Assembly: GCF_039503195.1 (NCBI RefSeq)
Contig: NZ_JBCJKP010000001.1
Coordinates: forward strand, 1,550,001-1,614,000
From: Streptomyces mirabilis
GTDB taxonomy: Bacteria; Actinomycetota; Actinomycetes; Streptomycetales; Streptomycetaceae
Length of the DNA stretch: 64,000 nucleotides
Direction of reading: 5' to 3'
Positions 1-64,000 of this stretch are shown here, one piece after another. How positions within the stretch are numbered: the stretch's first letter is position 1; each line of letters begins with the position of its first letter. Both the position numbers and the translations under genes were made by a program. The notes below the pieces were generated by a model that did no database searches, was not told where the DNA came from, and worked only from the letters and a program-made list of their open reading frames with translations.

Positions 1-139
1 CCCGGCCCGCAACCGGCGACGGCGACCGGGCGAGCCTCGGACGTCCCACCGTCGACGTCCGGCACGAACGCGCTCACCACAGCCGCCCACAGCCGACCGG
101 CAACGCCCGGGCTCGGGCCCGCAGCCGACGATCCCCGGA

Positions 140-806
140 CCGGGGAGTCCCGATGCCGGGCCTCTCGGTCGACGAGAACCGACGGCACGCCCCGAACGCG
201 CGCCCGGCGAAACCCGACGCGGGACCCGGCGCGACAGCCGCCCGCGCACGACCACCAACGGCCCACGGGAAGGCAGTCGGCCCACGACCACCGACGGCCC
301 ACGACAAAGCCCTGGGCCCGAAGTCGGCGCCGCCCGGCGCGCAAGCCCTGGGCCGACAACCACCCGCGCCCGATCCGGAACCCTCCGGCCCACGCCCGGC
401 GAAACCCGAGGCGAGAACCACCCGCGCGCAACCGGCGACCGTCGACGGGGCAGCCCCGGGCCGACGGTCGGCGACGGCCGGCGACGAACCCCTGGACCCC
501 CCGCCGACGAAGCCCGGCTACGGATCCTCCGGCCCCCGCACGGCGAAGCCCGGGCTGGGGGCCACCCGCCGACGGTCGGCCACGGGCGGCCGAAAAGCCT
601 CAGGCTCCCCACCGGCCCACCCCGGACCGCGAGCCTCCGGCTCCCGCACGGCCAAGCCCGGGGTGGGAGCCACCGGACCGCGGGCGGAGGGCTTCGGGGC
701 CCGGGGGGCGAGGGGTGGCGCCCGGGGACTCGGTCGGCCGCGGCCGAGGCGAACCCGGTCCGGGATCAGCGCCCTCGGCGTGGCAGCCCCCGTTCGTGGT
801 GGGTGA
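140..806. repeat. Low-complexity GC-rich tract with degenerate repeats
   Basis: The stretch is made of diverged short repeats. The plus-strand frame 153-806 would give a Pro/Ala/Arg/Gly-rich protein of 217 residues with recurring R-(P/T)-A-K-P elements (five or so copies). Third codon positions contain many A residues, unlike the G/C-saturated third positions of the real genes further right, and no ribosome binding site or family resemblance is visible. I treat it as repetitive, probably non-coding DNA. A fast-evolving disordered protein cannot be excluded. Confidence 0.4.
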
Positions 807-1109
807 CGTGCGGTGCGTGAGCGATCAATTCCCGGCCCGCGGCGGTGAACGATGAACCCGGGACCGCCGGACGCCGCCGCTCAGGCGAGGCCCCCGCCCC
901 GCGACGGCTCGGGCCGGAGCGGACCGCACCGCGAGTTGCAGGACCGCACCCCCTGAGTCACGCTGTTCTCACATCATCACTCTGGGTTCACCGGCGATAA
1001 CGCTACGAATCAGTCCGCCGGTCACTACAGCAGGCGGCCGTTCCACTCAGCCACTCTGCTGGATCCGATCTCCGTCTTCTTCCGGACCTCAATTCGGGGA
1101 GTCGCAGCC
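807..1109. other. Intergenic region before the RsbW-like gene
   Basis: No gene is visible here. The stretch from about 960 to 1080 is less GC-rich than its surroundings and must hold the promoter of the gene starting at 1110. I could not pick a convincing -35/-10 pair. A purine-rich GGGGAG at 1096-1101 is the likely ribosome binding site of that gene. Confidence 0.4.
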
Positions 1110-1643
1110 GTGATCAGCCAGCCAAGCAGGCATTGCACGGTGGAGCTCCAAGCCCTGCCGTCGCGGATCGGCCAGGTCCGCAGAATCCTTTCTGCGCAGT
1201 TGCGCTACTGGCATCAGGACCCCTTGATAGACCGGGCCGCGCTCGGAGTGACCGAGCTGCTGACCAACGTGCACCGGCACGCCCAGCCGGACAAGGTGTG
1301 CACCGTGGAGATCGAGCTGCTGCTCGACCGGCTCACGGTCTCGGTGCACGACCACGACCCCCGCCTGCCCGAGGTACAGGACGTGGACCCCACGGCCACC
1401 TGCGGACGCGGTCTCGCGATGATCGCCGCGGTGAGCGAGAGCTGGGGCGTGCGCCCGGACGGCGAGTCGGGCAAGGTCGTGTGGTTCTCCCTGCCGGCGA
1501 CCTCGCCCGCGGTGGCGGAGCCCGTGCTCCCGTCGTACGAACAGGCTCGCGAGACCACGCGCCGACACGCCGTCGCCCCGCTCGACCCCCTCGACGAACG
1601 CCGGCCCGGACACGCTCCCGCCCGGTCCGCCGTTGCCGGCTGA
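1110..1643 (+). CDS. ATP-binding (HATPase_c) RsbW-type anti-sigma/regulatory protein
   Basis: A 177-residue single-domain GHKL ATPase of the SpoIIAB/RsbW type, abundant in Streptomyces. The N-box reads LGVTELLTNVHRHA (about residues 45-58), followed by a D-x-D/P segment (VHDHDPRLP) in the G1-box position and a GRGLAMI motif at about 107-113. These proteins usually bind ATP, phosphorylate anti-anti-sigma factors or sequester sigma factors. No sigma factor or antagonist is adjacent, so the partner is unknown. The GTG start is supported by GGGGAG eight bases upstream. The C-terminal 40 residues are low complexity and probably disordered. The gene faces the ABC operon that ends at 1670. Confidence 0.85.
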   Translation: MISQPSRHCTVELQALPSRIGQVRRILSAQLRYWHQDPLIDRAALGVTELLTNVHRHAQPDKVCTVEIELLLDRLTVSVHDHDPRLPEVQDVDPTATCGRGLAMIAAVSESWGVRPDGESGKVVWFSLPATSPAVAEPVLPSYEQARETTRRHAVAPLDPLDERRPGHAPARSAVAG

Positions 1644-1669
1644 CCGGGCGGTGACCCCCGTCTCGTACG

Positions 1670-4231
1670 TCACTCGGTGGCGATGGCGCGCAGCACGTCC
1701 AGGCGTGCTGCCCGCCGGGCCGGGCGCAGCCCCGCGAGGGCTCCCGCCGACAGGCCCACGAGCGCCACCACGCCGAGCCGCACGGGCGGGATCGCGAAGG
1801 CGAAGGCACTGTCCGACGCGCCGTCGGAGGCCTCGACGAGCACCCAGCCCAGGAAGGCACCGAGGGCTAGTCCGCCCGCCGTTCCGAAGGCGGCGACGAG
1901 GACCGACTCCCAGCGGACCATGGCGCGCAGCTGCGCCCGGGTCTGCCCGACCGCCCGCAGCAGACCGAGTTCACGGGTGCGCTCGTGGATCGCGAGGGTG
2001 AGCGTGTTGGCGATGCCGAGCAGGGCGATGAGCACCGCGAGTGCGAGCAGCGCGTAGACCAGGGTGAGCATCATGTCGATGCCGCCGGCCGAGGACCGCG
2101 CGTACGCGTCGCGGGTCTGCACGTCGGGGTTGCCGTACCGCGCGGCCACCCTCTCGACGGCCGCCCTGCCGTCGGCCGTACCGACACCGTTCTTGAAGGT
2201 GACGGCGACGAGCGAGTCGGAGTCCTGGGTGCGGTGCGGGGCCCAGGCGGCGCGGGTGACGACGTAGTCGCCGGCGAGTTCGGAGCGGCCGTAGACCGCG
2301 CGGACGGTGAAGTTCTCGCGCCTGCCGTCGGTGAAGGTGAGCCGGGCGGTGTCGCCGGTCGTGAGGTGTTGATCCGCGGCCTCCTTCCGGGTGAGCGCGA
2401 TGCCGTCGGTGCCCAGGTCGTCGAGCGAGCCGCGCACCTCACCGAGGTCGAACACCTTGCCGAGTGTGACGGGGTCGGTGACGGTCAGCGCCCGCCCCTT
2501 GCCGTTGACCTGGGCGACCCCGCGGCCGAGGCCCACCGCGTACCGGACGGCCGGCTGCCGCGCGATCGCGGGAGCCAGCTCGGGGCTCAGCCCGCTGCCG
2601 CCCGCGCCGAAGGACGGGGTGCTGACGGCGACGTCGCCCGCGAAGGACCGGGAGACCGTCTGGTCCATGGTGGCCTTCAGCGAGGCGCCGAAGATCGTGA
2701 ACAGCGAGACGACGGCGACGCCGATCATCAGGGCGCTCGCGGTGGCGGCGGTCCGCTTCGGGCTGCGCAGCGCGTTGCGCCGGGCCAGGCCGCCGGTGAC
2801 ACCGCGCAGCGTGTCGAGGGGGGCGCCGAGTGCTCGTACGGCGGCCGACGACGCCACGGGTCCGAGGACCACGAAGGCGGCGAGGGCGAGTACGGCGCCG
2901 AGGCCCGCGAGCCACAGCGACGGGCTCACCAGTACGCCGGTCAGGGTGGCTCCCACCGCGAGCACGGCCAGCGCCGCACCCACGATCGCCCTCCCCCGCG
3001 AGACCCCGGACCCGTCGACGGCGGTCTCGCGCAGCGCGGCGAGCGGCGCGGTGCGTCCGGCGCGTACGGCGGGCAGCAGCGCGGAGCCCAGGCAGACCAC
3101 GACGCCGACCGCGAGCGGCAGCAGCATGGACAGAGCGCTGACCACCAAGCCGCCCTGGGGGAAGGGGAACCCGATGGCGGGGAACAGCGCCTGCAGGCCG
3201 GCCGCGATCCCGATGCCGCCCGCGAGGCCGACGGCCGACGCGGTCACCGCGACCACGCTCGCCTCGACCAGGGACGAGGCGGTGACCTGGCGGCGGGAGG
3301 CGCCCAGGGCACGCAACAGGGCGTTTTCCCGGGTGCGTTGGGCGACGACGATCGCGAAGGTGTTGTGGATGGAGAAGGTCGCGACCAGCAGCGCGATGCC
3401 GGAGAAGACGAGCAGGAAGGTGGTGAAGATGTTCAGGAACTGGCTGGAGATCATGTCGGTGTTCTCCCGCGCCGACTCCTGGCCGGTGATCGCCTCCACT
3501 CCCTTGGGCAGGACGGGAGTCAGATCCGCGACGAGCTCGGCCTGACCCACCCCGGGACCGGCCCGCACCCGGATGTTCGCCGCCTCGCCGGGCTTCGCGG
3601 TGAGGTACTTCTCGGCGTCGGCCTGCGTCATCCCGGTGAACGTCACCTGCGCCATGCCGTCCTCGCCACCGAAGGTCGCGAGGCCCACGATCGTCACCTT
3701 GACGGGACCGGGGGTGCGCAGGGTGGTCGTGTCGCCGATCTTCAGGCCGCCCTTCTTCGCTGCGCCCCGGTTGACGACGACCTCGCCGGACTTCGACGGG
3801 GCGTGGCCCGCGGCGAGTTGGTACGGGTTGAGCTTCGGGTCGGTGATCCAGTTGCCGGCGAGGGTGGGCGGGCCCTGGCCGCCGACGGGCTTGCCGTCGC
3901 TGCCGACGAGTTGGCCCGCGCCCTGGATCTCAGGGGCGGCGGCCGCGACGCCGGGAACCCGCTCGACGGTCTTGACCAGGGCGGTGTCGACCGGTTGGCG
4001 CACACCCTGGCTCTCACCGGGCGTCGTGATGGCGTCGGCGCTGCGGACGACCGCGTCGGTGCCCTTCGTGGCGTCGCCGAACAGCGTGCTGAAGCTCGCT
4101 CGCAGCGTGTCGCCCATGACCAGCGTTCCGGCCAGGAAGGCGACACCGAGGAGCACCGCCAGGAACGTACCGGCGAAGCGGCGTTTGTGGGCGCGCAGGG
4201 AGGACACGCTCAGGCGCACGGAGGCGTTCAC
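1670..4231 (-). CDS. FtsX-like ABC transporter permease
   Basis: An 853-residue permease of the MacB/LolC/FtsX family with two FtsX domains. A first membrane helix (about residues 17-40) precedes an extracytoplasmic domain, then three helices around 255-370, a helix pair in the middle, a second extracytoplasmic domain and three C-terminal helices ending in the family-typical RPARRAARLDVLRAIATE. It should work with the ATPase encoded just upstream to export a lipid, peptide or drug, or to transmit a mechanical signal; the substrate cannot be read from sequence. The GTG start at 4231 overlaps the ATPase stop as GTGA, which I prefer over longer in-frame extensions because the conserved N-terminus (SSLRAHKRRFAGTFLAVLLG) starts right there. 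The frame continues upstream through the ATPase gene only by chance. Confidence 0.92.
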   Translation of the reverse strand: MNASVRLSVSSLRAHKRRFAGTFLAVLLGVAFLAGTLVMGDTLRASFSTLFGDATKGTDAVVRSADAITTPGESQGVRQPVDTALVKTVERVPGVAAAAPEIQGAGQLVGSDGKPVGGQGPPTLAGNWITDPKLNPYQLAAGHAPSKSGEVVVNRGAAKKGGLKIGDTTTLRTPGPVKVTIVGLATFGGEDGMAQVTFTGMTQADAEKYLTAKPGEAANIRVRAGPGVGQAELVADLTPVLPKGVEAITGQESARENTDMISSQFLNIFTTFLLVFSGIALLVATFSIHNTFAIVVAQRTRENALLRALGASRRQVTASSLVEASVVAVTASAVGLAGGIGIAAGLQALFPAIGFPFPQGGLVVSALSMLLPLAVGVVVCLGSALLPAVRAGRTAPLAALRETAVDGSGVSRGRAIVGAALAVLAVGATLTGVLVSPSLWLAGLGAVLALAAFVVLGPVASSAAVRALGAPLDTLRGVTGGLARRNALRSPKRTAATASALMIGVAVVSLFTIFGASLKATMDQTVSRSFAGDVAVSTPSFGAGGSGLSPELAPAIARQPAVRYAVGLGRGVAQVNGKGRALTVTDPVTLGKVFDLGEVRGSLDDLGTDGIALTRKEAADQHLTTGDTARLTFTDGRRENFTVRAVYGRSELAGDYVVTRAAWAPHRTQDSDSLVAVTFKNGVGTADGRAAVERVAARYGNPDVQTRDAYARSSAGGIDMMLTLVYALLALAVLIALLGIANTLTLAIHERTRELGLLRAVGQTRAQLRAMVRWESVLVAAFGTAGGLALGAFLGWVLVEASDGASDSAFAFAIPPVRLGVVALVGLSAGALAGLRPARRAARLDVLRAIATE

Positions 4232-4986
4232 GACCGCCCGCCTTGGGCGTCGAACGCCTTCATCCGGTCGAGGACCTTGTCGGCCGTCGGGGACTCCATC
4301 CGGTCCACGAGGCGTCCGTCGGCGAGGAAGACGACCTCGTCGGCGTGTGCGGCCGCCACCGGGTCGTGCGTGACCATGACGACCGTACGGTCCATCCGGC
4401 GCACCGCGCGGCCGAGGAGGTTCAGGACCTCCTCGCCGGAGCGGGAGTCGAGGTTGCCGGTGGGTTCGTCGGCGAAGACGACGTCGGGACGGCCGGCGAA
4501 CGCCCGGGCCACGGCGACGCGTTGCTGCTGTCCGCCGGAGAGTTCGGCGGGGCGGTGGTGGAGCCGGTCGCGCAGGCCGACGACGTCGACGAGCGCGTCG
4601 ATCCACTCGCGGGAGCCCTTCGTCCCGGCGAGGTCCAGGGGCAGCGTGATGTTCTCGGCGACGGTCAGCGTCGGGATCAGGTTGAACGCCTGGAAGACGA
4701 AGCCGATACGGTCGCGGCGCAGCAGGGTGAGACGGCGGTCGTCCAGCGTGCTCAGTGGGGTGTCGCCGATGAACGCGGCGCCCGAGGTGAGCGTGTCCAG
4801 TCCCGCCGCGCAGTGCATCAGGGTGGACTTGCCGGAGCCCGAGGGGCCCATGATCGCGGTGAAGCGTCCGGCCGGGAAGCCGACGCTCACCCCGTCCAGG
4901 GCCCTGACGGCGGTGTCGCCGCTGCCGTACACCTTGACGGCGTCGGTGACACCCGCGGCATGACGCGTCGTGGTGGCGGTCGTCAT
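4228..4986 (-). CDS. ABC transporter ATP-binding protein (MacB/LolD type)
   Basis: A 252-residue ATPase with Walker A GPSGSGKST (about residues 47-55), Q-loop VFQAFNLIPTLT, signature LSGGQQQRV, Walker B VVFADEPTGNLDSRSG and the H-loop VMVTHD. The LDSRSG/NLIPTLT signatures are typical of ATPases that pair with FtsX-type permeases, which is what lies downstream. The ATG at 4986 overlaps the stop of the SHOCT gene (ATGA) and the stop overlaps the permease start (GTGA), so three proteins are translationally coupled. The operon is divergent from a TetR gene whose operator lies in the shared intergenic region, suggesting TetR control of the exporter. Confidence 0.95.
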   Translation of the reverse strand: MTTATTTRHAAGVTDAVKVYGSGDTAVRALDGVSVGFPAGRFTAIMGPSGSGKSTLMHCAAGLDTLTSGAAFIGDTPLSTLDDRRLTLLRRDRIGFVFQAFNLIPTLTVAENITLPLDLAGTKGSREWIDALVDVVGLRDRLHHRPAELSGGQQQRVAVARAFAGRPDVVFADEPTGNLDSRSGEEVLNLLGRAVRRMDRTVVMVTHDPVAAAHADEVVFLADGRLVDRMESPTADKVLDRMKAFDAQGGRS

Positions 4987-5300
4987 GCCGCTCCTCCCTT
5001 GCCCGGGCGGCCGAACTGCTCGTCCAGGACCGACAGTCGGCGCCAGTACTCGTCCTCGTCGATCTCTCCGGTGGCGAAGCGGCGGCCGAGCAGCGCGATC
5101 GGCGAGTCGCCCGTCTGGCGGGAGTCGCGGGGCGGGCCGAAGTCGCCCATGGCGCGCCACGGTCCGCGGCGCCCGCGCCCCACGGTGCGGCGCAGGACCG
5201 TCACGACACCGATCACGACGGCCGCCCAGATCAGCGGGAAGAACAGGATCCACGGGCCGGGCCGCCGTCCCAGTTCGCCAGGGTCTGCATCTCGAGTCAT
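4983..5300 (-). CDS. Small membrane protein with C-terminal SHOCT domain
   Basis: A 105-residue protein with one membrane helix (ILFFPLIWAAVVIGVVTVLR, about residues 18-37), a basic linker and a C-terminal SHOCT-like helix pair (IALLGRRFATGEIDEDEYWRR). SHOCT domains are short helical oligomerisation or interaction modules; the specific role is unknown. It is the first gene of the SHOCT-ATPase-permease operon and overlaps the ATPase start by ATGA. A GGAG sits directly against the ATG at 5300 (CTAGGAGATG), an unusually tight spacing, but no later in-frame start keeps the membrane helix. Confidence 0.85.
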   Translation of the reverse strand: MTRDADPGELGRRPGPWILFFPLIWAAVVIGVVTVLRRTVGRGRRGPWRAMGDFGPPRDSRQTGDSPIALLGRRFATGEIDEDEYWRRLSVLDEQFGRPGKGGAA

Positions 5301-5463
5301 CTCCTAGAGGAGCAGTTGTGGGTGGGAGCTGTTGCGATGCATCGAGACTCGCTCCGGGAAGGCGCCCGAGTCGTCGTACGGCCAGCGGCCGTTCCCGTAC
5401 CTCCGGGGAGTACGCGGGGCGCCCCCGCCTGCTTCCTCAGTCCGCTCTTACCGCCCTCGACTC

Positions 5464-5483
5464 TGTACCTACTAGTATGTACA
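5464..5483. promoter_or_regulatory. TetR-family operator (near-perfect 20-bp palindrome)
   Basis: A 20-bp dyad centred on CTAG: left arm TGTACCTACT, right arm AGTATGTACA, 9 of 10 base pairs symmetric. It lies 8 bp upstream of the likely TetR start at 5492 and about 165 bp upstream of the divergent SHOCT/ABC operon. Autoregulation by the adjacent TetR protein is the obvious reading. An in-frame ATG at 5477 falls inside the palindrome, which argues for the downstream start. Confidence 0.75.
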
Positions 5484-5491
5484 GTGAGTTC

Positions 5492-6064
5492 ATGAGTACT
5501 CCGGAGCGGCTGATCGAGTCCACGCGTGAGTTGTTGTGGGAGCGCGGTTACGTGGGCACCAGTCCCAAGGCGATCCAGGAGCACGCGGGCGCCGGGCAGG
5601 GCAGCATGTACCACCACTTCCAGGGCAAGCCCGATCTCGCCCTGGCCGCGATCCGACGCACCGCCGAGGAACTGCGGGCTGCTGCCGAGGGCGTACTGGG
5701 CGCGCCCGGTTCGCCCTACGAGCGCGTCGAGGCGTATCTGCGCCGGGAGCGAGACGTCCTGCGCGGCTGTCCGGTCGGGCGGCTGACGATGGACCCGGAC
5801 GTGATCGCCAGTGCGGAGCTGCGCGCCCCTGTCGACGAGACGATCGACTGGCTGCGCGAGCGACTGGCCGGGATCGTCGAAGAGGGCAAGGAACAGGGGC
5901 AGTTCGCGCAGTCGCTGGACGCCGAGGAGATCGCCGCGACGATCCTCGCGACCGTCCAGGGAGGCTATGTGCTCGCGCGCGCCTCCGGCTCCCCGGCCGC
6001 CTTCGACACGGCCGTCCGCGGACTGCTGGCCCTGCTCTCCCCCGCCGGTCGGGGCCTCGGCTGA
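5492..6064 (+). CDS. TetR/AcrR family transcriptional regulator
   Basis: A 190-residue repressor. The N-terminal helix-turn-helix reads TRELLWERGYVGTSPKAIQEHAGAGQGSMYHHFQGK (split here only for description; residues about 9-44), with the family-typical G-S-M-Y-H-H-F recognition helix. The C-terminal ligand domain resembles the YxaF/LmrA-like group (CPVGRLTMDPDV). The nearly perfect palindrome 8 bp upstream indicates autoregulation. The next gene encodes a DUF4865 protein, a frequent partner of such TetR genes. Start at 5492 is chosen because the alternative ATG at 5477 lies within the operator; there is only a weak ribosome binding site. Confidence 0.9.
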   Translation: MSTPERLIESTRELLWERGYVGTSPKAIQEHAGAGQGSMYHHFQGKPDLALAAIRRTAEELRAAAEGVLGAPGSPYERVEAYLRRERDVLRGCPVGRLTMDPDVIASAELRAPVDETIDWLRERLAGIVEEGKEQGQFAQSLDAEEIAATILATVQGGYVLARASGSPAAFDTAVRGLLALLSPAGRGLG

Positions 6065-6102
6065 AGACCTGAAGGCCTGAAGGCCCCTCAAGGAGGCATG
6101 CG

Positions 6103-6687
6103 ATGCACGCGACGCAGTACGAACTGACGTTCCCCGCCGACTACGACATGGGGATCATCCGCACCCGGGTCTCCCGCGTCGGACACCTCCTCGACGACTG
6201 GGAGGGGCTCGGTTTCAAGACGTATCTGATGCGTGAGCGCGGGGTGCGCGGCTCGCCGGTCAACCAGTACGCGCCCTTCTACCTCTGGAACACCGTCGAG
6301 GGCATGAACTCCTTCCTCTGGGACGGCGCCTTCCAGGGACTGGTCGATGACTTCGGGCGGCCGGTGGTGCAGAACTGGACGGGCCTCGCGTACGAGGAGG
6401 GCGGCGCCGCCGACGCGTCGGCCCAGGTCGCGGTGCGGCGACGGCAGCCCGTACCGGAGGGCGTCGACCTGGCCGAGGTGATGGCGGACGCCGCGGCGGA
6501 GACGGAGCGGCTGGCCTCGCTCGACGGCGCGGTGTGCGCGGCCGCCGCCGTCGACCCGCGCCACTGGGAGCTGGTCCACTTCTCCCTCTGGGACCACGAC
6601 ACGCCCAAGGCTCCCGGCGGGGTCTTCCAGGTGCTGCACTTGTCGGCCCCCGGGCGCGACCGGCTGCCCCGTGGCCGGCAGTGGTGA
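6103..6687 (+). CDS. DUF4865 family protein
   Basis: A 194-residue protein. The N-terminus YELTFPADYDMGIIRTRV, the central SPVNQYAPFYLWNTVEGMN and the DFGRPVVQNWTG segment are hallmark stretches of the DUF4865 family. Biochemical function is unknown; the fold looks like a small soluble alpha/beta protein without membrane segments. It follows the TetR gene by 38 bp with AAGGAGG just before the ATG, and its stop overlaps by GTGA with a remnant of a phosphotriesterase-like gene, so these were once a TetR/DUF4865/hydrolase operon. Confidence 0.88.
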   Translation: MHATQYELTFPADYDMGIIRTRVSRVGHLLDDWEGLGFKTYLMRERGVRGSPVNQYAPFYLWNTVEGMNSFLWDGAFQGLVDDFGRPVVQNWTGLAYEEGGAADASAQVAVRRRQPVPEGVDLAEVMADAAAETERLASLDGAVCAAAAVDPRHWELVHFSLWDHDTPKAPGGVFQVLHLSAPGRDRLPRGRQW

Positions 6688-6842
6688 GCCCTGCCCCCAC
6701 AAGCCCCGAAGGCGCCGTCCCCGCGAGGGTCCGTACGGTCCTCGGAGACGTGCCGCCGGAGCACCTCGGGGTGTGCGACGCCCATGACCACCTCTTCTTC
6801 GGCAGTCCCGCGCTCCCCGGACCTGCCGCTGCTCTCCCGTGA
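6684..6842 (+). pseudogene. Truncated phosphotriesterase-family hydrolase (N-terminal remnant)
   Basis: A 52-codon frame starting at GTG 6684, overlapping the DUF4865 stop by GTGA. It reads VRTVLGDVPPEHLGVCDAHD followed by HLFFG, matching the N-terminus of phosphotriesterase/resiniferatoxin-binding family proteins (conserved VRTVLG-P-P-LG, then the metal-binding H-x-H, here His34 and His36). Intact members are about 300-350 residues. The frame stops after 52 codons, and the 87 bp to the convergent ROK gene hold no continuation in any frame, so the rest has been deleted. The coupled start implies it was functional in an ancestor. Confidence 0.7.
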
Positions 6843-6929
6843 CACCAGGGTCCATGGCGCTGTGAGTCTGATTACGCCGAGGACGTGAGGGGCCGCTACC
6901 GCCTGGACGGCCTCGTATCAGGTCCGGCC

Positions 6930-8174
6930 TCAGGTCCGAGCCAGCGCCGCCGGTGGGTCGTCGAGGACCGGCTGCCAGGCCAGCTCCGCGGCACCCACCA
7001 GGGTGTTGTGGTCCAGGGTGCAGGCGAGGATCGGTACGCCGCCGCTCTGGCCCCACAGGCTGCGGTCCGCTACGACGGCGCGCAGCCGGTCGGGGTCGGC
7101 GTCGAGGAGGGTGCGGTGCAGGCCGCCGAGGATGATCCGGTCGGGGTTGAGGATGTTGACCAGTCCGGCGAGGCCGAGGCCGAGGCGGTCGATCAGCGCC
7201 TCGGTGGCCGTGCGGACGGAGGGGTCCTGGTCGTACCGGGTGCGGATCAGGTCGTTGGCCTGCTGGAGGAGGGACACCTCGGGGCCGGGGTCACGGCCCG
7301 CCGCCGTGAGGAACGCCAGGGGGTCCGCCTCGACGTCGAGGCAGCCGCGGCTGCCGCAGTAGCAGGGGCGGCCCTCGGGATTGACGGTGAGGTGGCCGAC
7401 TTCGAGGGCGAGGCCCGAGCTGCCCGTGTGCAGTCGTCCGTCGAGGACGAGCGCGCCACCGACGCCCCGGTGCCCGGTGGCCACGCACAGCAGGTCGCGG
7501 GCGCCGCGCCCGGCGCCGTGGCGGTGTTCGGCGAGCGCGGCGAGGTTGATGTCGTTCGCGGCGAACGCCGGGCCCTCGATGCCCGCCGCGCGCACCCGCT
7601 CGGCGAAGATCCGGCGGACGGGGGCGCCCGCGGGCCAGGCGAGGTGAAGGGGGTTGAGGGCGAGCCCGTCCGGTTCGGCGACGGCGGACGGTACGGCGAG
7701 TCCGGCGCCCACGCAGCGCCGCCCGGTCTCGCGAAGGAGCTCCGCTCCGGTCTCGACGACGGCGCCCAGCACCTTCGCCGGGTCGGCGTCGACGGTCTCG
7801 CAGCTGGGTGCGGTGGCGACGATCCGGCCGCCGAGCCCGACCAGTGCGGCGCGGAACCCGTCGGCGTGCACCTGTGCGGCCAGCGCCACAGGACCGTCCT
7901 CGGCGACCTCCAGCCGGTGCGAGGGCCGTCCCTGCGAACCGGCCGCCGCGCCGGGCCGCGCGTCGACCCGGATCAGCCCGAGCGCCTCCAGCTCCGAGGC
8001 CACCACGCCGGCGGTCGCCCGGGTGACGCCCAGCTCGGCGGTGAGTACGGCACGCGTCGGCGCACGTCCGGTGTGCACGAGTTCCAGCGCGGGTCCGAGC
8101 GCCCCGCGCCCCCGGTCCAGCCGTGTCCGCGTGTTCCCTTCCCCCGCCGTCCGGGGGCCCGCCTTGCCGTTCAT
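6930..8174 (-). CDS. ROK family transcriptional regulator
   Basis: A 414-residue protein with an N-terminal winged helix-turn-helix (about residues 25-80: TRAVLTAELGVTRATAGVVA) and a C-terminal ROK sugar-kinase-like domain. The zinc-binding ROK signature GRPCYCGSRGCLDVEA is intact, and the nucleotide-binding DLLCVATGHRGVGGALVLDG segment is present. Such NagC/XylR-type proteins repress sugar uptake or catabolic genes and respond to a sugar or sugar phosphate. No sugar operon is adjacent. The ATG at 8174 overlaps the AlkB stop (ATGA), so the two are co-transcribed, an odd functional pairing. Confidence 0.93.
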   Translation of the reverse strand: MNGKAGPRTAGEGNTRTRLDRGRGALGPALELVHTGRAPTRAVLTAELGVTRATAGVVASELEALGLIRVDARPGAAAGSQGRPSHRLEVAEDGPVALAAQVHADGFRAALVGLGGRIVATAPSCETVDADPAKVLGAVVETGAELLRETGRRCVGAGLAVPSAVAEPDGLALNPLHLAWPAGAPVRRIFAERVRAAGIEGPAFAANDINLAALAEHRHGAGRGARDLLCVATGHRGVGGALVLDGRLHTGSSGLALEVGHLTVNPEGRPCYCGSRGCLDVEADPLAFLTAAGRDPGPEVSLLQQANDLIRTRYDQDPSVRTATEALIDRLGLGLAGLVNILNPDRIILGGLHRTLLDADPDRLRAVVADRSLWGQSGGVPILACTLDHNTLVGAAELAWQPVLDDPPAALART

Positions 8175-8878
8175 GAGGGCGAGTCTCCCATGATCCGCTC
8201 GTGCGGTGCCCCGTCCGAAGGCACCTGGAAGCCACTCACCCGTAGCGTCACGTTCAGACGGCCGGTCAGGCCCAGTTCGGGCGGCGCCGTGTCGGGGAGC
8301 ACTCGGGGAACCCCGTGGTAGGCGAGCCGGGAGGCCCCGCCGAACACGAACAGGTCCCCGCTGCGCAGCTCGACATCCGTGTACGGGCGCGAGCGCGACT
8401 CGGTGTTCCCGAAGCGGAAGACGCACGTGTCGCCGAGGCTCAGCGACACCACGGGCGCGTCGGACTTCTCGTCGCTGTCGCGGTGCATGCCCATCCGGGC
8501 GTCGGCGTCGTAGAAATTGATCAGTGCGATGTCGTACGGGGCGGTGGCGGCCTCGGGGCCCAGGGTGTCCGCGACCGCGCGGCGGCCGAGCTCGTCCAGC
8601 CAGGCGGGGAAGGGCTTCACCGGGGCGCCGTCGCCGTCGGCCACCGTGCGCGCGTACCGGTACGGGTACCAGTGCCAGCCCAGGCACACCTGCCGGGAGG
8701 TCATCGTGCCGCCGCCGGGCGTGCGCACCGTTCGCAGTCCGGCCGGTGGGCGGGCCCACGCACGGCAGGCGTCGAGAAGCTCCCGCTGGGCAACCGGGTC
8801 CAGCCAGTCCGGCAGATGCACCGCGCCCGGCGCGATCTCCGCCCGGCTCCGGGGGAACAGCTCAGCATCCATGGACAT
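8171..8878 (-). CDS. AlkB-type alpha-ketoglutarate-dependent dioxygenase
   Basis: A 235-residue Fe(II)/2-oxoglutarate dioxygenase of the AlkB family, which removes alkyl lesions such as 1-methyladenine and 3-methylcytosine oxidatively from nucleic acid. The substrate/metal region INFYDADARMGMHRDSDEKS holds the H-x-D iron ligands, and the distal part (LAYHGVPRV, then GRLNVTLRVSG) holds the third histidine and the arginine that binds 2-oxoglutarate. The length is close to E. coli AlkB. The start at 8878 (MSMDAEL) follows a purine-rich GAGGATGG; ATG 8872 is an alternative. It is followed without gap by the ROK gene. Confidence 0.92.
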   Translation of the reverse strand: MSMDAELFPRSRAEIAPGAVHLPDWLDPVAQRELLDACRAWARPPAGLRTVRTPGGGTMTSRQVCLGWHWYPYRYARTVADGDGAPVKPFPAWLDELGRRAVADTLGPEAATAPYDIALINFYDADARMGMHRDSDEKSDAPVVSLSLGDTCVFRFGNTESRSRPYTDVELRSGDLFVFGGASRLAYHGVPRVLPDTAPPELGLTGRLNVTLRVSGFQVPSDGAPHERIMGDSPS

Positions 8879-8976
8879 GCCACCATCCTCGCGCACCCCG
8901 CCCGTTCCGTGCCCGCATCTGATCAAGACCCGGCCCGCACGTGGCTGAGCTGCGGCTCGGCTAGCCTTGACCCACG

Positions 8977-10122
8977 ATGAACGACCGGATGACCGCGCCC
9001 TGGGCCGAGTACGCGCTGGCCCGCTTCCCCGAGGACCCCCGCGACCAGCTCCGTGCCTGGGACGCCGCCGACACCTATCTGCTGCGGCACCTCGCGGAGA
9101 GCGGAACGCCGCTGTCCGGGTCGGTCGTGGTGGTCGGCGACCGCTGGGGAGCGCTCGCCACGGCGCTGTCGGCGCACCGGCCGACGCAGATCACCGACTC
9201 CTTCCTCGCGCAGGAGGCGACCCGGGCGAACCTGGCCCGCAACGGGGTCGAGGCAACCGCGGTACGGCTGCTGACCACCCAGGACACGCCCCCCGACCGC
9301 ATCGACGTCCTGCTCGTCCGGGTGCCGAGGAGCCTCGCCCTGCTGGAGGACCAGCTGCACCGGCTGGCGCCCGGCGTGCACGAGGGGACCGTCGTCGTGG
9401 GCACGGGCATGGTCAAGGAGATCCACACCTCGACGCTGCACCTCTTCGAACGGATCCTCGGCCCGACCCGGACCTCGCTGGCCGAGAAGAAGGCCCGGCT
9501 GATCTTCTGCACCCCCTACCCCGGGATCGCCCGGGCCGCCAACCCCTGGCCGTACAGCTACCGGCTCCCCGACGGCATCGGACCGGTTTCCGGCCGTACC
9601 GTCGTCAACCACGCCGGTGTGTTCTGCGCCGACCGTCTCGACATCGGCACCCGCTTCCTCCTCCAGCACCTGCCGCGCAGCCGGGGCCCCGAGCGGATCG
9701 TGGACCTGGGCTGCGGCAACGGAGTCGTCGGTACGGCGATGGCGCTGGCCAACCCGGAGGCGGAGGTGCTGTTCGTGGACGAGTCGTACCAGGCGGTCGC
9801 CTCGGCCGAGGAGACGTACCGGGAGAACACCGACGGCTTGGGCGCGGAGTTCCGCGTGGGCGACGGGCTCGCGGAGGTCCCCGCCGGGAGCGTGGACCTC
9901 GTCCTGAACAATCCGCCCTTCCACTCGCACCAGGCGACGACGGACACCACGGCCTGGCGGATGTTCTCGGGGGCGCGGCGCGCGCTGCGGCCGGGCGGCG
10001 AGCTGTGGGTCATCGGGAACCGCCATCTCGGCTACCACCTGAAGCTGCGCCGCCTCTTCGGCAACAGCGAACTCGTGGCGAGTGACGCGAAGTTCGTCGT
10101 CCTGAGGGCCGTCAAGAAGTAG
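8977..10122 (+). CDS. Class I SAM-dependent methyltransferase, RlmG/RsmC-like
   Basis: A 381-residue two-domain methyltransferase. The N-terminal half is a degenerate methyltransferase-like domain; the C-terminal half has SAM motif I VDLGCGNGVVG (about residues 243-253) and the N6/N2-base motif LNNPPFH (about 308-314) typical of RsmC/RlmG enzymes, which make m2G in 16S or 23S rRNA. I infer a guanine-N2 rRNA methyltransferase; the exact target is not decided by sequence. No ribosome binding site is visible, and a TAGCCT at 8962-8967 ends only nine bases before the ATG, so the transcript may be leaderless. Its 3' end overlaps the convergent AraC gene by 11 bp. Confidence 0.88.
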   Translation: MNDRMTAPWAEYALARFPEDPRDQLRAWDAADTYLLRHLAESGTPLSGSVVVVGDRWGALATALSAHRPTQITDSFLAQEATRANLARNGVEATAVRLLTTQDTPPDRIDVLLVRVPRSLALLEDQLHRLAPGVHEGTVVVGTGMVKEIHTSTLHLFERILGPTRTSLAEKKARLIFCTPYPGIARAANPWPYSYRLPDGIGPVSGRTVVNHAGVFCADRLDIGTRFLLQHLPRSRGPERIVDLGCGNGVVGTAMALANPEAEVLFVDESYQAVASAEETYRENTDGLGAEFRVGDGLAEVPAGSVDLVLNNPPFHSHQATTDTTAWRMFSGARRALRPGGELWVIGNRHLGYHLKLRRLFGNSELVASDAKFVVLRAVKK

Positions 10123-10885
10123 TTCCGCGCAGTACGCGGGGCGAGGCGCCGAGTTCGCGGCGGCACGCCTTGTTGAAGGCCTGCAGGTCGGGGATGCCTA
10201 CGGAGGCGGCGACCGCCGGGATGGAGAGCGTCGTGGCGCGCAGCAGATGGTGGGCGCGCTGAAGTCTGCGGCGGCGGATGTAGGCCACGACCGTGGTGCC
10301 GGTCTCGGCGCGGAAGAGCCGGGTGAGGTGGTTGTGGGAGATTCCGGCGGCGCGGGCGATCTCCGGGATGGTGAGCGGTGCCGCCAGCCGGGCCTCGATG
10401 TGGGCGATGGCCGTGCCGACCGCCGGGTGCGGGCCGCGGCTCGTGGCGGTGGGCGGAGTGAGCCGGGCGACGCGCCACAGCGCGGTCCAGATCTCGGCCC
10501 GGGTGTGCTCGGGCGCTCCGGGGGCCGCCGCGATCGCGTTCAGCAACAGGCCGGAGAGCATGGGGAACTCGGGCCCCGCGTCCTGCATCACGGGGACGGT
10601 GCGAGGCGGCCCGGCGGGGGCGATGCGCAGATGGGCGTAGAGGTGTTCGGAGCGGCCCTGGTAGCGGTAGCGGACCGTGGTGCCGGGCGGTACGAGGCTG
10701 ACGCGGCCGGGGCGGATGGTGTGCGCGGTGCCGTCGACGGTCAGCTCGGCGTCGTACTGGTAGAGGTGCAGCTGCCACAGTTCCGGCAGCCGGAAGACGT
10801 CCGTGCGGCTCGCCACGCCGTGCACGCCGACGCCGATGTTGACGACGGCGGGCGGTTCGCCGAGGTGGACGTCCGTCTCCCGCAT
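10112..10885 (-). CDS. AraC family transcriptional regulator
   Basis: A 257-residue regulator with an N-terminal cupin-like sensor (RPGRVSLVPPGTTVRYRYQG) and a C-terminal double helix-turn-helix (about residues 165-250: ARAAGISHNHLTRLFRAETG; then FNKACRRELGASPRVLRG). The gene is divergent from a PhyH-type dioxygenase, only 71 bp away, so that operon is its likely target. The effector may be a sugar or related small molecule, as for other AraC proteins with this cupin, but nothing in the sequence fixes it. Confidence 0.92.
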   Translation of the reverse strand: MRETDVHLGEPPAVVNIGVGVHGVASRTDVFRLPELWQLHLYQYDAELTVDGTAHTIRPGRVSLVPPGTTVRYRYQGRSEHLYAHLRIAPAGPPRTVPVMQDAGPEFPMLSGLLLNAIAAAPGAPEHTRAEIWTALWRVARLTPPTATSRGPHPAVGTAIAHIEARLAAPLTIPEIARAAGISHNHLTRLFRAETGTTVVAYIRRRRLQRAHHLLRATTLSIPAVAASVGIPDLQAFNKACRRELGASPRVLRGTTS

Positions 10886-10956
10886 GGTGAAAAGCTACCA
10901 GCAGTGGTGAGCCGCGCCCACGCGCCGTCGGCGGCCCCGACCCTACGTTGAGGCGC

Positions 10957-11790
10957 ATGACCCACACACTGGAGCACACCTCGAACATCCCACTCCTGAG
11001 TTCGGTCCGGATGGCGCACTTCGTGGCTCACGGCTCGCTGCGGCTGGACGCCGTGGTGCCGCCGGAGATGAACGCCGAGGGCATGGAGGTGCTGCGCGCG
11101 GGCGTGCCCGAGGTGCCCTACGGCAGCTGCGTGCCGGCCGCCTACCCGGCGGGTTCCTTCGTCCGCCGGCTGCTGGAACTCCCCGCCGTGGCCGGGGCCC
11201 TGCGAAGCCTCGTCGGGCCAGGACCCGCCGTCGACCACCACTACGTCCACCTCCGCGAGCCGCACGAGGGGCGGGCGCAGCCGCTGCACGCCGACGCGAT
11301 CATCGATGTGCGCACCGACGCCTTCGACGTGCAGCTGATGTACTACCCGCAGGACGTCACCCTCGACATGGGCGGCACCCTCAGCGTGCCGGGCAGCCAT
11401 CTGCGGCGCACCAACGAGTCGGACACCGGGCGCTACCAGAATCTGCGCGGGCAGAGCCGGCTGGTCTGCCCGGCGGGCACCGTGGTGTTTCTGCACCATG
11501 GCCTGTGGCACGGCGGGCGGCGCAACGACAGCGACGCGGTCCGCTACATGTTCAAGATCCGCTTCAACCCGACCGTGCGGCAGCGGCGGCTGTGGGACAC
11601 CTCGGACCTCGGCGACCCGCGGGTCGCCGAGGAACTCTCCACGACCTTCCCCTGGTACGAGCACGCCACCGGCCGTCTCGAGATCTACCACCGTGTCCTG
11701 CTGTGGCGCGCGCTCACCGGGGACGACTCCTTCGACCTGGACCACTGGGTGACCCGGGTCTCCAACCAGCCCAGGGAGGAAACCGTATGA
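10957..11790 (+). CDS. Phytanoyl-CoA dioxygenase (PhyH) family protein
   Basis: A 277-residue Fe(II)/2-oxoglutarate-dependent oxygenase. The proximal iron ligands are in PLHADAI (His111, Asp113) and the distal ligand in HHGLWHGGRR (likely His185), followed by an arginine for 2-oxoglutarate. A jelly-roll core segment GGTLSVPGSHLRR precedes the distal His. PhyH enzymes hydroxylate lipids, amino acids or antibiotics; the substrate is not evident. ATG 10957 is preferred over an upstream TTG at 10948 because a GAGG lies at 10950-10953. The next gene overlaps by ATGA, and the AraC gene upstream probably regulates both. Confidence 0.85.
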   Translation: MTHTLEHTSNIPLLSSVRMAHFVAHGSLRLDAVVPPEMNAEGMEVLRAGVPEVPYGSCVPAAYPAGSFVRRLLELPAVAGALRSLVGPGPAVDHHYVHLREPHEGRAQPLHADAIIDVRTDAFDVQLMYYPQDVTLDMGGTLSVPGSHLRRTNESDTGRYQNLRGQSRLVCPAGTVVFLHHGLWHGGRRNDSDAVRYMFKIRFNPTVRQRRLWDTSDLGDPRVAEELSTTFPWYEHATGRLEIYHRVLLWRALTGDDSFDLDHWVTRVSNQPREETV

Positions 11791-12068
11791 ATGTCCGTCA
11801 GCAGATTCTGGTCCTCTATCTGGCCACCTCCGCCCTGGACTCGGAGGTGGTGGGCTGGTCGGCCTACGACGGCACCGGCCGCACGTCCCCCACGACCGGG
11901 GACAGCGACGAGCCGCCGTACGCGTCGGGTGTGGACGCCTTGCGGGACGGCTGGCGGCTGTTCCAGGCGGCACAGCTGATCCCGCCGTGTCCCGGGGGCG
12001 AGTACGACGTGTCGTTCCTCAAGCACGAGTTCTTCTTCGAGAAGCTGGTCGACGTCGGTGCCCCCTGA
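11787..12068 (+). CDS. Small conserved hypothetical protein coupled to the PhyH gene
   Basis: A 93-residue acidic soluble protein that starts within the stop codon of the PhyH gene (ATGA) behind a strong AGGGAGG. The N-terminus QQILVLYLATSALDSEVVGW and the C-terminus SFLKHEFFFEKLVDVG look conserved and helical, separated by a polar Gly/Ser/Asp-rich loop. I do not recognise a characterised family. Tight coupling suggests it assists or regulates the dioxygenase. Its stop is 3 bp from the stop of the convergent aldolase. Confidence 0.72.
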   Translation: MNVRQQILVLYLATSALDSEVVGWSAYDGTGRTSPTTGDSDEPPYASGVDALRDGWRLFQAAQLIPPCPGGEYDVSFLKHEFFFEKLVDVGAP

Positions 12069-12070
12069 GG

Positions 12071-12922
12071 TCAGGCGCCCAGTACGCGGATCAGGCGTGC
12101 CACCGTCTCCGCCATCGCCTCCCGCCCCACGCTGAGGTACTTGCGGGAGTCGACGGCTTCGGGGTGGGCGGCGAGGAACTCCCGGACGGCGCCGGTCATC
12201 GCGATGTTCAGGGCGGTCCCCACGTTGACCTTGGCGATGCCGCCCGCGACGGCCGCGGCCAGTTCGTCGTCCGGCACTCCGGAGGAGCCGTGCAGGACGA
12301 GCGGCACTCCGAGTGCCGCGGTCAGCCGCTTGAGGCGGTCGTGGTCGAGGGCGGCGGTGCGGGTGGTCATGGCGTGCGAGCTGCCGATCGCGACGGCCAG
12401 GGCGTCCACGCCGGAGTCGGCCACGAAGGCGCGGGCCTCGGCGGGGTCCGTGCGGGCGCCGGGCGCGTGCGCGTCGAGCGGCGGCTCACCGTTCTTGCCT
12501 CCCACCGCCCCCAGCTCGGCCTCGATCCACAGGCCTTGTGCGTGTGCCCAGTCGGCGGCGGCCCGGGTGGCGGCGAGGTTCTCCTCGTACGGCAGCCGGG
12601 CCGCGTCGTACATCACCGAGCTGAATCCGGCGGCGGACGCCTGGCGGAGCAGGTCGTCGCTCTGGACGTGGTCGAGATGCAGCGCGACGGGCACCGAGGC
12701 GCGCTCGGCGGCCGCGGCGGCGGCGCGGGCCAGCGGCAGCAGCCGTCCGTAGCGGAACTTCACGGCGTTCTCGCTGACCTGGAGGACGACGGGGGCGACC
12801 ACGGACTCGGCGCCCGCGATGACGGCCTCGACATGTTCCAGGGTGATGATGTTGAACGCGGCGACGGCGGTCCGCGCCCCGGCCGCGGCGGTGACCAGGT
12901 CACCGGTGGCTGCGAGTGGCAC
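12071..12922 (-). CDS. Class II fructose/tagatose-bisphosphate aldolase family protein
   Basis: A 283-residue class II aldolase of the GatY/KbaY/Fba type. Zinc ligands and signatures are visible: VALHLDHVQSDDL (His-x-Asp-His), IEAELGAVGGKNGE, AVAIGSSHA (third His) and VLHGSSGVPDDEL, then the phosphate-binding GIAKVNVGTALNIA. The GTG start follows a perfect AAGGAGGAG. The adjacent SIS isomerase (32 bp upstream) and divergent DeoR regulator form a sugar-phosphate catabolic unit, most like amino-sugar/tagatose pathways. No kinase gene is nearby, so the first phosphorylation must be done elsewhere. Confidence 0.9.
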   Translation of the reverse strand: MPLAATGDLVTAAAGARTAVAAFNIITLEHVEAVIAGAESVVAPVVLQVSENAVKFRYGRLLPLARAAAAAAERASVPVALHLDHVQSDDLLRQASAAGFSSVMYDAARLPYEENLAATRAAADWAHAQGLWIEAELGAVGGKNGEPPLDAHAPGARTDPAEARAFVADSGVDALAVAIGSSHAMTTRTAALDHDRLKRLTAALGVPLVLHGSSGVPDDELAAAVAGGIAKVNVGTALNIAMTGAVREFLAAHPEAVDSRKYLSVGREAMAETVARLIRVLGA

Positions 12923-12954
12923 AACTCCTCCTTCTGGGTGCGCGGCCCGACGGC

Positions 12955-13845
12955 TCAGCGGGCCGACGGGGCGAGGACGACCGAGCGGGTGAGGTGGCGG
13001 GGCCGGTCGGGGTCGAGTCCGCGGGCCGCGGCGACGGCGACCGCGAGCCGCTGGGCGCGGACGAGTTCGGCGAGCGGGTCGAGTGCACCCGCCACCCAGC
13101 GTCCCCCCGTGGCCCGTACCTGCTCGGCCAGCCCTTTTGGGGCCTCGCCGAGCATCCAGGTGGCCGTGCCGGCGGTGGTGACGCTGATGGGCCCGTGCCG
13201 GTACTCCATCGCCGGGTACGCCTCGGTCCAGGCCAGGGAGGCTTCACGCATCTTCAGCCCGGCCTCGTTGGCGAGCCCGACGGTCCAGCCGCGGCCGAGG
13301 AAGGTGAACTGCGCGCAGTCGACGAGCCCTTCGGGCAGCGGGGTCGCGAGCGCGGTGCGCGCGTCGGCGACGACGTCGTCGGTGTGCAGTCCGAGGTGGG
13401 CGCGGAACAGGGTGAGCGCGGTGGTCGCGAACCGGGTCTGCACCACGGAGCGTTCGTCCGCGAAGTCGAGTACGACGAGGTCGTCCGCGCGGTCCATCAC
13501 GGGAGTCGCGGGGTCGGCGGTGATCGCGGTCGTCCGGGTACGTCCGCGCAGCCGCCCGAGGAGTTCGAGCACCTCGGTGGTGGTGCCGGAACGGGTGAGG
13601 GCGACCACACGGTCGTAGGAGCGGCCCTCCGGGAACTCCGAGGCGGCGAAGGCGTCCGTCTCGCCCTGCCCGGACCCCTCACGCAGGGCGGCGGCGGCCT
13701 GCGCCATGAAGAAGGAGGTCCCGCAGCCCACGATCGCGACCCGCTCCCCCACTTCCGGCAGCGCGCCGTCGTGCGCCTTGGCCTGCTCGGCGGCGCGGAT
13801 CCAGCACTCAGGCTGGCTCTTCAGCTCATGCTCGACATGGGTCAT
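12955..13845 (-). CDS. SIS domain sugar isomerase/deaminase (AgaS/GlmS-C-like)
   Basis: A 296-residue protein with two SIS (phosphosugar-binding) domains. The first contains VAIVGCGTSFFMAQAAAA and ALTRSGTTTEVLE; the second FLGRGWTVGLANEAGLKMRE and YRHGPIS, the pattern seen in GlmS C-terminal halves and AgaS. It has no glutaminase domain, so it is more likely an aldose-ketose isomerase or an amino-sugar-phosphate deaminase/isomerase than glucosamine synthase. ATG 13845 has GGGAGGGG upstream. It lies 32 bp before the aldolase gene in the same operon and is divergent from the DeoR regulator. Confidence 0.87.
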   Translation of the reverse strand: MTHVEHELKSQPECWIRAAEQAKAHDGALPEVGERVAIVGCGTSFFMAQAAAALREGSGQGETDAFAASEFPEGRSYDRVVALTRSGTTTEVLELLGRLRGRTRTTAITADPATPVMDRADDLVVLDFADERSVVQTRFATTALTLFRAHLGLHTDDVVADARTALATPLPEGLVDCAQFTFLGRGWTVGLANEAGLKMREASLAWTEAYPAMEYRHGPISVTTAGTATWMLGEAPKGLAEQVRATGGRWVAGALDPLAELVRAQRLAVAVAAARGLDPDRPRHLTRSVVLAPSAR

Positions 13846-13873
13846 GCCGTACCCCTCCCATTGACGCTGTCCA

Positions 13874-13889
13874 TGCAAGATAGTGCAAG
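13874..13889. promoter_or_regulatory. Candidate DeoR operator: TGCAAG direct repeat
   Basis: TGCAAG occurs at 13874-13879 and again at 13884-13889, exactly one helical turn apart, in the 156-bp intergenic region between the divergent SIS and DeoR genes. A related GCACAATCAAGC follows at about 13906. Phased short repeats are typical of DeoR-family operators; assignment is by position only. Confidence 0.35.
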
Positions 13890-14001
13890 TTAAGGCCGAC
13901 TTTCGAGCACAATCAAGCATGTCGACTGCGGAAATGCCAGGGAATGTGGTGTGCCGGGGGGTGCGCTAGGGTCGCGAAGGATCGAGGAACGGAGAGTGCG
14001 G

Positions 14002-14781
14002 ATGTCGCGCGACGCCCGCTGGAAGGCCCTGCTGGAACTGCTCGTGGAGCGGGGCCGGCTGGAGGTCGAGCAGGCCGCGGCCGAGCTGGAGGTGTCACCC
14101 GCCACGATCCGGCGCGACTTCGACCAGCTCGCCGAGCAGCAGATGCTCGTACGCACCCGGGGCGGCGCGGTCGTCCACGGCGTGTCGTACGAACTGCCGC
14201 TGCGCTACAAGACCGCCCGGCACGCCACGGAGAAGCAGCGCATCGCGAAGGCGGTCGCCGATCTCGTCGCGCCGGGCGAGGCGGTGGGCCTGACCGGCGG
14301 CACGACCACCACCGAGGTGGCCCGCGCACTGGCGGTACATCCCGATCTCGCCTCGGGGTCGCCCGCGCTGACCGTGGTGACGAACGCGCTCAACATCGCG
14401 GGCGAACTGGCCGTGCGGCCCCAGTTCAAGATCGTGCTGACCGGCGGCGTGGCCCGCCCGCAGTCGTACGAGCTGGTCGGGCCGCTCGCGGACGGTGTGC
14501 TCAGCCAGATCACCATGGACGTCGCCGTGCTGGGCGTGGTCGCCTTCGACGTGACGCACGGGGCCGCCGCCCACGACGAGGCCGAGGCGGCGATCAACCG
14601 GCTGCTGTGCGAGCGCGCCGAGCGTGTGATCGTCGCCGCCGACTCCAGCAAACTGGGCCGACGCGCCTTCGCCCGGATCTGCGCGGCCGAGTCGGTGGAC
14701 ACACTGGTCACCGACGCGGCGGTGGACGAGGAGACCGTGCGGCGGTTCACGGAGGCGGGGGTCGGGGTCGTCGCCGTCTGA
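14002..14781 (+). CDS. DeoR/GlpR family transcriptional regulator
   Basis: A 259-residue regulator with an N-terminal DeoR helix-turn-helix (LEVEQAAAELEVSPATIRRD, about residues 17-36) and the DeoR sensor domain (VGLTGGTTTTEVARAL; then VAADSSKLGRRAF), which folds like phosphosugar isomerases and binds sugar phosphates. ATG 14002 has GGAGAG about six bases upstream; an upstream in-frame ATG at 13951 has no ribosome binding site. It is divergent from the SIS-aldolase operon, which it most likely represses. Confidence 0.92.
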   Translation: MSRDARWKALLELLVERGRLEVEQAAAELEVSPATIRRDFDQLAEQQMLVRTRGGAVVHGVSYELPLRYKTARHATEKQRIAKAVADLVAPGEAVGLTGGTTTTEVARALAVHPDLASGSPALTVVTNALNIAGELAVRPQFKIVLTGGVARPQSYELVGPLADGVLSQITMDVAVLGVVAFDVTHGAAAHDEAEAAINRLLCERAERVIVAADSSKLGRRAFARICAAESVDTLVTDAAVDEETVRRFTEAGVGVVAV

Positions 14782-14815
14782 CGGCCCCGACCGGCCCGCT
14801 GCCTCGACGTCGGAC

Positions 14816-16906
14816 TCATGAACCCTTCCGCTGCGGCGCGGTGACCGCGAGCGTGCGGATGTCGCGCCTGGTGGCGGAGGCGTCGGGCGCGACGAGCACC
14901 GTCCTCGGGCCGCCCGGGCGGTGCACGACGACACTGGGGAAGGCCGGTTCGGCCAGGGCGAGTTGCCCGGTGCCGGCGGCTTGCGGATACATGCCGAGGC
15001 TCGCCCACACGGCCCAGGAGGACATGGCGCCGAGGTCGTCGTTGCCGACGAGGCCGTCGGGACGGTCGCTGAACAGGGTGGCCAGGGCGCGGTGGACGGT
15101 GTCGCGGGCGCGGTCGGGGCGGCCGGCGAAGTCGTACGCCCAAGGGGTGTCGAACGACGGCTCGTTGCCGAGGTAGGCGTAGGGCTGGGTGCCGCCCGCG
15201 TTGAGCTGGGTGAAGAAGGTGTCGAGGCGGGCGGTGACGGCGGCGTTCCCGCCCATCAGGGTGAAGAGGCCGGGCAGGTCGTGCGGGACCATCCAGGTGT
15301 ACTGGGCGGCGTTGCCCTCGACGTACTCCTTCGTCTGCGCGGGGGTGAAGGCCGGCCAGGTGCCGTCGGCCGCGCGCGGCTGGAGGTAGCCGGTGGCGGG
15401 GTTGAAGAGGTTGCGCCAGTTCCCGGAGGCCTTCAGCAGGGTGTCGTAGGCGGCGGTGTCGCCCAGACGGTGGGCGAGCTGGGCCAACGCGTAGTCGGAG
15501 ACGGCGTATTCGAGGGTGGTGGCCGCCGAGCCCCACACCCCCTTGGTGCCGGCGGGGATGTAGCCGAGGGCGTCGTACTGTGTGTGTCCGGGCCGCTGAC
15601 GCTCGTCGTCGCGGCCCGCCATGGCGGCGCGCAGCAGGCCGCGGGCGTCGAAGTCGGTGGCGCCGAAGGCGTACACGGCGGAGGCGATGACGGGCAGCGG
15701 GTCGCCGACCATGACGCCGGTGCCGCCGTTGGCGAGGGTCCAGCGGTCGAAGTAGCCCGCCTGGAGGCCCTGGTTGAGGACGGACTGCGCGATGTCGGAG
15801 GCTTCGTGCGGGGCCAGCAGGGCGAGCAGCTGGACCTGGGAGCGGTAGACGTCCCAGCCGGAGAAGTTCGCGTACTGGACGTGTCCGGTGGGAGTGGTGT
15901 GGATGCGGCCGTCCATGCCGGGGTAGCGGCCGTCGGCGTCGCTGAAGGCGCTGGGGTGCAGGAGCGAGTGGTACAGGGCGGTGTAGAAGATCCGGCGCTG
16001 GGTGTCGGTGCCGCCGCCGACACTGATGCGGCCGAGCCAGTCGTTCCACTGGGCACGGGCGGCCCGCCGGATCTGGTCGTAGGCGTTCGTGTGCTGCTCG
16101 GCGGCGATGTTGCCGCGGGCGCCGTCGACGCCGACGAAGGAGACGCCGACGCGGACGGTCACCGTGCGTACGTCGGGGTCGAAGGAGACCTGCGCGGCGC
16201 CCGGTCTGCCGTCGGGGTGGACGACATGGGCGAAGGGGTGGTCGAACACGGCGTGGAAATAGAGCCGGTAGCGGTTGGCGGACTTGCAGAAGCCGCCGCT
16301 GTCGGTGAACCCGGACAGGGTGTCGGTGCCGATGTCGACCGTTCCCTTCGCCGCGTTGAACGCCTTGCCCGCGTCGACACTCAGCGCGGCGGGGCGGTCG
16401 TCGGTGGCCGGGTAGGTGAAGCGGGCGATGCCGGAGCGCTGGGTGGCGGTGAGTTCGCTGCCGATGCCGTTGTCGAAGGTGACCCGGTAGTTTCCCGGTG
16501 TCGCCTGCTCGTTGGCGTGCGAGAAGGTCGCCTGCCCGCTGGTGTCGCCGGCGAGCATCGGCATGAAGGGCACGTTGCCGTAGTCCTTGCAGCCGGCCCC
16601 GGAGATGTGGGTGAGGCTGAACCCTCTGATCCGGTTGTCCCCGTACGCGTACCCGCCGTGCTGATAGGTCACCGTGTCCGGGCTCCACTGCACCCCGCCG
16701 AGGGGTGCGGTCGCGCCGGGGAAGGTGTTTCCGGCACCGCCGCCATGGCCGAAATCGGCCCCTCCGGGCGCGGTACCGACGAAGGGGTTCACGTACTGGG
16801 CCGGGTCGGCCACCGTGTCGTCCGCGGCGGCGGGTGTGGCCGGGGCGGACGACACGACGAGCACGGCGGCGCCGGCCAGCGCGGCCCGGCGGAAGGGGAA
16901 TCGCAA
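14816..16906 (-). CDS. Secreted GH92 family alpha-mannosidase, C-terminally short
   Basis: A 696-residue exo-alpha-mannosidase of glycoside hydrolase family 92. A Sec signal peptide (about residues 1-28, AAA site) precedes the N-terminal beta-sandwich (YVNPFVGT; NTFPGATAPLGGVQWSPDT) and the (alpha/alpha)6 barrel with family signatures GVWGSAATTLEYAVSDYALA, EGNAAQYTWMVPHD (catalytic/calcium region) and VGNDDLGAMSSWAVW. GH92 proteins normally end with a further beta-strand pair after the VVVAP-x-ASATR-x-IR-x-L segment; here the protein stops about 10 residues later, so some 30-40 residues seem missing. The TTG start at 16906 has GGAGAG upstream. It is convergent with the DeoR gene and probably exported to degrade mannan or glycans. 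Confidence 0.9.
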   Translation of the reverse strand: MRFPFRRAALAGAAVLVVSSAPATPAAADDTVADPAQYVNPFVGTAPGGADFGHGGGAGNTFPGATAPLGGVQWSPDTVTYQHGGYAYGDNRIRGFSLTHISGAGCKDYGNVPFMPMLAGDTSGQATFSHANEQATPGNYRVTFDNGIGSELTATQRSGIARFTYPATDDRPAALSVDAGKAFNAAKGTVDIGTDTLSGFTDSGGFCKSANRYRLYFHAVFDHPFAHVVHPDGRPGAAQVSFDPDVRTVTVRVGVSFVGVDGARGNIAAEQHTNAYDQIRRAARAQWNDWLGRISVGGGTDTQRRIFYTALYHSLLHPSAFSDADGRYPGMDGRIHTTPTGHVQYANFSGWDVYRSQVQLLALLAPHEASDIAQSVLNQGLQAGYFDRWTLANGGTGVMVGDPLPVIASAVYAFGATDFDARGLLRAAMAGRDDERQRPGHTQYDALGYIPAGTKGVWGSAATTLEYAVSDYALAQLAHRLGDTAAYDTLLKASGNWRNLFNPATGYLQPRAADGTWPAFTPAQTKEYVEGNAAQYTWMVPHDLPGLFTLMGGNAAVTARLDTFFTQLNAGGTQPYAYLGNEPSFDTPWAYDFAGRPDRARDTVHRALATLFSDRPDGLVGNDDLGAMSSWAVWASLGMYPQAAGTGQLALAEPAFPSVVVHRPGGPRTVLVAPDASATRRDIRTLAVTAPQRKGS

Positions 16907-17191
16907 GTGGGTCTCTCCGGGCTGTGGCGGGCGGGGCGACAGAGTATGAGGACGACAGTCTCCCCAGGGGTGTCGTCACCTCCGCGCCGCCACGCCCGAA
17001 GATCACCCGCACGGCGGAGCGCCCGCTCTCACCCGACCGGCTCGTGCGACGCGGCGGGCTCCACCTGCACACCCTCCACAACCGGCCACCCTGCGGTGCC
17101 CGAACGCACGCGCCAACTGGCTAGACTACGCAGCCTCGTGCATGTGATCCGGTCACGTCCGATCACAGCCGTTCCCGAAGGGTTTCGACGC
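16907..17191. other. Divergent promoter region, GH92 / osmoprotectant transporter
   Basis: No gene is visible. A TAGACT at about 17122 is a plausible -10 box for the transporter operon, followed by the inverted repeat listed separately. The part nearest 16907 must carry the promoter of the mannosidase; I see no clear -35/-10 pair for it. Confidence 0.4.
17143..17167. promoter_or_regulatory. Inverted repeat, candidate operator of the OpuC-like operon
   Basis: TGTGATC at 17143-17149 and GATCACA at 17161-17167 are perfect 7-bp inverted arms separated by 11 bp, located between a likely -10 (TAGACT about 17122) and the TTG start at 17192. The position suits repression or attenuation of the transporter. 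The cognate regulator is not in the immediate neighbourhood. Confidence 0.5.
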
Positions 17192-18328
17192 TTGATAGCC
17201 ATCGAAGATGTCAGCAAGCGATATGCCGACGGCACGGTGGCCGTCGATCGCCTGTCCCTCCAGATACCGAACCACTCGATCACCGTGCTCGTCGGGCCTT
17301 CGGGGTGCGGCAAGACCACCACCCTGCGGATGATCAACCGCATGATCGAGCCCAGCAGCGGCACGATCCGCGTCAACGGCGAGGACATCCTCCGCAAGCC
17401 GGTCAACGCCCTGCGCCAGTCCATGGGTTACGTCATCCAGAACGCGGGGCTCTTCCAGCACCGCACGATCCTCGACAACATCGCCACGGTGCCGCGGCTG
17501 CTCGGCTGGTCCAAGCAGCGCGCCCGCGCCCGCGCGGCGGAACTGATGGAACGGGTGGGCCTGGACCCGGCCATGGCCCGCCGCTACCCCTACCAGCTCT
17601 CCGGCGGCCAGCAGCAGCGCGTCGGTGTCGCCCGCGCGCTCGCCGCCGACCCGCCGATCCTGCTGATGGACGAGCCGTTCTCCGCCGTCGATCCGGTCGT
17701 CCGCCGGGGTCTGCAGGAGGAGTTGCTGCGCATCCAGGGCGAGCTGGGCAAGGCCATCGTGTTCGTCACCCACGACATGGACGAGGCCATCACGATCGGT
17801 GACCGCGTCGCCGTACTACGCACCGGTGGCAAGCTCGCCCAGTTCGCCGCCCCCGACGAGCTGCTGTCGGCGCCCGCCGACGCGTTCGTGGAGGAGTTCC
17901 TCGGCGGCGACCGGGGCATCCGCGGGCTGTCGTTCCTGTCCACCCGCGACCTCGCACTCGACCGCTCCCGGGTCTTCCCGGTCGGCAGCGGCTGGCAGGA
18001 GCTCGCCGGAAAGCCGGGCGGCACGGAGCCGGTCCTGGTCACCGACGCGGACGGAAAGCCGCTGGGTTGGGCCGACCTGACGGTGTGGGCCGGTGACGTC
18101 CAGGCGCTGGAGCCGCATGGGCAGGCCTTCGAGGTGGGCAAGGACTCGCTACGGGTCGCGCTGGACCGGGCGGTGCTCTCGCCCACCGGTCAGGCGGTCG
18201 CCGTGGACGGGGCGGGACGCGTGCTGGGGCTCGCCGGGCAGGAGACGGTCGCCGCCGCGATCCGCGCGGCCAGGCAGCGCCGCGCCGCGGACTCCGAGGG
18301 CGTCTCCACGGTGAAGGCCTCGCGATGA
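17192..18328 (+). CDS. Glycine betaine/osmoprotectant ABC transporter ATP-binding protein (OpuCA/ProV-like)
   Basis: A 378-residue ATPase: Walker A GPSGCGKTT (about residues 33-41), Q-loop YVIQNAGLFQH, signature LSGGQQQRV, Walker B ILLMDEPFSAVDP and the H-loop VFVTHDMDEA. The SAVDP/MDEA motifs and the following C-terminal region of about 120 residues (ADLTVWAGDV; VLSPTGQAVAVDG), a degenerate CBS-like part, fit the quaternary-amine uptake subfamily. TTG 17192 is preceded by GAAGGG at nine bases and gives the expected N-terminus IAIEDVSKRY. The two permease genes follow with overlapping stop/start codons; the binding protein is encoded separately at 24491. Confidence 0.9.
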   Translation: MIAIEDVSKRYADGTVAVDRLSLQIPNHSITVLVGPSGCGKTTTLRMINRMIEPSSGTIRVNGEDILRKPVNALRQSMGYVIQNAGLFQHRTILDNIATVPRLLGWSKQRARARAAELMERVGLDPAMARRYPYQLSGGQQQRVGVARALAADPPILLMDEPFSAVDPVVRRGLQEELLRIQGELGKAIVFVTHDMDEAITIGDRVAVLRTGGKLAQFAAPDELLSAPADAFVEEFLGGDRGIRGLSFLSTRDLALDRSRVFPVGSGWQELAGKPGGTEPVLVTDADGKPLGWADLTVWAGDVQALEPHGQAFEVGKDSLRVALDRAVLSPTGQAVAVDGAGRVLGLAGQETVAAAIRAARQRRAADSEGVSTVKASR

Positions 18329-19032
18329 ACGGCTTCTTCGACATCCCGAGCGACCTCCAGAGCAGCTATCTCGGCCTGATCTCCACACACATGCAGGAGG
18401 CGCTGGTCCCGGTTCTCGTCGGCCTCCTGCTGGCGCTGCCGATCGGCCTGTTGTGCGTTCGTGTCAACTGGATCTATCCGCCGGTCCTCTGGATCACCAC
18501 GGTGCTGTACGCGATCCCGTCGATCGCCTTCTTCGTGGTGCTCATCGACTACACCGGCCTGAGCAAGACCACCGTGATGATCCCGCTGACCCTCTACAGT
18601 CTGGTGGTTCTCGTCCCGGCCGTCGTCGACGGCGTCCGCTCGGTCCCCGAGGAGACGAACGCCGCCGCCGCGGCGATGGGCATCGGTTCGCTGCGACGCT
18701 ACCTCCAGGTCCAACTGCCCATCGCCGTACCCGCGATCATGGCCGGACTGCGCGTGGCGACCGCCTCCAGCATCAGTCTGGTCAGCGTCGGCTCGCTGAT
18801 CGGCAACCAGGGGGCGCTCGGCAACCTGCTCACCACCGCGATGCTCTACCACCGCCCGCTCCTCGCCGTGAACTCGGTCGTCACCACCGCCGTTCTCGCG
18901 GTGCTGGTCGACGCCGTGCTCGTCCTGCTGCGCCGCGTGCTCACCCCCTGGCAGCCCGCCTCCGGCCGCAGGGCCAAACGCCGTACGTCCACGATCGCGG
19001 GCGCCGCCCGCACCCCGGAGAGCGTCTCGTGA
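18325..19032 (+). CDS. Osmoprotectant ABC transporter permease (OpuCB-like)
   Basis: A 235-residue inner-membrane permease with about five to six helices and the BPD_transp_1 EAA-type loop (EETNAAAAAMGIGSLRRYLQ, about residues 110-129). It starts within the stop codon of the ATPase gene (ATGA). It pairs with the next permease to form a heterodimeric channel for glycine betaine, choline or carnitine-like solutes. The hydrophilic basic C-terminal tail (after about residue 212) is longer than in Bacillus homologues. Confidence 0.9.
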   Translation: MNGFFDIPSDLQSSYLGLISTHMQEALVPVLVGLLLALPIGLLCVRVNWIYPPVLWITTVLYAIPSIAFFVVLIDYTGLSKTTVMIPLTLYSLVVLVPAVVDGVRSVPEETNAAAAAMGIGSLRRYLQVQLPIAVPAIMAGLRVATASSISLVSVGSLIGNQGALGNLLTTAMLYHRPLLAVNSVVTTAVLAVLVDAVLVLLRRVLTPWQPASGRRAKRRTSTIAGAARTPESVS

Positions 19033-19703
19033 ACGTACTCAACTTCATTCAGTCCTTCTTCTCCGACGGCTCCCACTGGCACGGGTACGACGGGATCCCG
19101 CAGCGCGTGTGGGAACACCTCCAGTACACCGCCGGGGCGCTCGCGATCGCCGCGGCCGTCGGCCTGCCCGTCGGCCTGGTCACCGGACACACGGGACGCG
19201 GCGGCAACGCGCTGGCGTTCGTGTCGGCGGGTGCTCGGGCGTTGCCCACCTTCGGGCTGCTGGTGCTGATGTTCGTCTGGCTCGGCCTCGGCATCGTGCC
19301 CGTGATGATCCCGCTCGTGGTGCTGGCGGTCCCGCCGATCCTCATCACCACCTACGAGGCGATCCGCACCCTGGATCCCTCCCCCGTCGACGCCGCCCGC
19401 GGAATGGGCATGCCGGAGCGGAAGGTCCTGTTCCAGGTCGAGGTGCCGGCGGCGCTGCCGCTGATCCTCAGCGGTCTGCGTTCGGCGGCGATCCAGATCG
19501 TCTCCACGGCGACCATCGCGGCCTATGTGAGCCTCGGCGGAGTCGGCCGTTACATCCTGGACGGCCTCTACCAGCGCAACTACGAGAAGGTGGTGGGCGG
19601 CGCGGCCCTCACCGCGATCCTGGCGCTGCTCGTGCTGGTGCTGTTCTGGGCCATTGCCCGGGTGGCGGTGTCCCCGGGAGTGCGCAGGCGACGTACGGCC
19701 TGA
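19029..19703 (+). CDS. Osmoprotectant ABC transporter permease (OpuCD-like)
   Basis: A 224-residue permease, second partner of the heterodimer. The EAA loop reads DPSPVDAARGMGMPERKVLF (about residues 117-136) and five to six hydrophobic helices are visible. The GTG start overlaps the stop of the preceding permease (GTGA). The gene is closed by a strong bidirectional hairpin shared with the convergent conservon operon, so the substrate-binding protein gene 4.7 kb downstream must be transcribed on its own. Confidence 0.9.
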   Translation: MNVLNFIQSFFSDGSHWHGYDGIPQRVWEHLQYTAGALAIAAAVGLPVGLVTGHTGRGGNALAFVSAGARALPTFGLLVLMFVWLGLGIVPVMIPLVVLAVPPILITTYEAIRTLDPSPVDAARGMGMPERKVLFQVEVPAALPLILSGLRSAAIQIVSTATIAAYVSLGGVGRYILDGLYQRNYEKVVGGAALTAILALLVLVLFWAIARVAVSPGVRRRRTA

Positions 19704-19709
19704 GGAAAA

Positions 19710-19752
19710 GGGAAGAGGGGGGACGAACCGCAAGGACCGTCCCCCTCTTCCC
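19710..19752. terminator. Bidirectional hairpin terminator
   Basis: GGGAAGAGGGGGG-ACG (19710-19725) pairs with CGTCCCCCTCTTCCC (19738-19752), a 15-bp stem with one bulged G and a 12-base loop. It sits between the stops of two convergent operons (19703 and 19757-19759) and can terminate both. Confidence 0.85.
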
Positions 19753-19756
19753 TCGT

Positions 19757-20368
19757 TCACTGCTGCGCGGTCGCCAGGGCGTGTTCGAGGACGACGAGGA
19801 GCGCGTCCCGTACGGACCCGCGCTCGCGGGCGTCGAACACGGTGAGCGGCACGTGGTCGCCGACGTCGAGGGCCCACCGTACGTCGTTCAGATCGTGTTC
19901 GACCTTGCCGTCGAAGGCGTTGACGGCCACCGCGAAGGGGATCTCGCGGTGCTCGAAGTAGTCGACGGCCGCGTAGCAGTCGTCGAGTCGGCGGGTGTCG
20001 ACGATGACGAGCCCGCCGAGGGCTCCCTCGACCAGGTCGTCCCACATGAACCCGAAGCGCTCCTGGCCGGGGGTGCCGAACAGATAGAGCTTCAGGGTCG
20101 GGTCGAGCGTGACACAGCCGAAGTCCATGGCGACGGTGGTCGTCATCTTCTCCGGGGTGTGGGAGAGGTCGTCGATGCCCGCGGCGACCGAGGTGATGGA
20201 CGCCTCGGTGGTGAGCGGCTCGATTTCGGAGATGGCACCCACGGTGGTGGTCTTGCCCACACCGAAGCCGCCCGCGATCACCATCTTCACCGGCATCGGC
20301 GGCCGGGGACCCTCGGTGTCAGCGCTCACGGATCGCGCCCCGGGAGTCGGGGATAGCTCGGAGACCAT
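19757..20368 (-). CDS. Conservon GTPase (CvnD-type, Ras/MglA-like)
   Basis: A 203-residue small GTPase: P-loop GGFGVGKTTTV (about residues 33-43), switch region TTVAMDFG, G3 LFGTPGQERF and G4-like VAVNAFDG in place of NKxD, as usual for CvnD proteins. It is the output protein of the conservon complex with the kinase-like CvnA, Roadblock CvnB and DUF742 CvnC. ATG 20368 has GAAGGG six bases upstream and overlaps the DUF742 gene by 50 bp; a GTG at 20329 would reduce the overlap to 11 bp but lacks a good ribosome binding site. Confidence 0.92.
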   Translation of the reverse strand: MVSELSPTPGARSVSADTEGPRPPMPVKMVIAGGFGVGKTTTVGAISEIEPLTTEASITSVAAGIDDLSHTPEKMTTTVAMDFGCVTLDPTLKLYLFGTPGQERFGFMWDDLVEGALGGLVIVDTRRLDDCYAAVDYFEHREIPFAVAVNAFDGKVEHDLNDVRWALDVGDHVPLTVFDARERGSVRDALLVVLEHALATAQQ

Positions 20369-20750
20369 CGATAACCCTTCGCAATACGGTGGCGTCGCGG
20401 GCGGATTCGGCCTGCGGTGCGTACAAGGCCAGTTGACCGTCGGCGCGCAGATCGTCGGCGAGCACCCTGATCACATTCAAATGCATCCGCAGTTTCGCCG
20501 CGATCTCCGCCAGCGACTGCGGCTGGCGGCAGACCGTGATGATGTCGCGGTGCTGGTCGAAGACGAACGCGTCCAGCGTGGCCAGACCGAGATCCGTCGC
20601 GACGACCTGCGTCTCGATCGGAATCGTCGGCACCAGACTGTCACCGCCGGCGATCCGTCCCGCGGTCAGCAGGAATGGCCTGACGATCGACGGGGGGTGC
20701 TCCGCTCCCCATGCGTCGTCGTCGGCGGCTGATGGCTCGCCGGCCGTCAT
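20319..20750 (-). CDS. DUF742 protein (conservon CvnC-type)
   Basis: A 143-residue DUF742 protein with the conserved IVRPFLLTAGRI motif (about residues 23-34), the IPIETQVVAT block and a winged-helix-like C-terminal part (SLAEIAAKLRMHLNVIRVLADDL) typical of CvnC. It has no membrane segment. Conservon proteins assemble at the membrane with the sensor CvnA in a G-protein-like signalling complex that affects development and antibiotic production in Streptomyces. The start at 20750 leaves 59 bp to the Roadblock gene; its 3' end is overlapped by the GTPase gene. Confidence 0.9.
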   Translation of the reverse strand: MTAGEPSAADDDAWGAEHPPSIVRPFLLTAGRIAGGDSLVPTIPIETQVVATDLGLATLDAFVFDQHRDIITVCRQPQSLAEIAAKLRMHLNVIRVLADDLRADGQLALYAPQAESARDATVLRRVIDGLRAIPDSRGAIRER

Positions 20751-20809
20751 CTCGTCCTCACCCTTCACCTCGCGGGTCGTCCCGGCCTTCGTGACGCCCC
20801 CGCCGACCG

Positions 20810-21289
20810 TCAACCGGTCGGCGCGATCCCCACGGTGTTCTTGAGCTCCATGACCAGTTGCGGGCTCAGAGCGGCACCGGCGCGGTTGGCGAAGAGGGTC
20901 ATCTCGTACGCGATGTTCCCGAGCTTCGCCTCCTTGGAGGCGACCACGCCGAGCACCGCGCCCGCGCCGAGCGCGGACACCAGGACGTGCCCTTCCTCCA
21001 GGTCGATGATGACCTTGTTGAGCCCGCCGAGGCCGTAGTTGCCGGACGCGCCCATGGCGAGGCTGGTGATCCCGGAGACGATGGCCGCGAGCCGCTCCGA
21101 GTCCGCCTTGCCGCGCAGTTGGGACACCGCGATCAACAGACCGTCGGAGGACACCCCGATCACGTCGACGACACCGGCGGTCTCGGTGGCGAAACGATTG
21201 AGCAGCCAATTGAAGTCGGCAGCGGCGGCCTTCACGTCCGTCGCCTGTTCCACGGCTGCGGACTCCGGTCCACCTGTCCACATGGTCAC
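20810..21289 (-). CDS. Roadblock/LC7 domain protein (conservon CvnB-type)
   Basis: A 159-residue protein containing a Roadblock/LC7 fold (FNWLLNRFATETAGVVDVIG; SSDGLLIAVS; VIIDLEEGHVLVSALG), the MglB-like partner and regulator of the small GTPase in the same operon. GTG 21289 overlaps the stop of the sensor gene as GTGA and stands nine bases after GAAGG; ATG 21283 two codons later is possible. Confidence 0.92.
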   Translation of the reverse strand: MTMWTGGPESAAVEQATDVKAAAADFNWLLNRFATETAGVVDVIGVSSDGLLIAVSQLRGKADSERLAAIVSGITSLAMGASGNYGLGGLNKVIIDLEEGHVLVSALGAGAVLGVVASKEAKLGNIAYEMTLFANRAGAALSPQLVMELKNTVGIAPTG

Positions 21290-24159
21290 TTGCTCATGCC
21301 TTCCGGGAATGAGGGTCTGTTGTTCTCTGTGCTGGAATCGCCAGAGATGTCGGGACGGCCCCCTGAACGGGCCGACCCGAAGCCGGTACCGCGAGCCTCT
21401 GTCGCGCTCTCGCGCTCGGCCCGCAGAACGGCTTCCTCGAACTCGTCGATCTCGGATCGTGCCGCTTCCGCGTCGGCGGTCTGCCAGGCGGGCGGCCGTG
21501 GGTTGGTGATGGTCTGTTTGGGCAGCCGGGTCGAGGCGGTGGTGGCCTGCAGGGTCGCCCCGCGCACGCGCCGCCTGAGCGGACTGGGGCCGCCCTCGCC
21601 CGGTCGCGCCGGGGCGCTGCCGGGTGCCGAAGGGGCCGTACCGGAGCCGCGCGCGGCGCTCGCACCGCGGGGCGGCTGACCGAGCCCGCTGCTCGTGCCA
21701 TTGTTCGGGCCGCGCGGCGGCTGCCCCGCCGCACTCCCCGGGCCGGTGCTCGCACCGCGTGAGCGCTGCAGGAGCCCACCGTCCATGCCGCTGCCCGCGG
21801 CGCGTGACGGCCGACTCTGTCCGCTCTCCATGCCGGTGCCACGCCGGTGGCCCGGGCCGCCGACCGCGTCCTGAGGCGTACCGTGTCCCGCTGTCGCGCG
21901 CTCCGCGGGCTGCGCCGCCCCCGGAGTCGTGGCGCCCGGTGTGCCGCCCGGACGGGGCCGGGAGGCGCCCGGGCCGCCGTAGCCGCCCGAGGCGCCGTCG
22001 CCCATCGGTTCCTGACGGCCCGTGTGGCCGTCCGCTCCCCGGCCGCGCGCGGGGATCCTGCGCGGCAGGGACGAGGGGCCGGGTTCCGGGTCGACCGCCG
22101 CGGGGCGCGGTTCGGTCCCGCCGGGGCGGCGCGGCGGCGGCAGGATGTGCGGGGCCCTGGTCGCGGCCCCCGTGGGGTCGGCGAGCAGCAGATGGGAGCC
22201 GGGCACCGCGACGGTGACGGTGACGCCGCCGCCCGGGGTGCGGGTCAGGACGACCTCGATGCCCCAGCGCCGGGACAGACCACCGACCACGAAGAGGCCG
22301 AGGACCTCGGTCGGGGCCAGGTCGAGCCGTTCGCGGCGGATCAGGCGGGCGTTCTCCTCCTCCAGCCGCTCGGCGCTCATCCCGAGCCCGTGGTCGATGA
22401 TCTCGATCAGGGCGCCGCCGCCGGAGCCGTGCCGGGGCCGCAGGACGACTTCGACGCTGCTGGACGCCGGGGAGAACGTCACCGCGTTCTCCAGCAGTTC
22501 GGCGAGCATCAGCGTGAGGTCGCCGACGATGTCGGGGGCGACGGTGACATCGCCCTCGGCGTGCGGGGTGACCCGCTGGTAGCCCTCGATCTGGCCGAGC
22601 GCGGCGCGGACGATGTTGCTGAGCCGCATCGGCCCGGTGTTGAGGCCCGTCTCGCGGAGGCCGGCGAGCAGCATCAGGCTGTCGGCGTTGCGCTGGAGGC
22701 GTACCGCGATGTGGTCGATGCGGTAGAGCCGGTCCAGTACCTCCGGGTCGGTCTCGCCGCGCTCCACCGAGTCGATCAGCGCGAGCTGGCGAGCGGTCAG
22801 GTTGCTGACGCGGTGGCCGACGTTGCCGAACATCTCGGCGATGTTGCGGCGGCTGATGACCTGGCGCTCCAGCAGGGCGGTCGCGGTCACCTGCACCTGG
22901 TTGAAGGCTTCGGCGAGTTCGCCGAGTTCGTCGCGGACCGGCACGGGTACGGCCTCGAGGCGCGGCGGGCTCGCGTCGTCGGCGTCGTCGTCGGCGACCC
23001 GGGCGAGCTCCGTCTCGGCCGCGTCGGCCACGTGCTGGGCCGCCTCGGTGAGGCTCCGCACGGTCCGCACCACGGAGCGGCGGACCAGTACGGAGAACAG
23101 GATCCAGGCCGCGAAGGCGGCGAGGTTGGCGGCCACCAGCCACAGCACCTGCCACCAGGCGTCGCTGGACGCCTTCTGGGTGTCGGCGGCGATCTGGTGG
23201 ATGAGCGACTCGGTGATCTTCAGCCGGTTCTCGGCCTGACGCTGGTACGTCGGGTCGGCGGCCAGGGCGTCGTCGAGCGCGGCGCGCAGCTGCGAGGCGT
23301 TCTCCGCGACCAGACCGCTGGGGTCGACCTGCAGCGCGGCGTAGTGCTGGGCGACGACGCTCTGGTACGGGCTGTGCTCGATCGCGGCGAGTTCGGCGCC
23401 CTGTTCCTGGCTGGCGAACCGGGTGAACCGCTCGGCCTGGTAGGTGTACTGCTCGTAGTCGCCGACGGCCCCGGTGTACTCGATGAGCGCGTTGGGGTCC
23501 CGGGTCCGGGCCGCGAACACACTGGTCTCGAAGGAGGCGTGGGCGGTGTCGGCGCGCAGCAGCGCGTCCAGCAGATTGCCCGCGGCCTCCGAGGACTCGC
23601 CGCCCGACTGACCGAGCCCGAGGCCGTTGATGAGGCCCTCGATGACCGATCCGTACGCCGGGTCGATGTTGTCGGCGGGGATCGGACCCTCTTCGATGGT
23701 CTTGCGGAGGCTGTCGAGGCCTTCCAGCTCCTTGAGCGCCTGGGCCTCGGCGTCGGGCAGCCGGTCCCCGTAGGTGGACCGCACGGCCTCCGCCTGGGCG
23801 GTGACCTTCTGCTGCGCCTGGAGGAAGGCGGAGGTGTTGGGCGCCTTCTCTCCGGAGCGGGCGGCCTCGTAGCGCAGGGAGACGAGGAGCGCCTGGCGGT
23901 GCTCGGTCTGCACGCCGTCGATGAGCTGGGTGACCTGCGCGCTGTCCCGCACGAGTTGGGCGGTGGAGGCGGCGGAACGGGCCGAGTCGATCTCGGCGTA
24001 CACGACATAGGCGATCATCGCCGAAACGACGGCGAGCGGGACAATCACCAGGACGTTGAGTTTCCTGCGGAAAGGCCAACGGTCGAGGAGGGAAGGCGTC
24101 CGGCCTATTCGGGGAGCCGTGGTCTGCGGCCCCCGGGCGGCTTTCCTGTGCGCGGGCAC
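21286..24159 (-). CDS. Nitrate/nitrite-sensor-like histidine kinase (conservon CvnA-type)
   Basis: A 957-residue membrane sensor. A first helix (about residues 35-57) and a second (about 335-360) flank an extracellular NIT-like sensor domain; a HAMP-like linker, a helical dimerisation region without a convincing phospho-acceptor His, and a HATPase_c domain follow (N-box LAELLENAVTFS, G1 DHGLGMSAERL). Residues from about 656 to the end form a long Gly/Pro/Arg/Ser-rich disordered tail, as in other CvnA proteins. GTG 24159 lies four bases after AGGAGG; a TTG at 24162 is the alternative. First gene of the four-gene conservon. No cytochrome P450 (CvnE) gene follows. Confidence 0.9.
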   Translation of the reverse strand: MPAHRKAARGPQTTAPRIGRTPSLLDRWPFRRKLNVLVIVPLAVVSAMIAYVVYAEIDSARSAASTAQLVRDSAQVTQLIDGVQTEHRQALLVSLRYEAARSGEKAPNTSAFLQAQQKVTAQAEAVRSTYGDRLPDAEAQALKELEGLDSLRKTIEEGPIPADNIDPAYGSVIEGLINGLGLGQSGGESSEAAGNLLDALLRADTAHASFETSVFAARTRDPNALIEYTGAVGDYEQYTYQAERFTRFASQEQGAELAAIEHSPYQSVVAQHYAALQVDPSGLVAENASQLRAALDDALAADPTYQRQAENRLKITESLIHQIAADTQKASSDAWWQVLWLVAANLAAFAAWILFSVLVRRSVVRTVRSLTEAAQHVADAAETELARVADDDADDASPPRLEAVPVPVRDELGELAEAFNQVQVTATALLERQVISRRNIAEMFGNVGHRVSNLTARQLALIDSVERGETDPEVLDRLYRIDHIAVRLQRNADSLMLLAGLRETGLNTGPMRLSNIVRAALGQIEGYQRVTPHAEGDVTVAPDIVGDLTLMLAELLENAVTFSPASSSVEVVLRPRHGSGGGALIEIIDHGLGMSAERLEEENARLIRRERLDLAPTEVLGLFVVGGLSRRWGIEVVLTRTPGGGVTVTVAVPGSHLLLADPTGAATRAPHILPPPRRPGGTEPRPAAVDPEPGPSSLPRRIPARGRGADGHTGRQEPMGDGASGGYGGPGASRPRPGGTPGATTPGAAQPAERATAGHGTPQDAVGGPGHRRGTGMESGQSRPSRAAGSGMDGGLLQRSRGASTGPGSAAGQPPRGPNNGTSSGLGQPPRGASAARGSGTAPSAPGSAPARPGEGGPSPLRRRVRGATLQATTASTRLPKQTITNPRPPAWQTADAEAARSEIDEFEEAVLRAERESATEARGTGFGSARSGGRPDISGDSSTENNRPSFPEGMSK

Positions 24160-24364
24160 CAAACCTCCTTGACTTCATTCCCAATTGGAAGCCCGCAGCC
24201 CGGGCTGCGTGGACTGAGTCATGCCAGCACGCTCGGGCCGAGCAAGTGGAACCAGGTCCCCCGACTCGGCCAACATTAGCGGCTGCCGCAAGAGTACGGC
24301 CATGATCAACCAAAAACTGACATGGTGATACGTCGGATTCGCTCCCGTTTCGGTCAGGTTGCGC

Positions 24365-24385
24365 CCACACGGCGAAGCCGTGTGG
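24365..24385. promoter_or_regulatory. Strong short hairpin upstream of the osmoprotectant-binding protein gene
   Basis: CCACACGGC (24365-24373) and GCCGTGTGG (24377-24385) form a perfect 9-bp stem with a three-base GAA loop. It lies upstream of the candidate promoter 24411-24440, so it is an operator or a stop for upstream transcription rather than an attenuator. Confidence 0.5.
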
Positions 24386-24410
24386 TCTCCATCGGTGATC
24401 TATTCGTGTC

Positions 24411-24440
24411 TTGACGGTGCGTTACTGGGCTCGATTGGAT
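24411..24440 (+). promoter_or_regulatory. Candidate promoter of the osmoprotectant-binding protein gene
   Basis: TTGACG at 24411-24416 and TTGGAT at 24435-24440 with an 18-bp spacer, about 50 bp upstream of the ATG at 24491. The -35 is close to the housekeeping consensus, the -10 is weak. Confidence 0.45.
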
Positions 24441-24490
24441 CGTCATCACGCCATGCCTTCCGGCCGTCGACCGCCCATGCACAAGTCTGG

Positions 24491-25447
24491 ATGACCAACG
24501 TGACCCACGCCAGAAGCACCAGAACCAACGCAACGTACGCTGTATCCCTGCTGGTTGTGGCTGCGGCCGCCCTCACGGGCTGCGGTTCCTCCGACAACTC
24601 CGGCAGCAAGGACCCGCTGAAGGGCGACACCGCCAAGGGCGGCACGGTCGTGGTCGGCTCCAACAACTTCCCCGAGAGCATCCTGCTCGCCGACATCTAC
24701 GGCGAGGCCCTGAAGGCCAAGGGCGTCAAGGTCAGTTACAAGTTGAACATCGGCAGCCGCGAGACCACCTACGGTCTGATCAAGAACGGCACGATCACCG
24801 TCCTGCCCGAGTACAACGGCGCGCTGCTGGCCTATCTGAACGCCAAGGCCGCCCCGACCACGGTCGAGGACACCAGCAAGGCCATCGCGGCCGCGCTCGA
24901 TTCCAAGCTGACCCTGCTCGAGCCCTCCAAGGCGGAGGACAAGGACGCGATCGCGGTCAACGAGGCGACCGCCAAGAAGTACAAGCTCACGACCTCGTCG
25001 ACGATCGCCGACCTCTCCGCCTCGGCCAAGGACCTGGTCATCGGCGGGTCACCGGAGTTCCAGACGCGCAAGCAGGGATTGGTGGGCCTCAAGTCCGAAT
25101 ACGGCCTTGAATTCAAGTCGTTCAAGGCGCTGGACGCGGGTGGGCCGTTGACGGTGGCCGCCCTCAAGGGCAACAACATTCAGGCCGCAGATATTTTCAC
25201 CACCGACCCCGGAATCACCAAGAACAAGTTCGTGGTCCTTCAAGACCCGAAGAATCTCTTCGGTTTTGAGAACGTGACGCCACTGGCCTACAAGAGCGGC
25301 CTCTCCGCCGCCGGAGTTTCCGCGCTCAACGCCGTATCGGCGAAGCTCGACACGGACACCCTGGTCAAGCTCAACGCCCAGGTGCAGAACGACAACAAGG
25401 ACCCGCTGGACGTGGCCAAGAGCTGGCTGTCGACCGCCGGGCTGTAG
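24491..25447 (+). CDS. Osmoprotectant ABC transporter substrate-binding lipoprotein (OpuCC/OpuAC-like)
   Basis: A 318-residue lipoprotein with a twin-basic N-region, hydrophobic core and lipobox LTGC (Cys at about residue 34), then an OpuAC domain (VVVGSNNFPESILLADIYGE; LPEYNGALLAYL), the pattern of glycine betaine/choline binding proteins. It should deliver solute to the OpuC-like ATPase and permeases at 17192-19703. It has its own promoter because a terminator and the convergent conservon separate it from them. The ribosome binding site is weak. Confidence 0.88.
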   Translation: MTNVTHARSTRTNATYAVSLLVVAAAALTGCGSSDNSGSKDPLKGDTAKGGTVVVGSNNFPESILLADIYGEALKAKGVKVSYKLNIGSRETTYGLIKNGTITVLPEYNGALLAYLNAKAAPTTVEDTSKAIAAALDSKLTLLEPSKAEDKDAIAVNEATAKKYKLTTSSTIADLSASAKDLVIGGSPEFQTRKQGLVGLKSEYGLEFKSFKALDAGGPLTVAALKGNNIQAADIFTTDPGITKNKFVVLQDPKNLFGFENVTPLAYKSGLSAAGVSALNAVSAKLDTDTLVKLNAQVQNDNKDPLDVAKSWLSTAGL

Positions 25448-25465
25448 TTCCGACGGAGGTGCGCA

Positions 25466-25494
25466 GGCCGGAGCGGGGGTCCGCCGCTCCGGCC
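25466..25494 (+). terminator. Intrinsic terminator after the osmoprotectant-binding protein
   Basis: GGCCGGAGCGG (25466-25476) pairs with CCGCTCCGGCC (25484-25494), an 11-bp perfect GC stem with a 7-base loop followed by TTTG, 19 bp after the stop codon. Confidence 0.8.
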
Positions 25495-25563
25495 TTTGCC
25501 GTGCCGCGGGGTCTACGAGGCACGACGGTCGCCCGTGCGTCGCGAGATCACCGACGCTCGCCG

Positions 25564-25581
25564 ACTGATCCGCTCATCAGT
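25564..25581. promoter_or_regulatory. Inverted repeat upstream of the TetR gene at 25611
   Basis: ACTGAT (25564-25569) and ATCAGT (25576-25581) flank a 6-bp spacer, 29 bp before the TetR start. A TAGGAT at 25598-25603 may be the -10 box of a nearly leaderless transcript, or its AGGA the ribosome binding site. Autorepression is the likely role. Confidence 0.45.
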
Positions 25582-25610
25582 TCTGAAGAGGCCGCGGCTA
25601 GGATGATCGC

Positions 25611-26261
25611 ATGCCCGATCGAGCCGCCGCCGCCCAGCCCGCCAACCGCTTCGAACGCAGGCGCGCCCGGACCCGCCATGCCCTGATCGCCGCCGCCCAG
25701 GGGATCCTGGCCGAGCAGGGCACGAGCGAGGTCAGCATCCAGCAGATCGCCGCGCGTGCCGACGTCGGGTTCGGCTCCTTCTACAACCACTTCCAGACGA
25801 AGGCGGAGCTCTTCGAGGCGGCGGTCGTCGACGCGCTGGAGGAGTACGGCAAGCTGATCGACTCGATCACCGGCGACCTCGACGACCCCGCCGAGGTGTT
25901 CGCGGTGAGCGTCCGGCTGACCTTCCGGCTCGCCGACACCCACCCGGAACTCACCCGCGTCCTGCGCTACGGCGGCCTCCCCTACATCCACGCCGACTTC
26001 GGCCTGGGCCCCCGCGCCCTGCGGGACATCGAGAGGGGCAACGCCTCCGGCCGCTTCCAGGTGGACAGTCCCCTCGTCGCCCTCAGCGCCGTGGGTGGTT
26101 CCCTCCTCGGGCTGCTCCAGCTGAAGTCGTCCGCCAAATCCGAGCAGTCGGGCCCCGGCGCCGACGAGGAGATGGCCGAACTCGTCCTGCGCATGCTGGG
26201 CCTGCCCCCCGAGGAGGCCCACGAGGTCGCCCGGCGCCCCCTGCCGATCGCGACGGCCTAG
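25611..26261 (+). CDS. TetR/AcrR family transcriptional regulator
   Basis: A 216-residue repressor: helix-turn-helix VSIQQIAARADVGFGSFYNH (about residues 41-60) followed by FQTKAELFEAAV, and an all-helical ligand domain of the type often found beside alpha/beta hydrolases or lipid-metabolism genes. It is convergent with the biosynthetic operon ending at 26288 (26 bp between stops), so it may regulate that operon or be unrelated. An inverted repeat lies just upstream. Confidence 0.92.
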   Translation: MPDRAAAAQPANRFERRRARTRHALIAAAQGILAEQGTSEVSIQQIAARADVGFGSFYNHFQTKAELFEAAVVDALEEYGKLIDSITGDLDDPAEVFAVSVRLTFRLADTHPELTRVLRYGGLPYIHADFGLGPRALRDIERGNASGRFQVDSPLVALSAVGGSLLGLLQLKSSAKSEQSGPGADEEMAELVLRMLGLPPEEAHEVARRPLPIATA

Positions 26262-26287
26262 GGCAACCTCGTGGGCTCGCGGGCGCC

Positions 26288-27067
26288 TCAGGGGCGCTCG
26301 GTCAGGAACCGGTCGATGGTCGAGGTGAGTTCCTCGGGCTTCTCCACCGGGAGTTCGTGGCCGGCGTCCAGGATGCGCACCTCCGCGTCGGGGTAGGCCT
26401 TCGCCATCCGCAGCATCTGGGAGACGGGCAGCTGGATGTCGTAGTAACCGTGGATCATGAGGGTGGGGACACGGATCTCCCCGACCCGGTCGAGGACGTC
26501 GAAGGACCGCATCGCGCCGTAGCAGGTCATGACCACCTCCCGCGGTGTGGCCGCGGAGGTCCGGATGTACTCCTTGATCTCCTCGCGCGGGTACCCGGGG
26601 GCGAAGGCCCGCTGGATGTTGGCGGCGACGAACACCTTGAACGGCACCCGCGTGGACACCGCCATCAGCAGGCCCCTCCCCCTGCTGTACGTCATCCGGC
26701 TGATCGAGTTCACCAGGACCATGCGCTCGATCCGGTCCGGGTGGCCCAGCGCCAGGGTCTGCGCGATCATCCCGCCCATCGAGTGACCGACGGGGACGAA
26801 CCGTTCGACCTTCAGGTGATCGAGGACGGCGAGGACGTCACCGGCCAGCTCCCCGATGCTCCGCCGTCCCGAGCCGTCGCTCTCTCCGTGGCCGCGCAGA
26901 TCGACACGTATGACCCGCCGCGTGGCGGAGAAGTGGGCCAGCTGGTGGTCCCAGCGGTGCCGGTTGGCGGTCCAGCCGTGGATGAACACCAGGGGCGCGC
27001 CCGCACCGTCACGGGGGCCCTCGTCGTCGTACGTCAGCCTGGCGCCGTCGACTTCGAGCTGCGGCAT
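26288..27067 (-). CDS. Alpha/beta hydrolase
   Basis: A 259-residue alpha/beta-hydrolase-fold protein: oxyanion region FIHGWTANRHRWD (about residues 28-40), nucleophile elbow VGHSMGG (Ser at about 95), acid residue near HGYYDIQ and catalytic His in DAGHELPVEKP. It has no signal peptide. AGGAGG precedes the ATG at 27067. It lies 64 bp downstream of another hydrolase and is the last gene of the FAAL-PKS operon; a role in hydrolysing or editing the lipid product or stalled thioesters is an inference from position. Confidence 0.88.
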   Translation of the reverse strand: MPQLEVDGARLTYDDEGPRDGAGAPLVFIHGWTANRHRWDHQLAHFSATRRVIRVDLRGHGESDGSGRRSIGELAGDVLAVLDHLKVERFVPVGHSMGGMIAQTLALGHPDRIERMVLVNSISRMTYSRGRGLLMAVSTRVPFKVFVAANIQRAFAPGYPREEIKEYIRTSAATPREVVMTCYGAMRSFDVLDRVGEIRVPTLMIHGYYDIQLPVSQMLRMAKAYPDAEVRILDAGHELPVEKPEELTSTIDRFLTERP

Positions 27068-27131
27068 GGGTGGCCTCCTGCGATGCGGTCCGGTTACTGA
27101 CGGGTACGGTAACCGGCCGCCCGGTCCGCCG

Positions 27132-28268
27132 TCACCGTCGTTCGCCGAGGAATTCGAGGATGTGCCCGAACACGTCGAGGGCCGCGCCCCGGCCGAGGAA
27201 CGTGTCCAGGTGGCCGTAGCCGGGAATCTCGGTGTACGCGACGTCCAGCTGTGGCTGTCTGCGGGCCAGTACGTCGTGACAGAGCCTCTGGGAGTCGAGC
27301 CACAGACCGTTCTCGCTGCCGGCGAGCAGCAGGACGGGGGTGTCGATTCGGGCCGCCGCGTCCAGCGCGTTCTGCGGCAGCGCCCGGTAGCGGTGGTCGC
27401 CGTCGTGCCAGCGCACCACGGTGCGGGCCAGCTCGATACGGCGCAGATGCGGCAGGATCCACAGCGGGGCGGGGCCCAGCAGCTCGGCGAGCCGGTGGTG
27501 GGTGGCCTCGGACAGGTGCTCGTGCACGAACAGCGAGGCGCCCGTCCCCCACGCCGAGTTGTGCAGGATCTGGCAGGTCGGATCCGGGCAGCTCGCCCCG
27601 CGCGAGGCGAGGGCGAACAGGGGGGTGTACTTCGACCACAGGCCGGCCCTGCGGATGTCGACCGGTATGTGATCGATGCGGGACCTGAGCAGCTCTCCCG
27701 CCAGCGACATGCGCAGCGAGGTGCGGCCCGCGAGCTTCGGCGTCAGGAACACGCCCTGGGACACCACACCCGCGAGGCCCGGGACCAGCCCGGCCGTCAT
27801 ACTGAGCGACAGCGTGAGGGAGCCGACGCAGTGGGCGACCACGAACAGCGGCCGGTCGCCGATGCGGCCGCGGATGTGGGAGACGGCCGCCGGGATGTCG
27901 TACAGGGCGACGTCGTCGTACGTGTACTTCTGGCCGGTCTCGTTGTACGGCAGCCGGCAGCTGCCCCGCCAGTCGAGCAGCCAGGGCTCGTAGCCGTCGT
28001 CGAGCAGGACGTCGACCAGGTTGCGGGTCTCGGGCAGCAGGAACATGTCGGCGGACGCGGTGTGCCCGTGCAGGAGCAGCACGGCGGGGCGGTCCGTGTC
28101 GCCGCTGTCCACCCGGGTCAGGCCGAGGCGTACGCCGTCGCCCGCCCGGAAGGGGATCTCCTCGACCCGCGCCGGGTCGAGGCGGTGGTGGAGGGGACGC
28201 AGGGTCGTGGTGCTCCTGACCCTGCGGAGCATCGGCCTGGTGCGGGAGTCGGTGCTCCGGAGGATCAT
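27132..28268 (-). CDS. Alpha/beta hydrolase of the cholesterol-oxidase-associated type
   Basis: A 378-residue hydrolase. LLLHGHTASADMFLLPETRN (about 74-93), WLLDWRGS, the elbow VAHCVGS with Ser replaced by Cys at the nucleophile position (H-C-V-G), and IPGYGHLDTFLG with the catalytic His. The pattern, including CPDPTCQILHNSAWG, matches the hydrolase half of large Streptomyces/mycobacterial proteins that combine GMC oxidoreductase, a lipid-binding-like domain and this hydrolase. ATG 28268 overlaps the stop of the thioester reductase gene (ATGA), so it is coupled to it. A Cys nucleophile is common in dienelactone-hydrolase-like and polyester-synthase-like enzymes and could point to acyl transfer rather than simple hydrolysis. 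Confidence 0.85.
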   Translation of the reverse strand: MILRSTDSRTRPMLRRVRSTTTLRPLHHRLDPARVEEIPFRAGDGVRLGLTRVDSGDTDRPAVLLLHGHTASADMFLLPETRNLVDVLLDDGYEPWLLDWRGSCRLPYNETGQKYTYDDVALYDIPAAVSHIRGRIGDRPLFVVAHCVGSLTLSLSMTAGLVPGLAGVVSQGVFLTPKLAGRTSLRMSLAGELLRSRIDHIPVDIRRAGLWSKYTPLFALASRGASCPDPTCQILHNSAWGTGASLFVHEHLSEATHHRLAELLGPAPLWILPHLRRIELARTVVRWHDGDHRYRALPQNALDAAARIDTPVLLLAGSENGLWLDSQRLCHDVLARRQPQLDVAYTEIPGYGHLDTFLGRGAALDVFGHILEFLGERR

Positions 28269-29959
28269 CGGTGGTGCTCCGAGGGGGTCGTGGTGCGGCG
28301 GAGGTCGAGGAGGTCGGCGGCGGCCCGGGCGAAGGGGCCGAGCAGACCGCGGCCCATCTCCAGGCCGAACCAGGCGAGCCAGGTCAGCTTGGCGGCCCGC
28401 TTCTCCTGGCTGGTCAGGCGCGGGTCGACCTTGATGCCGTCGACCTGGTCGCGCAGATAGCTGTCGGCGGGCACGACGAGCTCGCCCGCCAGGGCCGCCG
28501 GTGCGCCCTCGCGGCCGATCTCGACGGTGAGCGCCCGGGTCTGGCGCCATACGTCACGACGGGCCCGGGCGTACTTGTGGCCCTCCAGCCACCAGCGGCC
28601 GCCTTCCGCGTCACGCAACGCCAGCCGGTAGCTGAGGAGTCGGTGGCGCATACCGTGCCGCTGCGGGATGCCCTCCTCGGGCCGGATCCAGAGGTCGCCG
28701 TGCTCGACGACCAGCGGTTCGGGATGAACCGCCGCGCACGTCAACTCGCCGGTGACGTCGACGCGGCGCTCCTTCACCAGCTGGTACATGCTCGCGAGGG
28801 AGAGGGTGAGCGCCATCGAGCAGGGAGTGTCGGCGGGGGCTCCGACCGGGCCGACACCGCCCTCGGTCGTCTCGGAGAACCACAGATAGGGCTGGTCGTC
28901 CTTGTGCGGCAGCCGGGCCAACCCGTCCTGGGCGAGCCGCTCGAACGTCCTCAGCTGGGCCTGGGCGTCGTAGCGGGCGGCGGGCCGCAATCCGAGCGCC
29001 TCGACGAGCGCGGCGGTGCGCTCGGCGGCGGCCGCCGGGCCCTTCAGGGTCGCCTCGCACAGTCTGAGCGCGGTGGGGCTCTGCAACACCCTGGTGAGGA
29101 AGGCCAGTTCGGGCACGGGCTCGGCTTCCAGCCGGGCCAGGGCGTGGGTCCGCCACTCGTCCCAGTCCTGTACGCGTACGTGCATCCCGCCGAGCGCCAT
29201 GTCCCGCACGACGTCGTCGAGGGTGTTGGGTACGCCGGTCAGGTTGTAGTCGTAGCCCCACGCGTCCGGTTCGCAGACGACGCCGACCGCGACCCGGCTC
29301 ACCCAGTCCACCGGGGCCGCGTTCAGGTGGCTGAAGGCGGGGACCGTGCGGAAGCGGCCGAAGGCCGAGAGGAGACCGCTGCTGAGGTCCTGCGGGTTGT
29401 AGGCGCCCGTCCTGGTGTGGCCGCCGATGCCGCCGGGGCGCAGGGCCGTGACGATCAGGCCGTGGTCGCGGGCCCGTCGCAGGGCGACCTCCGCCGCCCA
29501 CTTCGTCTGGTCGTATCCCGCGACGAGGCGGTCGACATGGGCGAGCGGGTCGTCCTCGCCCATCGCGGTGATGCCGACCTCGTTGAAGACCGCGATGGAG
29601 GAGATGTGGTGCAGCGGCTTCGGCCGGCCCGTCGCCGCGAGCTCGGCGAGGGTCAGCGAGCCGACGACGTTGCTCTGCCGCAGCGACTGGTAGCCGCGCA
29701 GGAAGTCCACGGCCGCCGCCACGCCGACGACGCTGTCCAGCTCGTGGGTGAGCCTGGTCCACCGTTCGTCGGACAGGCCCAGGTGCGGGCGCCGGATGTC
29801 GCCGGGGAGCACGGTCACCCGGCGGCGGACCTCCGACGACCAGGGCAGCTCGTATCTCTTGAGCGCCTCACCGAGCCGCCCGAGGGCCGCCTCCTCGTCG
29901 GCGGCGCGGACCAGGCAGTAGACATGGGCGTCGCTGTGCCGCAGCAGGTCGAGGAGCAT
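28265..29959 (-). CDS. Thioester reductase domain protein, continuing a frameshifted carrier-reductase gene
   Basis: The frame encodes 564 residues from its only start codon (ATG 29959), but the same open frame extends upstream to about 30110 and there encodes PPRRILLTGATGFLGSHM, the NAD(P)H-binding glycine motif of a thioester reductase (NAD_binding_4, SDR-e). No ATG, GTG or TTG precedes that motif, so a working enzyme requires continuation from the carrier-protein frame upstream. The reductase core runs to about residue 270 (ISSIAVFNEVG, GYDQTKWAAE with the catalytic Tyr-Lys, ALRPGGIGGHT). The last about 200 residues (RHRLLSYRLALRDAEG; WWLEGHKYARARRDVW) resemble a domain found fused to GMC oxidoreductase and the kind of hydrolase encoded next. 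Its job would be NADPH-dependent reductive release of the polyketide. Confidence 0.82.
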   Translation of the reverse strand: MLLDLLRHSDAHVYCLVRAADEEAALGRLGEALKRYELPWSSEVRRRVTVLPGDIRRPHLGLSDERWTRLTHELDSVVGVAAAVDFLRGYQSLRQSNVVGSLTLAELAATGRPKPLHHISSIAVFNEVGITAMGEDDPLAHVDRLVAGYDQTKWAAEVALRRARDHGLIVTALRPGGIGGHTRTGAYNPQDLSSGLLSAFGRFRTVPAFSHLNAAPVDWVSRVAVGVVCEPDAWGYDYNLTGVPNTLDDVVRDMALGGMHVRVQDWDEWRTHALARLEAEPVPELAFLTRVLQSPTALRLCEATLKGPAAAAERTAALVEALGLRPAARYDAQAQLRTFERLAQDGLARLPHKDDQPYLWFSETTEGGVGPVGAPADTPCSMALTLSLASMYQLVKERRVDVTGELTCAAVHPEPLVVEHGDLWIRPEEGIPQRHGMRHRLLSYRLALRDAEGGRWWLEGHKYARARRDVWRQTRALTVEIGREGAPAALAGELVVPADSYLRDQVDGIKVDPRLTSQEKRAAKLTWLAWFGLEMGRGLLGPFARAAADLLDLRRTTTPSEHHR

Positions 29960-30054
29960 ATGGCTGCCGAGGAAGCCGGTGGCGCCGGTCAGCAGGATCC
30001 GACGGGGCGGCAGCGGCTCGGGGTCGCCGGTCCAGGGCAGCCGGTCGGCGAGCG

Positions 30055-30819
30055 TCAGGTCGGCCAGGATCCGGTCGAGGTCCTCGGACCGGGCCGTGGC
30101 GTACGGGGCGGGGGGGCGGCCACCGCGGGGACGGCCACCGCGGGGGCGGTGCGGGGGCCCGGGACGGGGAGGATGCCGGGTGCGGGCGCCGGACGGTTGC
30201 CCGCGGCGGACGACGGAGGCGGACTTCCCACCGTGACCGAACCCGAGGTCCCCTCGGACCTGGCTGTACCTGCCGTGTCCGGGGCCCGGATCACCCCGGG
30301 CGTGGGCGTCTTCGGTGCGGCCGGGGCCGAGAGGGCGGCCGTGGCGCCCGCCGTCGGCAGCCGGCGGTGGGCCAGGCTGGTCGGGCGGGCGTCGGCGAAG
30401 ACGTCGTCGAGGGCGATCTCCATGCCCAGCTCGTCCTCCAGCGCGGCGACGAGTTCCACGGCGCCCACCGAGGTGCCCCCGGCGTCGAAGAAGTCGACGT
30501 CGGGCGACAGGTGCCCCTCGGGCAGATGCCGGCCCGCCACGGCGGCGATGGCTGCCGCCAGAGCCGCCACGTCAGGGACCGCTGCCGCCGGACCCTCCAC
30601 GTCCCGGACCGCTGCCGCCGGACCCTCCACGTCCCGGACCACGTCCGGAACCGCCCCCGCCGCAACGCCTGCGGCGGGACCGGTCGGCGTGGGCGCCGCG
30701 GCCGTCCTCACCTTGGCCAGCAGGGCGTCCACGCTCAGCCCGCCACCACCCCGCTCGATCGCCTCGGCCGCCGCCCGCTGTCCGGCGTACACCGACGCGT
30801 CCTCGTTCATCTCACGCAT
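30055..30819 (-). CDS. Carrier protein (PCP/ACP) with long linker, N-terminal part of carrier-reductase
   Basis: A 254-residue frame with a helical N-terminus (about 1-38, possibly a docking segment), a linker with a duplicated VRDVEGPAAA unit, a carrier domain (about 83-155) with the phosphopantetheine site FFDAGGTSVGAVE (Ser117; the GGTS core is the peptidyl-carrier form), and a Pro/Ala/Gly linker. The stop at 30055 results from a C7 run at 30110-30116: one extra base, or a -1 slip, would fuse it to the thioester reductase into an 851-residue protein. ATG 30819 has GAAGGG six bases upstream, 78 bp after the PKS stop. I infer it receives the glyceryl unit made by the FkbH domain of the PKS. 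Confidence 0.8.
   Translation of the reverse strand: MREMNEDASVYAGQRAAAEAIERGGGGLSVDALLAKVRTAAAPTPTGPAAGVAAGAVPDVVRDVEGPAAAVRDVEGPAAAVPDVAALAAAIAAVAGRHLPEGHLSPDVDFFDAGGTSVGAVELVAALEDELGMEIALDDVFADARPTSLAHRRLPTAGATAALSAPAAPKTPTPGVIRAPDTAGTARSEGTSGSVTVGSPPPSSAAGNRPAPAPGILPVPGPRTAPAVAVPAVAAPPPRTPRPGPRTSTGSWPT
30110..30116 (-). other. C7 run: apparent frameshift or programmed slip site
   Basis: On the minus strand the sequence is GCC-GCC-CCC-CCG in the carrier frame. The reductase frame is reached by reading one C twice (-1 shift) or by an eighth C. The total length 28265-30819 is 2,555 nt, one short of a multiple of three. Possible explanations are a sequencing error, a recent inactivating mutation, transcriptional slippage or -1 ribosomal frameshifting on C-CCC-CCG. 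Confidence 0.8.
30571..30640 (-). repeat. 30-bp tandem repeat in the carrier-protein linker
   Basis: Two 30-bp units (30571-30600 and 30601-30630, two mismatches) and a third partial copy (30631-30640) encode a repeated VRDVEGPAAA linker segment N-terminal to the carrier domain. The unit keeps the reading frame. Confidence 0.85.
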
Positions 30820-30897
30820 GAGAGCCCTTCACCCCGTGACTTGTCCTTTCGCGCACTGCCACCACTGCCACCGCCTTCACCCGTCGGCGCCGCCGGT

Positions 30898-33800
30898 TCA
30901 CCCCCGCCGCCAGGACCGGAAGGCCCGCAGGTGTTCCGGCGTGACCACGGTCTCCAGACGTTCGTCGTCCTGGTCCCCGCCACCGAGCGCGGCCAGCAGC
31001 CGCCGGGCCGGTACGTTGCGCGGAGTGTGCTCCGCCGTCAGTCGGACCTTGACGCAGCCCAGCTCGTCGGCACGGTCGGCCAGCCACCGCAACAGCCGTT
31101 CCTCGACTCCCCGGCCGAGCGCCCGGCAGCTCATCAGCCAGGCCAGTACGTCGAGTTGGTCGCCGTCCGCACGGAGGGCGAGCAGCCCGATCTGGCCGTA
31201 GTCGCCGAACCGGTCCCGGGCCGCGGCCGTCCACACCTCACCGCGCTCCCGCCACCGCCCGAGATCGCCCCCGTCGGCGGACCGGCCCCGCAGGGTGAAC
31301 TGATTGGTACGGCGGAGGAGTTGCTCGGCCCGCTCGACATCGGCCCCGGACAGGGCCCGGATGTCGACCTCAAGTTCCAGCTGGGCGAGGAACTCCTCGA
31401 ATCCGGCCTGCGCGCGCACCGCGTCCCGGTCCCGCTCCTGTTCGTAGAACCGTGCCCGCAGCGCGTCCTCGGCCGTCGCCGCGGCCGGCACGAGCGGCCA
31501 CAACCTGCCCAGGAATTCCCCCAGTTCGGCCGACGGCGGGCAGGTCACCGACAGCACCTCCGGCAGCGCGGACCGCACTCCCGCGATCTCGACCGGGTTG
31601 TCGTCGAGGAACAGGAAACTGTCCGGGCCGAGGCCGAGCGTCCGGGCCGCCTCGGCGAGCCGTGCGGACTTCGGGCCCCAGGTCGCGGAGAGCACGCTGA
31701 AGTGTTCGGCCTCGAGCAGGCTGTCCGGGCGGTCCAGGACGGCCCGTACCGTGGCCTCGTCGTTGTTGCTGACCAGTGCCAACAGCGCGCCCGCCGCACG
31801 CCACTGAAGGAGTCGGCGGGCGAGCAGGGCACGCGGTCCGGTCAGGTCCACCGCCTCCGGGCCGATCTCCCCGGCCACTCCGCCCCACAGCGTCTCGTCG
31901 CCGTCCACCGCGATCACCTTGGGCGCGGGGCGCCGTACCGCACGGACGACGTCGGCGAGGCACAGCGCCACCGCCGCCTGGAAGTGCGGGGTGAAGGGCA
32001 GGTGGGCGATGCGCTCGGTCCGCTCGTCGAAGGGTTCCTCGACGGCGTGGCATCGAGTCCAGTCGTCGGGGCGGAGCACCGCGATGCCGGGCACCTCGGC
32101 CAGTTCGTCGGCGACCTCGCGCTCCCACCGTGCGAAGCGGCCCCGCGCGTGCGCGGACGGCAGGAAGCCGACGATCAGCGGCTTTCGCGTCCGTTCGGAC
32201 ACGGCGCGCAGCGCGGCCGGGAACGCGGTGCGCAACTCGGCGAGCAGCGCGTCGTCCACCGGGCCGAACCGTTCCATGTCCGCCGCCCGCAGCAGCGCCA
32301 CGCCCACCGCCGCCGTGGGGTCGGCGAAGACGCCGCAGGGGTCACGCAGGGCGGCGAGCACCTGGTGGTACGGGGCTTCCGCGACGGTCAGGCCGCCGTC
32401 CCACGCGCCTTCCTCGACCGCCGCCTCGCACAGCAGGGGCAGATTCCCGAGGGCGAAGGTGGCGGCGAGGGCGAGCGACCGGCGCGGGGGGTGGCGAGTG
32501 TCCTCGGGCGCCCCCTCGGGCACGTCCACCGCCGTACCCGACGTCGAACGGACCGCCGGCGTCGCCTCGACCGCCGTATCCGGCATCGAACGGACCGCCG
32601 CCGTCGGATCGTCCGCCACCTCCGCGAGCAGCCGCAGGAACCCCTCCCCCAGTTCGACAGAGGTCGCCGCGTCCAGGATGTCGAGGTTGTGGTCGAGCCG
32701 GATCCGGCCCGCGTCGGGGGTCATGGTGATCATCAGGTCGAGGTCGGAGTACCCGGTCCCGGCGGGCAGAACCTCCAGGTGGGCGAGACGGCCCGCCGCG
32801 GAGCGTACGTAGTTGAAGTACACCTCCACCAATGGCGCGTTCGCCCGGTGCAGCCCCTGTCGCGTGAGGGTCGACAGCACGTCCGAGAACATGGCGCCCT
32901 TCGCGCGGACCCGGTCGAGGCGGCCGTCGGTGCGGCGCAGCACCCGCTCGATCGGTTCGCCCGCCCCGGCCTCGGCCGGGAACGGCACCGGCACTCCGAA
33001 GAAGCCCACCGCGTCGTACGCGTCGGCGTGGATGCGGGTGTCGACGGGCACGGCGAGAACGAAGCGTTCCTTCTGCCGCATCCTGGCGAGCAGCACGGTC
33101 AGGGTGCCGAGGCAGAAGGCGGCGGGCGTGATCGCGAGCGCGCTCGCGGCGGCCGACACCCGTTCCATGAGCCCGTCGGGGATCGTCACGCTCACGCTGC
33201 CGGCCCGGTACGAGCGGGTCGCCGGGCGGGGCCGGGCGAGCGTCAGGTCGAGTCGGTCGCTGCCCTGGAAGGCCTCACGCCATGCGGTCACGCCCTCGCC
33301 GGGGGTGTCGTCCGTCGGTTGCGCCTCGATCAGGAGATCGATGTCCCGGTTGGTGACGGCGTCGCCGAGCGAGGTGCCGGACAGTTCGGCGTCGAGTTCC
33401 CCCGCCACGAGCAGCAGCGACTGCAGGTCGCTCACCGCGTGGTGCGCGCCGAACGCCAGGACCTGGCCCCGGGCACCGGAATCGAGCAGCTCGAAGCGCC
33501 ACAGCGGAGGGTTCACCAGGTCGAAGGGCGGTTCCAGCAGCCGACGCAGCCGGTCGGCCCCGTCGAGTTCGTCGTCGCCGGGCACGTCCGTCCAGCGCAG
33601 CACCGGCCCTGCGAGCTCTCGGTCCACCCGGAGCAGCCGCGCGTGTTCGCCTCCGGCACCGGTCACGATCGCGGTGCGCAGCGCGGCGTGCCGTCCGGCG
33701 AGACGGGTGAGGATGTCGGTGAGCTCCTCGCGGGTCGTGGGCGTGGTGAGCCGGAGGGCCAGGCCGACCGCGTGGGCCGCGTCCGGCATGCCCGGCGGGG

Positions 33801-36800
33801 CGCTGCGCAGCAGTCGTAGGACATCGCGGGTCGCGGGCAGCAGTTCGCTCTCGGGCACCTCGACGGCGGCCTCGGGCCGCCGCGCCTCTGGCCGCCGTTC
33901 CCCGGCCTGCGCGGCGGTGTCCCGTTCGGGCAGCACCTCGCCGAGCGCCCGGGCCAGGCCGCGGATGTCGGAGGCGGAGAACACGGTGGCGGCCGGGAGT
34001 TCGGCGCCCAGCTCGCGGGCGAAGGCGTTGCGCAGCCGGACGAGCATGAGGGAGTCCAGGCCGAGTTCCTTCAGGGCCGTGGTCGCGGAGACGTCCACCG
34101 TGCCTTCCGAGACCTGGCCGACCCGGGCCCGTACATACGCTTCGAGGCGGTCCGCGCGGTCCCGTTCCGTCGTCGCCGCGAACACGCTGGCGACGAGGTC
34201 GTCCGCGCCGTCACCGCCGGTCGGTACGGTGATCAGGTCACCGAGGATCGGACGGGTGCGGGCCGCGTCCGGGTCGTGCGCGAGGGTCTCCCAGTCCAGG
34301 GCGAGGGGGGCGAGTTGGCGGCGGGAGGTGGCCAGCACCCGTTCGAAGAGTTCGCCCCCGTCCTGCGGGGAGAGCGCGAGCAGCCCGGACCGGCCGGTCT
34401 CGGCCGCCCGGACGCCGGACTCGGCGACCATGCCCACGCCCGCCCAGGCGCCCCAGTCCAGGCTCAGGGCCCGGCGGTCGGCGCGGGAGAGGTGGTGCGC
34501 CCAGGCGTCGAGGAAGGCGTTCGCCGCCGCGTACGGGCTCTGTCCCGCGGAGCCGAGGAGACCGGCCGCCGAGGCGAACAGGACGAGGCTCTCGGCCTCC
34601 GGGATCAGTTCGGTGAGCAGCGTGGTGCCGAGGACCTTGGGGGCGAGCACGCGCAGGACGCGCTCGTCGGTCAGGTTCGCCACCGTCGCGTCGTCGAGGA
34701 CACCGGCCGCGTGAACGACTCCGGCGATCGGCCCCGCTTCCCGTCGTACGGCGCCCAGGGCTGCCGTCAGTTCCTCGCGGTCGGCCACGTCGGCGCGGGC
34801 GAGGTGGACGGTGGTCCCGTGTCCTTCGAGGCCCCTGATCCAGCTCGCGGTGCGCGCGTCGGGCTCGCCGCGGCTCATCAGGGCCAGTCGGCGGGCGCCG
34901 CGGCGGACCAGTCGTTCGGCGACGACCCGGCCGAGGCCGCCCAGACCGCCGGTGATCAGGTACACCCCGTCGGAGGTGACCTCGCCGTTGCCGCCGTCGT
35001 CGGGGCGGGTGCGGGCCAGGCGCGGGACCAGTCGGCCCGACTCCCGCAGCGCGACGAGCCGTTCGTCGTCCGCGTGCCGCAGCTGTGTCCACAGGGCGTC
35101 GACACCGTCGTTGGGCGGCAGGTCGATCAGGGTGGCCGACAGCTCCGGGTACTCCTGCGCCACCGCGAGGCCGAAGCCCCAGGCGAGGGCCTGCTCAGGG
35201 TGCGTCACCCGCGTGCTGTCACCGGCGGCCTGGCTGCCGCGCGCGACGACGAACAGACGGGGGGCCCGGCCCACCGGCCGGTCCGCCAGCGCCCGTACCA
35301 GGTGCAGCGTGCTCAGGCAGCACAGCCGCGCCGCCTCCTCGGCCGTACCGGCATCCGTGATCGCCGGGGCGTCGAGCGCGGACAGCTGGACCACCCGCTC
35401 GGGCGGCCCGTCGGGGAAGGCCTCGTCCAGGAGGCGGGCCAGGTGCCGCGGATCGGCGGGGTCGAGCACGTAACGACCGGGTCCGTCGACGCCGAACGAC
35501 TCACCCCTGCGGGCGATCACCCACGGCACGCTCGAGCCGAGCCGCTCCGTCAGTTCGGCCGCGACGCCCGTGTCGTCCGCCAGGATCAGCCCACCGCCCT
35601 CGGCGGGCGGGTGTTGTGCCGCCGGACGCGGCTGCCAGTGGGTCTCGAAGAGCGCGCCGTCCAGCGGAGACAGCGCGGCCAGTTCGAACTCTCTTGCCTC
35701 AAGGACCAGTTGCTCGTCCTCGTCCCACAGCCGCAGGTCCACGGTCGCCGTGTCGCCGTCCACGGAACGCAGTCGGCAGGTCGCCCACACGGGGGCCGTG
35801 CGCAGTCCGGTGAACGTCAGTCGCCCGACGGCCGCGGGCACGAACGCCCGGCCCTCGGGCGCGCCGCCCGGCAGGGCGGCCGTGTGGAAGGCCGCGTCGA
35901 GGACGGCGGGATGCAGCAGATGTCCGGCGGCGGGCGTGTGGGCCAGGCGGCCGAGGGCGGCCACGTTCGTACGGCGGCCCTCCTCCAGCCCCCGGAAGGC
36001 GGGGCCGTAGTCGATGCCCAGGGCCGCGAGCCCGGTGTAGACCGCCGCCAGATCGACTTGCTCGTCGCACCGTTCGCGCACGGCGTCGAGCCGCTCTTCG
36101 TCGTCGGTGGCGGTTTCCGTGGTGACCGCGAGACGTCCGCTGACGTGCCGCTGCCACGGCGCGCCGTGCCCACCGGAGGGTGTCGAGGCGATGGTGAAGT
36201 CCCGGAAGCCGTCCTCGGCCGGGCTCAGGACCAGTTGCAGCCGTACGGGCCGGTCCACCTCCAGCGGCAGCGGCTGTTCGAACCTGACGTCGGCCAGCCG
36301 TACTTCGCCGCCGCCCCGCAGCGTGGACGCGGCCTCCAGGGCCATGTCGAGGAAGGCGGCGCCGGGCAGCCAGACCTCACCGGTGACCCGATGGTCGGTG
36401 AGATAGGCGAAGCGGCTGTCGTCGAGGTCGACGTCTGCCTGGAAGAGGTGCCGGTCGGGTTCGTCGCTGGCCTCCAGATGCGTGCCCAGGAGCGGTGATC
36501 CGCCGGCCGAGGCGGTGGCCGGGGCGGGCGCGAGCCAGTGGCGTTCGCGGGTGAAGGCGTAGGTCGGCAGGTCGACCCGGCGGCCCTGCGGGAACAGCAG
36601 CGGCCAGTCGGGCGTGTACCCGGCCGTGTACAGCTCTCCCAGCCCGTGCAGCAGTACGTCGTGTCCGTCGCTCTGCCGGCGCAGCGAGCCGACGCCGACC
36701 GCGTCGATCCCGGCCTCCGCCGCCACCGCCTCGATCGACGAGGTGAGCGAGGGGTGCGGGCTCAGTTCGACGAAGTAGCGGTAGCCGTCGTCCAGCATCC

Positions 36801-39800
36801 GTCGGACCGTGTCCGCGAACCGGACCGGCTCCCTGAGGTTGGCGTACCAGTGGTCGGCGTCCAGCCGGTCGCCGGGGACGGGTTCGGCCAGCACCGCCGA
36901 GTACAGCGGGGTCGGTGTCCGCACGCCCCTGACGCCGGAGAAGCGGTCGAGCAGCTCCGCGCGGAGCGGGTCCATCAGGGGGGTGTGCGAGGCGAACGGT
37001 GTCGTCAGCGGGCGTGCGGCGATGCCCCGTTCGTCGAGGCGCTCGCGCAGCTCGGCCAGTGCGTCGACCTCGCCGGAGACGGCCGTGGACCGGGCGCTGT
37101 TGACCGCCGCGACGAACAGGCGGCCCGTGAACGGCGCGAGCAGCTCCTCGACCCGCGCGGGCGGCAGCTCCAGGGACAGCATGCCGCCCTTGCCGACCAG
37201 CGGTACGACCGCCTGTCCGCGTCCGGTCACCACGGTCACGGCCTCGTCCAGGGTGAGGGCGCCCACGCTGTACGCGGCGGCGATCTCGCCCAGGCTGTGC
37301 CCGACGACGGCGTCCGGGCGGACGCCGAGCGCGCGCCAGGCGGCGGCCAGTGAGGCGTTGACCGCGAACAGCACCGGTTGCAGGAACTCGGTGCGGCCGA
37401 GCGGGGCGAACTCCTCCGGCGCCCGCAGGGCGTTGAGCACCGACCAGCCGACCCGTCGGCGAACGGCCTCGTCGACGCGGACCAGCTCTTCGCGGAACGC
37501 CACCGACCCGGCCATCAACTCGACGCCCATTCCGGGCCATTGACCGCCGTGCCCGGCGAAGACGAACGCCACCTTGCCCGTCCCGTCGTCGCGGGGCGCG
37601 GCGAGGGGCGCCCGTCCCCTCGCCAACGCGTCCAGTCGCAGCAGCAGTTCGTCCCGGTCACCCGCGACGAGGGCCGCGCGCCGTTCGAAGTGGCTGCGGT
37701 GCCGGGCCAGGGTGTGCGCGACGTCGGGGAGGGCGATGTCCTCGCCGGCCTCCTCGGTCAGGTGGTCGGCCAGTCGCGCGGCCTGCCCCCGCAGGGCGGC
37801 CTCACTGCGTCCCGACAGCGCGAACAGCCGCTTCCCCGCCGGGATTTCGTCCTTCTCGTCCGCCTTCTCGACCGGCGGGGCCTCCTCCACGATCACATGC
37901 GCGTTGGTCCCGCTGATCCCGAAGGCACTCACTCCGGCCCGTCGTGTCCGCCCCGGCGACGACGGCCAGGGCGCCGTGTCCCGCACCAGCCGCAGGCCGC
38001 TGTTCTCCCAGTCGACGTGCCTGCTGGGTGTGTCGGCGTGCAGGGTGCGCGGCAGGGTCCGGTGGCGCAGCGACTGCACCACCTTGAGGAGGCCGATCAC
38101 ACCCGAAGCAGCCTGCGCGTGTCCGATGTTGGACTTGAGCGAGCCCAGGTACAGGGGGTGGTCCTGCGGGCGTGAGTCGCCGAAGACCTCCGCCAGGGCG
38201 TTCGCCTCGATCGGGTCACCCAGCGTGGTGCCCGTGCCGTGCGCCTCCACGTAGTCGATGTCGGCGGGCTGCAGCCCGGACAGCTCCAGGGCCCGCCGGA
38301 TCACCTGTTCCTGCGCCGGGCCGTTCGGCGCGGACAGCCCCTGGCTGCGGCCGTCCTGGTTGACGGCCGTGCCGCGCAGCACGGCCAGCACCTCGTCACC
38401 GTCGCGCCGGGCGTCGCTCAGTCGCTTCAGTACGACCATGCCGGCGCCCTCGGCCCATATGGCGCCGTCGGCGTCGTCGGAGAAGGAGCGGCAGCGGCCG
38501 GTCGGGGACAGGCCCCGCAGTCGGCTGAACTCCACGAAGGTTCCCGGGGTCACCATCACCGTCACGCCACCGGCGAGCGCGAGGTCGCACTCTCCGGCTC
38601 GCAGCGCCTGCGCCGCCAGGTGCAGTGCCACCAGCGACGAGGAGCACGCCGTGTCCACCGTCAGCGCGGGGCCGGCGAGCCCCAGCACGTAGGCGAGCCG
38701 CCCCGAGGCCACGCTCAGCGCCGAGCCCGTACCGACGTACCCGTCCAGCTGGTCGAGGCGGGACCCCGCCAGATAGTCGCTGCCGAACATGCCGACGTAC
38801 ACACCGGTGGCGCTGCCCGCGAGTTCGGCGGGCACGATCCCGGCGCGCTCCAGCGCCTCCCAGGCCGTCTCCATCAGCAGGCGTTGCTGCGGGTCCATCG
38901 CGGCCGCTTCCTTCGGGGTGATCCCGAAGAAGCCCGCGTCGAAGGACGTCAGGTCGTCGTCGTTCAGGAAGCCGCCCTCATGGGCGTACGACTTGCCGAC
39001 GGCGTCCGGGTCCGGGTCGTACAGCGCCGCCACGTCCCAGCGTTCGGCCGGGAAGGGGCCCACCGCGTCGCGCCCCTCCGCGACCAGGGTCCACAGGCCT
39101 TCCGGATCGCTCACACCGCCCGGCAGCCGGCAGGCCATGGCGACCAGGGCCACCGGTTCGTCGGCGGCCGGCGTCGTGACGCGTGTGGGACGTGTGGCGG
39201 GAGTGGTGCGGTCGCCCGCCGCGAGGGCGGTGGACAGCAGGTGCGCGGCGAGCCGGGCCGCGGTGGGGTGGTCGAACAGCAGGGTGGCCGGGAGCTTGGC
39301 ACCGATCCGGGCGCCGATGCGGTTGCGGAGTTCGACCGCCGTCACCGAGTCCATGCCGAGTTCGCGCAGCGGCTGGTCGGGGCGGACGGACTCCGTCGAG
39401 CGCAGGCCGAGGGCGCGGGAGATCTCCTCGCGGACCAGGGCCAGGACACGTTCGGCGCGTTCGGCCTCGGGCAGCCGGGCCAGGCGGTCGGCCAGACCGT
39501 CGCCGCCGCTGCGGCCGGTGCGGGGGGCGGGCAGCAGCGAGCGCCACACCGCCGCCGTACTGCCGACGCCCGTGGTGGCCGCCGTTGCCGCGGTCTCGCG
39601 CAGGCGTGGTAGGTCCAGGGCCCAGGCGACCAGGTGCGGGGCGCCCTGCCGCAGGGCGAGCTCGACGAGTTCGCGGCCCTGATCGGGGGTGAGGGCGCGG
39701 TGGCCGAGCCGGGCCATCCGGTTCAGGTCGGCGTGCGCGGCGGCGAGACCCTCGCCCGCCCAGGCGCCGAAGGAGAGGGACACGCCGGGCCGGCCCAGGG

Positions 39801-42800
39801 CCCGCCGGTGGTGGGCGAGTTGGTCGAGGAAGACGTTGGCCGCCGCGTAGTTGCCCTGTCCCGCGTTGCCGACGACTCCGGCGGCCGAGGAGACCAGCAG
39901 GAACAGGTCGAGTCGCGCGTCGGCGGTGAGCCGGTGCAGGTGGGCGGCGCCGTCGACCTTGGGGCGCAGTACCTGCGCGAGGCGTTCGGGCGTCAGCTCG
40001 GCGACCACCCCGTCGGCCAGGACTCCGGCGCAGTGCACGACACCGCGCAGCGGCGACTCCTCCCCGATACGGCCGAGCAGCCCGGCCACGGCCGCCGCGT
40101 CCGCGATGTCGCAGGCCGCGACCTCGACCTCGACGCCGAGCGCGGTCAGTTCGGCGGCGACCTCGGCGGCGCGTGGATCGTCCGGTCCTTGACGAGACGT
40201 CAGAAGTAGGCGCGGAACGCCGTGTTCGGCGAGCAGCCGGGCGATGTGCCGCCCGACGGCACCGAGACCTCCGGTGATCAGCACCGTGCCGTCGGTGGGT
40301 ACGAGGGCGGGGCGGCCGACCGGGTCGGGGACGACCGGGGTGCCGGTCGCGTCCCGGTCGCGGGCGCGGACGAGCCGCGGCGCGAGCAAGGTGCCCGCGC
40401 GGGAGGCGAGTTCGGGCTCCTCGGGGCGGGTGGCGGCGGTCAGGAGCACGTCCGCCGGGTCGGAGTCGTCGAGGTCGAGCAGGGTCAGGCCGAGTTCCGG
40501 GTGTTCGGCGCGGGCGCTGCGGGCGAGCCCCCACAGCACGGACTGGGCGAGGCCGGGCACGGTGTCCTCGTCGACGGCCGCGACCGCACCGCGCGTCACC
40601 CACACGGTCCGGGCGGGTGCCGCGTCCTGCGGGAGGGCGATCAGGGCACGCAGTTCGGCCAGGGCCGAGGCCGCCAACTCCTGTGCCGCCGCGGACGGTT
40701 CGACGTCCGTCGCCGGGCGCGGCCAGAACCGTACGAACACGTCGACGCCGCCCGCCCCGCTCACGTCCGCGCCGCCCGTCCCGCTCCGGACGTGGGTCCT
40801 CCCCGCCTCCGCGAGGCCGCGCAGGGCCCCGGCGACCTCCGGGTCCGAGGGGGCGCCGACGACGGCCCACTCGGTGCCCGCCGCCGCGTCGGGCTGTTCG
40901 GGTACGGCCGTCCAGACCACCTCGTACAGGTGCCGGGCGTTCTCCGAGGCGCCGTTCAGATCAGCCGGGTCCGCCGCCCGCAGTCGTACGCCCTCCAGAC
41001 GACCGGCCGGGAAGCCGTCGGTGTCCCACAGCGCGACGTCCAGGGTGAGGTCCGTGCCGGAGCCGCCCGTGCGTCGTACGGCAGCGGTGAGGTCCCTCGC
41101 GCCACCGGGCGGCAGGACGCACCGGCCCACCGCGACCGGGAGCAGCACCCGACCGTCGGACGCGTCGAGCCCGGCGGCCACGTGCAGCGCGGCGTCCAGC
41201 AGGGCGGGGTGGAGGGGGTACGGGTCTGCCGCGTCGCGGGCCGTGGGCGGCAGCGAGAGCCGGGCCAGCAGTTCGCCGTCGCCGGTCGTGACCGCCGACC
41301 GTACGCCCTGGAAGGCCGGGCCGTAGCCGAGGCCGAGCGCGGTGAGCCGCTCGTACGTCTCCGGGGTCCAGGCCGGTTCGGCGGCCTCCGGCCACACCGG
41401 GGGCCGATCCGCCGTCGGCGCGGCGGGCGCGGACGCGGACGCGGTGGCGTGCAGGGTCCAGCCCGTGGCCTCTTGGGCGCGCGGGCGGCTGTGCACGGTG
41501 ATCTCCGGCAGGGGGCCGGCGGTGACCACCTCGACGGACACCTCGACCGTGCCGGAGTCGGGGAGGGTGAGAGGGCTGAGGAGGAGCAGATCGGTGAGGT
41601 CGGCCGGGTCGTCCGGGCGGGCCACGGCGAGTGCGGCGCGGCAGAGTTCGATCAGGGTGGTGCCGGAGACGACGGTCCGGCCGAACACCGTGTGGTCGGG
41701 CAGCCAGTCGGCGGTGTCCTCCGACCACTCGCCCCGGAAGGTCCAGCGGGTCTCGTCCGGCGACTGGAGCTGGATCCCGAGCAGGGGGTGCGCGGCACGG
41801 TCGAAGAGGCCGGAGGCACCGGTCGTGGACTCGGGCTCGATCCAGTGGCGCCGCGGATCCCAGGCGTACGTCGGCAGGTCGGCGGGGGCGGTGTCGGGGA
41901 CCAGCCGGCGCCAGTCGATCCGCCGTCCGTGGACGTGGAGTTCGGCGGTGGCCCGGTCCAGGCAGGCGGGTCCGTCCTCGTCGCGGCGCAGCGAGCCGAC
42001 GGCGACCAGGTTCTCGTGGCCGGAGTCCTCGGCGACGGTGTGCAGGGCGGTGACGAGGGAGGGGTGGGGGCCGAGTTCGACGAAGCAGCGGTACCCGTCC
42101 GCGGCCATGCGCTCCACGGTGGGTGCGAAGCGGACGGGTTCGCGCAGATTGGTGTACCAGTAGTCGGCCTCCAGCTCCTCGGTGACCGGCTCGCCGGTGA
42201 CGGTGGAGTACCAGGCGACGGAGGTCGGGCAGGTGGTGACGCCGTCGAGTTCGTCGAGGACCGTCGCGCGGACCGGCTCCACCCCGGGGCTGTGGGAGGC
42301 GTAGTCGACGTCGAGGCGGCGGGCGAAGACCTGCTCGCGGTCGAGGTCGGCGAGCAGGGTTTCCAGGGGCTCGACGTCACCGGCGATCACCGTCGAGCGG
42401 CCGCTGTTCACGGCGGCGACCCATACCCGTCCGTCGAGGTCGGCGAGACGGTCCTCGACCTCGTCGTGCGGGAGGGCGACGACGGCCATGGTGCCGGTGC
42501 CCGACAGCCCGGTCAGGGCCTGGCTGCGCAGGGCGACCACCGCGGCGGCGTCGCTCAGGCTGAGCGCGCCCGCGACGCAGGCCGCGGCGACCTCGCCCTG
42601 GCTGTGCCCGACCACCGCGTCCGGCCGTACACCCCGGGCCCGCCACACCGCGGCCAGGGACACCATCACGGCGAACAGGACCGGCTGCACGACGTCCGCG
42701 CGGTCCAGGGGCGGGGCGCCCTCGGCACCACGCAGGACGGCCGCCACCGACCAGGTGGTGAAAGGGCGCAGGGCGGCGTCGCAGCGGTCGAGTTCGTCCG

Positions 42801-44862
42801 CGAACACCGGGTCGCGGTCGAGCAGGTCGCGGGCCATACCAGCCCACTGGGAGCCCTGGCCGGGGAAGACGAACGCCAACTTGCCGGTGGGGACGGTCTG
42901 CTGGGGTCCCACGACCGTATCGATACCAGTACCAGTACCAGTACCAGTACCGGTGTCGGTGTCGGTGTCGGTTGGGCCCTCGGCGAGTGCGCGCAGGGCG
43001 GTCAGCAGGCCGTCGCGGTCGGTCGCCCGCACGACGGCCCGGTGCTCGAAGTGCGTGCGGTGGTGGGCCAGCGTCGCGGCCACTTCGGGCAGCGTCGGCC
43101 GCGGCTGTGCGTCGAGCGCTTCGAGGAGGCGGGCGGCCTGGCCCCGGAGGGCGGGGAGGGTACGGGCGGAGAGCGGGAAGAGGGTCGCGCCGGGGAGGTC
43201 CGCCAGGGGTGTCCCGGTGGCCGGCCGTACGAGGTCCCGCGGCGCCTCCTCCAGCACCACGTGCGCGTTCGTACCGCTGATCCCGAACGCGCTCACCCCG
43301 GCCCGCCGCACCCGGTCGCCGCCCCGCGGCCATGTCCGGGCGACGCTGTGCACCCGCAGGCCGCCGCCCGCCCAGTCCACGTGCTCGGTCGGGGTGTCGG
43401 CGTGCAGCGAGGCGGGGAGCAGTTCGTGGCCGAGGGCCAGGACCGTCTTGATGACACCGCCGATGCCCGCCGCGGCCTGGGTGTGACCGATCTGGGACTT
43501 GAGGGAGCCGACACCGAGCGGCCGGTCGGCCGGGCGCCCCGGCCCGAAGACGGCGGCGAGCGCCCGGCCCTCGATGGGGTCCCCGAGCCGGGTGCCCGTG
43601 CCGTGCGCCTCGACGTGGTCCAGGTCGTCCGGGCGGAGTCCGGCCGCGCCGAGGGCGGCCCGCACCACCCGTTCCTGCGCCGGGCCGCTCGGGGCGCTCA
43701 GGCCCTGGCTGCGGCCGTCCTGGTTGATCGCCGACCCCTTGACGACGGCGAGGACCCGGTCGCCGTCGCGGCGCGCGTCCGCGAGCCGCTTGAGCAGCAC
43801 CAGACCGCAGCCCTCGGCCCACACCACGCCGTCCGCGTCGGTCGAGAACGGGCTGCACCGCCCGGACGGCGACAGCCCGCGCAGCCGACTGAACTCGACG
43901 TGTCCGCGCGGGGTGACAAGGAGCGTCGCGCCGCCCGCCAGCGCGAGGTCGCACTCGCCGCTCGCCAGCGCCCGCGCGGCCAGGTGCAGGGCGACGAGGG
44001 AGGAGGAGCAGGCGGTGTCGACGGTGACCGCCGGGCCCTGAAGGCCGAGGGTGTAGGCGATGCGTCCGGAGGCCACACTGGACGCCGAACCGGTGCCGAC
44101 GTGCCCGTCGAGCCGGCCGAGCGCGGCCGAGGCCTGGTAGCCGCTGTCGTACAGCCCGATGTAGACGCCCGTGGAGCTGCCGTTCAGGGTGTCCGGGACG
44201 ATCCCGGCGCGCTCGATGGTCTCCCAGGCGGTCCTGAGCAGCAGCCGCTGCTGGGGGTCCATGGCCGCGGCCTCGCGCGGTGAGATCCCGAAGAAGTGCG
44301 CGTCGAAACGGTCGATGTCGGAGAGGAAGCCGCCGCGCAGGGTGTACGCCGTGCCGGGGGCCTCCGGGTCGGGGTCGTAGAGGCCCCGGGTGTCCCAACG
44401 GCCCGCGGGCACCTCGGTGATGGCGTCCTCGCCGGAGGCGAGCAGCCGCCACAGCGCCTCGGGGTCGTCGGCGCCGCCGGGGTAGCGGCAGCCCATGGAG
44501 ATGACGGCGATGTCCTCGTCGCCGCGCACGGGCGCGTCCGCCGGCGGCGGCGCCGCCGCGCCGACGGGTCCATCGTCGAGGACCGCCGCGGCGAGCGCCG
44601 CGACGGTGGGGTGGTCGAAGACGAGGGACGGCTCCACGGGGCGGCCGATCCGACCCGAGAGCTCCGCGGCCAGGGTCACCAACTGGCGAGATCCCAGGCC
44701 GAATTCGGCGATCGGCCGCTCGGGGTCGACGGCCAGTGGGTCGAGCCCGGCCGCCTCGGCGACGGCCGACGTCAGCCAGGCCCGCACGTCCTCGGAGGTC
44801 ACGTCCTCGGAGGTCGTGAGGGACATCTCGGGGAACTGCTTCGGGGACTCGCTCGCAGGCAT
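30898..44862 (-). CDS. Type I polyketide synthase: ACP-[KS-AT-DH-KR-ACP]x2-C-FkbH
   Basis: 4,654 residues. Domains (approximate residues): loading ACP 24-96 (GLGS, Ser58); KS1 116-540 (DTACSSS Cys285, HGTGT 420, IGHTQ); AT1 660-960 (GHSQGE, YASH, so methylmalonyl-CoA likely); DH1 1024-1280 (DHTVFGRTVVSG, last Pro replaced by Ser; HPALLDAALH); KR1 1340-1740 (TGGLGAVG, Tyr1671, GVLADG, B-type-like); ACP1 (GMDS, Ser1838); KS2 1902-2330 (Cys2072); AT2 2432-2735 (GHSLGE, FASH); DH2 2794-3060 (HRVTGEVWLP intact); KR2 3070-3520 (TGGLGGLG, GVLDDA); ACP2 (GLDS, Ser3603); condensation domain 3672-4090 (HHAVSD); FkbH-like region 4127-4654 with HAD motif VDGDETLWGG and C-terminal GNAT-like part (LMSCRALGRGVEE). 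No ER and no thioesterase. A fatty acyl-AMP ligase gene lies upstream to load ACP0; a carrier-reductase gene follows. The FkbH domain should form glyceryl-S-carrier from 1,3-bisphosphoglycerate. Confidence 0.93.
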   Translation of the reverse strand: MPASESPKQFPEMSLTTSEDVTSEDVRAWLTSAVAEAAGLDPLAVDPERPIAEFGLGSRQLVTLAAELSGRIGRPVEPSLVFDHPTVAALAAAVLDDGPVGAAAPPPADAPVRGDEDIAVISMGCRYPGGADDPEALWRLLASGEDAITEVPAGRWDTRGLYDPDPEAPGTAYTLRGGFLSDIDRFDAHFFGISPREAAAMDPQQRLLLRTAWETIERAGIVPDTLNGSSTGVYIGLYDSGYQASAALGRLDGHVGTGSASSVASGRIAYTLGLQGPAVTVDTACSSSLVALHLAARALASGECDLALAGGATLLVTPRGHVEFSRLRGLSPSGRCSPFSTDADGVVWAEGCGLVLLKRLADARRDGDRVLAVVKGSAINQDGRSQGLSAPSGPAQERVVRAALGAAGLRPDDLDHVEAHGTGTRLGDPIEGRALAAVFGPGRPADRPLGVGSLKSQIGHTQAAAGIGGVIKTVLALGHELLPASLHADTPTEHVDWAGGGLRVHSVARTWPRGGDRVRRAGVSAFGISGTNAHVVLEEAPRDLVRPATGTPLADLPGATLFPLSARTLPALRGQAARLLEALDAQPRPTLPEVAATLAHHRTHFEHRAVVRATDRDGLLTALRALAEGPTDTDTDTGTGTGTGTGIDTVVGPQQTVPTGKLAFVFPGQGSQWAGMARDLLDRDPVFADELDRCDAALRPFTTWSVAAVLRGAEGAPPLDRADVVQPVLFAVMVSLAAVWRARGVRPDAVVGHSQGEVAAACVAGALSLSDAAAVVALRSQALTGLSGTGTMAVVALPHDEVEDRLADLDGRVWVAAVNSGRSTVIAGDVEPLETLLADLDREQVFARRLDVDYASHSPGVEPVRATVLDELDGVTTCPTSVAWYSTVTGEPVTEELEADYWYTNLREPVRFAPTVERMAADGYRCFVELGPHPSLVTALHTVAEDSGHENLVAVGSLRRDEDGPACLDRATAELHVHGRRIDWRRLVPDTAPADLPTYAWDPRRHWIEPESTTGASGLFDRAAHPLLGIQLQSPDETRWTFRGEWSEDTADWLPDHTVFGRTVVSGTTLIELCRAALAVARPDDPADLTDLLLLSPLTLPDSGTVEVSVEVVTAGPLPEITVHSRPRAQEATGWTLHATASASAPAAPTADRPPVWPEAAEPAWTPETYERLTALGLGYGPAFQGVRSAVTTGDGELLARLSLPPTARDAADPYPLHPALLDAALHVAAGLDASDGRVLLPVAVGRCVLPPGGARDLTAAVRRTGGSGTDLTLDVALWDTDGFPAGRLEGVRLRAADPADLNGASENARHLYEVVWTAVPEQPDAAAGTEWAVVGAPSDPEVAGALRGLAEAGRTHVRSGTGGADVSGAGGVDVFVRFWPRPATDVEPSAAAQELAASALAELRALIALPQDAAPARTVWVTRGAVAAVDEDTVPGLAQSVLWGLARSARAEHPELGLTLLDLDDSDPADVLLTAATRPEEPELASRAGTLLAPRLVRARDRDATGTPVVPDPVGRPALVPTDGTVLITGGLGAVGRHIARLLAEHGVPRLLLTSRQGPDDPRAAEVAAELTALGVEVEVAACDIADAAAVAGLLGRIGEESPLRGVVHCAGVLADGVVAELTPERLAQVLRPKVDGAAHLHRLTADARLDLFLLVSSAAGVVGNAGQGNYAAANVFLDQLAHHRRALGRPGVSLSFGAWAGEGLAAAHADLNRMARLGHRALTPDQGRELVELALRQGAPHLVAWALDLPRLRETAATAATTGVGSTAAVWRSLLPAPRTGRSGGDGLADRLARLPEAERAERVLALVREEISRALGLRSTESVRPDQPLRELGMDSVTAVELRNRIGARIGAKLPATLLFDHPTAARLAAHLLSTALAAGDRTTPATRPTRVTTPAADEPVALVAMACRLPGGVSDPEGLWTLVAEGRDAVGPFPAERWDVAALYDPDPDAVGKSYAHEGGFLNDDDLTSFDAGFFGITPKEAAAMDPQQRLLMETAWEALERAGIVPAELAGSATGVYVGMFGSDYLAGSRLDQLDGYVGTGSALSVASGRLAYVLGLAGPALTVDTACSSSLVALHLAAQALRAGECDLALAGGVTVMVTPGTFVEFSRLRGLSPTGRCRSFSDDADGAIWAEGAGMVVLKRLSDARRDGDEVLAVLRGTAVNQDGRSQGLSAPNGPAQEQVIRRALELSGLQPADIDYVEAHGTGTTLGDPIEANALAEVFGDSRPQDHPLYLGSLKSNIGHAQAASGVIGLLKVVQSLRHRTLPRTLHADTPSRHVDWENSGLRLVRDTAPWPSSPGRTRRAGVSAFGISGTNAHVIVEEAPPVEKADEKDEIPAGKRLFALSGRSEAALRGQAARLADHLTEEAGEDIALPDVAHTLARHRSHFERRAALVAGDRDELLLRLDALARGRAPLAAPRDDGTGKVAFVFAGHGGQWPGMGVELMAGSVAFREELVRVDEAVRRRVGWSVLNALRAPEEFAPLGRTEFLQPVLFAVNASLAAAWRALGVRPDAVVGHSLGEIAAAYSVGALTLDEAVTVVTGRGQAVVPLVGKGGMLSLELPPARVEELLAPFTGRLFVAAVNSARSTAVSGEVDALAELRERLDERGIAARPLTTPFASHTPLMDPLRAELLDRFSGVRGVRTPTPLYSAVLAEPVPGDRLDADHWYANLREPVRFADTVRRMLDDGYRYFVELSPHPSLTSSIEAVAAEAGIDAVGVGSLRRQSDGHDVLLHGLGELYTAGYTPDWPLLFPQGRRVDLPTYAFTRERHWLAPAPATASAGGSPLLGTHLEASDEPDRHLFQADVDLDDSRFAYLTDHRVTGEVWLPGAAFLDMALEAASTLRGGGEVRLADVRFEQPLPLEVDRPVRLQLVLSPAEDGFRDFTIASTPSGGHGAPWQRHVSGRLAVTTETATDDEERLDAVRERCDEQVDLAAVYTGLAALGIDYGPAFRGLEEGRRTNVAALGRLAHTPAAGHLLHPAVLDAAFHTAALPGGAPEGRAFVPAAVGRLTFTGLRTAPVWATCRLRSVDGDTATVDLRLWDEDEQLVLEAREFELAALSPLDGALFETHWQPRPAAQHPPAEGGGLILADDTGVAAELTERLGSSVPWVIARRGESFGVDGPGRYVLDPADPRHLARLLDEAFPDGPPERVVQLSALDAPAITDAGTAEEAARLCCLSTLHLVRALADRPVGRAPRLFVVARGSQAAGDSTRVTHPEQALAWGFGLAVAQEYPELSATLIDLPPNDGVDALWTQLRHADDERLVALRESGRLVPRLARTRPDDGGNGEVTSDGVYLITGGLGGLGRVVAERLVRRGARRLALMSRGEPDARTASWIRGLEGHGTTVHLARADVADREELTAALGAVRREAGPIAGVVHAAGVLDDATVANLTDERVLRVLAPKVLGTTLLTELIPEAESLVLFASAAGLLGSAGQSPYAAANAFLDAWAHHLSRADRRALSLDWGAWAGVGMVAESGVRAAETGRSGLLALSPQDGGELFERVLATSRRQLAPLALDWETLAHDPDAARTRPILGDLITVPTGGDGADDLVASVFAATTERDRADRLEAYVRARVGQVSEGTVDVSATTALKELGLDSLMLVRLRNAFARELGAELPAATVFSASDIRGLARALGEVLPERDTAAQAGERRPEARRPEAAVEVPESELLPATRDVLRLLRSAPPGMPDAAHAVGLALRLTTPTTREELTDILTRLAGRHAALRTAIVTGAGGEHARLLRVDRELAGPVLRWTDVPGDDELDGADRLRRLLEPPFDLVNPPLWRFELLDSGARGQVLAFGAHHAVSDLQSLLLVAGELDAELSGTSLGDAVTNRDIDLLIEAQPTDDTPGEGVTAWREAFQGSDRLDLTLARPRPATRSYRAGSVSVTIPDGLMERVSAAASALAITPAAFCLGTLTVLLARMRQKERFVLAVPVDTRIHADAYDAVGFFGVPVPFPAEAGAGEPIERVLRRTDGRLDRVRAKGAMFSDVLSTLTRQGLHRANAPLVEVYFNYVRSAAGRLAHLEVLPAGTGYSDLDLMITMTPDAGRIRLDHNLDILDAATSVELGEGFLRLLAEVADDPTAAVRSMPDTAVEATPAVRSTSGTAVDVPEGAPEDTRHPPRRSLALAATFALGNLPLLCEAAVEEGAWDGGLTVAEAPYHQVLAALRDPCGVFADPTAAVGVALLRAADMERFGPVDDALLAELRTAFPAALRAVSERTRKPLIVGFLPSAHARGRFARWEREVADELAEVPGIAVLRPDDWTRCHAVEEPFDERTERIAHLPFTPHFQAAVALCLADVVRAVRRPAPKVIAVDGDETLWGGVAGEIGPEAVDLTGPRALLARRLLQWRAAGALLALVSNNDEATVRAVLDRPDSLLEAEHFSVLSATWGPKSARLAEAARTLGLGPDSFLFLDDNPVEIAGVRSALPEVLSVTCPPSAELGEFLGRLWPLVPAAATAEDALRARFYEQERDRDAVRAQAGFEEFLAQLELEVDIRALSGADVERAEQLLRRTNQFTLRGRSADGGDLGRWRERGEVWTAAARDRFGDYGQIGLLALRADGDQLDVLAWLMSCRALGRGVEERLLRWLADRADELGCVKVRLTAEHTPRNVPARRLLAALGGGDQDDERLETVVTPEHLRAFRSWRRG
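42924..42972 (-). repeat. Hexanucleotide microsatellite in the KS1-AT1 linker
   Basis: On the plus strand (TACCAG)4-TAC is followed by about three copies of CGGTGT. On the coding strand it gives alternating Asp-Thr then Gly-Thr dipeptides. Being a multiple of three, copy-number changes would only lengthen or shorten the linker. Confidence 0.85.
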
Positions 44863-44914
44863 CGGGAAAGGTGTCCTCGTGAACTCGGGTCAGGCGGATT
44901 CCGTACGACGGGTA

Positions 44915-44954
44915 CGGCGACCGTGGACGGCGACCGTGGACGGCGACCGGTCGA
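44915..44954. repeat. 13-bp tandem repeat between the FAAL and PKS genes
   Basis: CGGCGACCGTGGA occurs at 44915-44927 and 44928-44940, with a partial third copy to about 44954, in the 217-bp gap between the ligase stop (45080) and the PKS start (44862). The rest of the gap shows no gene; a GAGG about 12 bases before the PKS ATG is the probable ribosome binding site. Confidence 0.75.
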
Positions 44955-45079
44955 CGGTGATGGGTGGACGGCGCAGGCACCGGCGCACGACTGAGGAACC
45001 CCAGGTGTACGGCGGGTACACCGGGATGCCCCCTCGGCGCGGGTGTCCGCGCCGACAGGGGGGGTTGACCTCGTCTACC

Positions 45080-46804
45080 TCATCTCGCGGCGGACGCGCC
45101 CACGACCGCGAGGGCGTCGGCGAGATAGGCCGCCCGGGAGGCGTGGCGCTGGATCTTCCCGCTGGACGTCTTGGGGATGGTGCCGGGGTGGACCAGCACG
45201 ACGTCACGCACCGCGAGGCCGTGGGCCTCGCCGATCGCGCTGCGGATCACCTCGGTGATCCGCTCGGAGTCGGCCGCCGCGTCCGGAGCCGTCTCGGCGA
45301 CGATGACGGGCTGCTCGCCCTCGACGCCGCCGTCCACGGAGAACGCGGCGGTGCAGCCCGGCCGAAGCGCCCCGTGGGACATCTCGGCGGACAGCTCCAG
45401 ATCCTGCGGGTAGTGGTTGCGTCCGTCGATGACCATCAGGTCCTTGAGGCGGCCGGTGACGAACAGCTCGCCCTCGCGCTGGAATCCGAGGTCTCCGGTC
45501 CGCAGGAAACGGTCCGGACGGTCCTTCAGCGTGGCCCGGAAGGTCTCGCGGGTGGCGAGGGCGTTGCGCCAATAGCCCTTGGCGACGCCCGCGCCGCTCA
45601 CCCAGATCTCGCCGACCTCCCCCTCCGGCACCTCCTCCCGCCGCTCGGGGTCGGCGATCACCACGGTCGTACCGGGGATCGGCCGCCCGGAGCCGACGGC
45701 TGCCGCGTCGGCCGCGCCCGCGTGCGGACTTGACCCGGGGGCCGCGGCGAGGAGGGGCGGGGTGTCGGCCGACCCACCGGTGACGATGAGCGTGGCTTCG
45801 GCGAGGCCGTAGCACGGATAGAGGGCCTCGCGGCGGAAGCCGACCGGCCCGAAGGTCTCGGTGAAGCGCCGCAGGGTGGCGGCCCGTACCGGTTCGGCTC
45901 CGTTGAAGGCGACCTTCCACCGGCCGAGGTCGAGTCCGTCGAGGAGTTCGGGGGTGGCGTGCTTGAGGCACAGCTCGTAGGCGAAGTTGGGGCCGCCGCT
46001 GGTGTGCGGGCGGTAGCGGCTGAGGGCGGTCAGCCAACGCGCGGGCCGCTGGAGGAAGTGCAGGGGCGAGAAGAGCGTGGCGGTGGCGCCGAGGTGGACG
46101 GTGTTCAGGACCGGGCCGATGAGGCCCATGTCGTGGTACACCGGCAGCCAGCTGACGAACAGTTCGTGGTCGTACTCCGCGAGCGTGTCCGGGGTGTGGC
46201 CCATCCGCTCGGTGATGGCCCGCTCGTTGTCCAGCAGGTTCCCGTGCGTCACCATCACGCCTCGCGGGGCGGAGGTGGAGCCGGAGGTGTACTGGAGGAA
46301 GGCGACCGAGTCTGCGGTGAGGTCGGGTTCGCGCCAGGAGTCGGCCGCCTCGTCGGGTATGTCCTCGGTGGCGACGCAGGTGATCCCGTCCAGTTCGGGC
46401 AGGTGTTCCGCCTGGGCGGCCAGGGTGGCGAGCACCTCACGGCCGCCCAGGATCACCTTGGCGTCCGCGTCGGCGATGAGGCGCTTCATGCGGGTCAGGG
46501 CACGGTGGTTCTGCGACCGCCCCTGCGGGGGAACGCCCGGCACGGCGACGACCCCGGCCGAAAGACAGCCCAGGTAGCCGCAGATGAACTCCAGGCCGGG
46601 CGGGTACAGCAGCAGCGCACGGGATCCGGCCAGGCCGCGTTCCTGCAGCCAGGCGGCGACGGCGCGGGACCGACGGGCCAGACGTCCGTACGAGATGTCC
46701 TGGATCTCTCCGTCGCAGTCGCCCGTGACGAGGTAGCGGTATGCCGTCCGCTCCGGCTGTTGCGAGGCGTGCGTGGTCAGTAAGTCGACCAGGGAACGAG
46801 CCAT
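45080..46804 (-). CDS. Fatty acyl-AMP ligase (FAAL)
   Basis: A 574-residue adenylate-forming enzyme of the FAAL/FadD32-like group: P-loop LQYTSGSTSAPRGVMVTH (about residues 171-188), SWLPVYHDMGLIG (the long-acyl signature), LYPCYGLAEATL, RTGDLGF and the C-terminal catalytic Lys in PKTSSGKIQR. FAALs convert fatty acids to acyl-AMP and pass them to carrier proteins without making acyl-CoA. The obvious acceptor is the N-terminal ACP of the PKS encoded 217 bp downstream. ATG 46804 has AGGTGAG nine bases upstream; ATG 46828 has none. Codon 8 (46781-46783) is TTA, the rarest Streptomyces codon, read only by the bldA tRNA. Confidence 0.93.
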   Translation of the reverse strand: MARSLVDLLTTHASQQPERTAYRYLVTGDCDGEIQDISYGRLARRSRAVAAWLQERGLAGSRALLLYPPGLEFICGYLGCLSAGVVAVPGVPPQGRSQNHRALTRMKRLIADADAKVILGGREVLATLAAQAEHLPELDGITCVATEDIPDEAADSWREPDLTADSVAFLQYTSGSTSAPRGVMVTHGNLLDNERAITERMGHTPDTLAEYDHELFVSWLPVYHDMGLIGPVLNTVHLGATATLFSPLHFLQRPARWLTALSRYRPHTSGGPNFAYELCLKHATPELLDGLDLGRWKVAFNGAEPVRAATLRRFTETFGPVGFRREALYPCYGLAEATLIVTGGSADTPPLLAAAPGSSPHAGAADAAAVGSGRPIPGTTVVIADPERREEVPEGEVGEIWVSGAGVAKGYWRNALATRETFRATLKDRPDRFLRTGDLGFQREGELFVTGRLKDLMVIDGRNHYPQDLELSAEMSHGALRPGCTAAFSVDGGVEGEQPVIVAETAPDAAADSERITEVIRSAIGEAHGLAVRDVVLVHPGTIPKTSSGKIQRHASRAAYLADALAVVGASAAR

Positions 46805-46981
46805 ATGAGGAGTCTCACCTGTTCGCATGAGTGAGCGAGAAAAGTGGAGTTCGAAGGCCGCGGGGTGCGTATGCGCAGGTGCCGTGGCCGCCCGGCCCCC
46901 TTGCCGGACAGTCCGTCTCGACCAACCCGCCCGAGGAGCGGCGGCGATGCATACGCCGGCCCCTCGTGGCCCCCGTTCGGC

Positions 46982-47010
46982 TTGCTACCAACGAGTAACA
47001 CGATAGCAAG
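46982..47010 (-). promoter_or_regulatory. Dyad overlapping a candidate promoter of the FAAL-PKS operon
   Basis: CTTGCTA (46981-46987) and TAGCAAG (47004-47010) are perfect 7-bp inverted arms with a 16-bp spacer. On the minus strand this also reads as -35 TTGCTA, 16 bp, -10 TAGCAA, pointing at the ligase with a leader of about 170 nt. The surrounding 46980-47065 stretch is unusually AT-rich for this genome and holds two GTAACC copies further up. Promoter, operator or both; assignment from sequence only. Confidence 0.45.
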
Positions 47011-47081
47011 TCTTGTCGGCCAGGTGGATGTAACCCCGGGTATTCAATAGGTAACCGGCCAATCTGCCGTCCCCCACGCCT

Positions 47082-47912
47082 TTATGACGTGCCGGGAGTC
47101 GCGGGGTGTTCGAGATGCGCGGCGAAGGCGGCGAGGTCGGCGACCACGCGGTCGGGCTGTTCCCAGTGGACGTCGTGCCCGACGCCCTCGTAGGCGATCA
47201 GGCGTGAACCGTGGATGGCGTCCAGGATGGTCTGTTGGTCGCCGCGGGGCAGCAGGTCGTCCTGGTCACCCCAGATGACGACGGTGGGCACCAGGATGCC
47301 CGCGAGGGTCGCGCGCAGATCGGTGTCGAGCAGTCCGCGCAGGGTCTCCTGCCAGACGTACGCGGGGACCTTGAGGTTTTCGTCGATCATCGTCTCGACG
47401 AGGCCCCTGGCGACGGGTCGGGCCAGCGCGCCGGAGACGAACTCCTCGACGAACTCCCGGGGAACGGGGTCCGAGAGCCCCTCGACGGCCTCCCGCATAC
47501 CGGTCACCGCCGGCTTGTCCTCGAGCGTGCCGGGTACGCCGATCAGCACCAGCCCCGAGATCCGGTCGGGATGGCTGCCCGCGACCATCCGGGCGGCCAC
47601 GCCGCCGCTCGAGGCCGCGACGAGCACGGCGCGGTCGATGGCGACGGCGTCCAGGAAGGCGACGAGGTCGGCGGCGTAGTCCTCGGGCGTGTAGCCCTCG
47701 GACGGGCGGTCGGCGTCGCCATGGCCGCGCTGGGTGGGCGCGTAACCGCGCAGGGCGGCCGGAAGGCGCCTGAGGAGGGGTTCGAAGGCCCACCAGGAGT
47801 CACCGAGTCCGTGCACGAAGACGACCGGTGTGCCACTGGGGTAGCCGGCCTCGGCATAGGGCAGCGTGAGCCCTTCCCGCACCTGGGCGGACTTCAGGGA
47901 GATCACGGTCAC
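47082..47912 (-). CDS. Alpha/beta hydrolase
   Basis: A 276-residue alpha/beta hydrolase: VFVHGLGDSWWAFEPLLRRL (about residues 31-50), elbow VAASSGGVAA with the nucleophile Ser in A-S-S-G-G rather than G-x-S-x-G, acid residue in WGDQDDLLP and His in EGVGHDVHWEQP. No signal peptide. Closest in layout to epoxide-hydrolase/esterase-type members; substrate unknown. It reads towards the FAAL gene with a 277-bp gap, so it may or may not belong to the lipid cluster. Confidence 0.86.
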   Translation of the reverse strand: MTVISLKSAQVREGLTLPYAEAGYPSGTPVVFVHGLGDSWWAFEPLLRRLPAALRGYAPTQRGHGDADRPSEGYTPEDYAADLVAFLDAVAIDRAVLVAASSGGVAARMVAGSHPDRISGLVLIGVPGTLEDKPAVTGMREAVEGLSDPVPREFVEEFVSGALARPVARGLVETMIDENLKVPAYVWQETLRGLLDTDLRATLAGILVPTVVIWGDQDDLLPRGDQQTILDAIHGSRLIAYEGVGHDVHWEQPDRVVADLAAFAAHLEHPATPGTS

Positions 47913-48014
47913 GACACCCTGCCTCCTTCGCTCCGCCGCCCGGTCGGGGAACCAGGAGCGGAGAGCGAGCGGCGATCCCTTCCGACAGTACCGACGAGTG
48001 GCGGGGCCCGCGTC

Positions 48015-48830
48015 TCAGGACGTCCGGACGAAGCGCGTGAGGGCGGCGGCGTACCGCCGCGGATGGGTGACATGGGGAATGTGCCCCGCCCCTTCGACGG
48101 TCCCCCGCCGCGCCCGTGGCAGGGCCGCGGCCAGCCGGTCGAGGATCGTCCCCAACCACATCGGGCTCCGCGTGCCTCCGCTGAGCGGTACCGGTGCGGC
48201 GCACCGGGCGAGGGCGTCGGTATCGATCTTCGCCCAGTCGGGGTCGGACTGCTCGTCCAGCCAGGTGGGCGCGTTGTGCACGAACGTCTCGCGCACCGCC
48301 GCGGGCAGCCGGTCCCAGGTGCCGGGTCCCATGGCCACCTCCTCCACGAACTGCCGTGCGCCCTGTCGGTGCTCGCCCTTGCGGAGATGGGCGAGGACGG
48401 CGTCCATCGAGGCTTGCGTCGGGCGTAGTTGTCCCAGCGCGTCCGGGTCGTCGGCCACGATCGCGACGAGCGGGGGCTCGTGGACCGTGATGCTGCGGAA
48501 CAACTCCGGCCGGCGCGCCGCAAGCCCCAGTGCGATCGACCCGCCGAAGGAACTGCCCGCCACGTGGGCGGGCGCGGGGCCGAGCCGCTCGATCAGGGCC
48601 TCGAGGTCGTTCTCGTCCTGTCGGCGGGTGCCCTGTCCCGGCCCCGCTTCGCTCTTGCCGTGACCCCGGCGGTCGTAGGTGACCACCCGGAACGACGCCC
48701 GAAGATCGGCCTCGATCGCGAGCTGCCACGACGTGTGGTCGCTCCACGAACCGTGGACGAGGACGAGCGGGTCGCCCTCCCCGACGACCTGGTGGTAAAG
48801 GTCCAGGTCGCCTGTACGCAGCAGGGGCAC
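48015..48830 (-). CDS. Alpha/beta hydrolase
   Basis: A 271-residue alpha/beta hydrolase: LVLVHGSWSDHTSWQLAIEA (about residues 22-41), elbow AGSSFGGS (nucleophile Ser about 94), and His in GAGHIPHVTHP. The GTG start follows CACAGGAG. It is not closely similar to its neighbour at 47082, from which 102 bp separate it, so these are not a recent duplication. Function unknown. Confidence 0.86.
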   Translation of the reverse strand: MPLLRTGDLDLYHQVVGEGDPLVLVHGSWSDHTSWQLAIEADLRASFRVVTYDRRGHGKSEAGPGQGTRRQDENDLEALIERLGPAPAHVAGSSFGGSIALGLAARRPELFRSITVHEPPLVAIVADDPDALGQLRPTQASMDAVLAHLRKGEHRQGARQFVEEVAMGPGTWDRLPAAVRETFVHNAPTWLDEQSDPDWAKIDTDALARCAAPVPLSGGTRSPMWLGTILDRLAAALPRARRGTVEGAGHIPHVTHPRRYAAALTRFVRTS

Positions 48831-48915
48831 GCGTGACTCCTGTGGGTGCAGGGCGGACGGGAGGGGTCCGCCGTGAGCATGCCTTCAGTGTGCGCCGACA
48901 GCACCGGCCGGGGCG

Positions 48916-49605
48916 TCAGGACACGGTGCGGTAGCGGTGTTCGGGGCGGCCGGTCGCGCCGTAACGGAGTTCCAGTCGGACCATGCCCTCCCGAACGAGG
49001 TAGGACAGGTAGCGCTGGGCCGTGGCGCGGGAGACGCCGGTCAGTTCCGCCGCCTCGGCCGCCGACACGTCCCGGCGGGCGGTGCGGACCGTCTCGTGGA
49101 GCAGGGCGAGGGTCGGCGCGGAGTGGCCCTTGGCCGGGACGGTGGGCAGGGCGGTGGGGCGGACGACGCTGAACAGGGCGTCCACGTCGGCCTGGTCGGT
49201 CTCCGCCGCCGGGCCCAGGACGTTCACCCGGTGCTGGAGTGCGCGGTAGGCGGTGAGCCGCTCGGCCAGGGCGTCGGCGCCGAAGGGCTTGACGAGGTAT
49301 CCGACGGCTCCGAGCTTCATCGCGGTCCGCACGGAGGTGATGTCCCGGTCGGCCGTGATCACGATGGCGTCGGGGCGGGCGCCACCCGCGTCGCCGGTCA
49401 GCTGTCGCAGCACGTCGAGGCCGCTGCCGTCGGGAAGGAAGATGTCGAGGAGCAGCAGTTCCGGGTGGAGCGTGTGGACGGCGTCCAGCGCCTCGGCCAC
49501 GTTCGCCACCTGGCCGACGACCTCGAAGCCCTCGACGCGGGCCACATAGGTGCAGTGGAGTCCGTTCACCCGGAAGTCGTCGTCCACCACCAGGGTCCGT
49601 ATCAC
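48916..49605 (-). CDS. CitB/DcuR-type response regulator
   Basis: A 229-residue response regulator: receiver domain with acidic pocket VVDDDFRV, phospho-acceptor Asp in LLLDIFLPDGSG (about residue 54), Thr in VITADRD and Lys in YLVKPFGAD, followed by a winged-helix output domain (SAAEAAELTGVSRATAQRYL) of the CitB/DctR family. The GTG start overlaps the kinase stop as GTGA, so the pair is coupled. Confidence 0.93.
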   Translation of the reverse strand: MIRTLVVDDDFRVNGLHCTYVARVEGFEVVGQVANVAEALDAVHTLHPELLLLDIFLPDGSGLDVLRQLTGDAGGARPDAIVITADRDITSVRTAMKLGAVGYLVKPFGADALAERLTAYRALQHRVNVLGPAAETDQADVDALFSVVRPTALPTVPAKGHSAPTLALLHETVRTARRDVSAAEAAELTGVSRATAQRYLSYLVREGMVRLELRYGATGRPEHRYRTVS

Positions 49606-51293
49606 CAGCGCTCCCCTCCATCGGCTGCGGCCAGGGCACCTGCCGGTACCGGCATGGCCGTCGTGAACAGTGCGCCCTGCGGCGCGGGCGCGGCGTCCGG
49701 CAGGGGCAGTGTCACGGTGAAGACCGCGCCGGACCCCTCGCTGACCGTGATGGTGCCGCCGTGCCGCTGGACCAGCCGGTGGACCAGGGCGAGTCCGAGG
49801 CCGCGCCGGGCGGTCCCGCGGTCCGGCCGGGTCGACCAGCCGTCCTCGAAGATGGACTCGGCCGCGCCCGGCGGGATGCCAGGTCCGGTGTCGGCCACCC
49901 GTACCAGCACCTCCGTGGTGGCCTCGGCGACCGTGAGCCGTACCTCCCGGCCGCCCGCCGGGGCCGGTCCGCCGACCGCGGCGTCGAGGGCGTTCTCCAG
50001 CAGGTTGCCGACGATGGTCAGCAGCCGGTGCAGATGCGGCGGCTGCTCACCGAGCGCGGAGTCCTCACCCAGCACGATCCGTACGCCGCGCTCGGCGGCG
50101 ACCGTCGTCTTGGCCACGATCAGACCCACCATCAGGGCGTTCCCGATGTGCTCGCGCACCGACTCGGTCAGCTCCTGGTCGGCTCCGGCCAGCTCGACGG
50201 CGTACTCGTACGCGGACTCGTACTCCCCCACGTCCAGCAGCCCGGCCAGGGTGTGCATCCGGTTGGTGAACTCGTGCTGCTGGGCCCGCAGCGCGTCCGT
50301 CAGCCCGCGCACCGAGTCCAGCTCCCTGAGCAGTCCGACCAGTTCGGTGCGGTCGCGCACGGTGACCACCGCTCCCAGCGCCCGGCCGTGCAGCGTCACC
50401 GGCATCCGGTTGACGGCCAGGCAGTGGTCGTCGGTGAGGACCGTGATGTCCGTCCCGCTGAGGCTGCCGTCCAGTGCCCGGCGCAGCCGCCCTTCGGGCA
50501 GGAGTTCGTCCAGCCGGCTGCCCAGTGCCGTGCCCAGACCGAGCAGATGGCGGGCCTCGTCGTTGATGACGGTGATCCGGCCCTCGGGGTCGAAGGCGAC
50601 CACACCCTCCCGGATGCCGTGCAGCATCGCCTCCCGGTCCTGCAGCAGGCCGGCGATCTCCTCCAGCTCCAGCCCGAACGTCGTCCGCTTCAGGCGTCTG
50701 GCCAGCAGGAACGCGGCCACCGAGCCGAGCGCGACGGCGATCGTGGCGTACAGACCGAAGGTGGGCAGCTCCCGCCACAGCTCGCCGAGTACGTCGCGTT
50801 CCGGGATGCCGGCCGAGACCTCGCCGACCAGCGTGCCCGTGGGCCCCCTCAGCGGAGCCTTGCCGTTGGCCGACCGCCCGGTCGCGCCCTGGTCGGAGCC
50901 GACGTGGGGAAGGCCGTCGAGCACCGCGATCGGCTCGCCCACCGGCTCGCCTATCAGTGCCGGGGTGGGGTGCGAGTGACGGATGCCGTGCAGGTCGATC
51001 ACGACCACGTACGACGCCCCCGACGCCTTCCGGATCCGTTCGGCGACGGTCTGCACGATGTCGCCGCCACCGCCGTACTCCATGGCCTGCTGGATCTGCG
51101 GCTCGGCGGCCGTGGTCTCGGCGATGGCCAGCGCCCGCTGCTCGTATGAGCGGTCGATCTCGGCCCGCTGAGCGAACGCGAACAGTACGAAACCGATGGC
51201 TCCGGAGAGGGCCAGGATGGCCAGCTGATTGGCCAGAATCCGCGCGGAGAGCCTCCCCTTCCCGACGCGGCCGATCCGGATTCGGATGGGCAT
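49602..51293 (-). CDS. CitA/DcuS-type sensor histidine kinase
   Basis: A 563-residue membrane kinase: TM1 (about residues 20-42), extracytoplasmic single-Cache/PAS-like sensor (IDLHGIRHSHPTPALIGEPV is the family-typical segment), TM2 (about 180-202), a cytoplasmic PAS domain (REGVVAFDPEGRITVINDEA), the SpoB-like dimerisation helix with the phospho-acceptor His in QQHEFTNRMHTLAGLL and a HATPase domain (NLLENALDA, DTGPGIP, GLGLALV). Relatives sense citrate, fumarate or other carboxylates and control their transport. ATG 51293 (MPIRIRIG) with GAAGG upstream is preferred to distant upstream starts. Confidence 0.9.
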   Translation of the reverse strand: MPIRIRIGRVGKGRLSARILANQLAILALSGAIGFVLFAFAQRAEIDRSYEQRALAIAETTAAEPQIQQAMEYGGGGDIVQTVAERIRKASGASYVVVIDLHGIRHSHPTPALIGEPVGEPIAVLDGLPHVGSDQGATGRSANGKAPLRGPTGTLVGEVSAGIPERDVLGELWRELPTFGLYATIAVALGSVAAFLLARRLKRTTFGLELEEIAGLLQDREAMLHGIREGVVAFDPEGRITVINDEARHLLGLGTALGSRLDELLPEGRLRRALDGSLSGTDITVLTDDHCLAVNRMPVTLHGRALGAVVTVRDRTELVGLLRELDSVRGLTDALRAQQHEFTNRMHTLAGLLDVGEYESAYEYAVELAGADQELTESVREHIGNALMVGLIVAKTTVAAERGVRIVLGEDSALGEQPPHLHRLLTIVGNLLENALDAAVGGPAPAGGREVRLTVAEATTEVLVRVADTGPGIPPGAAESIFEDGWSTRPDRGTARRGLGLALVHRLVQRHGGTITVSEGSGAVFTVTLPLPDAAPAPQGALFTTAMPVPAGALAAADGGERW

Positions 51294-51444
51294 CACAGGT
51301 GCCTTCGCCCTTGTCTTGCTGCCGGGCCCGGCCCCTTCGCCGTAACCCGTGGTGGCGTGATTGTGCCCCACCAGGGACATCCTGCCCACCCCCGGCCCCC
51401 TGAGCAGAACGTGCAGAACCCCGGTTAACACAACTAACGCGAGA

Positions 51445-51465
51445 TACGTCTGAAACAGCGACGTA
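51445..51465. promoter_or_regulatory. Inverted repeat between the two-component system and the ABC transporter
   Basis: TACGTC (51445-51450) and GACGTA (51460-51465) are perfect arms with a 9-bp spacer in the shared 236-bp intergenic region. A TAGCGT at 51481-51486 is a possible -10 for the transporter, and GGAAGGAG near 51512-51519 its ribosome binding site. Binding by the CitB-type regulator is a guess from location. Confidence 0.4.
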
Positions 51466-51529
51466 ATACGGGGCGGCCTCTAGCGTCTGCCTTCCTCGAC
51501 CCCGAGGTTAGGGAAGGAGACGGCCTCAG

Positions 51530-52390
51530 ATGGCTTCGCGAAACGATGCCGCGTTGAGCACGGCCGCCGACAAAAGCGGCCAGGACAGCGCGCGAGTCGA
51601 GATTTCAGGGCTCACCAAACGATTTCTGACTCCCGCGGGTGAGGTGTTCACGGCGCTGCAGGACGTTTCGTTCACCGTGGAGCCTGGCCAGTTCTGCGCG
51701 GTGGTGGGCCCGACGGGCTGCGGCAAGTCGACGACCCTGAGCATGGTCTCCGGGCTCGACCGGCCCAGCGAGGGCTCGGTCAAGGTCGGCGGCCGTGAGG
51801 TGGACGGTGTCACCGACGGCGTCAGCTTCATGTTCCAGACCGACGCGCTGCTGCCCTGGAAGACCGTCCTCGGCAATGTGCTGATGGGCCCGGTCTTCCG
51901 CGGTGTCCCCAAGCAGAAGGCCCAGGTCTCGGCGCGCGACTGGCTGCGGCGGGTGGGCCTGTCCGGGTTCGAGGACCGCTACCCGCACCAGCTCTCCGGC
52001 GGTATGCGCAAGCGCGTGGCGATGGCCGCGGCGCTGATCAACGAACCGAAGATCCTGATCATGGACGAGCCGTTCGGCGCCCTGGACGTGCAGACCAAGG
52101 CGATCATGTCGACCGAGCTGCTGGGCCTGTGGGAGCAGATCCGTCCGTCGGTCATCTTCATCACCCACGACCTCGACGAGGCCGTGGCACTCGCCGACCG
52201 GGTCGTCGTCATGACGTCCAGCCCCGGATCGGTCAAGGAGGTCTTCGACATCGACCTGCCCCGCCCGCGCGGCGCGGTCCAGGAGATCCGCTTCCAGCCC
52301 CGCTTCATCGAACTTCAGCACCAGATCTGGGAAACGCTGCGCGAGGAGGTGGAGCGCGCCTACGCACGCACCGCAGGAGGTACGGCATGA
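51530..52390 (+). CDS. ABC transporter ATP-binding protein, nitrate/sulfonate/taurine type
   Basis: A 286-residue ATPase: Walker A GPTGCGKST (about residues 61-69), Q-loop MFQTDALLPWKTV, signature LSGGMRKRV, Walker B ILIMDEPFGALD and H-loop FITHDLDEAV. The LLPWKTV and GGM-x-x-R motifs mark the SsuB/TauB/NrtD group that imports nitrate, sulfonates, taurine or thiamine precursors. It has an ATGA overlap with the permease gene. The first 24 residues are a polar extension. Confidence 0.93.
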   Translation: MASRNDAALSTAADKSGQDSARVEISGLTKRFLTPAGEVFTALQDVSFTVEPGQFCAVVGPTGCGKSTTLSMVSGLDRPSEGSVKVGGREVDGVTDGVSFMFQTDALLPWKTVLGNVLMGPVFRGVPKQKAQVSARDWLRRVGLSGFEDRYPHQLSGGMRKRVAMAAALINEPKILIMDEPFGALDVQTKAIMSTELLGLWEQIRPSVIFITHDLDEAVALADRVVVMTSSPGSVKEVFDIDLPRPRGAVQEIRFQPRFIELQHQIWETLREEVERAYARTAGGTA

Positions 52391-53265
52391 GCACGACGTC
52401 CGCAGTTTCCGCCGCGCTGGTCAAGGACGGCACACCGTCCTCGGCCGCGGCCGCCGCGAAGCGGGCCGCCCGGCGGCGCACCGCGCTGGTGTGGGCGGGC
52501 CGTATCGGCCTCGCGGCCTTCGTCATCGGCGGCTGGCAGGCGTTCACCACCTGGGGGATCGTCGACCCGTTCTTCTTCGGGCAGCCGTCGGGCATCGCCA
52601 AGCGGCTGGTCGACCTCTTCCAGCACGGCACCGAGTTCGGGTCCTTCTACGCGAACATCTGGACAACGATCCAGGAGGCGCTCGCCGGCTTCGCCCTCGG
52701 GGCCGTCGCCGGCGTGATCTTCGGCGTCGCACTCGGCCAGAGCCGGTTCCTCGCCGATGTGCTCGGCCCCTACATCAAGGTGGTCAACGCGATCCCGCGT
52801 ATCGTCCTCGGCTCGATCTTCATCGTCGCGTTCGGCATCGGTGTGCTGCCGAAGATCCTGCTCGCCGCGGTACTGGTGTTCTTCATCGTCTTCTTCAACG
52901 CCTTCCAGGGCGTACGTGAGGTCGACCGCAACATCCTCGCCAACGCCAAGGTGCTCGGCGCCTCGCAGGCGCAGATCATCCGGCACGTCACCGTGCCCTC
53001 CGCTCTCACCTGGATCATCGCCAGCCTGCACAGCGCCTTCGGCTTCGCCATCGTCGGCGCGCTGGTCGGCGAGGTGCTCGGCGCGCAGAGCGGGCTCGGC
53101 CTGGTCATCAAGACCGCGCAGAACCAGTTCGATCCCAACGGCGTGTTCGCGACGATGCTCGTCATCTCGGTCATCGTGCTCGGCGCCGAGTGGCTGATCA
53201 GCAAGCTGGAGCACCGGCTGCTGTCGTGGCGCCCGCCGGCGCCCACCGAGGCGAACTCCCTCTGA
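52387..53265 (+). CDS. ABC transporter permease, SsuC/TauC type
   Basis: A 292-residue permease with six predicted helices and the EAA loop VREVDRNILANAKVLGASQA (about residues 176-195). It forms the homodimeric channel for the ATPase upstream. The ATG overlaps the ATPase stop; the binding-protein gene follows after 59 bp. The N-terminal 35 residues are an Ala/Lys/Arg-rich cytoplasmic tail. Confidence 0.93.
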   Translation: MSTTSAVSAALVKDGTPSSAAAAAKRAARRRTALVWAGRIGLAAFVIGGWQAFTTWGIVDPFFFGQPSGIAKRLVDLFQHGTEFGSFYANIWTTIQEALAGFALGAVAGVIFGVALGQSRFLADVLGPYIKVVNAIPRIVLGSIFIVAFGIGVLPKILLAAVLVFFIVFFNAFQGVREVDRNILANAKVLGASQAQIIRHVTVPSALTWIIASLHSAFGFAIVGALVGEVLGAQSGLGLVIKTAQNQFDPNGVFATMLVISVIVLGAEWLISKLEHRLLSWRPPAPTEANSL

Positions 53266-53324
53266 CGCCTCCGCACTTTCCCCTCCTTCATCTCAGAACC
53301 CTCAGCAAAGGAATGTGGTCAGCC

Positions 53325-54413
53325 ATGTCCAGACGACCCGTCGCCGTCGCCGCGTCTCTGCTCACCGTTCTCGCCCTCGGCACGGTCAGTGCCTGTTCCG
53401 GCAACTCATCCGCCTCGAGCGGCGGTTCGGGCTCCACGCCGACCGTCAAGCTCATGGCCGGCGGCCTCGACAAGCAGATCTACCTGCCGTACCAACTCGC
53501 CCAGCAGCTCGGCTTCTACAAGAAGTACGGCGTCAACGTCCAGCTGAGCACCGAGCAGGACGGCGGTGTCGGCGCCGAGGAAGCCATGGCCTCGGGGCAG
53601 GTGGACATGGCGGGCGCCTGGTACAACCACACGATCGAGTTCCAGGCGAAGGGGAAGGCGGTCGAGGACGTCGTCCAGCTCTCCGGCGCCCCGGGCGAGC
53701 GTGAGATGTGCGCCAAGAAGTCGGGCGTCACCTCGGGCGCCGACCTGAAAGGCAAGACCCTCGGCGTCACCGACCTGGGTTCGGGCACCGACACCCTCAC
53801 CCAGTTCCTGGCCGCCAAGAAGGGCATCAAGACCAGCCAGTACCACCGGATCGGGGTCGGCGCGGGATCCACGGCCATCGCCGCGCTGCAGAACGGAAAG
53901 GTCGACTGCGTCATGACGACGCAGCCGACGGTCGCCGCGATCCAGAAGAAGGGTGTCGGTGCCTCCGCGATCGACCTGGCCACCACGGCCGGCGCCACGC
54001 AGGCGATGGGCGGTGCCTATCCCGCGGCCAGTGTGATCGCCCGCACCGACTGGGTGAACTCGCACAAGGACGCGACGCAGAAGGTCGTCGACGCACTCGT
54101 GGCCACCATGCACTGGATCAACACGCACAGCGCGGCCGACATCGCCAACAAGCTTCCGGCGTCGTTCGTGTCGAACCAGTTGGTGACCAAGGCCGACTAC
54201 ATCTCGGCCCTGACCCAGGACAAGGGTCAGTTCCTCCCGGACGGCATCATGCCGGCCGGCGGTCCGAAGACCTCTCTGGCGACAGAGCAGTTGGTCGGCA
54301 ACGTGAAGGGGGCGGTGGACCTCAGCAAGACGTTCACCAATGACTTCGCGATCCAGGCCAACAAGACCGAGGGCTTCAAGACCACCACGACCCCGGCAGG
54401 GCCGAACGGCTGA
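53325..54413 (+). CDS. ABC transporter substrate-binding lipoprotein, NMT1/THI5-like (SsuA/TauA type)
   Basis: A 362-residue lipoprotein with a signal sequence ending in a lipobox VSAC (Cys about residue 24), a Ser/Gly linker and an NMT1/THI5-like domain (GGLDKQIYLPYQLAQQLGFY; GVGAGSTAIAALQNGKVDCV). It is the binding protein of the upstream ATPase and permease. ATG 53325 is used; an ATG at 53313 lies directly against AAAGGA and would add four residues. A strong hairpin ends the transcript. A paralogous binding protein follows. Confidence 0.9.
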   Translation: MSRRPVAVAASLLTVLALGTVSACSGNSSASSGGSGSTPTVKLMAGGLDKQIYLPYQLAQQLGFYKKYGVNVQLSTEQDGGVGAEEAMASGQVDMAGAWYNHTIEFQAKGKAVEDVVQLSGAPGEREMCAKKSGVTSGADLKGKTLGVTDLGSGTDTLTQFLAAKKGIKTSQYHRIGVGAGSTAIAALQNGKVDCVMTTQPTVAAIQKKGVGASAIDLATTAGATQAMGGAYPAASVIARTDWVNSHKDATQKVVDALVATMHWINTHSAADIANKLPASFVSNQLVTKADYISALTQDKGQFLPDGIMPAGGPKTSLATEQLVGNVKGAVDLSKTFTNDFAIQANKTEGFKTTTTPAGPNG

Positions 54414-54427
54414 GCCTCGCCGATCAC

Positions 54428-54462
54428 GGGGCCGCCCAGGTGCTTGCCACCTGGGCGGCCCC
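54428..54462. terminator. Perfect 15-bp hairpin terminator
   Basis: GGGGCCGCCCAGGTG (54428-54442) pairs perfectly with CACCTGGGCGGCCCC (54448-54462) across a five-base loop, 15 bp after the stop of the first binding-protein gene. There is no T tract, as is common for Streptomyces terminators. Confidence 0.9.
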
Positions 54463-54548
54463 GGGCCGTGAGCACGAGCATTCGGGCGGGTACCTTCTGC
54501 GCCACGCCCGCATGTCCCCGCCCACCCGCTCGCAAAAGGAGACCAGTG

Positions 54549-55607
54549 ATGAAGCCGGTCACCACGTCCTTGCTCGCCAGGGCCGTCTGCGCCGCCCTCG
54601 CCCTGGCCGTGCCCGCCTGCAGCGGAGGAGGGGGCAGGTCCAGCGCCGCCGTCGCGTCCAGGAACGGCGACGGCGCGCCCGCGGTGCGGATCATCGTCGG
54701 CGGCCTCGACAAGCAGATCTATCTGCCGGTGACGCTCGCCCGGGAGCTGGGCTACTACCAGGCGCAGGGTCTGGATGTGCGGTTCTACGACGAGCCGGAC
54801 GGGGTCGAGGCCGAGACCGCCATGATCTCCGGCCAGGTGGACGCGGTGGTCGGGTTCTACGACCACACCGTCGACCTGCGGTCCAAGGGCAGGTCCACCG
54901 AGTCCGTCGTGCAACTGCTCCGCGCCCCCGGCGAGGTCGAGATGGTCCGCACCGACGAGGCGGACAGCGTCAAGAGTCCGGCGGACTTCGGCGGCAAGCA
55001 CCTGGGCGTGACCGGCCTCGGCTCCTCCACCAACTTCCTCACCCAGTACCTGGAGGCGAAGAACGGCGTCAAGGCCGGCAGCGCCACGTCGGTGGCCGTC
55101 GGCGCCGGCTCCACCTTCGTGGCGGCGATGCAGAACAAACAGATCGACGCCGGTATGACCACGGAGCCGACCGTCTCGCTGCTGGAGCGGAAGAAGCTGG
55201 CCGAGCCGCTGATCGACCTGCGCACGGCCGCGGGCGCGAAGGCCACGCTCGGCGGCACCTACCCCGCCTCCTGTCTCTACCTCACCACCGGGTACGTCCG
55301 GAAGAACCCGGAGGTGGTGCAGAAGCTGGTCGACGTCTACGTCGAGACGCTCAAGTGGATCCAGGCCCACTCCGCCGCCGAGATCGCCGACAAGATGCCG
55401 GCCGCCTACTACGCGGGCGTCGGCAAGGCCGTCTACACCCAGGCGCTCCAGAACGAGAAGGGCATGTACTCCCCCGACGGTCTGATGCCCGCCGACGGTC
55501 CCAGGACCGTCTACAAGGTCCTCGCCACCTTCGACCCGACGGTCAAGGGTCACAGCGTCGATCTGTCCAAGACGTACACCAACGACTTCGTCAACGAGGC
55601 CAGGTGA
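54549..55607 (+). CDS. Second NMT1/THI5-like substrate-binding lipoprotein
   Basis: A 352-residue paralogue of the preceding binding protein. It has lipobox VPAC (Cys about residue 24), then GGLDKQIYLPVTLARELGYY, GVTGLGSSTNFLTQYLEAKN and VGAGSTFVAAMQNKQIDAGM, aligning along its whole length with the first protein. The ligand-facing segments differ, so it may bind a related solute and share the same ATPase and permease. It is behind a terminator with its own AAGGAG site, so expression is probably independent. Confidence 0.88.
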   Translation: MKPVTTSLLARAVCAALALAVPACSGGGGRSSAAVASRNGDGAPAVRIIVGGLDKQIYLPVTLARELGYYQAQGLDVRFYDEPDGVEAETAMISGQVDAVVGFYDHTVDLRSKGRSTESVVQLLRAPGEVEMVRTDEADSVKSPADFGGKHLGVTGLGSSTNFLTQYLEAKNGVKAGSATSVAVGAGSTFVAAMQNKQIDAGMTTEPTVSLLERKKLAEPLIDLRTAAGAKATLGGTYPASCLYLTTGYVRKNPEVVQKLVDVYVETLKWIQAHSAAEIADKMPAAYYAGVGKAVYTQALQNEKGMYSPDGLMPADGPRTVYKVLATFDPTVKGHSVDLSKTYTNDFVNEAR

Positions 55608-55634
55608 CAGCCCGCGCCGCCGTCACGTCGCGGG

Positions 55635-56414
55635 TTACGCCGAGAGTGTCGTGGTGAACGGGGTGACGGGCCGCTCGAGGCGTTCCCCGTCCACGGTGAT
55701 GTCGACCGCCTCGTTGTAGAAGGCGAGGAGGCCTTTGACGGCGCCCACCGCGGGCAGTGGCTCCGGGTAGCTCCAGACGAGGTTCGCCGGGGCGTCGCCG
55801 CCACCCCGCCACGACCAGTACGCGGCGGTGCCCTTGTAGGGGCACCCCGTGCTGAGGTCGCTGGGGACGAACAGGTCGAGGCGGACGTCCTCCCGCGGGA
55901 TGTAGTACCGCGTCGGCAGGCCGGTCTCGAAGAGCAGCACCGGACGGCGGGTGTCCGCGACGACCGTGCCGCCGACCTCGACCCGGACGTGACGGCTGCT
56001 CGGGAGGGCGTCCACCCGCTTGTGCGGATCGCGGGGGTGGATGAAGATCTCCTCGTCCTCTTCGTACCAGTGGTCGAGTCCCCGGCCGCTGCGGCTGAAC
56101 CACTCGAAGGCGATGTGAGCGGCCAGGTCGTCGCCGGGGAACGTCCAGGCCGCGTTCTCCAGCAGTTGGCCGTCGACTTCGAGGTCGTGGAAGACCCGCG
56201 ATCCGCTGTGCGTGCCGGTCGGCGGGTTCCGGGCCGGGCGGAGCAGATCCTCGCGGACCTCCTCGCGTGGGAAGGCGTACAGCGGAACGGGCACGTCGGG
56301 CTCCCAGACGAGGACCGGGTGCCGGCTGTCGACGACCGTGACCTCGCCCTTGCACCCGCGCACCCAGCGCCCGCTGGGCTCCCATCGCAGGCCTTCCGCA
56401 GGCGTGAGGTTCAT
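55635..56414 (-). CDS. Tandem DUF427 domain protein
   Basis: A 259-residue protein with two DUF427 (NTP-transferase-like, cupin-type beta) domains: about residues 20-120 (VRGCKGEVTVVDSRHPVLVW; VPLYAFPREEVREDLL) and 145-240 (VRVEVGGTVVADTRRPVLLF; TRYYIPREDVRLDL; CPYKGTAAYWSW). The second carries the C-P-Y-K-G motif typical of the family, the first does not. Function unknown; no membrane segment or signal peptide. It lies 9 bp downstream of the SHOCT gene and is probably co-transcribed with it. Confidence 0.9.
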   Translation of the reverse strand: MNLTPAEGLRWEPSGRWVRGCKGEVTVVDSRHPVLVWEPDVPVPLYAFPREEVREDLLRPARNPPTGTHSGSRVFHDLEVDGQLLENAAWTFPGDDLAAHIAFEWFSRSGRGLDHWYEEDEEIFIHPRDPHKRVDALPSSRHVRVEVGGTVVADTRRPVLLFETGLPTRYYIPREDVRLDLFVPSDLSTGCPYKGTAAYWSWRGGGDAPANLVWSYPEPLPAVGAVKGLLAFYNEAVDITVDGERLERPVTPFTTTLSA

Positions 56415-56423
56415 GGAACGTCA

Positions 56424-56708
56424 CTACCCAAGGATCCGGCGCTTCTGCTCCTCGAACTCGGCCTCGGTCAGGACGCCCTGGGCCTTGAGTTCCCCGAGCT
56501 GCTTCAGCTGATCGATCCTGCCGCTCATGTCGTCGGCCGAGGGGGCGGGCGACGGGGGCGGCGCGGCGGGCGCGGGCTGCGGCGGGGCCTCCTGGTACTC
56601 CTGCTGAGCCCATCGCCCCTGCTGACGGCGTGACACACGGTTCGACACGGCGGTCGCGGTACCGGCCACCACGGCTGTGCGGGCGACCCCGCGAAGGAGA
56701 CCTGGCAC
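56424..56708 (-). CDS. Small SHOCT domain protein
   Basis: A 94-residue protein with a weakly hydrophobic N-terminal helix (LLRGVARTAVVAGTATAVSN), a Pro/Ala/Gln-rich linker and a C-terminal SHOCT domain (IDQLKQLGELKAQGVLTEAE, then FEEQKRRIL). Role unknown. The GTG start follows AAAGGAAA, which sits in a short hairpin (CCTTTC-TG-GAAAGG, 56717-56730). Three 20-bp tandem repeats lie in its upstream region. Confidence 0.85.
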   Translation of the reverse strand: MPGLLRGVARTAVVAGTATAVSNRVSRRQQGRWAQQEYQEAPPQPAPAAPPPSPAPSADDMSGRIDQLKQLGELKAQGVLTEAEFEEQKRRILG

Positions 56709-57009
56709 GGCGGTTTCCTTTCTGGAAAGGCAGCCCGAGAATCCGGAAGGCGGCCCGCGATTCCGGGAGGCGGCCCGCGATTCCGGGAGGCGGCCCGCGA
56801 AATATCCACACTCCCCTGGCCGACGGGAAATTCACGGCGCATGGGACACCTCCATTGGAGCACCGCACGGATTTCCCCGCACATCGGCATCGGTGCCACC
56901 CCGCGGGAATTCCGCCGTTCTGCCGGACGGTGACTCTCATGGCAAGCTGAAATGCGGACCACCGACCGGTCACAGGTCAGTGGTGAGGTCTACGTGGGAG
57001 GAGCTCGAT
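56709..57009. other. Divergent intergenic region, SHOCT gene / small membrane protein
   Basis: No gene is visible. It contains the 20-bp tandem repeats (56741-56800), the short hairpin at 56717-56730, and the ribosome binding site GGAGGAG of the membrane-protein gene at 57010. A promoter for that gene probably lies between 56900 and 56990 but I see no clear boxes. Confidence 0.5.
56741..56800. repeat. Three 20-bp tandem repeats
   Basis: TTCCGGGAGGCGGCCCGCGA occurs exactly twice (56761-56780, 56781-56800), preceded by a slightly diverged copy (56741-56760). The 20-bp period is about two helical turns, so a regulator could bind all copies on one face. It lies upstream of the SHOCT/DUF427 genes. 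Confidence 0.85.
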
Positions 57010-57438
57010 ATGACCACGACTGGAATGCACCAGCGACACGAGGCCGGGAGCGGCGGACCGTGGGCGTCCAGCTGGACCGCCTTCGCCGCAGTCATGATGA
57101 TCTTCGGCGGAGTGATGGCGATATTCGAGGGAATCTCCGCCATCGCCGAAGACGACGTCTTCGTCCTCACCCGCAACTACGCCTACAACTTCAATCTCAC
57201 GAGTTGGGGCTGGATCCACCTCTCCCTCGGCGTCCTGGTCGTCCTCGCCGGCGCCGCCCTGTTCACCGGAGCGATGTGGGCACGCGTGGTCGGAATCACC
57301 CTGGCGGGCCTGTCGATGATCGCCAACTTCATGTGGCTGCCGTACTACCCCGTCTGGGCCATCGTGCTGATCGCCGTGGACGCCTTCGTCATCTGGGCGC
57401 TGTGCGTCGGAATCAGCCGGCAGCCCCGCACCGAGTAG
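57010..57438 (+). CDS. DUF7144-type four-helix membrane protein
   Basis: A 142-residue membrane protein with four predicted helices (about residues 22-45, 67-88, 93-112, 115-136) and the conserved NFNLTSWGWIHLSLGVLVVL and MIANFMWLPYYPVWAI stretches of a family widespread in actinomycetes (I recall it as DUF7144). Function unknown. GGAGGAG precedes the ATG at 57010. Confidence 0.82.
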   Translation: MTTTGMHQRHEAGSGGPWASSWTAFAAVMMIFGGVMAIFEGISAIAEDDVFVLTRNYAYNFNLTSWGWIHLSLGVLVVLAGAALFTGAMWARVVGITLAGLSMIANFMWLPYYPVWAIVLIAVDAFVIWALCVGISRQPRTE

Positions 57439-57576
57439 CCGAGCGCGCCGTCCCGGGTGGACCCCTGTGGACCCCGCGGATCGGCATTCGGCCGTTCAGC
57501 CCGGGTCGGCCCCCCGACCGGCTGACAGCGGACGTGCCGACGCGCCGTCCCGGCGCACCAGTGTTTTCGTTGTGGG

Positions 57577-57607
57577 GCGGATTCCTCCGAAAAGCGGATT
57601 CCTCCGA
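57577..57607. repeat. Direct repeat GCGGATTCCTCCGA upstream of the SDR gene
   Basis: Two identical 14-bp copies at 57577-57590 and 57594-57607 with a 3-bp spacer, 33 bp before the GTG start at 57640. Possibly a regulator site in the promoter or leader. Confidence 0.6.
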
Positions 57608-57639
57608 TGGTCCGCGTCGGCACCCACAGGGAGACATGC

Positions 57640-58479
57640 GTGGAAACCAGCGGCAATGATGGTCGCCAACCTCTTGCCTTCCCGCTCCTCAAGGGGCAGA
57701 AGGCGCTGGTGACGGGTGCGAATTCCGGCATCGGCAAGGCCACGGCCATCGGCCTCGGCCGGGTGGGCGCCGACGTGGTGGTGAACTACGTGTCCGGGCG
57801 GGACGCCGCGGAAGAGGTCGTACGCGAGATCGAGGGCTTCGGAGTGCGCGCCTACGCGCACGAGGCGGACGTGTCGCAGGAGAACCAGGTCGTCGACATG
57901 GTGTCCCGCATGGTCGAGGAGTTCGGGACCATCGACATCATGGTGGCGAACGCCGGGCTCCAGCGCGACGCCGCCGTCACCGAGATGACCACGGCCCAGT
58001 GGCAGAAGGTGCTGGACGTCAATCTGACCGGACAGTTCCTGTGTGCCCGCGAAGCGACCAAGGAGTTCCTGCGGCGAGGCGTCGTCCCCGAGGTCTCCCG
58101 TTCGGCCGGGAAGATCATCTGCATGAGTTCGGTCCACCAGATCATCCCGTGGGCGGGTCATGTGAACTACGCGTCGTCCAAGGGCGGGGTGCAGATGCTC
58201 ATGGCGACCCTCGCGCAGGAGCTCGCGCCGCAGGGGATCCGGGTGAACGCCATCGCCCCGGGCGCGATTCGCACGCCCATCAACCGCGACGCCTGGGACA
58301 CCCCCGAGGCCGAGGCCGACCTCCTCCGGCTCATCCCCTACCGCCGCGTGGGCGACCCGGACGACATCGCGAACGCGGTGGCGGCGCTCGCGTCCGACCT
58401 CTTCGACTACGTCGTGGGCACCACGATCTACGTGGACGGCGGAATGACGCTGTTCCCCGGTTTCGCCACCGGCGGCTGA
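57640..58479 (+). CDS. Short-chain dehydrogenase/reductase (glucose 1-dehydrogenase-like)
   Basis: A 279-residue classical SDR: cofactor motif TGANSGIGKA (about residues 26-35), NAG at about 104-106, catalytic Ser in SSVHQII and YASSKGG (Tyr-x-x-x-Lys) and the C-terminal YVDGGMTLFPGF typical of glucose 1-dehydrogenase-like enzymes. GTG 57640 has AGGGAG six bases upstream; the upstream ATG at 57607 has no ribosome binding site and falls in a direct repeat. With gluconokinase encoded further down the same strand, oxidation of glucose to gluconate is conceivable. Confidence 0.88.
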   Translation: METSGNDGRQPLAFPLLKGQKALVTGANSGIGKATAIGLGRVGADVVVNYVSGRDAAEEVVREIEGFGVRAYAHEADVSQENQVVDMVSRMVEEFGTIDIMVANAGLQRDAAVTEMTTAQWQKVLDVNLTGQFLCAREATKEFLRRGVVPEVSRSAGKIICMSSVHQIIPWAGHVNYASSKGGVQMLMATLAQELAPQGIRVNAIAPGAIRTPINRDAWDTPEAEADLLRLIPYRRVGDPDDIANAVAALASDLFDYVVGTTIYVDGGMTLFPGFATGG

Positions 58480-58523
58480 AGCGCGGGGCCCCTCAGCCAT
58501 CCCGTACGAACCACCGAGGTCAT

Positions 58524-59978
58524 GTGAACAGCGCAGTCGAGCACCTTCTCGCGGACGGCCCACCACAACTCCTCCCGGCCCGGGAGCTGATGGCCTTCAC
58601 CCTGGCCTCGCACATCCTGCTCGTACCCTTCGGCGTGGCGCTGCCCGCCATCACGCTCCTCATGCACTACCGCGGGCTGCGCAAGGGCGACGCCGTCGCC
58701 CTGCTCCTCGCACGGCGCTGGTCGGCGGTCATGGCCGTCCAGTTCGCGATCGGCATCGTGACGGGCACCGTGCTGTCCTTCGAGTTCGGTCTGCTGTGGC
58801 CGGGGATGATGGGCCGGTGGGGCGATGTCTTCGGCCTCGGCTTCGGGATCGAGGCCTGGGCGTTCTTCCTCGAGGCGATCCTCATCGCCCTCTACCTGTA
58901 CGGCTGGCGCAGGCTCAAGCCGTGGACGCACTTCTGGCTCGGCCTGCCGCTGCCGCTGGCCGCCCTGATGGGGGCGTTCGGCATCGTGGCCGCGAACGCC
59001 TGGATGAACACCCCGCGCGGCTTCACTCTCGACGCCTCCGGCAAGCCGGTGCACGTCAATGTGCGGCAGGCGGTCTTCACACCGATGTTCGGCCCCGAGT
59101 ACTGGCACTTCGTGGTCGGCGTGGTCCTGACCGCCGGATACGTCGTCGCCGGGGTGTACGCGGTCGGCCTGCTGCGCGGTCGCCGGGACCGCTACCACCG
59201 GCTCGGCTTCACCTTGCCGTTCACCGTCGCCGCGATCCTCACCCCCGTGCAGTTCGTGCTGGGGGACTCCATCGCCCGCTCCGTCTTCCACGAGCAGCCC
59301 GTGAAGTTCGCGGCCACCGAGCTGGTGTGGAAGACCGACACCCACGTACCGGAGTACCTCTTCGGGCGTCTGCACGCCGACGGGTCGGTCTCCGGCGGGA
59401 TCAAGGTCCCCCAACTGGACTCGATCCTCGCCGGATTCAGACCGTCCACCGAGGTGACCGGCCTGACATCGGTCCCGGCGAGCGACCGCCCGACGGTGAT
59501 CCAGGCCACCATCGCCCACTGGGCGTTCGACATCATGGTGACCGTCGGAAGCCTGCTCGTGCTGCTCGCGCTCTGGTACGGCTGGTGCCGGCTGCGACGT
59601 CGTGAACTGCCCCGGTCGCCCTGGTTCCTGCGGTGTGCCGCCCTCGCCGGCGCCGCCTGTCTGCTGACCGTGGAGTGCGGCTGGATCACGACCGAGGTGG
59701 GCCGGCAGCCCTGGATCGTCTACCAGAACATGCGGGTCTCGGAGGCGGTCACGGGCACCCGCGCCGCGTCCCTGTGGACGATGTTCGGCATCGTCGCGGT
59801 GGTCTACGTCCTCGCTTTCGGTTCCTTCCTGACCGTCCTCGTGAAGATGAGCCACCGCTGGCGGCTGGCCGACGAGGGCGCGCCCGCGGGTGCCGCCGCC
59901 GGGGATCTGGAGGGCGACACTCCGTACGGGCCCCGCCCGTTGTCGACCACCGCGAGCGGGGACAGGGGAGACGAATGA
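58524..59978 (+). CDS. cydA: Cytochrome bd ubiquinol/menaquinol oxidase subunit I
   Basis: A 484-residue integral membrane oxidase subunit with about nine helices. The heme b595 ligand His30 is in LASHILLVPFG; GIEAWAFFLEAILIALYLYG carries the conserved Glu residues, and TTEVGRQPWIVYQNMR is the GRQPW quinol/heme signature. The Q-loop between helices 6 and 7 is short, as in cyanide-insensitive-type and Gram-positive enzymes. It reduces O2 to water with high affinity. GTG start with GAGG upstream; it overlaps cydB by ATGA. Confidence 0.94.
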   Translation: MNSAVEHLLADGPPQLLPARELMAFTLASHILLVPFGVALPAITLLMHYRGLRKGDAVALLLARRWSAVMAVQFAIGIVTGTVLSFEFGLLWPGMMGRWGDVFGLGFGIEAWAFFLEAILIALYLYGWRRLKPWTHFWLGLPLPLAALMGAFGIVAANAWMNTPRGFTLDASGKPVHVNVRQAVFTPMFGPEYWHFVVGVVLTAGYVVAGVYAVGLLRGRRDRYHRLGFTLPFTVAAILTPVQFVLGDSIARSVFHEQPVKFAATELVWKTDTHVPEYLFGRLHADGSVSGGIKVPQLDSILAGFRPSTEVTGLTSVPASDRPTVIQATIAHWAFDIMVTVGSLLVLLALWYGWCRLRRRELPRSPWFLRCAALAGAACLLTVECGWITTEVGRQPWIVYQNMRVSEAVTGTRAASLWTMFGIVAVVYVLAFGSFLTVLVKMSHRWRLADEGAPAGAAAGDLEGDTPYGPRPLSTTASGDRGDE

Positions 59979-61024
59979 TCGAGGACGTCGTCGCCTGGGT
60001 GCTGCTGGTGGCGGTGGCCGCCTACGCGTGTGCCGGTGGCACGGACTACGGTGCCGGATTCTGGGACCTCGTCGCGGGCGGCGCCGAACGCGGCAAGCGC
60101 CCGAGGTGGCTCATCGACCACGCCATGGAACCCGTGTGGGAGACCAACAACGTCTGGCTCATCTTCGTCCTGGTCATCATGTGGACCGGGTTCCCGGTCC
60201 TGTTCCAGACGGTCTTCTCCGCCATGTGGCTCCCGCTGGCACTCGCGGCCGTGGGACTCGTCCTGCGCGGTGCCGGCTTCGCCCTGCGCAAGCCCGCGCG
60301 GCGCCTCACCCGGCGCAGGGTCTACGGCGCCGTCTTCGCCGTCTCCTCGCTGCTGACCCCCTTCTTCCTCGGCGCGGCGGTCGGGGGCATCGCCACGGGC
60401 CGGGTGGCTCCCGGTACACAGGCGTCCGGCGACGCCTGGTCCAACGGGACCTCCGTGATCGCCGGCCTGCTCACCGTCGCCGCGACCGCCTTCCTCGGGG
60501 CGGTGTTCCTGACCGCCGACGCCCGCCGCTTCGACGCCCCCGACCTCGTCGGCTACTTCCGGCTGCGGGCCTGGTGCACTCTCGTCGTCCTCGCCGTGCT
60601 GGCGATCGTCGGCCTCGCCGTGACCCACGACGACGCGCCCTACGTCCACGACGGGCTGACCGGCGGAGTCGGTCTCGTCCTCGTGCTCATCGCCGTCGTC
60701 AGCGCGTTGGCCACCGCCTGGCTGCTGTACCGCGTCGCGACGGGATGGGCGAGGGTCACCGCGATCGGCAGCGTGGCCCTCGTCGTCGTGGCCTGGGGAC
60801 TGGCCCAGCGTCCCTACCTCATCCCCACGTCACTGACCGTGTCCGAGGCGGCCGGCGCGTCGACGACGCTGCGCTGGCTGATGCTGGTCTCGATCATCGC
60901 GGTGGTGCTCGTGGGGCCGCCGCTCGTCCTGCTCTACCGGCTGGACACCCGCGGGGCGCTCCAGCCCCTCACCGAGGCGGACCTGCGGCAGACGGCACCA
61001 GGCCGGGAACCCGAGAATCCGTGA
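59975..61024 (+). CDS. cydB: Cytochrome bd oxidase subunit II
   Basis: A 349-residue membrane protein with about eight helices and the conserved N-terminal GGTDYGAGFWDL and EPVWETNNVWLIFVLVIMW motifs. It pairs with CydA in the terminal oxidase. It starts inside the cydA stop (ATGA) and its stop overlaps the gluconokinase start (GTGA). The cydC/cydD transporter genes that often accompany cydAB are not in this window. Confidence 0.94.
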   Translation: MIEDVVAWVLLVAVAAYACAGGTDYGAGFWDLVAGGAERGKRPRWLIDHAMEPVWETNNVWLIFVLVIMWTGFPVLFQTVFSAMWLPLALAAVGLVLRGAGFALRKPARRLTRRRVYGAVFAVSSLLTPFFLGAAVGGIATGRVAPGTQASGDAWSNGTSVIAGLLTVAATAFLGAVFLTADARRFDAPDLVGYFRLRAWCTLVVLAVLAIVGLAVTHDDAPYVHDGLTGGVGLVLVLIAVVSALATAWLLYRVATGWARVTAIGSVALVVVAWGLAQRPYLIPTSLTVSEAAGASTTLRWLMLVSIIAVVLVGPPLVLLYRLDTRGALQPLTEADLRQTAPGREPENP

Positions 61025-61581
61025 CCGGGGCCGGAGGCGGCGAAGGGTGCGGGAAAACGCCCCCCATCATGGTGGTCCTGGGCGTGTCGGGATCCGGGAA
61101 GACCACCTTCGGCCAAGCGGTCGCCCTGGAGTTCGGCCTGGCGTTCGTCGAGGGCGACGACTTCCATCCCGCGGCGAACCTCGCGAAGATGACCGCGGGC
61201 CACGCCCTGGACGACGCCGACCGCGCGCCCTGGCTGCGTGCCCTCTCCGACCGCATCCGTCGCTCCGCCGAGGCCCACGAGGGACTGGTCGTCGCCTGTT
61301 CGGCCCTCAAGCGCGCCTATCGCGACGAGTTCCGGGAGGCCGGGGGGCCGGCGTTGCGGTACCTGTACCTCGCCCTGGACCGGGCGACGGCCCGGGACCG
61401 TGTGTCCCGGCGCACCGGCCACTTCATGCCCGCCCGCCTGGTCGACTCGCAGTTCGAGACACTGGAGCCGCTGGAGCGGGACGAGCCGGGCATGACCCTG
61501 GATGCCACGGCCGACCTGCCGATGAACCTCGCCCGGGTGCGGGCCGGCGTCGAGCGCTGCGCCGGGCGCCCGGGCCCCTGA
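61021..61581 (+). CDS. Gluconokinase, GntK/IdnK type
   Basis: A 186-residue kinase: P-loop LGVSGSGKTTFG (about residues 20-31), GDDFHPAANLAKMTAGHALD (substrate region), ACSALKRAYRD and SRRTGHFMP, all hallmarks of thermoresistant gluconokinase, which makes 6-phosphogluconate. GTG 61021 overlaps the cydB stop; an internal ATG at 61069 gives a more usual N-terminus, and the true start is uncertain. Coupling to cytochrome bd links sugar-acid phosphorylation with respiration, an unusual arrangement. Confidence 0.87.
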   Translation: MTGAGGGEGCGKTPPIMVVLGVSGSGKTTFGQAVALEFGLAFVEGDDFHPAANLAKMTAGHALDDADRAPWLRALSDRIRRSAEAHEGLVVACSALKRAYRDEFREAGGPALRYLYLALDRATARDRVSRRTGHFMPARLVDSQFETLEPLERDEPGMTLDATADLPMNLARVRAGVERCAGRPGP

Positions 61582-61643
61582 CGGATCAGGCACTCACGGG
61601 TACGGCGCCGATGCCTCCCGAACGCGCGGGCGGCGGCCGTGTG

Positions 61644-62093
61644 CTACTCCGTCGCGTCCAGCGCGGCCAGCACGGCGGGCACCGGGATGCGCCCGGAGGC
61701 GACCAGTTGCGCACCGCCGCGGCGCAGGGCGGTGGCGAAGGGAGCGGCCCACAGGTTCTCGTAGACCAGGATTCCGGCCGAGTTGCCGGGCTCCAGGGCG
61801 CTGCCCGCTTCTTCGATGTCGTCCTCGCCCAGCAGGCCGGAGGAGGCGCCCTCGAAAACGGCGAGGTCGAGGGCTCCGTCGCCGGTGAAGTCGGCGATCT
61901 CCATGCCGACCACGGATCCGTCCTCCTCCTTCCTGACAAACATCAGATCGAGGATCCGGATGACGCCGCGGTCCACCAGGTCGACCAGCAGGGGAAGGCC
62001 TTCGCCGGTCATGCGGTTGCCGGGAAACTCGACAACTATGTAGTCGATCGGGCCCATTTCGGCGAATTCATCGCTCACGGCGGAATCGCTCAC
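61644..62093 (-). CDS. DUF6325 family protein
   Basis: A 149-residue acidic soluble protein with the family-typical GPIDYIVVEFPGNRMTGEGL at the N-terminus and the IRILDLMFVRKEEDG segment; the C-terminal part has GILVYENLWAAPFATALRR. Members occur widely in actinomycetes; function unknown. It may interact with small SHOCT proteins, which often neighbour it. The GTG start is preceded by GGGGTGAAG. Confidence 0.85.
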   Translation of the reverse strand: MSDSAVSDEFAEMGPIDYIVVEFPGNRMTGEGLPLLVDLVDRGVIRILDLMFVRKEEDGSVVGMEIADFTGDGALDLAVFEGASSGLLGEDDIEEAGSALEPGNSAGILVYENLWAAPFATALRRGGAQLVASGRIPVPAVLAALDATE

Positions 62094-62265
62094 GGCTTCA
62101 CCCCTGGGTGGTCATGGAGTTTCCCCTGTCCCCGAATGCCTGCGCATCGACGGGGCCGGAATTCCATTGCAGCATCGGACGGAAGGCGCCGCACCTCGGT
62201 GCGGCGTTCACCCGCCGGGCCGGTTCCGGGTCGCGGGATCGGATCCGTACGCCTCTGCTGTAACC

Positions 62266-63669
62266 ATGACGAGCAGCCCGCCTCCATCGGACCCGGACCG
62301 GAAGCCCCCAGAACCGTCCGGCGAGCAGCGGCTCTCGGCGCGGGAGCGCAACGAGCTGGACGAGCTGCGGCACCGGGTGAGCGCTCTGGAGACCGGGGGG
62401 CCGTCGCGGGCCGCGCGGCACCACTGGCTCCGCTCGACGGGTTCGGTCCTGCTGATTCTCCTCGCCTCGCTGCTGTCGCTGCTGGCCGTCGTCGCGGTCT
62501 GGGCGAACAGCATCGTCCGGGACACGGACCGCTATGTCGCCACCGTGGGGCCGTTGGCGAGCGATCCGGATGTGCAGAAGGCGGTCACCAACCGGGTCAC
62601 CACCGCCGTCCTCGCGCAGATCGACGTGGACGCGCTGGTCAAGGATCTGGAACGGGCGGCGTCGGAGAAGGGTGCCCCGCCAAGGGCGGCCAAGCTGCTC
62701 GGCGACCTGAGCGGCCCGATCACCAGCGGTCTGAAGAGTCTGGTCGGCGACACCGTGCAGCGGGTGGTCTCCAGCAAGGCCTTCGAGACCGTCTGGGTGG
62801 ACGCCAACCGCCGGGCCCACAGCGCGCTGGACAAGGCTCTCACGGGCAACGCCACCGGTGCGGTGTCCGCCAAGAACGGTCAGGTCACCATCGACGTGGC
62901 GCCGATCGTGGCCCAGGTCAAGGACCGGCTGGTCAGCGCCGGCTTCAAACCGGCCGCTCGGATCCCGGCCGTCCACACGGACTTCGTGGTGTTCGCGTCG
63001 AAGGACGTCGGCAAGATCAAGACGTATCTGCGGGTGCTGGACATCATAGGCGGCTGGCTCCCCGTCATCGCCGTGCTCATCGCCGCCGCGGGCGTGTATC
63101 TGGCCACCGACCGTCGCCGGGCCCTGATCGGGGCCGCGCTCGGGGTGTTCGCCGCCATGGTCGTGCTCGGCATCGTCCTGGCCGTCGCGCGGGCGGTCTA
63201 TCTCGACCATATGCCCGTCGGGACGTCCGAGGACGCCGCCGCCACGGTGTTCGACTCCCTGGTCAGGTTCCTGCGCGCCGGTGTTCGCGCGGTCGGCGCG
63301 CTCGCGCTCGTGACGGCCGCAGGCGCCTTCCTCATCGGGCCGTCCCGGATCGCCGCCTTGATCCGTACGGGCTGTCGCAGGGGCATCGGCGCCCTGCGCG
63401 ACGTCGCCGTGTCGGCGGGGCTCCCGCTGGGTCCGGTCGGCCGGTTCGTGCACCGCTTCAAGCGGTGGATCGGCGCCGCGATCCTGGCGGTCGCCGCGAT
63501 CGTGCTGTTCACCTGGAGTTACCCGACCACGTGGGTCGTGGTGTGGACCGTGGTGATCGTGCTGGTCGCCTTCGCGATCCGCGAGTTCCTGGACACCGGC
63601 GCTCCGTCGGCCGCGGTCGGTTCGACGCCGTCTCCTCCGGCGCCGTCCGCCCCTACGCCGTCCGCCTGA
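62266..63669 (+). CDS. Multi-pass membrane protein of unknown function
   Basis: A 467-residue protein: a Pro/Arg-rich, partly coiled-coil cytoplasmic N-terminus (LSARERNELDELRHRVSALE, about 22-41), a first helix (about 58-82), an extracytoplasmic domain of about 190 residues (DTDRYVATVGPLASDPDVQK start), then four to five helices (about 262-282, 288-312, 340-362, 405-445) and a Pro/Ser tail. Streptomyces carry several such proteins without assigned function. No ribosome binding site is visible before the ATG, so translation may be leaderless. Confidence 0.8.
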   Translation: MTSSPPPSDPDRKPPEPSGEQRLSARERNELDELRHRVSALETGGPSRAARHHWLRSTGSVLLILLASLLSLLAVVAVWANSIVRDTDRYVATVGPLASDPDVQKAVTNRVTTAVLAQIDVDALVKDLERAASEKGAPPRAAKLLGDLSGPITSGLKSLVGDTVQRVVSSKAFETVWVDANRRAHSALDKALTGNATGAVSAKNGQVTIDVAPIVAQVKDRLVSAGFKPAARIPAVHTDFVVFASKDVGKIKTYLRVLDIIGGWLPVIAVLIAAAGVYLATDRRRALIGAALGVFAAMVVLGIVLAVARAVYLDHMPVGTSEDAAATVFDSLVRFLRAGVRAVGALALVTAAGAFLIGPSRIAALIRTGCRRGIGALRDVAVSAGLPLGPVGRFVHRFKRWIGAAILAVAAIVLFTWSYPTTWVVVWTVVIVLVAFAIREFLDTGAPSAAVGSTPSPPAPSAPTPSA

Positions 63670-64000
63670 CCTCGCGCCGGTGCCGGCGTTCGCCCACCCG
63701 CCGCCAGATCGCCCGCTGGCACTTGAGCGTGCCGGTCCCGACCACGATCAGTACGACGATGTTGAGCAGGAGTTGGAGCAGCGACCCCCAGGCCTCGTCC
63801 CAGCTGGCGAACGCGCACGAGACCCCGATGTCGGCCCCGGCCGGGACGGTGGTCACCGAGATGAAGACGCCGAGGAGAGCGCTGGTCCGGGCCTCGGCCA
63901 GCGAGACGATGCCGACGACGCCGGCCAGCACCGCCACCACGACCGAGAAGAAGTTGGGGGTGTTGATCAGATTCGACACGGGCCTGACACCCAGTTCGAA
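63653..64000 (-). CDS. DUF389 family membrane protein, C-terminal part (runs off the window)
   Basis: The frame is open to the window edge and its 5' end lies outside. Visible are about 115 residues with ELGVRPVSNLINTPNFFSVV, VVGIVSLAEARTSALLGVFI, VTTVPAGADIGVSCAFASWD and a further helix, which are signatures of DUF389 (TIGR00341-like) transmembrane proteins. Function unknown. It overlaps the 3' end of the preceding convergent gene by 17 bp. Confidence 0.85.
   Translation of the reverse strand, partial: FELGVRPVSNLINTPNFFSVVVAVLAGVVGIVSLAEARTSALLGVFISVTTVPAGADIGVSCAFASWDEAWGSLLQLLLNIVVLIVVGTGTLKCQRAIWRRVGERRHRREVRRTA

Follow-up and report, generated by a model that had tools for sequence, protein, structure and literature searches.

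FkbH proteins of the tetronate and methoxymalonyl pathways make a glyceryl-S-carrier, as does the family to which the FkbH domain described here belongs. To our knowledge, they have no adjoining C domain or reductase and the glyceryl unit is used otherwise. The first modules of the vioprolide and corramycin pathways (FAAL-ACP-C-FkbH-T) resemble the present locus more closely in using a FAAL-derived acyl chain, and the vioprolide module yields an acyl-glycerate ester with its glycerate supplied by FkbH. As far as the excerpted texts of the two reports go, both differ from it in continuing as a peptide, without reductase release at that module (PMC8949500, PMC10099666).

A further relative is BurF, the malleicyprol synthetase, for which ester formation by the C domain and aldehyde formation by the Red domain have been reported in vitro (PMC12304814). 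Like the present locus, it comprises a fatty-acid-primed PKS with two extensions, followed by a C domain (HHxxxDx), an FkbH-N-like domain, a carrier and a reductase. It differs in lacking a catalytic FkbH, in using a different hydroxy acid, for whose loading separate enzymes serve, and in forming a beta-keto chain that cyclises; within the excerpted text of that report, no lipase-like partner is described (PMC12304814).

The foxicin cluster was found in Streptomyces diastatochromogenes Tu6028, where disruption of the PKS gene foxBII by a single-crossover plasmid insertion abolished foxicins (PMC5318452). With an insertion of this type, downstream genes may also be silenced. In foxicin A the acyl part is amide-bound to an aminobenzoquinone, with two nitrogens and without a glyceryl ester (PMC5318452); by our own reading of the NMR text, the C10 acyl group is 2,4,6-trimethylhepta-2,5-dienoyl. 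Given the disruption result, the sole known product thus bears its methyl-branched diene as an amide rather than as a glycerolipid, and an ester step is not required by it.

Organisation of the locus and relation to the foxicin cluster

Within the window (the whole stretch of DNA analysed, 64 kb), the genes for the FAAL, PKS, carrier, reductase and two alpha/beta hydrolases (E1 and E2) were found to be co-oriented on the minus strand (Table 1). The domain string given by the first-pass annotation, FAAL, ACP-[KS-AT-DH-KR-ACP]x2-C-FkbH, carrier and reductase, was confirmed using Pfam and NCBIfam. That reading had ended at the reductase; the two hydrolases beyond it also belong to the unit. The catalytic motifs checked were all found and varied little among 32 loci.

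Table 1. Features of the foxicin-type core in the window.
Feature	Position	Strand	Remarks
FAAL (foxBI orthologue)	45080..46828	-	582 aa; AMP-binding Pfam match
PKS (foxBII orthologue)	30898..44862	-	4,654 aa; ACP-KS-AT-DH-KR-ACP-KS-AT-DH-KR-ACP-C-FkbH
C domain, ~aa 3690-4100 of PKS	32563..33795	-	Pfam PF00668, 76.2 bits; HHAVSDL
C-to-FkbH interdomain region, ~aa 4125-4311	31930..32490	-	position of NEX domain; tblastn match in 42 loci
FkbH domain (HAD phosphatase + acyltransferase part)	30967..31929	-	TIGR01686; DGDETLW, MSCR cysteine
Carrier protein ORF (N-terminal part of foxBIII orthologue)	30055..30819	-	PF00550
Thioester reductase frame, just before Rossmann motif to stop	28265..30043	-	PF07993, 187.6 bits
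Reductase protein C-terminal domain	28265..29026	-	no Pfam family above cut-off
E1, lipase-like alpha/beta hydrolase (foxEI orthologue)	27132..28268	-	378 aa; AHCVGS
E2, alpha/beta hydrolase (foxEII orthologue)	26288..27067	-	259 aa; ordinary GHSMG box

The pathway had been annotated as possibly undescribed; however, these genes with this domain string are those of the foxicin cluster, reported in 2017 (PMC5318452). That cluster has the same five core genes as the window, with the same order, domain string and DH1 motif, and the gene order BI-BII-BIII-EI-EII was recovered in the window with BIII in two frames. As reference, contig NZ_MLCE01000003.1 of Streptomyces sp. Tue6028 was taken to be that of the producer from its strain name and gene lengths: five ORF lengths equal those in the published table (foxBI 583, foxBIII 945, foxEII 259, foxGI 481 and foxA 371), while the PKS ORF was called at 4,869 versus 4,807 in the paper (PMC5318452). 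Identities between window and reference were 84% for the FAAL, 76% for C-FkbH, 85% for the reductase, 87% for E1 and 83% for E2, with 49% over 177 aa for the carrier part. Twelve consecutive ORFs downstream on the Tue6028 contig, past one unmatched ORF, are collinear with the window, one of them matched over 32 aa only; approximately 11 kb (14.8-26 kb) separates this syntenic block from the core in the window. Judged on gene order and identity, the locus is a foxicin-type core orthologous to the foxicin cluster and belongs to an already published family of Streptomyces clusters; S. avermitilis is another strain given as a holder of the core in that paper (PMC5318452).

At a tblastn threshold of 1e-8, the upstream accessory genes foxA and foxGI (GAPDH-like) had no match in the window (64 kb), and its product may therefore differ from foxicin. 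Nor did either gene occur among the 30 top-ranking families tabulated from the 32 loci, and both were thus treated as non-defining.

FAAL and PKS modules

The FAAL of the window scored 437 bits against the NCBIfam fatty-acid--AMP ligase model and 146 bits against the AA-adenyl-dom model, both under the model cut-offs, and named FAALs were among the 15 PDB sequences matching it at E<=1e-60. By these comparisons it resembles the fatty-acyl-AMP ligases more than the adenylation domains for amino acids. FoxBI, at 84% identity, is by the same comparisons a FAAL and not the A domain reported in PMC5318452, which corrects the published label.

Pfam located three PP-binding, two KS, two AT, two DH, two KR and one Condensation stretch in the PKS. 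The unusual DH1 motif described for foxBII, HxxxGxxxxS (PMC5318452), was present in 31/32 loci, including the window. Both FoxBII ATs were predicted by the foxicin authors to select methylmalonyl (PMC5318452); the corresponding motifs, YASH in AT1 and FASH in AT2, were found in all 32 loci. The last module has both DH and KR, with motifs kept across the 32 loci, and its acyl chain should consequently lack a 1,3-dicarbonyl.

C-FkbH, carrier and reductase

It had also been suggested that C-FkbH-carrier-reductase forms a termination module in which FkbH replaces adenylation, and this reading is supported. Catalytic residues are kept in the C, FkbH and reductase domains, and the carrier motif is kept as well. 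The C-domain motif HHAVSDL (31/32 loci) fits the HHxxxDx active site, which is common to ordinary C domains and is not diagnostic of SgcC5-like ester-formers. In a phmmer search against PDB chains, 4znm, which we take to be the ester-former SgcC5, matched at E 0.023, with ordinary C domains scoring better. The FkbH model TIGR01686 matched PKS aa 4312-4632 with 410.7 bits (NCBIfam cut-off 146.65), and DGDETLW and the MSCR cysteine were found in 32/32 loci. The window copy has the HAD motifs DxDxT and LDDN and the conserved Cys. For the region between C and FkbH, the name NEX, that of a domain described in FkbH proteins, was borrowed from PMC12304814 and assigned by position. The termination order of BurF (C, FkbH-derived part, carrier, reductase) was recovered in the window, with the carrier-reductase split between frames.

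The predicted order of carrier and reductase held, although not as a single open frame, since the two lie in different frames in the window. The reductase ORF at 28265-29959 scored 215.7 bits against TIGR01746 (NCBIfam cut-off 213.35) and keeps the motif GYDQTKW, but begins past the NADPH-binding motif; the latter (TGATGFLG) is found further upstream, still within this frame, with no ATG or GTG start before it. As carrier and reductase form one ORF in 28/28 relatives having the reductase, the window copy may be broken or mis-sequenced, and the split, if real, argues against a working enzyme here. That the locus is a pseudogene and the pathway dead would agree with these frames and with the intact single ORFs of the very similar proteins P0005 and P0006, among the matches listed. 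However, the split adjoins a C-rich run within a proline-rich linker near position 30,100 of the window, a common type of sequencing fault, and the remaining core genes have open frames; we regard a dead pathway as a lesser possibility.

FoxBIII is 85% identical to the reductase of the window and bears carrier and reductase motifs, while Pfam listed no thioesterase domain in the carrier and reductase frames of the window. By these motifs it is a carrier-reductase rather than the PCP-TE of PMC5318452, a second correction to the published labels. These findings, together with the FAAL-like family scores and PDB matches of the protein to which FoxBI is 84% identical, make the 2017 model, in which an amino acid activated by FoxBI is coupled with FoxBIII-bound glyceryl before thioesterase release, very improbable, even though it is the discoverers' own proposal and foxicin A contains two nitrogens (PMC5318452).

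By profile comparison, the C-terminal domain of the reductase was found to have relatives within two other proteins, a GMC oxidoreductase and a patatin-like phospholipase. Its single sequence gave no match to PDB sequences and its profile only three weak ones (E 0.6-0.84); a single-sequence search of 21 genomes returned two reductases and otherwise weak matches (best E 0.006).

Hydrolases and proposed pathway

The E1 gene overlaps the stop of the reductase by 4 bases, and E1 (FoxEI) has a Cys at the lipase nucleophile position in 39/39 loci. From the above, we consider it fairly probable that the foxicin-type core operates by FAAL priming, two extensions, glyceryl ester formation, reductive release and acyl transfer or rearrangement by FoxEI. 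As expected from its family, the FAAL would activate a free, probably branched acid and load it onto the N-terminal ACP. Two modules would then add methylmalonyl units, giving a 2,4-dimethyl diene acyl chain comparable to that of foxicin A, as orthology and conserved motifs suggest. FkbH, by family and kept residues, would place glyceryl from 1,3-bisphosphoglycerate on the separate carrier. By analogy with BurF and vioprolide, the C domain would esterify the acyl chain to a hydroxyl of the glyceryl unit, and the reductase would release an O-acylglyceraldehyde, or an acylglycerol if two reductions occur. FoxEI, with its Cys, might finally transfer or rearrange the acyl group, which could explain a foxicin A amide without glycerol.

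The first-pass annotation had instead proposed a free O-acylglyceraldehyde or monoacylglycerol-like lipid as end product. The enzyme order is indeed that of BurF, and with five core genes and foxA and foxGI unmatched, the product of the window could be simpler than foxicin. Such an end product is nevertheless unlikely: the sole known product of the orthologous locus is a benzoquinone amide without a glyceryl ester, the carrier-reductase of the window is frame-split, and with one or two hydrolases accompanying the unit a free ester may not persist.

It is somewhat doubtful, too, that glyceryl enters a ring or lactone of the product through ring closure by E1 after reductive release, comparable to the fate of the aldehyde in malleicyprol. 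BurF provides a precedent, E1 is lipase-like with its Cys at the nucleophile position, and foxEI or foxEII was named by the foxicin authors as the candidate for ring closure (PMC5318452). However, malleicyprol cyclisation is driven by a 1,3-dicarbonyl, and a beta-keto chain of the BurF type, which would allow ring closure after reduction, is not expected here, the last module having DH and KR.

Distribution of the termination module

Among 30 fetched relatives, FAAL and PKS were present in 30/30, the reductase and E1 in 28/30 and E2 in 25/30. Conserved tailoring genes were considered and rejected, the largest families other than FAAL, PKS, carrier-reductase and E2 occurring in 15, 12, 10, 9, 9, 9, 8 and fewer genomes across the 32 loci. 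The family in 15 genomes is a shadow ORF on the strand opposite to the genes in the E1 region. E1 itself makes up one of the families in 9 genomes, having been missed by the ORF caller in most loci; its count above is by tblastn. As neighbours of the core differ, the label "foxicin-type" on a cluster should be taken to mean that this core is shared. Some further neighbouring families appeared conservon- or P450-like when judged by eye.

The C-FkbH, carrier-reductase and lipase-like hydrolase ending was also found to terminate other PKS lines, in seven loci (three incomplete upstream), and was met in another genus of the family. Its hosts comprise FAAL-primed two-module lines, other modular lines and a line whose last module has a KS but no AT or KR. 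This ending at non-foxicin PKS lines is new here; among the literature matches listed, no report of C-FkbH-carrier-reductase in Streptomyces was found besides the foxicin paper.

Distance-matrix correlations within the ending were 0.95-0.98; they were rejected as proof of its mobility as a unit, because the last AT and KR correlate with it equally well (0.93-0.98). The argument for a cassette consequently rests on the unlike upstream PKS architectures. With chances that we judge to be even, C-FkbH, the carrier-reductase with its C-terminal domain and the Cys-lipase E1 would constitute a portable termination cassette for glyceryl attachment and reductive release, with E1 as acyl transferase or cyclase.

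For the foxicin pathway, the published labels of FoxBI and FoxBIII are thus corrected, and BurF, on the excerpted account in PMC12304814, supplies a tested chemical precedent for its odd C-FkbH end. If the cassette is true, several other Streptomyces PKS lines would be expected to route their products through this glyceryl ester and its reductive release, and one module would give several unlike polyketide families a common, unrecognised end group or release route.

Identification of the locus

Pfam and NCBIfam models confirmed the domain string of the PKS, and the domain reading of the first-pass annotation (FAAL, a PKS ending in C and FkbH, a carrier and a thioester reductase) is correct (see table below). 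The FkbH domain scored 410.7 bits against the NCBIfam cut-off of 146.65 and is the sole FkbH match of the whole 11.1 Mb genome.

Core genes of the locus, with positions in the window
Gene product	Position	Strand	Domains or name
FAAL	45080-46828	minus	
PKS, 4,654 aa	30898-44862	minus	Pfam + NCBIfam: ACP-KS-AT-DH-KR-ACP-KS-AT-DH-KR-ACP-C-FkbH
Carrier ORF	30055-30819	minus	
Thioester reductase	28265-about 30043	minus	
Alpha/beta hydrolase E1	27132-28268	minus	FoxEI
Alpha/beta hydrolase E2	26288-27067	minus	FoxEII

The pathway had also been proposed as possibly undescribed, which is refuted by the publication of an equivalent cluster, that of foxicin, with similar clusters in 21 further strains (Greule et al., 2017; PMC5318452). 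As described there, foxBI (583 aa) is labelled an A domain, foxBII (4,807 aa) has the domain string of the PKS of the window, foxBIII (945 aa) is labelled PCP-TE, and foxEI and foxEII encode 378 and 259 aa. A scan of named genomes for the reductase gave 57 loci, one of them on contig NZ_MLCE01000003.1 of Streptomyces sp. Tue6028, taken from its strain name and gene lengths to be that of the foxicin producer. Identity between the window and this contig was 84% for the FAAL, 76% for C-FkbH, 85% for the reductase, 87% over 378 aa for E1 and 83% for E2, whereas the carrier part reached merely 49% over 177 aa. The locus in the window is a foxicin-type locus, and the pathway itself is not novel.

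In Tue6028, twelve consecutive called ORFs 3' of foxEII, starting after one unmatched ORF, are collinear with window positions 1110-14778 at 62-95% identity (one matched over 32 aa only), so the downstream neighbours of the core are common to both strains. This suggests that the downstream part of the published cluster is shared chromosomal neighbourhood, at least in these two strains. All 15 called Tue6028 ORFs upstream of foxBI, including foxA and foxGI, had no match anywhere in the window. Approximately 11 kb (14800-26000) separates the core from the syntenic block in the window and is absent between them in Tue6028; it encodes a GH92 glycosidase, a transporter permease, a DUF742 protein with a large sensor-kinase-like protein, and an OpuAC binding protein.

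Of 392 Streptomyces genomes, 185 contain FkbH (178 above cut-off); among the matches listed, at least 35, window counted, are in open frames longer than 4,500 aa. Thirty of the 34 other long-frame loci were fetched as a first set of relatives; a second set comprised 12 loci in 13 stretches, two of which are one locus. Immediately upstream of the FAAL, two more alpha/beta hydrolases and a DcuS/DcuR-like two-component pair (47082-51431) were all present in just one of the 30 relatives (G370; 94-98% identity). An ABC ATPase and two NMT1/THI5-like binding proteins adjoin the locus at 51530-55607.

Enzyme roles and predicted chemistry

The FAAL scored 437 bits as a fatty-acid--AMP ligase and 146 bits as an amino-acid adenylation domain, each under its own model's cut-off. 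It matched 15 PDB sequences at E<=1e-60, including FadD23, FadD28, FadD32 and a fatty acyl-adenylate ligase, with the best match labelled merely 'Polyketide synthase'. The carrier motif GG(T/S)S occurs in all 29 FoxBIII proteins (28 relatives and Tue6028), the reductase motifs TGATGFLG and SSIAV each in 28/29, and GYDQ(T/S)K in 30/30 with the reductase frame of the window counted. By sequence, FoxBI is a FAAL rather than an A domain and FoxBIII a carrier-reductase rather than PCP-TE, which revises the roles assigned in PMC5318452. The main text of that paper contains none of the terms fatty acyl, AMP ligase, FAAL or reductase.

Across 32 aligned PKS proteins, the predicted catalytic residues of C (HHAVSDL, 31/32) and FkbH (DGDETLW and the cysteine of MSCR, both 32/32) are present; their absence would have counted against the first-pass annotation. 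YASH of AT1 and FASH of AT2 are kept in all 32, and HxxxGxxxxS of DH1, a motif tied to a shifted double bond by the authors of PMC5318452, in 31. In the malleicyprol synthetase BurF, as reported, the C domain joins the chain and a carrier-bound hydroxy acid as an ester and the reductase produces an aldehyde (PMC12304814), and in vioprolide an acyl-glycerate ester is made by the order FAAL-ACP-C-FkbH-T. By the same logic, the chain would here be esterified and then reductively released, with the glyceryl unit supplied by FkbH. The BurF active site is written HHxxxDx, as in the C domain of the window, but this motif is common to ordinary C domains too. With phmmer, ordinary C domains matched better than 4znm, which we take to be the ester-former SgcC5. 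The predicted ester formation therefore rests on the partner unit and not on C-domain sequence; an ester would be expected because the glyceryl has no amine. The glycerolipid product of the first-pass annotation is unproven.

E1 matched three PDB sequences, namely two gastric lipases (E 1.1e-10 and 3.3e-9) and a lysosomal acid lipase (1e-6), with a cysteine replacing the serine of the GHSQG box of the gastric lipases in the two alignments shown. This cysteine box was found in 39/39 loci (the window, 28 relatives, Tue6028 and nine second-set loci) and in 115 of the 120 database homologues listed; the pattern had no match in the remaining five. Such cysteine-for-serine boxes are known in acyl-transferring relatives, for example PHA synthases, so acyl transfer or ring closure by E1 may be as likely as hydrolysis. 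As a hypothesis, this could account for the amide-linked acyl chain, with no glycerol, in foxicin A. This cysteine-lipase partner, overlooked in the first-pass annotation, is a new lead.

Carrier-reductase frame and extra domain

The called reductase ORF starts downstream of the NADPH-binding motif. The motif belongs to the same frame, but no ATG or GTG start precedes it there, and the carrier occupies a different frame. Carrier and reductase form a single ORF in 28/28 relatives with the reductase in the fetched stretch; outside this count are G063 and G061, the latter with a contig end there and its reductase domain on another contig. Two closely similar database entries, P0005 (861 aa) and P0006 (851 aa), are each one continuous protein, with 100% identity to the window across the last 253 reductase residues. 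The split adjoins a C-run within a proline-rich linker and may therefore reflect either a sequencing fault or a strain-specific lesion. In G063 (L173, 19674-19856), no reductase follows the PKS-FkbH and part of a carrier is encoded on the opposite strand, through rearrangement or misassembly.

For the approximately 250 residues C-terminal of the reductase, no Pfam family scored above cut-off. This extra domain is present at 47 places in 45/392 genomes. When 396 genomes of the phylum were searched with a profile built from 11 sequences, it matched, outside Streptomyces, a GMC oxidoreductase-domain protein (E 8.9e-9; GMC_oxred_C above cut-off, GMC_oxred_N slightly under) and a patatin-like phospholipase (E 7.6e-6), both backed by profile comparison (pairwise E 2.2e-6 with probability 89, and 2.8e-7 with probability 93). 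Their loci are L176 and L177.

The cassette in other PKS lines

Ten of the 12 second-set loci carry, in order, C, the region between C and FkbH, FkbH, carrier, reductase, extra domain and E1 (that of L167 cut by the stretch end). Among these, L171 and L172 are foxicin-type (E2 seen in L171 only), L164/L165 is a divergent FAAL-fused form, and the remaining seven terminate other PKS lines. E2 was matched neither in the seven nor in L164/L165. KS-AT-DH-KR precedes C in L166, L167 and L169, with more module parts upstream. In L174 and L175, which come from a different genus of the family, at least DH-KR is seen up to the point where the stretch is cut. L163 has KS, DH and four carriers, with no AT or KR by Pfam, and L170 is cut at the contig start. 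An AT domain of L169 was matched in three successive frames (7776-8736), suggesting indels in the assembly or gene. FkbH stands without the cassette in L168, and L173, the G063 neighbourhood, is without the reductase.

Foxicin-type and other cassettes share 55-68% identity per domain, while their last AT, KR and KS share 41-58%. Distance correlations were rejected as evidence of cassette mobility, since they did not separate cassette and PKS. C-FkbH, carrier-reductase and E1 may form a portable cassette ending several PKS lines, which is a new lead.
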